Positions 1 through 30,374 of a DNA stretch of 30,374 nucleotides are shown piece by piece. Numbering within the stretch: position 1 is the stretch's first letter; every line of letters begins with the position of its first letter. The notes under the pieces were generated by a model. The model was not told the origin of the DNA. It made no database searches and saw only the letters and a program-made list of their open reading frames with translations. The position numbers were made by a program, and so were the translations under genes. The DNA comes from Pezizomycotina sp. ARF18 (lineage: Eukaryota; Ascomycota), in the NCBI GenBank assembly GCA_002224055.1, contig AZLU01000126.1, positions 1-30,374 of the forward strand, in the 5' to 3' direction.

Positions 1-1858
1 ATTTCTGATGCCATTCTCTTTAGGTAATGTTTTTCTGCGTGAGAAATGAGAATGTAAGTTTAAATACTAACAAGAAGTAGCGTTTTTACTAGACTAAATG
101 GATCGAGGCTCCAACGGGATAGATTGGCCCTTGCTTGAGTATGTACAAATATAAGATATTCACAACAGGTACAGTTTGACAGTTAGACTTCACCTTCTCG
201 GATTTATTGTCACGGTCGAAGTATATTACTTTTAAGATGTGATAAGGAGGGAAATAAAGTTGTGGCGGAAGTGAAATCCGCCAGATACATCGTGAAAACT
301 GCCAGATAAAACAAGACGAATATCTAGCTTTGCATTTAGTATATAAAAGCCTACACATGTTCAAAAAACCGTATCCAACGGATAGATGCATCAGAACTGA
401 AGTCGCCCACGCCTGGGCATCCTGCTATTATAAGGAGCCTTCATCTTAGATCTTCCGGAGGGGAATGATTCTCTAGGGTAGGCACTAAAATAGGCGAAAT
501 ATCAGCACATAGTAATCGACCACCCTTATTTTTTAAAATAAGTATACACCAAAAATTCGTTATATATATATATCTCAGTATGAGTATATACGTGCATTCA
601 CGTCGACAGTACGTAAATTTTCATTACTATTTAACTAACTAACTATAAACTATAACATTATATAATATAATGCCTGCGTGCCTGTGTAGTTAGTAGTTAA
701 TAGTTTCGTTAAAAATTTCTAAGTCGAACGAGTGAGTGAGTTTTACTTATAATATAGTGTCGTACTGAAAGATATTCAAAGTTAAGTGAAAAACGGAAAA
801 AAAAAAAAAAAAAAAAGAGGAATGGGAAAATTATAAGGAAATAACAGTCGGCATGGCACGTCTTCTACAGTCGATGTTTCAATTTTAAAAAAAAAAAAAA
901 TTTTTTTTGGCGTGATTTTATATTGTTTTAAGTATAAGTCAGGGGTTCGGGACAGTACAAACTACAAGCCTGGGTTTTTTAAATATAACAATTTTGCTTA
1001 TTTTTAGGTACGGGACGCGAGGGCACAAGATGGCAGGATGGGCGTAAAAACGAGCTTTCCCCTCGGATGTCAGGAGCGGGGGACAGAGGCGACCCCAATT
1101 TCTGATGTATAATGGCTTGCAATCCGGGAATATAGAGGTAGTGTGTTCGTCGATGAACAAATACAACTCTGAACATCCGCGAGGCACAACTCAGCACGAT
1201 TCTCGGGGATAAGGTAGAAACTCGATGGTAATTCGTCTTAAATTACAAGTACATAGGCTATAGCAGACCTCAATAATATGTGAGTGGCGGCAGGCTTAGG
1301 AGAAACAAGAACAACGCGGTATACCACCAGCAGAAACGGTGGCGTAAAGAATTAATGCCAAAAGAGCCCGAAAAGCAATTCTTCTTTTGGAAGATCTCTG
1401 ATAGGAGAGAGACTGCCTTTGGACGAACCAAGTCGAACCAATATGTTCGTCTTCGGCTGTCCATGATCGATCGGCAGACACTAACCCATGCAGTAGTACT
1501 TCCTCACCGCCAATTACAGAGCCGCCACTATCCTCACGTGCTTGATGCAGTAATTTCGCTCTCCTTTAATATTCCCTTTCACAGAAGCCCTCGGTTGAAC
1601 GCACTAGACTTGATATATTGACACCATGTTATATAGTTTACGCTTGAGACCCACGAGAACCTCGAATAATAGTCCTCTATCACCCTTCCGAAGGGGCTTC
1701 TATTCCCTCTCCTCCTTACGCGTAGTTATTCGCCTCTCAACCCCCTCTACACTTCCGCTCCAAAGGAAGCACATAATCCTTCAGCCACTCTTTTAGTGTC
1801 TTTAGCTTAACGCCATTTTCTCTTTATACTGCTCTTCAGCACAAAAATATCAGCAATC
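1..1858. other. AT-rich spacer without a recognised gene
   Basis: I recognise no gene in this stretch. It holds AT-rich low-complexity sequence, including a TA run near 560-572 and long A/T tracts at 797-908. The part from about 1010 to 1620 has higher GC and short open frames on both strands, none with a recognisable motif. The last 200 bases before 1859 are pyrimidine-rich, which suits the promoter and leader of the secreted-protein gene that follows. A decayed gene at 940-1620 is possible but not supported by any family signature. Confidence 0.5.
797..908. repeat. Homopolymer tracts A20 and A14T8
   Basis: A run of 20 A lies at 797-816. A second tract at 887-908 is A14 followed directly by T8, so it is partly self-complementary. 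No coding remnant ending just before either tract was found, so I do not read them as poly(A) tails. Such runs are also places where read errors accumulate. Confidence 0.8.
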
Positions 1859-2555
1859 ATGAAGCTTTCGCAGTCGCGTCTCAAGCATTGTTGTGTTCTC
1901 GCCCTCGCCGAGGCTGCCCCCACTCCCCGGAGCCTCATATGGCAACTCCAAGCTTCGTACGGCAGCACCACGCCTTAGACAACTCGTACTCGGTTCTTCA
2001 AGTACGAGAAGCCGTCCGGCTCTTAATAAGCTTCCGGTTCTCCTACCAGGCCCCGTCTAGCTACGAAAGCCGTCCATTCGTACAACCCTCTAGCAACTCG
2101 TATGAGGCTCCGTCTTACAAGCCATCTGGTTCCACAAGCCGTCCGGAGGCTCTTACGAAGCTCCGTCTTATAACAAGCCTTACAAAGGATACACCGTCCT
2201 ACCAGAAGCCTTCTAGCGGTTATACCTCGCCTTCCTACGAGAAGCCGTCAGCTGGATCGGCTCTAGCCGTCTATCAGAAGCCCTCTGGCTATAGCTCTTC
2301 CCCATCCTACAATAAGCCTTCCAGTAGCTACTCTTCCCTTCGTACAACAAGCCTTCCAAACCCTATAGCTCTTCCTACGAGAAGTCTTCTGGCACGGATC
2401 TTACAGCAAGCCTTCCGGTGGCTACCAGTCTCCTGAGGACTACGACACACGTCCTACACGCCTCACGGTTCCTCTATGAGGCTCCTTCCAAGTCCTACGG
2501 CGGTTCTTCATCTTACGGGGGTTCTTCTAAGTCTCACGGTTCTTACTATAACTAA
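1859..2555 (+). pseudogene. Secreted Tyr/Ser/Pro/Lys repeat protein, frame-broken
   Basis: The start ATG is preceded by an A-rich context. The first codons give MKLSQSRLKHCCVLALAEAA, a plausible signal peptide ending near Ala-Glu-Ala-Ala, then PTP. After a TAG at 1976-1978 the reading moves between frames, but a short repeat continues throughout: SYxKPS and variants such as YEKPS, YQKPSSGY, SYNKPSS, SYEAPSYNKP and SYSKPSGGY. The tail is SYGGSSSYGGSS and ends YYN-stop at 2553-2555. At least five frame changes are needed. The repeats look like those of low-complexity fungal cell-wall or matrix proteins, but I cannot name a family. The persistence of the repeat in shifted frames argues for few, recent indels or for sequence errors rather than long neutral decay. 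Confidence 0.7.
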
Positions 2556-3564
2556 GAAGTTCTCGCTCGTTTGAAAAAATATGAGCTTTTGTCAATTTTC
2601 GTTTACCTGGGATGAAAGAGACCCGCCACCGAGATTAGTTTTCTGTTGATGTCTTAGTCAATATGTAATATATAATATTTAATTAATACTTTTACTTTCA
2701 GTGCGCTCATAATATTTAATTAATACTTTTGTTTTCGGCACGCTCCTTCAGGGAAACATTTCTCGTGAACATGTTTGGAAATTACGTAGCATCTGGGATA
2801 TATTGAAATGCTCTACTACATCAAGCTCTTAGCGTTGAAAGCTTATAGACTCCATAGCTATCCACCTCTATCTCAATGATTGAACATCGCCTACTTCTAG
2901 CTCCTAGCTTAGAACCGAAATCTCTGGAAGAAACCCGATATTATACGGCATAAAACCATGCTAGAAGACGTAGCCTGAGCACCTGTTCGTGACTTCAAAT
3001 TGCCTTATATATCCGCAAAGAAGGTAAATCCTGACCTTATAATGATAAAACAACAGCAGAATTAGGAAAGATTAGTAGTATAGTAAGCTATGAAACCTTT
3101 CGCTCCCATTAGGCTATAAGTACTTACATTTGTGACTCGATACCCTTTCAAGCGTTTTCTATCACCTCATTTAAGACCTAGATATATAGCTTCTCTATCC
3201 TCCGCTAATTCGATCGTGTACCCAGAGTTGGGCAAAATAGGTAATAATCCTCTATGGCAGATGGTAGTAATACTATATTTCATGAGGAGGGTCTTTTAGT
3301 TTTAGAGCATTATTTTTCCTCTTAGGGTTGTATTCAACGGCCACAGAATACTATTAGAATTTTTTTTTTCTTTTTTTTTTTTGTGAAGAAAACATATCAG
3401 CATTTATCAACTATGCTGTTGCTCTACTTCTCCATCTCACGATCCGACTATCACGACTGAAACAACAAACATTTGAATCAAAGCGACTGAACAAGATACT
3501 ATAAACGACTAAGAGTGGATCTTGTCATTCATACAGTCGCCTATCAGTGCCGAAAACATCCGGC
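2556..3564. other. Intergenic spacer
   Basis: No gene is recognised. The spacer holds a 37-bp tandem duplication (2672-2745), AT-rich sequence, and a T10-C-T12 tract at 3360-3382. It lies between the secreted repeat protein and BTB-1. The last 150 bases probably include the BTB-1 promoter and leader, but no specific element could be assigned. Confidence 0.5.
2672..2745. repeat. Two-copy 37-bp direct tandem repeat
   Basis: Copy one is 2672-2708 and copy two is 2709-2745, directly abutting and equal in length. Both begin ATAATATTTAATTAATACTT. The copies differ at five positions in the 3' half, and all five are transitions. Confidence 0.85.
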
Positions 3565-4551
3565 ATGTCGATTATCGCGCCGAACTTCGTCATCCACTCT
3601 GGCGCGAAAAGCTTCCACGTCCACAAAGATGCAATCGTGGCAAAGTCTGATTACTTCTCAAGAGTTTGCGAAGGTCCTTTCATGGTAAACCTCTCCCATA
3701 TTTGCTCATACGCTTAATGAAGTTCATCGTTTGTTTCCATTTAATCTGCATGTGGAAAATCCTTGGAACATTACCGCTTCGTGATGTATTGCCTGCGGTT
3801 CGGATTCTTCATATTCCTTTCAGTTTTCAATGTTGACATCTGTATATTGGATAACAGGTGACTGTTTAATAGGAATCGTCAGCTGGAGAGTCACCTCGTC
3901 GGCGACGATCCGGAGGCCGTAAAACGGATGGTTTCTACACATCGGAAAATATTCTCCTATAGACATGATGGTTTCACATCTTGCCGCCGGTGCGAACCAG
4001 TACGCGGTAGCATGCCAGGTTCTTAACTTGCAGTCTTCGAAGTCGCGGACAAGTACTTGGTCCCGGATCTTAAAACAGCAGCGGTTCGAGAGTTCAGAAG
4101 CTGGTTCTGGGGACTAGACGCCTAGGAAGCCAGCATCCCCAACTTCTTCAGCTCGTATATATACAACACCGTCCTCTGAGCGCGGAATGCGTGACTCGAT
4201 GATTACCCTCCTGGTGGATCATCCCTATTTACGACCATAAGAGAGGTGCGCGAGGTTCTGGAAGAGATACCCCAGATAGAGATAGACGTACTCAAACTTA
4301 AATTTGAACAGAGTGAGAGAAGAACCTTGTTTGGAACGTGAAGGCTCTGGCTATGGCTATCACCGGACCTCTCGACTTGCAATGTCTGGAGCATTCGAGA
4401 CAATTATGCACTCTATCAGGTCTATCGGGCCGACGACTTGGACACGCAGATCGCCAATATCTACTGCAGGCATTGTCATAAGCATTTGGGACCGATGGGG
4501 AAGATATGGGACTATAGTGTTCAGGACGGGGAGAATATACCTATGAGGTAA
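3565..4551 (+). pseudogene. BTB/POZ domain protein BTB-1, frame-broken
   Basis: Exon 1 starts at the ATG (MSIIAPNFVIHSG) and carries the BTB core SFHVHKDAIVAKSDYFSRV, ending GPFM just before a GTAAAC donor at 3685. The likely acceptor is TAATAG at 3867-3872, giving a 188-bp intron, longer than in the paralogues. Exon 2 begins with Glu-Ser, then after a frame change reads DDPEAVKRMVS, then VFEVADKYLVPDLKTAAV in another frame. Next come IYTTPSSERGMRDSM and REVLEEIPQIEIDVL, the family's usual order. The end reads IYCRHCHKHLGPMG and stops at 4549-4551, keeping one C-x2-C pair. Fungal BTB proteins of this type dimerise and often act as adaptors; no function is shown here. Four or more frame changes make it a pseudogene unless they are sequence errors. 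Confidence 0.8.
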
Positions 4552-5194
4552 ATTCACGTGGCGGGAAAACGGGAAAGTTTTTACTATTTATCAGCAAAGT
4601 TTCCTATGCATTATAACCGATCTACGTTAATATCTAGTGAGAGATATCGAAGAGAAGAGGTAAGGGCCATAGGTAGAGCTAAAAGAAATACTTTGATATC
4701 TTAGAATTTAGAATATTCATTGTGATTAGGTGTTCAGATGGGTTTGATCGCTCGCGACGAGCAATTGGATCCAACATTGTGAACCCAAATAATTTAACCA
4801 AGTACTCATGAGCATTCACGGAAAATGAATATCGAAATGAGTTTTGTATCACATCAAGTAAGCAATCCAAGCAATTAGCAAAATTTGTTATCACTTATAC
4901 ATAAATACGTACTGATCGTAGTGGTAATATCCTTAGCATTTGGCTTAAGCGTATAAGTATCAGTAGTTTCGGGACATCAACGAGGTAGTGCCGTTTCAGT
5001 TTTTGCCCAAGCGTTAAAAAAGAAAAAGGGAAAAGAAAAAAAGCTTAAATTAAAGAATTAACTTCCGCCACAACTCTATTCTATATGCTTCTTCACGTCG
5101 ACCATCAACAGCAACCTAGAGTCTCTCAGCTCCGTAGGTTCTTCGTAGTTCCTCCCGATCGTTCTTCGTATCTTTCCATAGAATGTGAAATACC
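4552..5194. other. Intergenic spacer between BTB-1 and BTB-2
   Basis: I see no gene here. The sequence is AT-rich and ends in an A-rich stretch (about 5019-5042) before the BTB-2 leader. Short open frames on the minus strand show no family motif. Confidence 0.5.
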
Positions 5195-6163
5195 ATGGCG
5201 ACCTAGAGTATCCATCCAGGCATCGCAAGCTTGAAGAGCGGCTTGAAGAGCGGCGGCAAGTTCTCCGACTTCAAGATCAAATGCGGCGACCATGTCTTCA
5301 ACGTTCACAAGTCTATTATCTGTCCTCAATCCCAATACTTCATGAAGGCGTGCGATGGACCGTTCAAGGTATTCGCCTTTAAGAGCCCCATTTAACATTG
5401 CGATCGCTGATCCGTACCACAGGAGGCCGAGCAAGGGGTTATCGAACTGAACGATGAAGATCCGGAAATTGTCGAGAGGATGATATCCTACTTCTACGAA
5501 TACTCCTACGACAACAACATTTCCGCAGGAGAAGGGGAAGCAGATGCGGTCGACAGTCAGCTGGTCAACGTCGCCGTCTATGCTCTTGCGGAGAGATATC
5601 TCGTTCCCGAACGGCTCTTGCTACCTCCAAGTTCACCGCGAAACAGGTTGGGGATTGGATCTAGGGTTTACCGCAGCTTATTCGCGCTGCTTACACAACG
5701 ACCCCGCAGACAGACCGTGGCTTGCGCAATCCACTAGTCGCGGCGGCCTAGCCAACATCAGTAACGCTGCAAGCCAACCAAGCAGATTTTGAGGCCGTTT
5801 TGAGGGAGGTGCCGGAGGGGCATATCGATATTCTTCAGGAAACACTCGCCGCTAAGAAATTGCTCTGCAGGAGGTGACGTCCTCGTTACTGGAGGCCAAT
5901 TCGAAGATTCGAGGTTTTAGGCGAGAGCTGAGGCTTATGACGCCACGCAATCTTCAATGATCAAGCTCATTTGCGATGTTCAGTCGAGCTACCAGTGCAC
6001 CTACATTAGTTGCCCATATAGGACAAAACCTCAGCCATGGATCGCCGCATTAATCCCCAGCTCTGGAGCAATAACGAACATCCGGCTACTGTGTCGTAAC
6101 TACATGAATCCTTTGCTTATTCAAGAACTTCGACCTAACTCTATAGTACCTTCTCCAGTCTAG
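5195..6163 (+). pseudogene. BTB/POZ domain protein BTB-2, frame-broken
   Basis: The ATG at 5195 is followed by an in-frame TAG at codon 4, then a readable exon with the BTB core KFSDFKIKCGDHVFNVHKS and CPQSQYFMKACDGPFK, ending at 5368. The intron is 5369-5422 (54 bp, GT..CAG). Exon 2 gives GVIELNDEDPEIVERMISYF and VNVAVYALAERYLVPE. A shifted frame then gives AAYTTTPQTDRGLRNPLV, and LREVPEGHIDILQETLAAK follows. A shift (probable loss of one A in an AAA run near 5857) leads into the coiled coil, and a last frame gives YQCTYISCPY, a C-x4-C like that of BTB-4 and BTB-7. A 12-bp in-frame duplication at 5231-5254 encodes LKSG twice. At least two in-frame stops and four shifts are present. Confidence 0.82.
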
Positions 6164-6869
6164 ACCTGTTCAGCTACCTCTGTTTTGCTCTTGATACAAT
6201 CTGCGCCCGGGACGTTTTCCACAGAAGAGAGGATTGTTCCTCAAGAAATTTCGAACCTTCGTCACGGAGATTAATATCAAAGAAAGGATGGGCCATTTCG
6301 TTATTTACGCGAATGAACAATGCTAGATGGTTCGTCTTGGTCGGTTTTACCCACTCAGATTCTAGATTTTCATAGATGTTACTCTTGACAAAAGTGCGGG
6401 CATGATTTCCAAAGCTACAAAATGTGAGAATCTCTTACCATGTACTAGTAGAAGGATATGTTGCTTGCTGTAATAATGGAATTAAATAATCGAATCATTT
6501 GAAATGTTGCAGCGTGATGCATCGTGCTGTTATTGGCCATTTGCCTTACATACTCCGTTCTACCTCACCAATATCCACCAAGAATGTGTCGATAGAGCAA
6601 ATGTAGTCTCATTATCTACAATCGATTTCGCACGTATCGGTTATTCCTTTCGTTAGGGAATTCAACATAAGAACGTTTATCGTCCAGGAAGACCATGAAG
6701 GAATACAAAAAGGGTTTACTATCTCTAACTATGTCAATTCGTCATATTATGTTTCGCTTTGCTTCTTCTGCCTTGTTCCATTCTTTTTTGTTTTTTTTCC
6801 CTGCTTGCTCTCTCTCTTTTTACCCCTCCCGATATCCCCCTTCGCAAAGATGAATAACCCTCAAAGCGG
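6164..6869. other. Spacer with pyrimidine-rich tract
   Basis: No gene is recognised. A strong C/T tract runs over about 6765-6845 and resembles the pyrimidine-rich leaders of fungal genes on the plus strand. It is followed by an ATG at 6850 that opens only 27 codons before a stop. That short frame runs into the antisense of the BTB-3 C-terminus, so I do not call it a gene. Confidence 0.5.
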
Positions 6870-7816
6870 AATTACCAAAGCCGCGCGACGGGCACGACAG
6901 CGAACCGTGACCTTCCAGATTCATAGTTTGATTTAGACTCTGTGTCTACCAGAATTGTGGCTCGCTGGTGGTACAACCGCGCGTGGGGCAACACATTTTA
7001 CCAGTATCCTGATGATTTTCGAAATGAGGTTATCCAGAGTCTTCCGAGCAGGAGTCAGCTGTCGTTAGAGTCGTTGGCGGCGTCGAGTGAAGACTTCGTC
7101 TCTGCTAGAATGATTTCTTGGAGCGACAACATCTCCGTCAGATATCGATATGCGCATCCGGCAGCTCCTGTAGTACCGCCGAAGCATTCTCCGGCTTTAT
7201 GCTCAGGAACGAGCTAGGCACGAGAATATTAACAAGAGCGTTCCTGAGTGCACGGTCGATCGGAGGCGTCGTGGAATAGACGACTCGAATTACCTCCGCC
7301 GCTTCGGCAATCCAGTCCTCCGGCGGTCTAGCCTGGAATTTAGATATAGCGTACTATTTGAGTTCAGGGATGATGTACTTCTCCGCAAGCGCGTATACGG
7401 AGGCGTTGATTAGTTTGGATGTAATAGCTGTCTGCTCCGAGGTCTGCTTCCCAGAGCTATTGTCGTCGTACGAGAACTCGTAGAAGTAGGAAATCACTTT
7501 GCCCACGATTTCGGGGTCGTCGTCTTGGAGCTCGATGATCCCGTCTTTGGATTCCGATAGAATCCATCAGGAGCATGGGTTAGAACCGAAAACCTCACCC
7601 TTCAAATGACGAAGCTCTGGTCTAGATGGATGGAATGTACTGAGTGAAAACCTACCTTGAAACCACTATCGCAGGCTTTCGCAAAGAAGTCGACTGAGGG
7701 CAGACGACGGACTTGTGGACGTTGAATACGCGGTTGCCGCACTTGATCTGGAGATCGGAGTACTTGCCGCTGCCCTTCAACGCGGAGATACCTGGGTGCG
7801 CAATGTAGCTCGTCAT
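6870..7816 (-). pseudogene. BTB/POZ domain protein BTB-3, frame-broken
   Basis: The start is placed at 7816 (MTSYIAHPGISALKGSG), because it aligns with the BTB-2 and BTB-5 starts; an upstream in-frame ATG at 7960 adds unrelated residues. The BTB core reads KYSDLQIKCGNRVFNVHKS and VCPQS, then after a shift FFAKACDSGFK, ending at 7656 before a GTAGGT donor. Exon 2 begins at 7554 with ESKDGIIELQDDDPEIV; the bases where AG should precede it are CG. It continues ISYFYEFSYDD, SVYALAEKYIIPELK, an in-frame TAG, EVIRVVYSTTPPIDRALRN and LQELPDAHIDI, then shifts into LTEMLSLQEIILAETK. The C-terminal Cys region survives only as scattered pieces (CCPTRGC and TVRCRAR in different frames). The gene is transcribed away from BTB-4, whose start lies 252 bp off. 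Confidence 0.8.
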
Positions 7817-8068
7817 GGTGATTTGAGACGTCGAAAGCTCGAAGGAGAAGAGTCGCTGTGTTGTACAATCTTTGCGTTCGTGATGGCGAGAACTTGCGAT
7901 GTTTGGTTGTTTAGTTGCGGAGGTTATCTGGGTGGTGACTCTGTTGTGTTGGAAGGGCAAGGACCAATGGATTATTTATTTATTTATTTATCTTCATCAA
8001 AAATTTCTCTCTCCATCAGAACAACCTCCTCCTCCTCAACAGCCCTATTTTGACCACCCGCGTCGATC
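7817..8068. promoter_or_regulatory. Divergent intergenic region of BTB-3 and BTB-4
   Basis: The 252 bp between the inferred starts of BTB-3 (minus) and BTB-4 (plus) is the only space for both promoters. It holds a TTTATTTATTTATTTAT run at about 7976-7992 and a CT-rich stretch at 8000-8040 just before the BTB-4 ATG, a pattern common in fungal leaders. No factor site can be named. Confidence 0.35.
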
Positions 8069-9043
8069 ATGTCCGACGACATCGCCGTCACTAACCTCAT
8101 GCGCCTGGGCCCTTACGACATCACCATTCGTTGTAATGAGACCACCAGAACTACCGTCTTTCATGTCCACCGCGTTGTCCTCCCTGCGGTAGATCCGGAA
8201 GGACTGATCTTTGGAATGATAGTAAAGAGAAGCTGGCACTCGAGGACGCCGTGAAGGTTCCGGAAATGACGCCGAAGAGCGACTTCGTCAGATTCTTAGC
8301 TGGGAAGAAGAACGTGAGAGGCGCAGACGACTCGATCGCCAAACAGCCTTCGCCGATAAGCAAGCCCTCGCGGAGCATTGGCAGCGTATAAATACCGAGC
8401 TCTATGCGTTGCCTGAGGTTTGGGATACCGGACCTCAAGAACCTGGCCGTGCGCGACTTCTCGCGGAGGAACCCGGGATTGTGGGTAAGCGGCGCCTCGC
8501 ACCTACTGCTGAAGATCTGGAAGGCGACATCGCAAGAGGCCGCGGCGGGCAAGCAGTCAGGCCTTCGCGCCTCTATGCTGAACGCGATCTGGCAGGAGAT
8601 TATGTAGTCGCCTGAGCGGTACGGAGCAAGAGGTTATTCGCGAACGTATTGCGGGAGTATCCGGAAGCTTACTTTGACGTTTACGGCCTGATTCTGCACG
8701 AGTATGACGTCAGGGAGTGGAAGATTCACGAACGAGCTATTCGTGCGAAGGAGTATTTTAGCGATAAGGAGAGGACAGTTCGTGAGCAGTTGTCGGACGC
8801 AAACAAGAAGCTCCGTGAAATCCCTGAGTTACAACGCAAGATCAACAAACTGGAGACGGGTGTGGAGAAGGAGAAGGAGAGAGGAAAGAAGCGATGGACG
8901 ACCTCGTGGGAAAGCTTGAGAACGATGAATGTAGGAGCAAGGGATGCCGTGCGTTGTTTAATGCCGTATTCGATGCGAAGACTACGTTCGAGGGGGAGAA
9001 GAAGGTTGTGGTACGCTGCAGGCAGTGCACTCGCAGACATTGA
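8069..9043 (+). pseudogene. BTB/POZ coiled-coil protein BTB-4, frame-broken
   Basis: The ATG at 8069 opens MSDDIAVTNLMRLGPYDIT and IRCNETTRTTVFHVHRVVL, a BTB start more divergent than its neighbours. No intron at the family position is visible. After a shift comes LALEDAVKVPEMTPKSDFV, then INTELYALPEV and GIPDLKNLAVRDFSRR in two frames, and a helical block (HLLLKIWKATS). From about 8640 a long frame encodes REYPEAYFDVYGL and a strongly charged coiled coil (KERTVREQLSDANKKLREI). A final shift near 8890 opens CRSKGCRALF and VVVRCRQCTRRH-stop, ending at 9043: two Cys pairs (C-x4-C and C-x2-C) with a terminal Arg-His shared with BTB-7. Four or more shifts are needed. Confidence 0.75.
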
Positions 9044-9883
9044 ACATTCTTAAAGCGCTACCTCGGGTATTTACGGCATGAACATTCGAGTTAGTATATA
9101 CTCGACTAGATATTCTTATCTGTTTGCGATGTTTCTATAAGAGAACCAATAAATTAGTAATATAGCTCTCACTCTCATCGCGATATCGCGAGATCACGGG
9201 TACAGCTAGGTGGTGAAGTTCTATCGGGAGGAATACGGAATGTACTATCTATCACCGCGGTTGTATAGTGAAATTTTTTGAATACCTTCTAACCATCTCA
9301 AAAATTGAGCAAATTAAAAAATAAATATACTAGATTGAAAAGAATTGATATATCTCTCCTTTTATGAAAGCTTCAAATTATTTTATAGTAAAACTAGCTC
9401 TTGAAAATTAAGTAGAATACGTGCAAATAATATTCATTTAATTTCGTTATGTAAAAATACAAGCCAAAGTTGATTAAAATAGTTAAATTTTCGAAATAGA
9501 TTATTATAAAAAAATAAATATCGCGAATATTGATACATTTACCTTTTTGATTGTACAGATGCCTTCGACCTATTTTTAGCTTATAAATATTATTGTAAAA
9601 AAATAATAACATGTCGATTATTATCGATTTATATCGATTATTATAGATTCATCGTAATAGTATTGATATTGAATTTGTTATAATGCCTCAAAACTTTGAC
9701 TGAATTCTGCTGTACAGTGGTGGGTGATATTACTTGAAACGGCCCATAGAGTCTCGGACAAAAGCCGGCAATCGGCCCCCACACCCCGGCGTTCTCCGCG
9801 CAATTTAAAAGGGGTATCAAGCGCGCGTTCCACAACTTGGTCCTCTACTACATATGTCAACGTCCTTGATATCAACGTATAAC
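9044..9883. other. Very AT-rich spacer
   Basis: No gene is seen. The section 9280-9680 is extremely A+T-rich. It includes short imperfect repeats of TCGATTATTA and TCGATTTATA at about 9614-9650. The final 200 bp have normal GC and probably hold the BTB-5 leader. Confidence 0.55.
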
Positions 9884-10828
9884 ATGTCATCGTACAAACA
9901 TCATCGGATATAGCCGCTCTTAAAAACGATAGCAAACTCTCCGATCTTCAGATCAAATGTGGCGGAAGGGTATTCAATGTTCATCGCGCTATCGTTTGCC
10001 CGCAGTCGGAGTTTTTTCATGAAGGCTTGCGACAGGAGTTTCAAGGTGTATGCATCGCTATCAACTATTAACCCTGGCCAGAGTTGTGCTAACGTCGAGA
10101 ACACAGGAATCGCACGACGGCGTCGTCGAGCTACACGACGAGGACCCCGACATCGTTGAGCCATATAATATGTAGGACCAGGGACCAGCGGGAGGGACAA
10201 CAGTCGATGGAAGTGGACGGGCAAGCCCCGAAGGCTCCCGAGTCCGCCTTGGAATCTCAGCTGGTCAACGTCGCCGTTTACGCGATTGCGGATAAATACA
10301 TTGTACCGGGCTAAAGACGCTGGCGATCGCAAAATTCAATGCGATAAATCTGCAGGACTGGGTCTGCGGCATTTCGGCTATTATCCGTGTGGTTTATACA
10401 ACCACGCCGCAAAGCGACCTGGACTGCGAACTCCACCAAGAAGATTACTAAAACGCACTAAAGAACTATCCGACGCTCATATAGATATACTTCAGGAGAC
10501 GCTTTCCGCTAAAGAGGCCACGATAGCGAAGTCACGGCTTCTCTCAACAGTCCCAAATAGTCCCGAACGGCGTATGGTGATATAAAAGTCACTCTGAGCC
10601 TCAAGGATGCTTCCATCGCTAACCTCACCGCTCCTTTGAATAAGGCGAGCGAAATTGCTCTAATGTTGAGAGACCTTCGTCGGGACGTACAGAGAGCATC
10701 CGAACACGTCGGAAGGCTTAAAGCTGACGCTGTCTCGTATTTAAAATTGCCGCATGGCGTTAGATGGCCTTATCTCCAGCGTCAACGCGGAGCTCATTTG
10801 CCCTACGTGCCCAAGTTACCCTTTTGAG
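9884..10828 (+). pseudogene. BTB/POZ domain protein BTB-5, frame-broken
   Basis: The ATG at 9884 gives MSSY, matching the BTB-3 start, before an early shift into DIAALKNDSKLSDLQIKC and RVFNVHRAIVCPQSEFF. A second shift gives MKACDRSFK, ending at 10045. The intron is 10046-10106 (61 bp, GTGTAT donor, CTAAC at about 10088, ACACAG acceptor). Exon 2 opens ESHDGVVELHDEDPDIVE. Then come SQLVNVAVYAIADKYIVPG, LKTLAIAKFNAINLQDW, VVYTTTPQSDLDCEL and LSDAHIDILQETLSAKEATI, each after a stop or shift. The end reads NAELICPTCPSYPF and stops at 10826-10828, so only the first C-x2-C half of the usual C-terminal motif is present. It lies tail to tail with the methyltransferase. Confidence 0.8.
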
Positions 10829-11330
10829 GCCGTGCCAGCTCGCATTGAGGTCCACACGAGCACTAGGAACCATTGTCAAATGGGTCTGTAACTGTGCTCT
10901 GTCGAAAATGCAATACTCCGTCAAATAAAACCAGTTAATGAACGCGTTTACTTGTAGTGCTTGCGAGTTTTTAACTTGATTCTTCGTCAACTTTGGAAAG
11001 CCGTTTACTTGTACCTAGCTACCACTGATTTTATCGCATTCAAACAACTATGTCCGTGTATAGAGCGAAAAAAAGCACATTAAGGGAAAGGATGATCTAG
11101 TTCAATCTGAAGTCATACTAAGCTTTTTCACATACTAAGACCGAACTGCGTGCTTACATATGAAATAAGAACTATCGCAAGCAGTTTAAACAGAAACGAC
11201 CCGCTCGCTCTTGCATTTTTTCCCCTGCGATGCTGTAACCACGTACTTACACTTACCTTAAGTTCCTTTCATGACACGTGGACTAGCCTGGGCTAGTGCC
11301 GCGCGATTCGCATCTGCTCCGGTTTGGGAC
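10829..11330. other. Spacer between two convergent 3' ends
   Basis: No gene or clear signal is seen. BTB-5 (plus) and the methyltransferase (minus) both end here, so the spacer should contain their 3' untranslated regions. A+T-rich pieces could serve as poly(A) signals, but none is distinctive. Confidence 0.45.
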
Positions 11331-12501
11331 TCAGGAAGCAGCTGCAACCGCCGCAGGCACAGGCGGCTTTTGCCCGTAGGTTATCAAGAAATTCATGTAC
11401 GCGTGAACCTTCTTGTTCTTCAACGACTTTTTGATCTCCGCTAGATATTTCTGTGTCTCCTCCTCCGTCTTCCCCAGCAGCTGCGTGTAAATAAACAGAC
11501 TCCACCCTTCGATCCCTGCAGTATATTAACCAAGAACATCGCGCCCAGCTGCTTCAGCTTTGGGTCCTTCGCCCACGGTCCGATGGGTACCTTGTACTTA
11601 TGCTGTATAATGTTCCGGAATCCAGCCTCTTCCATTTCGCCTTTGATGGTTTCATCGATGTACATCGATTTCTTGACCATGTTAAGTCCTTTTTGCATGC
11701 CTTCGAGCCACTGGAGAAGCGGCCAATCTTTGGGCACACTGCCGTCATCGGTGCAGACGCGGGGAACTTCGGAGAAGACTTCGAAGTAGCCGCCGGGTTT
11801 GAGACCTTCATGGCGTTCTTGCAGACGTTGGGCCAGGAGTCGACGAGGGCGTGCATGGCGCGAGCGTAGACGAAGTCCATGGAGCCTTTGGTCCAAGTCC
11901 AGTCGTTTTCAAGGTCGTCGATTTCGAATTTCACGTTGGGAGGAACCTGAGTAAAGCGTGGAGCCATTAGTACCTTGCCATTAATAAAATGTGAAAAAAA
12001 AAACTACGAATAAGGGTAAAAACGTATCCACAAAACAATAATAGTGTGACGTACCACGCAGGCTGGATAGGGCTTTGATCGAATCCGATAACCTCCGCAC
12101 TCGGATGCGCCTCCGCGAAATCAATAGCCCAAATACCGTCCCCTGCCCATATCTAAAACCCTGCGTGGTTTCTCTGGGATCGGCGACATGTATAATTTGT
12201 GCGGCTCGGATCCCTCTTTGTAGTCCGGGTCAGCATAAGACATGGCGCGCAAATACACGGAGTGCATCAGGTCCTCCGCATCCTGCTGGATCTCATCGTT
12301 GGGGATAAGGGAGTGGCGGCCGTCTGCGGTGGTGTGGTAGCGCCGACCGCAGACGAAGCGGTTGCGCTCGCGGGCCCAGGAGGAGCGCAGGGTGTCCGTT
12401 ATGGAACTGTTTTCGGAAGCGTAGAGGAATTCGTAGACGGAGTCGGCTTCGGAAGGGTCGGCGGAATCGGTGGTTTCGATGGCGGATTTAGGGGGCGACA
12501 T
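11331..12501 (-). pseudogene. LaeA-like SAM-dependent methyltransferase, frame-broken
   Basis: This is a class I methyltransferase of the fungal LaeA-like family, expected to transfer a methyl group from S-adenosylmethionine to an unknown substrate. The start MSPPKSAIE at 12501 follows the family's acidic N-terminus; an in-frame ATG at 12606 is less likely. In order: GRRYHTTADGRHSLIPNDE, EQ-type [31 protein letters not shown] (motif I), a shift, [20 protein letters not shown], an intron at 11947-12054, VPPNVKFEIDDLENDWTW, MDFVYARAMHALVDSWP, a shift, GLKPGGYFEVFSEVP, then a shift into LFIYTQLLGKTEEETQKYL and MNFLITYGQKPP near the C-terminus. No in-frame nonsense codon is seen inside conserved blocks; all breaks are indels. 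The motif I break removes the SAM-binding glycine loop if real. Confidence 0.85.
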
Positions 12502-13158
12502 TTTTAGGAGCGGGAAATCGAACGACGCGTGGTTATGAAAGATGGAGGGCTTCGTTTGGTGGTTGAAGACTGGTGTATCCGAGAACCGTTCCTTTGGGAT
12601 TTTCAAGAAGAATCATGATATTCGGACGATTTCTTTCCTTCTGTTTCAATTCAGCAGACTAAAGTAGGCGACCACGTTGTCAGGCAGGAAAAGGTGCATT
12701 TTTCGGTATGTTATATACCTACCTCCTTGAGAAATTTCAGGGGCTCGGTTGATTTTTCTGCATAAGCGGGTTCGCGCCATGGAGTTGAGGAATTGGAGTC
12801 CAATAAGCTTCCCGAAAAGGTTTCTTAAGCGACCCATCTTGCAGATAGTACGAGCCTTTCCTATTCCGAAGGTCATTGCACGTACTCGTTCACGAAGTTC
12901 TAGGACTTTCGTAGAGATAGCAGTGACAGGATTGGGATATTTTATTTGTGAGACAAGGATATAATATATGAATTAAGAATACAGGACTTAGCACTCAAGT
13001 GGAATCAATTCCATTAGGTTATCAAGTATGGAGAATAGAGCAAATCTAGTTTTATGAATATCTCTCAAGAAAGCTTATATCGTAAGTATCTCTACATGGT
13101 TTCTTCTAAATTTGTTTGAGACATATTACATAGCAAGGCGATCGCCATTCTTTTAATC
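12502..13158. other. Spacer upstream of the methyltransferase
   Basis: No gene is recognised. This holds the methyltransferase promoter on the minus strand and the BTB-6 3' end. Open frames of 70-76 codons on both strands near 12646-12964 show no motif. Confidence 0.45.
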
Positions 13159-14182
13159 TCAGCTAGCTAAAGGGGAATTCTCGCCGCTTTGCTTGGATAG
13201 TTCTGAGGAGCAGTCGACTGACTTGTATAAGGAGGTAATCAATGGTGCTGAGGATCTTCGGATGTATGTCAGCAGCTTGGCTTTCTCTTCCCTCAACTCG
13301 TTCCTCAGTTGTTGTTCAGATTCTGGAGCTCCTGTTCGTCAGGGTTAACGCTGTGTTTCGTTCCTGGACTTGCTTCACGCTCTTGTATAGGCTGCTGTTG
13401 AGCGCTTGCCGAAATAATGCCGGTTCGTCGCCTCTGAAAAGCGCTCCTCTGCCTGGTGTAATACGTGCTTCAAGTTCTTGATACTTTTGACGTGCTCCTT
13501 TCGCTGGTATGCAAGCTCGTTCTCCTTTTCAGCCAAACTAGCTTTCAGGACGTCCACATGTGCCTCCGGGATTTTTTTTAGCACTGTAGGAAATTCTTTA
13601 TCTTCGGCGTAAAGGGCGGCTAGATACATGCAACGGATCAAGTAAGGCCTCAAAAGGGCGTCACTACAAGGAGTGCCCCTATATACGGCACGCATGATTC
13701 TAGCAATCCCGGGTCTCCAGGTCGCGATCCTCGGCGCCGAGAACTTGATGAAGGCGAGAGGCTTGAGGTCCGGTATCAGGTATTTATCTGCCATGGCATA
13801 GACGCCAACGTTTAGCAGCTGTGCCGAAACAATGTCGCCGTTGGCGATGGACGTTTCGTCGTAATTGGCGGTGTATAGATACTCGATCATGAGAGCGACG
13901 TGTTGCGGATCGTCATCACGTAGTTCGACAATACGGTTTCTGCTTCCTTTAAGAAGGTTAGAGGGAGAAACTTATATATAAAGTAATGCGCAGAAAAGGG
14001 AAATGGGAACTAAATGATTTACTTTAAATGGCCTATCAAACATCCTCGAAAAATATTCTGACTGCACGCAAATGATGGCTGGTGGACGTTAAAGGTCTCC
14101 TTGCGACATTTAAGCTGAACATCGGAGTATTTGTAGTTTTGAGGAGAGACTCCAGTCCACTAGAAATCTTATTGCTCGCCAT
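13159..14182 (-). pseudogene. BTB/POZ coiled-coil protein BTB-6, frame-broken
   Basis: The start at 14182 gives MASNKISSGLESLLK, then a shift into YKYSDVQLKCRKETFNVHQ. Another shift gives ICVQSEYFSRMFDRPFK, ending at 14023. The intron is 13947-14022 (76 bp, GTAAAT..AAG). Exon 2 starts at 13946; after a one-base shift it reads RIVELRDDDPQHVALMIEYL, then a 171-codon frame with YDETSIANGD, VYAMADKYLIPDLKPLAF, IMRAVYRGTP, VLKKIPEAHVDVLKASLAEK and a long coiled coil (QAEERFSEATNRHY). A late frame, EQQLRNELREEKAKLLTYI, runs to a stop at 13159-13161. Unlike most paralogues I find no C-terminal pair of Cys motifs, so the tail may be replaced or lost. Confidence 0.78.
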
Positions 14183-14938
14183 TGCCGTGTACAACTGAGA
14201 GTGAAACAGAATTTTACGGCGGATTGAAATCTCATGAGTGCATGGTGGATGGAAGCTGGGCTTTCGCAGATGGGAAGTATTGTTATTAACGTTCTTGTTC
14301 TCGACACATTTTCTTTAAGTGAAAAAACATCTGAGGGCAAACAAAGAGGTCGGCATTGGCGACGGTGTAGTAGTACAAAGACACGTAGCCGCTGGAACCA
14401 TCTAAAGATAGCAAGTGGATTAAGTTCTAGAGCTAGATACGTATCCATTCTTCCATGTTATTCGACTGTGTTTAATTTATTGTCACGAACAGGCTTTATT
14501 GGCGATTATTTTCGAAGTTTCACTAATCTTTCAAACAGTCTTCGAAATGCTCAGTAAATTTGGTTCCCTGATGCGCTTGGTGGCCGCTAATAGGTGCTAG
14601 AAGCCATACACCCGAGGAATGATAGTCAGGAAACTAAATCATATGATGCTGTTTGCTTCTATTAAAATTCTCCTAAATCTTCCCGATTTGCTTCCAACAA
14701 GAGTAATACATATACCACACAATAGAAATAGTAATAATATAGGACTCGTGATGATACAAAGGATAAGCCTAAGGATTCGGCGAGCGAGGCACACCATTTA
14801 AGGTCCATATGGCGCGGCATCGATGGCCGGGATATGCTCTAGCTATACATATAATGAATGATATGAGATCGACAAATAATGTTCAATGTCGGCGCGGGGA
14901 AAGCTTCCGAAACTCCTGTCTTTGAGCTCGTGTGCTTG
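14183..14938. other. Spacer upstream of BTB-6
   Basis: No gene is recognised. Overlapping frames on both strands at 14110-14557 have no family motif, and the minus-strand one is partly the BTB-6 exon 1 in a wrong frame. The remainder is AT-rich. Confidence 0.4.
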
Positions 14939-15266
14939 TTAGAGCACCTTCGTTTCTTTCTCTGAATCCGCACGCGTTTTCGAACGGGCCTGGCGGGCGT
15001 GAGCTTCGCGCGCCCTGGCCTTCGTCGCCTTCAACTGGGCTTTTAGTCTCCTGTTTGTGGCAAGGAGATGGTCTTTCTGTTCCTCGAACGCTGCCGCCTT
15101 TACTTTCGGTGCTTCAATCGTGGCATTCGTCTCATCTGTGAGTTCTCCAATATCCCGTTTAGCATGGTTGAGTTTCACGCTAAGGCGAACTTTTCGTCTT
15201 CAAGTTCCAGTATTTCCTCCTCCATCTTGCGGCCGTCTTCTTTCTGAGCAGGAAGATGCAAAAGAA
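14939..15266 (-). pseudogene. Coiled-coil protein remnant
   Basis: Two consecutive minus-strand frames give one continuous charged helix. The first reads QKEDGRKMEEEILELEDEK and meets a TGA. The next, from 15178, reads KLNHAKRDIGELTDETNATI and AAAFEEQKDHLLATNRRLKA and ends at TAA (14939-14941) after an Arg/Ala/Lys-rich stretch. The Leu spacing and alternating charge suit a coiled coil. It lies between BTB-6 and BTB-7 in the same orientation, so it may be the C-terminal part of another BTB-coiled-coil gene whose BTB domain is gone. No BTB or Cys motif is seen, so that link is inference. Confidence 0.45.
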
Positions 15267-15574
15267 TGTAATGATCCGGTAGAAGCGCCACTCTGAGCTT
15301 CCCACTTAGCCTCGTTTACGACAATGAAGTTATAAACTAGATGTATCTTACTATTGTATGAAAATTTGGAACTAGGAGGGAGTTCACTCATAGTTGGATC
15401 TGGTAACTGTTTTTTATTTCTTCCTTAGTGATACATCGGATTCGCGTGTCGCTTTGAGCGGGCCTATAACTTCGAATAAATGAAAGCATTAGGCGCATTT
15501 GTAAGTGTTCTTCGAATATATAAAACGTTTGGTAAACGGATCCACCAAAGCATCAAGTTCCTCGTCCACTTGAT
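15267..15574. other. Spacer downstream of BTB-7
   Basis: About 300 bases without a recognised gene. They would contain the 3' end of BTB-7 transcripts and any missing 5' part of the coiled-coil remnant. Confidence 0.4.
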
Positions 15575-16682
15575 CTAGCTGCGGTGTCTAGTCTGGCACA
15601 CCTGGCAGCGTGCAATAATGATGTCTCTATCGTAGCTACTTTCACTACTGTCAAAGTCAAGTCTAAATTCTGCATTACATGCCGTGTGCCTGCAGGCATC
15701 GAAGTTGGTAAAGTGATCTGCCAACCTTTTCCACCTAGCCCTTCCCGTTTCGTCCGCAAGCTTAGCCCTATCCACTAGTACCTTATTTTCCTCCTCGAGA
15801 CGGGAGTTATCCTCCGCAAGCTTATCCCTTTCCGCGTTCGAATTCTCCAAAGCTTGCCTCAGCTGAACTAGGGCGATTTCTTTGCCGGATAGGGATTCCT
15901 GAAGAATGTCGAGGCGGGCATCCGGCAATTCGAACAAAGCTCTATGAAAATCCTCACCCTGAAGCTCCTCTTGGTGATCGACGCAGATGGTAACCAGGGA
16001 ATTACGGAGACCGCGGTCGCTCTGGGGCGTGGTAGTGTAGACGGCGCGGAGTACCTCGATAATGCTGTCGGCGCTCGCCCATTCGTTAATAGGACGGCTT
16101 CTGAACTTTTCGACGGCGAGATGCTTGAGTTCGGGGATGATGTACTTCTCCGCCAGAGCGTAAACGGCAACGTTGGTGAGCTGGGCTCCCAGGGCAGCGG
16201 CTGGGCGGAGAAAATTTCGTTGTTTGACTCCGTTGGTGTATTGTTTGTCTCTTCTGCTCCTGTTTGGATCTCTTCGCCGTCAGGCGCGGAATTTTCTCCA
16301 TCTCCGCTCAGGTGGAGTTGGGCGATCGTATTGTCGATGAGCTCGGTATCTTCGTTTTCGTCTGGTGACTCGTCGCCGTAATCGAACTTATAAAGGTAGT
16401 CGAGAACGAGGCTGACAATACGCGGCTCATCGTCGTGGAGCTCGACGACGGCTTCCTTCGCCTCCTGGATGACATTTAGCATGTATATATACGAAACCAT
16501 TAGAGATGAGTTTCAATTACCTTGAACGCGCCACTGCAGAGCTTCGCGAAGAACACAGACTGAGTGGCGACGATCGCCCGGTGAGCGTTGAAGACCTTAT
16601 CGCCGCATACTATTTTTAGATCAGAAAATTCGCCAGAGCCTCGCAGGCCGGCCAGACCGTCGGGGACGTTGTATTTTGGCAT
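15575..16682 (-). pseudogene. BTB/POZ coiled-coil Cys4 protein BTB-7, nearly intact
   Basis: This is the best preserved copy and the best template for the family. Exon 1 (16682-16521) reads MPKYNVPDGLAGLRGSGEF, SDLKIVCGDKVFNAHRAIV and VFFAKLCSGAFK. The intron is 16465-16520 (56 bp, GTAATT..CAG). Exon 2 starts EAKEAVVELHDDEPRIVSLV, passes an acidic linker (DESPDENEDTELI) and meets a single frame change near 16200-16260. It then runs open to the stop at 15575: LTNVAVYALAEKYIIPELK, IIEVLRAVYTTTPQSDRGLR, FELPDARLDILQESLSGKE, a coiled coil (ERDKLAEDNSRLEEENKVL), then DACRHTACNAEFRLD and IIIARCQVCQTRHRS. The C-terminal C-x4-C and C-x2-C pairs suggest a small zinc-binding unit. One indel in 1.1 kb could be a sequence error, so this gene may be functional. 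No GT-AG pair fits a second intron at the break. Confidence 0.88.
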
Positions 16683-17683
16683 AGCTAGGTATCGCTGTAC
16701 AGTCCGAGTCAAGTTACTACCGGTAGATATTTGCAATATCCGATATCGAGGCTGAGTTTGATTCTTGATATTGCAAAACCGGTCTTTGTATACGTGCCGG
16801 TGTCTGTTGCTTTGTTTTTGGAGGTGAGGTGGAATATCTCGCCTCAGATTTTATAGATTTATATATTACAGTCACGTGACAAAAGAGATTGGACACGAAA
16901 TCAAAAAGTGGGTCAACTAAAAATAGCAACTATATCAAACATCGATATATATATAATCTCATAATATATAAAAATTGTAATTGAATATCTTGGTATTGAA
17001 GGAATCGAATTCTATAAAACTAAAAATATAACCTGGCTAAATATAAATACATGATAATTATCGATGCGTTGACCTCCCATGGTGAAGTGAAAAGGCGGGA
17101 AAATATAGAGGAATAATAAGGAGGAAACATTTAGGGTCGTTATTTTGTATAATTTGAGGTTCGTGACCCACTTTGGGTTAGTATACAGAGCGGCCGCAGA
17201 GAAACAAAGTCAATTTCTGGCATTATCATGTTTGTCCTCTAAATTTCATCGAAGATGGAACCGACCTGTATAAGGACATTCATTTAAGGGATTCGTATAA
17301 ATACCGGACTATATATCCGGCCCAAATCTTTCCAAATAGCCCCACTCAGGTATACATAATATCTCGGTTAACCGGTCATCTCTTTTGATTGCTTCCAAGT
17401 TCCCCGCTAGGATGATGTAGTTCTCCGTCAACATTATGATAGCATTGTTACAAGAGCTCTGAGAAGCTCGGGCAGCAAGACGACGTTATATTGGAATATA
17501 TAAATTTCTTCGCGCGGAAGATCGAGGATTCATGTACAGACGGATAGCATGTTAAAATACAAGAAATCAAATAAAGCAATAAAATAAGAAAAAAAAAAAA
17601 AAAAAAAAAAAAAACATCCAATGTATAGATTAAATACATTTTGAATACCAATATACCCAGGCAAAGAATAAACAGATAAATAC
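16683..17683. other. AT-rich spacer
   Basis: No gene is recognised. It contains the BTB-7 promoter on the minus strand, TA-rich sequence at 16935-16980, a short palindromic CCGGACTATATATCCGG near 17304-17320, and a long A tract. Frames at 17448-17793 are hydrophobic only because they read the A tract as Phe. Confidence 0.5.
17589..17614. repeat. A26 homopolymer tract
   Basis: Twenty-six A on the plus strand. It lies 70 bp beyond the stop of the minus-strand Cys-rich gene but has the wrong polarity for its poly(A) tail. Confidence 0.85.
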
Positions 17684-19769
17684 CTATACTTTCTGGTGCA
17701 TTTCTCCCTCACATGAACATTTGATATTAACATCAAGAAGCTCAGCAGGGAGTTTACCTTCACAGAACATCCACTGGAAAGCTCTGTGTACATGTATTAT
17801 GAGGTTCGAGCTTTCCGGGCATAGTCGCTCAATATCTCCGTTTGCTAATGAGCACCGCCGGCTGGGATCCTTTTCGAGACAATTGCATCGCGTACTACAT
17901 TCGGTAGCGTAGTGGGAAGCAGGGTAGGTGTTGTGGGGCTCTAGCACTATGCAAGTCGGCTGTTTGGGTGCGGTCTGGAGGAGTTGGGTTTGGTCGGTAT
18001 GTGTATTAACCTTAGGATTTTGGGGCGTGTTAGCCTTTGCACTTGGAACTTCTCGTGGCCGTCATCAGGCGGAACCGCATAGCCGGACGAGTCGCCAGGG
18101 ACATGAGCGGTTGCGGCGTTGTTCCTGCTGGATGAAACGGCGTTATTATGGTCGAGAGGACCCGGGTTAGCATGCGCGTGTTGTTGCAACGACTTCTCGA
18201 TTGTCTGCTTTCTCCTCGGCTGTTGTTGTTTCTCGACCTTTTGCGGCTTATGAGAACCTAGGTTCTTGTTTGTCTTTGGCGCTTTCTCGTGAACTTTCGC
18301 GGCGTTGCCATGCGATGAGGTTGCATTTCCGTCGAGTGATCCAACGTGTCCGGGTGAATTTCCGTAAGTTTGGGAGTAACTGCCGGATGGTCCGGGAGTA
18401 ATAGCAGCCAGACCATCTTCATCGAGCATCACGAAATCGTTGTCTAGAAGGCTTCCGTGAGTTTGAACGTGACTACCGGGGACCGATAAATGGAAAGTGA
18501 CCGGACTATCGGCATCGAGCATGGCGACATCGTGGACCGGGGAGGCATAATTTTGCGGTGAGGACGCCTTAGCAGGCTTGTGAGCTGATTTTCCGGCGTA
18601 AGCACCGTGACTATCTTGCGGCGTAGTACCTGGACTGGGACCAGCAGCGTACCGTCGGAGCCTTCGCCATTCGAACCGGCTCTAGCTTCCTTGGGATGAC
18701 ATCCACATCCCGCAGACTCGATGCAGAGCCGGACGTATTCATCCAAATCTTTAGAATAGTCGGAAAGCGCATTTTTGAGAGGTTTCGAGGGGTTCCCACA
18801 ACCTCTCAACGACCTATAAAGGGTTCTTCCTAAAATCTACCTCTTTCGGGGGGACCCGGGTTTGAGAGGCGCAAGCACAGCTTCCCTGCAGAGTTTGAGC
18901 GAGTCATGGCCATCTTTTATGACTGTCGCCGTATTTGCGTTGCATTTGAGGACTCTTTCCTCAGCCGGCACACAAGCGCAGTCACCCCCCTCCTAGCCTA
19001 TCCGCCGGCAAAACCCGTTCGCGATCTTCCCCAACACCCTATAGAGATCTGAACCGCCTTTCTTGGTGTTTCGGTCCTGTCCCGTAGTTTCTGAAATGGA
19101 GAAGGTGTTGATTCTCTGGCACAATCCTCGATGAAAACGTTCTCGTCGTTCCATCCCCGGCTTTAGAGTTGGTTCGGTATTTCCTGTCGGTGCAGGTACA
19201 GGCACCACACATTGCTGCGAACGTACCTTTACATTCAACCTTGAACCTACTATTCTTATTATTTCTAGGTTTATGTTCCGGCGCAGCCACCTGTGTCCAA
19301 GTAGATCCCAGACACATACAACCACCCTGTCGTGGATCTCGGCACCAATGATTAAGGTCGGTCGATTTACCCGGGCCCCGCCCTCCCTTGTCGCTCCTCG
19401 AGCACTCAAGGACGCCATGGCGGCACTCGCAATTTCGGGAGCAATATCTCCTCCCATCCTTACTTTTGTCCGAACCAACACAATGGCCATTGCGGATTTA
19501 GGAGGAGCAAGAGAGACTCCCTTGTACTCATCATCTTCCACTAGATGGAGAAACTGTTGAGGCAGCGGTTCGGACTGTTTTTGTGAGAAGCGGGTCTGCG
19601 AGGAGCGGGTCTGTATCAGCATCGGTAGGATTCGATTCTTTGAGAATTTGTCGGTCCGGGTCCGTAGATGAGAAACTGAGTTATGTTTTCGGGGCGGTGT
19701 GGCAAGAACGCATGATAAATCGGAGGAGATCAAGAAAAAAGAATACGATGAAAGAGGTAATAGATCCAT
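17684..19769 (-). pseudogene. Secreted multi-module cysteine-rich protein, frame-broken
   Basis: The start at 19769 (MDLLPLSSYSFFLISSDLS, then CVLATPP) resembles a signal peptide with cleavage near Val-Leu-Ala. Then come modules of the form C-x(7-25)-C-x(2-10)-C-x-C, across several frames: GRRYCSRNCECRHG; VLECSRS..NHWCRDPRQGGCMC; FKVECKGTFAAMCGACTC; GFCRRIG-stop-EGGDCACV; VLKCNAN..LKLCREACAC; RLCIESAGCGCHPKEA; and, after a long linker, PTCIVLE..TECSTRCNC and RRCSLAN..IKCSC. The linker (about 17990-18640) is rich in Ser, Gly, His, Asn and Gln and has an internal duplication around VAMLDADSPV and FVMLDEDGLA. The Cys spacing suggests repeated disulfide-bonded units. I recognise no named family. 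About six frame changes and one in-frame stop near 18990 occur. Confidence 0.68.
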
Positions 19770-20219
19770 GGTAAAGTGAATAGAGCGCAAGATACATCTC
19801 AATAAACCTGAAGGGATAACCACAAGATGTTCGTTGGCCGGACGATTTTTGAGAATTTTAGCCAAAAGACTCGGAGAATTCGAAAGCGAATACAATCAGG
19901 GAAAAGAAAAAGCAACAAGGTAAAGGACTACCCAACGACTTTATGGCTTTCCAAGCAAGGAGGACCTATATCCAGGATTTGGAGGCAGGGTAGAGTGCTA
20001 TATATAGACGTGGACTTCATAGTTTTCTAACGGGCTGGCTAACTATCCGCCGGAGCTAATTTAGTCGTTGTTAACTGAGACCTGTATCTTAATGGAGGAT
20101 AAACTTGAAGCCTACTTACGCTAGAGGTCTTTAACGGTTGCGGTAACGAAATTTAAAGAGGATATAAAGAAAAGAGGGAGAACAACGAACTCGAGAAGAC
20201 AGGCAAAGAAAGAAACACA
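19770..20219. other. Spacer between Cys-rich gene and NACHT gene
   Basis: No gene is recognised. This holds the promoter side of the Cys-rich gene and the poorly defined 3' end of the NACHT gene, both on the minus strand. A TATATATA stretch lies near 20000. Confidence 0.45.
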
Positions 20220-21530
20220 TGAACACGAATTCCCAATGGAGGTCTAGTTCAATTAATACATTGATTTTGCTTGAGAGCCATTCGATATCTTGTTTGGTTA
20301 ACCGCCGCGAACGGATGTTGGTGGTAGACGGCCGTTATACCTGCGGCGCCAATAAAGCGGTATCTTCCGTTACACAAATCAACTCAGATATTATACCTTC
20401 CCAATCTTCATCCGTACAAATTAATCTTAATGTACATGTACAATGGATCCCATGCACCAACATTTCCTCGCAAAAGTTTCCTCTTGCAAACATAAGGTTC
20501 CAGTTCCTGGGTAACAAATACTGCTATTCGCTTGTATTATCGTCAGGCTGGATACAATGAAATAGGCTACTTTCGAGTTGAAGCAGAATATCGTCCTCAT
20601 TTCTGCTCGACACAAAATCTTGATTACAGCATCCGAACGTCTCGCCATGTCCTGCAAGCTGTCCAAAACACACCGTCTCGCGGATTGCTATAGCCCATCA
20701 AGAGCATCAATGATAACGGTGATCTGCGGGTGAATCACTGCTAGGTCATAGATTATTTCGACGCATTCGCTAGACTCTCATTGACCTGACGTGAACCCTC
20801 GGCTTGAGTGTTTCTTGTATTCCGCCACTATTGAGGGCTGATTTCCATTTTCTATGTTGAGGGAACTCGCATCCAGGAAAGCTGCCTTAGCAACGAGCGA
20901 AATATTTCCGCTGGATCTCTCCTTACAGACTCGTTCCTATCGCAGTAGAAGTACGCAATCGCCTGTTGATCCTCTGCAGGGCCTCGACTTTCGTATTTCA
21001 AGCAAGTCGTCTATCATGGAAGACCTTCGGGTTTATAAGGCTGATTAGTACATACATCCCGGAAGGAATTTTGATGCCGTCGATTGACATACACAAGTTT
21101 TGTTCTGCCTCTCCAAGCTATTTCCTCGAAATTGTGATTAGACTCTCCGCCCAAGCATGATGATGTGACGGCGAATAGCGCTCTACTTACGATCTCCGCG
21201 TAGCCATAATATTCCAGAAGCACTAGCGTGCCGCCAATCGAGATACTTTTCGCTTCCCAACAACCATGTACACGTCCCCGGCGTTCTTCACGCTTTTGCA
21301 TGTTTATGGTGCCTCTCAAATTCAATAGTGGAAAGCCAACGTAAGATGTCTTCCGCTTCGTCTTTTGTGGAGGATGCCGTTAGTAGTTTGTTTCACGTCT
21401 AGAATTCAAGAGGTACTTGCCTTCATTTTGTAAAATTGTCGCGTTGATCTGAGTATTATTGTTCCCGTCGACGCGATTGCCAATCACATTAGATGTAAAG
21501 GCCGTTCGACTGTTGATCGCGACGGGTGTG
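20220..21530 (-). pseudogene. NACHT-domain (NLR-type) protein, truncated and broken
   Basis: This matches fungal STAND/NLR proteins, ATP-dependent switches used in non-self recognition. In order: NNNTQINATILQ; a GC-AG intron at 21362-21420; DEAEDILRWLSTIEFERHH; a TGA at 21288-21290; TPGTCTWLLGSEKYLDWR and GILWLRGD; a GTAAGT intron (21118-21190); the P-loop region GDPWRGRT after splicing; an intron at 21025-21092 with GTATGT and TACTAAT; VSSMIDDLLEI; GPAEDQQAIAYFYCDRNESV; RRDPAEIFRSLLRQLS; IVAEYKKHSSRGFTSG; the Walker B-like ITVIIDALDGL; FVSSRNEDDILLQLES; and TQELEPYVCKRKLLRG. The P-loop Lys is Arg. No ankyrin, TPR or WD repeats follow, so the sensor part is missing; the 3' limit is approximate. 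Several stops and shifts mark a pseudogene. Confidence 0.85.
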
Positions 21531-22393
21531 TCTTCACCACCGGACACACGTACACTACTCGGGTGATATATTGGGCGATATCACCGGCCATTATCTCAGT
21601 TCGATAGAAAATGAGGCTCGAGTTCCTCAAAGGCAAAAAACAACTGTCTATTAAACTTTTATATACTTCCCTTTACGCAGCACGAGACTCAACCGAGTAT
21701 GCTCTGAAAAGGAAAAGATGCTCGCTCGAGGCTGAACAAGTTCTTTGGAAGAAGCGGGGTAGGTAAGCCCCCATTGGCTTACTGCTCCCTCAGACGCGGA
21801 ATGTCCCTTCTTCATCGCTCCGAGCAATGCATCTCCAAGCTGTATTAAATATTACTGTTGTTTGGGTTAAGGAGAAAACCTTGTTCGAGAACCAAGAGGT
21901 ATATTTATTAGCGTACGCCCCTCAGGCTTCCCACCAAACCCCAGCTCGATCGAGCCAAACGAAGAGGCATGTCTTGCAGGTATTTAGGCTGGATATTACA
22001 TGATTCGGAGGTCTAGCTTTGACATATATTATTTCCCCTAGGATAAAGCGAATTGGAAAATGTAGTGGGTTCGCTGTATATTGACTTGACAAAGAAGTAA
22101 ATAGTTCGGGACCCTAAGAAGTAATTTGAATATATGTTGCCTAATATAATGTACAGATGAAAAAATATATAATTCGAGAAATGGAAGAAAACTAAAGTAC
22201 ATGTACTTAGTATGTGAGAAAATATGAAAACAAAATATGAAATTTGCATCTACATAAAGCTAAAGATAGCTTCGGTTTAATCGTGACTAGGAAGGGGAAG
22301 ATAGAGAAGAAGATAAAGGGGATTTGTAGGAATCCGGGCGGCGCGTTGTTGTCTTCAGTTTTTTTTTTTTTTTTTTTTTTTTTCTTACTGGTC
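21531..22393. other. Spacer between NACHT gene and BTB-8
   Basis: No gene is recognised. The first part would hold the NACHT gene's 5' leader. From 22020 to 22260 the sequence is AT-rich. It ends in a 25-T tract next to BTB-8. Confidence 0.45.
22359..22383 (-). repeat. T25 tract, poly(A)-like with respect to BTB-8
   Basis: Twenty-five T on the plus strand, which reads as A25 on the minus strand. It begins 10 bases after the TAA stop of the BTB-8 fragment. This position and polarity are those of a poly(A) tail on a reverse-transcribed copy, although a chance homopolymer cannot be excluded. Confidence 0.6.
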
Positions 22394-22800
22394 TTAAGCT
22401 TGCTGGCAATCCGCGCAGCAAAGGACGATCTCCCCCTTACTGAATCCTTCCTCTGTGCTGCACAGACTGATGTTGAACGGTTCTCCGCAACCTCCGCAGC
22501 CGTTACGGGCGAGCGTGCGCCTCAAACGCTTGAATCGGCGACCAACGCGATTCTTTCGCGAGTCGTGAAGCTGGAACTGGAAGTTATCTCTTTCCTGCTG
22601 TACCCCGTTCAACTTCCGTTTGAGACTCCCGCCGCCGCGTGCGTGTGATTGTGACGTAGACAGCCGCTTCCGGAACATCAGCTAACGTTCGTACTCGTTC
22701 ATATCAAAACTGACGGCGTACGCAGGTCCTGGCGTGGGCGCGGCGGCGGGCGACGTTGCGGATAGAGAGATCAGACGGCGGTGTAGTCGTTACGTCTCGC
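22394..22800 (-). pseudogene. BTB family C-terminal fragment BTB-8
   Basis: Only the C-terminal half of the family architecture is present. From the 5' side, VTTTPPSDLSIRNVAR matches the VYTTTPxSDRGLRN block. A second frame gives LADVPEAAVYV, matching the [LV]PxxxxDI motif. The main frame, ending at TAA 22394-22396, has a basic coiled coil (LKRKLNGVQQERDNFQFQL) and then NGCGGCGEPFN and IVLCCADCQQA, two Cys pairs as in BTB-7 and BTB-10. No BTB domain or exon 1 is found in the 240 bp before the divergent BTB-9 start. The 5' truncation and the adjacent A tract (minus-strand sense) suggest a retrocopy. The 5' limit is approximate. Confidence 0.72.
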
Positions 22801-23041
22801 GGAGGATTTCGTGACGTCGTGCTCCAGAGCGCCGATGGTGATTTAAACTTGTGAGGCGACAACTGAGTTCGCCGAAGAATGTCGCACTTTTCGCCGAGGC
22901 ATAAATGCCAAGGAGGCAAAAACCATTTGCACGTTTTAATTTTTCTCCGTCTTGCATTCAAAGGCAAGCCTCTCCCTCCCTCAAACCCCATCACTCTCGT
23001 ACAGAAACGTAGAGATCAAACGCCTCGTGTTCAGGTACACG

Positions 23042-24169
23042 ATGCCCGCCGGTGTGGCGGCGATGAAGAATTCCACCGACTACAGCGACCTCCAAATAAG
23101 TCTGCGACCGTACGTTCAAGTCCACAAAGTACGTTTGCTCGCAGTCCGAATTTTTCAAGAAGGCTTGCGGCGGTCCTTTCAACGTAACGGGTTCTAGACA
23201 AAATGATAATACTGAGGCGGGCATCTCTAATTTAAAGCAAATACCTGCCGCAGGAGTCGCCGAAGGCGTCGTCAACCTACCCGACGAGGGACCCGCCATG
23301 TCGAGAAGTCCTCTGTTTCCTTACACCTGCGATACGCGACAGCGACGGCCAATCGAGCCTCCGTGAATTCGCAGGTCAACAACGCGTCCGTCTACCGCTC
23401 GCGGACAATGCTGTTCCGGACCTCAAGCGCCTCGCGCGAGCAAGTTCGCCGCTAAACGGTATCGGAATGGATTTTGCCCCGGAACTGTCCGCCTAGTGTA
23501 CGGTACCCACGCCGCAGAGCGATAAAGGACTGCGTGAGCCCCTTGTGCTGTGCGCCCAGATGCCGATAAACTTGGCGGGGTATCATGAGCTACTGTCGAG
23601 ATACGACGCGCACATCGACATCTGCAGGAGGCGCTATCGATCAAGGAGATCACCATCGATGGGTTGCAGGAGTCGCTAGAAGATTTGACGAAGCAGGCCT
23701 ACAAGTCCTGGATGAGAGCGCCAACTTGAGGAAGACAAAGCGGAGCTAGTCAGAGATAAGCAGGCTGCAACGGACGCGGGACGTAGGGCATGGATAACCT
23801 TGATCGAGAGCGTCAACAACAAGTTTCGTTGCTTTCTTGCCGCCCGGGGACCGTCCGCGGTGGATAAGGCAGCGAGCAACTACGCTGCAGCGCGGTGGTG
23901 TGGAGTGCCATAATGCGGCAAACAATCTGGCGTGCGTGTCGCCGTCCTTTTTTTCTCCGGGGGTCGCGGAGAACGGGAGCGTCAACAACGAGTTTCGTTT
24001 GCGTCTTGGGGACCGTCCGCGGTGTGATAAGGCAGCGAGCAAACTACTGCAGCGGGTGGTGTTGGAGTGCCATAATTGCGCAACAATCTGGCCGTGCGGT
24101 GTCGCCCCCTTTTTTCTCCGGGGGTCGCGGAGAAGCCGGGGTTCAACAGAGCGTAATCTCAATCCTTAA
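23042..24169 (+). pseudogene. BTB/POZ protein BTB-9 with duplicated 3' end
   Basis: The ATG at 23042 opens MPAGVAAMKNSTDYSDLQIS and VQVHK, then shifts into CSQSEFFKKACGGPFN, ending at 23183. The intron is 23184-23253 (70 bp, GTAACG, CTAAT near 23226, CAG). Exon 2 yields AEGVVNLPDEGPAMSRS, NSQVNNASVY, AVPDLKRLARA, RLVYGT and PTPQSDKGLREPLVL in changing frames. Then come a short piece with AHIDI and a helix (EEDKAELVRDKQAATDAGRR). The C-terminus is present twice in tandem (23808-24139). The second copy reads RPRCDKAASKLLQRVVLE and CHNC, matching the family Cys region. Frame changes are frequent, more than in BTB-7. Confidence 0.72.
23808..24139 (+). repeat. Tandem duplication of the BTB-9 C-terminal coding segment
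   Basis: Copy one is about 23808-23976 and copy two about 23977-24139. Both begin GAGCGTCAACAAC and end near GTCGCGGAGAA. They share long blocks such as GGGGACCGTCCGCGGTG and TCTCCGGGGGTCGCGGAGAA, and differ mainly by single-base indels plus a few substitutions. Each copy contains the region encoding the C-terminal Cys motif. Confidence 0.85.
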
Positions 24170-24914
24170 AACTTACTCGATGCCTTCCGTTATTCCTTTC
24201 TTGCCTTCAAGAATTCGACACCACACAGGAAGCATAACGACGTTACAAAATCGTTTTAATCATTTATAATTTAAGATAGATTAGCAGTATGCTGTCTTTA
24301 TCAGACCTCTAATTCAAGTCACAAAACGCTTCAAGTACTGTATCAGTTGGCTATATGGCTATTAATTAATAAAAACTCGCCTCACTATACGGCATTCATG
24401 TATCGTCGATGCTTATTTGAACATGAACGTGGAACTGAAGTATTTAGCCTTACTATAATAAAAACCCCTCGGGTAGCTATCGTGTGATTAACTTGTATTA
24501 TAACTATATAACTAGAAAGATACTACCAGTATTATTGACGCTTGTAAGCAAAAGATGTGCTAAAGCTAATCTCTCACACTGTAAACAAAAAGCAAGTTCC
24601 ATGGTCATCAAACCATAGCTCATCCCCCCCCTCCTCCCTCTCACTTTCACCACCATTGCCCCAAACCGCCTTCTCCACCAACCCAACACCCAATAACACA
24701 ACAATTTTTTCCTTTCACCACCTTCTTCATTAAGTTTCGAACCGTCCAACGCTACCTTATCCGCTCCTTCCAAGATCACCACCGCACTATAAAGCCGACT
24801 CCACCCTCAACATCCTTACCACCGCTAACATTAATTCGCATTCGAGTTCCAGCTGCCACGAACTCCGCAAGATATTCATCTCCATATCGAACGCGCCCTA
24901 CCGTCGTCCCCAAT
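24170..24914. other. Spacer with C/A-rich, G-poor leader
   Basis: No gene is recognised. From about 24615 to 24850 the plus strand is C/A/T-rich with few G, including C8 near 24625. This is typical of a pyrimidine-rich fungal promoter or leader and lies directly before BTB-10. A 92-codon minus-strand frame at 24504-24782 is a product of this skew. Confidence 0.45.
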
Positions 24915-25997
24915 ATGACAGGTTAAAAGATACCTGGAAGTCTCCGACCTCACCCTGAAGTGCGGCGGCCAGGACTTCAGGGTGGCAAAGCCGTGATTTG
25001 TACCAGTCCGAAGTTTTCGCGCGAGCGTTCGACGGAGATTTCGAGGTAAACCGCCTTTTCTACAATCCGGCGATGCTGGCTTCGAGTAAAAGTGACACTC
25101 GGTGTATTTTCTCTAGGAGGCCAAACCGGGACGTACACTATGGTCGACAGAAATCCCGAACGTTTGGTCAATTTCTTGTCAATTTTGACTTCGATGACTC
25201 GACCACCGCCTAGGAGGCGGTGGACGTTCGCAATCATGCGGAAGGTGACGACGCTACCGCCGCGCCGCCGCGGAGCCTGTACCGGAACGGTTACGGTGGC
25301 TCGGAAGTCATCAACCAGAACGCCGGAGAAGCGCCCAGCTTCACCCGCCGCGACCAAGAGATCAACATGGTCCTCGAAGAAAGCGAGAGAAACGGTCCGA
25401 AGCTCCGACTCCGGCCCCTGTCAGACGCCAAGTCGACCGGACGTCGCCGCGCAGATTACCAAATGTCCGAATGTACGGATGCGACAAATACGACGTCAAG
25501 GAGCTGAAGACTGCCGCCGCCAAAGAAGTTCAAAAGAGCCGTCCTGCGGATAATGGATGGATGCAATCCCGGATTTTGAGCGCCGTCACCACGACCACTC
25601 CCGAGATCGTGTGGGCTGCGCAATCATGTCGTCCAAATCTATCGTCGCGAATGCCTGATAAGGGTCTAGATGGCTACGCTGCGTCCGGTACCGGATGCTG
25701 CTGTGGATTGGCTGATGGCGGTACAACGCCGATGAAGACGCTCAGAGGAAGGCGAAGGAGAGCATGATCTAGCGACGGATGTGTGTGAAGTGGTCTGGGA
25801 GGTGCAAAAAGGTACATCGGGAGATATAGAAGGAATTGGCGAAGAAGAATTGCAAAAAATGCAACGCGGAGTTTAACGCGGCGATGGACGATGGACTGAT
25901 TACCTCATGTCGGGAAGTTTTTGCGATCAGGTTGAGGGGATGCAGTGGAGTGGAGGTTATGTTGGAAGAATTTGCAAGGGGTTTATTTTCCCTGTGA
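24915..25997 (+). pseudogene. BTB/POZ domain protein BTB-10, frame-broken
   Basis: A candidate ATG at 24915 meets a stop after three codons. A neighbouring frame then reads RYLEVSDLTLKCGGQDFRV, and a third reads SEVFARAFDGDFE, ending at 25045. The intron is 25046-25116 (71 bp, GTAAAC..CTCTAG). Exon 2 starts with Glu-Ala and shifts into YTMVDRNPERLVNFLSIL, the equivalent of DDPEIVERMISYLY. A charged linker follows, then YGCDKYDVKELKTAAAKEVQ, GLRNHVVQIYRR and LRPVPDAAVDWLMAV in other frames. The C-terminus gives NCKKCNAEFNAAMDD and LITSCRE; the last Cys pair is incomplete in that frame. The stop used is 25995-25997. It is the most diverged of the copies with a BTB domain. Confidence 0.75.
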
Positions 25998-27369
25998 TCA
26001 TATTTTACTGTCTCTCTTTTCTTTCTAAATAGTTGTTCATATTTCATATTGCTTAATTTTTATCGGTGGGTTGTTTTCGTATAAACATTTAACTGTACAA
26101 TTTTTTTTTAAAAAGGGCAATTAATAGGATATATTTCATCAAAGTATTATATTATATTACGTATACCACTGCTCAGAATGTAGAGTCCATAGCTTATAAA
26201 CGACGTTTCGAACTTGAGATAACTATAAGGGTGCCCAACCGCGTTCCATAGAAGGGCGCCTTCCATCCGAAAGTTGCAAAATTAAAAAGCTTTCTCAAGC
26301 TATTATAGTACCCTTCGAGGGCTCTTCCAGGAACGTTAACGGTGACTGTCTATAGGGATACCCGAATCAGCATAAAGAATTGCCGGGTAACTGGATATAT
26401 TATAAAAGGTTGAGCTGGCTAAACGCATTGCGAATGCATCGGGTGTGCAAAACGGCATCTTAAATAGCGCCATCAACTTACATTGCGGCCATTTAAGCGA
26501 CCTTCTCGTTATATAAGCAATTAAAACACCGGTTGAAACACAAGCTAAGCTTCCAGAAGGAGACAGTATTAAAGGCTAATTCCTCGTTTATGAATGTAAA
26601 TCGCCGAAATGTTTGTTTGGCAGGTAATGGGCCTGTTTCGAGTCACCTAACTTATTACGTTTTTATTTACGGGTTCATTAAGATTATTAAAGCTGTATAG
26701 AGATACCCGAATCTGTATAAAAGAAATTTGCCGGGTAACTGAATATATTGTAGAGGTTTAACGGGCTAAATGCATTCGTATGCTTTTGGATCGTGAAATT
26801 GCCCGGATATGCCATAAGGAATATCTGCTTAATGCTGCGCCGCAGATGTAAATACTACTGGCCGGCGCATCGATTTACTCGGAGAATTTACCGGGTTTCT
26901 CGGGTATATGTATTAAGAACCAAAACACTGCTTGCTTTCATGAAACGACAGGATAAGTAAGCTTCCAACGAAACCATAACTAAGGCTAATGTTTCCGTAC
27001 CAATATCGGTGAAGATAAACAGCCGGATTTGTTTTGCTTTGGCCGAGAATAATCTGGTTATAATGACGGAGAACAGCTTCAATCGGTTAAATTATGATCA
27101 TGATGTTTCGTAGGTTAAATTTCACGACCTTCTCAGTTGTCAACATTATGATTTCCTCAACTTTCGGGGATCCATGGGTATAAGAGCGAGATGATATGCC
27201 CCTATCAATCCCCATCGCGTCAAACAAGTTTAAATTTGTACGCTCAAGCTTAACTTTTCTCCTAAAATTAGAGAAAATACCGAACTCCTGGCCGCTAATA
27301 CTACCTATCCTCCTCCCGTCGCTTCGTAGATTAAATCTTTAGCATTCGGCGGTAATGATCCAAAAATCC
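25998..27369. other. Long spacer with diverged tandem repeat
   Basis: No gene is recognised in this 1.4-kb stretch. The centre consists of two diverged copies of a 345-410-bp unit, listed separately. The rest is AT-rich and has no motif on either strand. No transposase or reverse transcriptase remnant was found. Confidence 0.5.
26357..27060. repeat. Two-copy diverged tandem repeat, about 345-410 bp per unit
   Basis: Unit A starts at 26357 and unit B at 26702 with GATACCCGAATC. Both continue with TGCCGGGTAACTG/GCCGGGTAACTG, then ATATATT, then GGCTAAACGCATT in A and GGGCTAAATGCATT in B. Farther on, both share CAAAACAC/AAAACACC, TAAGCTTCC (26546 and 26958) and AAGGCTAAT (26572 and 26982). The offset grows from 345 to about 410 bp, so unit B has gained or unit A has lost about 65 bp. 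Confidence 0.7.
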
Positions 27370-28178
27370 TCCGGTTATCTACCTTGCGGCCTCGTTGGAC
27401 TCAGCAATGCCAGTCCGCTCAGCGCTCGGGCAATGCAACCTCCACCACCGCCTCCGAAACGACATCGTAACCGGCCTCCACCACCCCTCCAATCAGCAGG
27501 AACATGCAGCCGCTCACAACGACGCGACGATACCGCCTCAAGGCTTCGGAAGAGAGTCCGGTTCTGGCCCTTGGCGTCGTATCCCAGACGGCGCCAACGA
27601 GCTTAGCTCAGATCCAGGTTCTCACGAACAATGCCACAGAACAGCGCCCATTTATTGACCCCGAGGCGCGCCCTCCGGAAGTTGCCGTAAGGGCTGCGGG
27701 CCGTCGGATCTTGGGCGAGACAGACGAAGACTGTTATGAGGGCGTAGATGAAATATGCAAGAAGGTAGAGTATAAAAAGCTGGACGGTGTGAAGAGGACC
27801 TACACGTTCGACGCCGGGACTGAAGAACGGGGCGGGATAGAGATTGAAGGTTAAGTTTTCCTCAGTCTGAAACGCTAACAGGAACTGGCGACCGAGGAGT
27901 TTGTAAGGCGATGTTGAAGATTTGATTGAGAACATGTGCCAGGGGAAACATGGGGATACTAGGGCAGTACAATGCATGTGACGGTTATAGACCGACAGAC
28001 GAACTTGGGCGACGAACGTTTGGGCGATGAACCCCGTTACTGAAAAAGTGCAATTGTTAGGAGAAAAGCCTTTCTCCAATGCAGGTATAGTAGCTTTCTT
28101 CTTCTCGTATGAAACTTTTACTTTCTCATTTTTTTTTTCTCTTTTCACTCTATCATGTACTAGTACTCCAGTTCGCAC
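27370..28178 (-). pseudogene. Possible multi-pass membrane protein, family unknown
   Basis: A 191-codon minus-strand frame (28178-27603) has a clear hydrophobic segment, TVQLFILYLLAYFIYALITV, followed by FVCLAQDP, and a weaker one around FSVTGFIAQTFVAQ. A shifted frame continues LVGAVWDTTPRARTGL and then VVVSGCMFLLIGGVVEAGY, another membrane-like helix. The recurrence of hydrophobic helices over 700 bp on one strand favours a membrane protein. The plus strand over 27504-27854 is also open (116 codons, soluble and charged), which is what the antisense of a membrane helix would give, but it could instead be the real gene. I recognise no family. The start is uncertain because the upstream residues are Lys/Glu-rich. 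Confidence 0.35.
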
Positions 28179-29145
28179 TGCTTATTGTAATACGTCTTGA
28201 TTATCTATGCTCTCGGAAGCCCTTTTCTTTCAAAATGTATTCCTTTAATGCTCAGTTCTTTTCGAGTTGTTTTTCTTTTCTTTTCTTTTCTTTCTTTTCT
28301 TTTCTTTCTTTTCTTTTGTTCGCCTGTTATGACTGTATGTATATCAACCCAATGAGGCGAATATTTTTTCGGCGTCTGAAAAGAAGGTACATGGAAAATA
28401 AAAAGAAAAAAAGATGCAAGATAAAGCTTATTCAGCCTGTGGTGAAGTGAGGAGATAGTAAAATTAGGTCAAAGGACTCGGGGGGGGGGGGGCAAGAGTA
28501 CCGCCATTTCCGGGCCTCGTATTCAAAGAGTGCGATAGTAGCAGAGTAGATAACAACATATTCTCCGCATGCACTATCCTAGAATACACCTTCTATGATC
28601 TTAGGAGGCGGTGAAGTGTTATTATCAGTGCATGAATAACGAAGGGAAAATTTGATCCAAAAAGCGCGAATTGGCTGAGCCATGCACTCGGCGCTTAGCA
28701 ACGAGCGCGAGGAAACCCCCACTCAACCGAATAGTTATTAGTGGCCCACGTCGGGCACCGTTCAGGAACATCTATACCGGGGCGTTGCGCGCGTATCTTA
28801 ACATAGTTCGAGTTATAAAATAGATTGTTTGGGGTAGCTTCGACCTTTTCCCGGATTTTGGCGCTGGATTCCATGGTCGTTCGTGTTCAAGTTCCTGGTA
28901 AGCTATAACTGCCCGCCCTGTGGCGTACACCCCAGAGCGCTACCCCGCGGCGGCTATCCTCATTTCACTCTATATAAGTCCATGAAAATGCCAGCTTCCA
29001 ATTATTGTTATTGCCATTCGTCAGCATCCATCTTCCCTGGTTTATTCTCTTTTACTTCCGAGGCGACTGTACAAAATAATCCATTCGCAAGTTTCTCCTC
29101 CATCCTAGCATTTCTAATCTATCACACCAAAAGTCATCTCACATA
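28179..29145. other. Spacer with microsatellite and G13 run
   Basis: No gene is recognised. It holds a T4C microsatellite and a G13 run (28480-28492). From about 28970 to 29145 it has CT-rich sequence that would be the leader of the gene starting at 29146. An open frame at 28883-29146 has no motif. Confidence 0.5.
28270..28317 (+). repeat. TTTTC/TTTC microsatellite
   Basis: A run of TTTTC units with occasional TTTC units on the plus strand. The pure pyrimidine strand can form unusual structures and is prone to length errors in reads. Confidence 0.85.
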
Positions 29146-30354
29146 ATGAAGATCACAGTCTCCTCTCTCGTCTTATCCCTTCACCTTGCCTCCCTCTCTT
29201 CGCCGCCTCCGAGTCAGACTCCAACAGCTACTTCAAACAATAGTCTGCGTCGAAACGACTGCAGCGACAAAGCACGCACACAATCGGCCCGCACACCGTC
29301 GAACTTAACCAGATCCGACAACACCTGCGGCCCACCTGCAGCATCTGCGTCAACTCGATCTGCCAGGACGCCGTACTCTCCCACACCACGACTTCAACCG
29401 CCCGTCGATAGCCTCAATGCGCCTCCGCCGGCGCAACCTATAAAAATCCGCTGCGATGAAAATTCCGAGTTCTGCACGTTCGATAAATCACGCGTCCTGG
29501 TTGATAAGAGGAATAGAGTCGTGTCGAACTTGAATAAGGAGGCTAACGCGGAGCTACCGGCGTGGTGTAAAAAGGATCCGTGGAAGGACGGAGGGACCTG
29601 GTGTTTGCGGATTCTGCGGGAATTGTATTTATGGGTATGTAGGATGGTGTGTTTGCCGTTTTTGCGATAACGGGTTACAGACTAAGGAGGCGAACGTCAA
29701 CGAGCAGCGGTACAGTGGGTGTGAGCTCGACTCCGGTTCCGCCTTCCAGCCCAGCTCGGTTCGCCTCCTGCGGCCGCAATGCCACCTTCAGCCCTGCCCC
29801 GGTACCGACGACCTCCACCCCGATTCCCCTGCCAACCGCCACCGCTGGCCCTAATCCTACCGCCACGCCTTCCCCAACCGCTACTCCCTCCCTTACAGCT
29901 ACCCTTCCTATCGATGTCGCCAACCCTAATCCCGCCCCAATACCTAGCCAGGACACCAATCCTGCCCTCCTCCGTCTGAAATTCCTAACTGCTACCCGCT
30001 TGCTCGACATCTAGCTCTACGTTCAGTTACGCGTATGGTTCTACGCTTGCTTCTTCGGTTACGCCGAGTCCTACTGCTGCTTTACGCCGATACCGCTGCC
30101 CTTGCAGACGAATGCTGGCGTTAAAGCTGGCATTAGGAGGGGTACGGTGGGAACTTGTCGTTGTGCGTGGGGTTGTTGTTGCGTTGTTTTAGTCTCTCTA
30201 TATTCTTTGTCGATTTGTACGGTTCTCAAGTTTCTTATGGCAGGGGTATTATTATTGGCTTTTAATTGGGTTACTATCACTATTCCGTGCTGGTCGCGAT
30301 GTTTGCATTGCGATCATTCTTCCACATGTTTCACAGGTGTCCAAAGGGTTTGAA
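29146..30354 (+). pseudogene. Cys-rich type I membrane protein with Pro/Thr stalk, frame-broken
   Basis: The ATG at 29146 opens MKITVSSLVLSLHLASLSS, a good signal peptide. Cysteine motifs then appear in changing frames: RPTCSICVNSICQDAVL; IKIRCDENSEFCTFDKSRVL; ELPAWCKKDPWKDGGTWC; and GVCGFCGNCIYGY with GWCVCRFCDNGL. A Pro/Thr/Ala-rich stalk follows (PTATAGPNPTATPSPTATPS), then STLASSVTPSPTAA, then LQTNAGVKAGI, which resembles the STGAKAGIGVG segment ahead of the transmembrane helix in fungal WSC- and mucin-type surface proteins. A hydrophobic stretch ends the readable part, and the window edge cuts any tail. The ectodomain family is not recognised. A role in surface sensing or adhesion would be inference. 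Four or more frame changes are needed. Confidence 0.6.
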
Positions 30355-30374
30355 TATAAAGGCGCATAATAGCG

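Follow-up and report, generated by a model that had tools for sequence, protein, structure and literature searches.

An Old Cluster of Fungal BTB Loci as a Candidate Set of Cullin-3 Adaptors

The closest described systems, as far as domains are concerned, are the Cullin-3 adaptors of the SPOP/MATH-BTB and KLHL types, and the MATH-BTB repertoires of nematodes offer a comparison for an adaptor set. The fungal family considered here is like these adaptors in its BTB domain, in a φ-x-E motif at the matching place and, as it appears, in a SPOP-like helical region that follows. It is unlike them in its C-terminal part, which has a coiled coil to which some copies add a Cys4 end, and no MATH or Kelch family of Pfam was found in the nine family rows scanned.

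In the excerpted text of PMC3828140, BTB/POZ stands in the table of expanded Pfam families of the nematode-trapping Orbiliomycetes Monacrosporium haptotylum and Arthrobotrys oligospora, and both tandem duplication and repeat-induced point mutation (RIP) are described for the class. A BTB-domain orthogroup also appears in an expanded-gene-family table for psychrophilic Dothideomycetes (excerpts of PMC11412873). What the present family shares with the former case, as excerpted, is an expanded BTB/POZ together with the lineage that comes nearest by mitochondrial HSP70; the likeness is one of domain listing (PMC3828140). The mitochondrial HSP70 of the assembly, joined from pieces, is closest among named fungi to Orbiliomycetes (Dactylella, Arthrobotrys, Orbilia, Dactylellina and Drechslerella, 83–85%), with other filamentous ascomycetes at 81–84%, which is a thin margin among the best 120 of 7,999 proteins. 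A bird-labelled record that ranked first in the list (67% identity, 80% of the query) was set aside. Judged by this one error-bearing gene, the fungus would narrowly be placed nearest to the Orbiliomycetes.

Relatives of the family itself were sought with the best kept copy, called locus 7 below, for which a single-sequence protein search gave no match at E ≤ 0.001, and with a nine-row alignment, which gave seven proteins at E ≤ 10, with values of ≤ 3.5e-10 for six. Three of the seven carry names, and none of these three is from Orbiliomycetes. The Dothideomycete proteins P0121 (Elasticomyces elasticus) and P0122 (Polychaeton citri), as well as P0123, have the same ordered motifs, including SDRGLRD and an acidic linker inside the BTB domain, at 29–36% identity to locus 7. 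P0123, which as listed is without exon 1, also has a coiled-coil-like stretch and an RCSDCRTRH end as in the cluster family, whereas P0121 and P0122 end before the coiled coil. A structure model of full-length P0122 was poor (mean pLDDT 62.3) and was set aside. Since named Dothideomycete relatives share the motifs, the family is not new; the cluster, which is dense, old and of mixed orientation and whose members have a coiled coil, ending in Cys4 in some of them, adds one more example to a known kind. Among titles and abstract starts in the open PMC text, we recognised no clustered fungal BTB family.

Ten Loci in the Window and Their Relatives in the Genome

The window, that is, the whole stretch of DNA analysed, covers bases 1–30,374 of contig C126 (119,201 bases), in a genome of 46.4 Mb and 408 contigs. 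The stretches C126:1–50,374 and C87:1–40,000 were scanned by profile-to-DNA alignment permitting frameshifts and introns. On C126 it reveals ten members of a single BTB family between 3586 and 25850, six on the plus and four on the minus strand, all of them within the window:

3586–4296, plus strand: BTB locus 1, with pieces of both exons; not in the profile training set, score 215 with 5 frame changes
5213–5906, plus strand: BTB locus 2, exon 1, intron and exon 2; score 587, Pfam BTB match at C126:5246–5515
7061–7798, minus strand: BTB locus 3, convergent with its neighbour locus 2, to which it is most closely related (55% amino acid identity); score 615
8084–8897, plus strand: BTB locus 4, divergent, without φ-x-E; score 157
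9904–10728, plus strand: BTB locus 5; score 439, 3 frame changes, no stop
13444–14132, minus strand: BTB locus 6, exon 2 inside one 198-codon open frame (13375–13971); score 612
15575–16682 (scan: 15698–16664), minus strand: BTB locus 7, best kept; gene model, profile scan and structure model
22517–22906, minus strand: BTB locus 8, exon 2 part only, with Cys-rich end; score 87, 4 frame changes, one unaligned stop
23045–23820, plus strand: BTB locus 9; score 304, 10 frame changes, no stop
24943–25850, plus strand: BTB locus 10; score 197, 7 frame changes, one unaligned stop

The scores range from 87 to 747, against a maximum of 58 for the reversed C126 stretch. As the training set of the profile included loci 2, 3, 6 and 7, along with two C87 loci, independent tests are provided only by the other six window loci. 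These score 87–439, with weak to moderate values for loci 1, 4 and 10 and the lowest of all for locus 8, which is without exon 1. The ten related loci on both strands given in the preliminary description are thus recovered above the null. Of the ordered peptides that it ascribed to all of them, loosened versions of the motifs occur 4–7 times each in the six frames, against 0.03–1.5 expected (mean of 60 Markov-shuffled windows). The Cys-pair tail is confirmed only partly: in one open frame, the strict pattern is found in 2 of the 10 window loci, none of the 12 on C87 and 11 of 50 overall, with a background of 4.75% of 400 segments, family regions included. At locus 4, a C-terminal Cys-pair tail lies downstream at ca 8924–9040, with the Cys motif in frame.

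Nine family rows, joined from frame pieces and including four from the window, were compared with Pfam, and every one matches BTB (PF00651) at E ≤ 0.01; locus 7 reaches 54.8 bits, the cut-off being 20.5. The gene model of locus 7 has exon 1 at 16682–16521, a GT-AG intron of 56 bases at 16520–16465 and exon 2 at 16464–15575, ending in the stop TAG. Exon 2 carries, in this order, the end of the BTB domain, helices, the coiled coil and the Cys4 tail (the structure model covers 15578–16195), with one frame change near 16200, after the acidic linker.

Twelve further family loci, with scores of 221–777 (reversed maximum 47), all lie in C87:1–29,300, the first at 35–764. Because both clusters touch a contig start, it is an attractive guess that they are possibly one head-to-head cluster of ca 55 kb split by the assembly. 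The idea of a subtelomere was dropped, as the first 2 kb of either contig contain just one CCCTAA and TTAGGG is absent. Genome-wide, Pfam BTB matches 52 places, and one query for each gene half gives 31 and 59 matches (E ≤ 1), of which many lie on C126, C87, C5, C57, C178 and C91. Altogether, at least 50 family loci were found (10 in the window, 12 on C87 and 28 elsewhere, the latter at a cut-off score of ≥ 90), a lower bound for the stretches read, which do not include the matches on C223, C298, C67 and C161 or the majority of the C91 matches. A related cluster at C5:130,001–160,000 has eleven loci, all on the same strand, with fewer frame breaks than in the window.

Divergence, Coding Constraint and Broken Frames

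The closest pair among the compared copies has 55% amino acid identity, and the closest window–C87 pair 46%. At the DNA level, two window–C87 matches are found at E ≤ 1e-10 (77–80% over 84–111 bases). For the 19 window and C87 copies scoring ≥ 200, which excludes loci 4, 8 and 10, the mean identities at codon positions 1, 2 and 3 are 0.50, 0.58 and 0.33, where chance for position 3 is 0.26, and position 3 is the lowest in 171 of 171 pairs, it being understood that the pairs are non-independent and that the protein-level alignment inflates positions 1 and 2. It is the size of this difference that points to an old divergence under coding constraint. Homology and coding constraint during the divergence are shown, and common descent with large, old divergence, as opposed to one recent amplification, is supported as had been proposed. 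Third positions are near saturation and no recent duplicate is present among the compared loci, which does not bear out the suggestion of a fast-evolving gene nursery.

The mixed orientation had also been taken to argue against simple tandem duplication. This argument is weakened, since loci 2 and 3, the closest pair, adjoin each other tail to tail, which is compatible with local duplication and inversion, and also by the single orientation of the C5 cluster. Neighbours are more alike than random on C87 (P 0.0135), but not in the window (P 0.56). A tree was built from 43 of the 50 loci together with five outside proteins, and 8 of its 45 inner branches are starred. In it, the window and C87 copies are mixed with those from C91, C169, C48 and C205 in one assemblage of 26 rows (support 85/25, weak), eleven rows from C5, C57 and C178 form a second group (96/90), and six C5 rows are left unplaced. 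The C87 labels are somewhat clustered on the tree (8 changes against a shuffled mean of 10.9; 9 of 500 as low), the window labels hardly so (7 against 8.5; 54 of 500). On average, the window copies share an identity of 0.335 and the C87 copies one of 0.313, with 0.316 between the two sets, compared to 0.348 to the C91, C169 and C48 copies and 0.258 to those of C5, C57 and C178.

To judge the broken frames, two HSP70 genes of the same assembly are instructive. Frame tracking gives 8 frame changes (ca 4 per kb) in the mitochondrial and 14 (ca 8 per kb; 15 changes with another reference) in the cytosolic HSP70, with no in-frame stop, a sign of unpolished long reads. Further HSP70 and chaperonin matches are also in pieces, where introns are possible. 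In the BTB copies, there are 39 frame changes in 5.94 kb (6.6 per kb) in the window, 56 in 7.72 kb (7.3 per kb) on C87 and 58 in 14.56 kb (4.0 per kb) at the other loci. These counts are rough, as the HSP70 and BTB runs were scored differently and a diverged profile can add breaks; no break is counted at locus 7, whose frame change the scan treated as an intron. More than 10 breaks per kb are seen in 8 of the 22 loci, namely window loci 1, 8, 9 and 10 and four of the twelve on C87. The stops that survive tracking number 11 in the window (2 aligned), 6 on C87 (4 aligned) and 20 at the others (8 aligned). Locus 1 has four, all within an unaligned insert, and loci 2 and 3 have two each, one of them at an aligned place.

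Two rival explanations concern the copies themselves. That the copies are split haplotypes or mis-assemblies of one locus is almost certainly wrong: both clusters do lie at contig starts in an error-rich assembly, but even the best pairs differ far beyond what haplotypes or read errors produce, and this divergence between distinct copies refutes the artefact. Also unlikely, though less so, is a gene graveyard, in which most copies are pseudogenes left by duplication and RIP. The high break densities at the eight window and C87 loci given above, with averages exceeding those elsewhere, and the stops in several copies speak for it, and some of the four window loci may indeed be decayed. RIP is reported for Orbiliomycetes in the excerpted PMC3828140, and the first 5 kb of the window, with locus 1, are mildly RIP-like (indices 1.02 and 0.98; GC 0.424, below the rest of the window). 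Against this, the overall indices show no RIP excess, the window having a TpA/ApT of 0.88 and a (CpA+TpG)/(ApC+GpT) of 1.04 compared to 0.72–0.93 and 0.88–1.13 in nine control stretches, and the two HSP70 genes are themselves broken at ca 4 and 8 per kb. The codon-position constraint also speaks against a graveyard, for past and not for present function. The frame breaks are largely, perhaps not wholly, assembly error. Loci 2 and 3, C87:21048 and C87:26747 are possibly dead copies; for the greater part of the copies, however, pseudogene is not a justified label, and most look like working protein genes. It is important to note for genome reading in general that, in an assembly where HSP70 genes themselves carry several frame breaks per kb, calling pseudogenes from such sequence is unsafe without a housekeeping control.

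The Adaptor Reading

We now turn to what the products may do. SPOP is the top structural match, with what looks like a SPOP-like helical (3-box/BACK) region after the BTB domain, and among the BTB matches SPOP, KBTBD4 and KLHL26 score far above single-domain transcription-factor BTBs. The φ-x-E motif after helix α3 is present in 36 of 44 loci (six of the 50 are gapped there) and missing in eight, among them window locus 4; it is not unique to Cul3 binders. The genome has a Cul1-like gene on C4, a Cul3-like gene on C13 and a Cul4-like gene on C234. A fourth cullin-domain match lies at C15:126705–127094.

Taken together, the cluster would be an old, locally expanded set of genes from a single fungal BTB family, most of them protein-coding. 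Each product would have its BTB domain at the N terminus, followed by a SPOP-like 3-box/BACK region and a coiled coil of variable sequence, and some copies would add a Cys4 end resembling a zinc ribbon. The BTB and 3-box face would bind the N-terminal domain of the genome's Cullin-3, and the variable coiled coil and tail would hold substrates, such that the cluster would supply a set of Cul3 ubiquitin-ligase substrate adaptors, perhaps interchangeable substrate holders for one protein-destruction enzyme. The domain order and the presence of Cul3 are observed; we infer the Cul3 binding, the choice of substrates by the distal part and the expression of the genes. The adaptor repertoire considered at the outset is in this sense plausible, with the BTB domain, the putative 3-box/BACK region, φ-x-E and the Cul3 gene in its favour. 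To the whole reading, that is, an old cluster of Cul3 ubiquitin-ligase adaptors in a fungus near Orbiliomycetes, we assign a probability of about 0.57.

The main competitor, which we consider distinctly less probable, is that these BTB proteins act as scaffolds or transcription co-factors and pair by means of the BTB domain and the coiled coil, without Cullin-3, the Cys4 end binding nucleic acid or protein. Having a coiled coil and a Cys4 end in place of MATH or Kelch fits this picture, as does the limited specificity of φ-x-E, and transcription-factor BTBs are indeed matched (a ZBTB17–NAC1 fusion at 1.1e-10, NAC1 alone at 4.2e-6, Kaiso from 6.6e-5 and BCL6 from 3e-4). However, the single-domain ones score far under SPOP, KBTBD4 and KLHL26, and the SPOP-like helical region after the BTB domain favours adaptors.

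If the adaptor reading is true, the family gives a single ubiquitin ligase of this fungus a large set of receptors, in which constant and variable parts are clearly set apart. One can speculate further, at rather long odds, that an early-branching filamentous fungus keeps more than 20 Cullin-3 adaptors in a single cluster, built on a constant SPOP-like BTB/BACK base that bears a rapidly changing reader made of coiled coil and zinc ribbon. This would be a fungal counterpart of the nematode MATH-BTB repertoire, possibly for self/non-self or prey recognition.

Other Features of the Window

Outside the BTB family, the open reading frames of the window that were scanned (six in one scan, seven in another) match no Pfam family above its cut-off. 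Between BTB loci, at 11441–12612 on the minus strand, there are broken pieces of what we take to resemble a LaeA-type methyltransferase gene, with no match in the Pfam scans. Beyond the window, C126:30,375–50,374 contains 4,295 N bases. Around the end of locus 9, at 23802–24134, a unit of 172 bases occurs twice, the two copies being 84% alike and the only ones found genome-wide.
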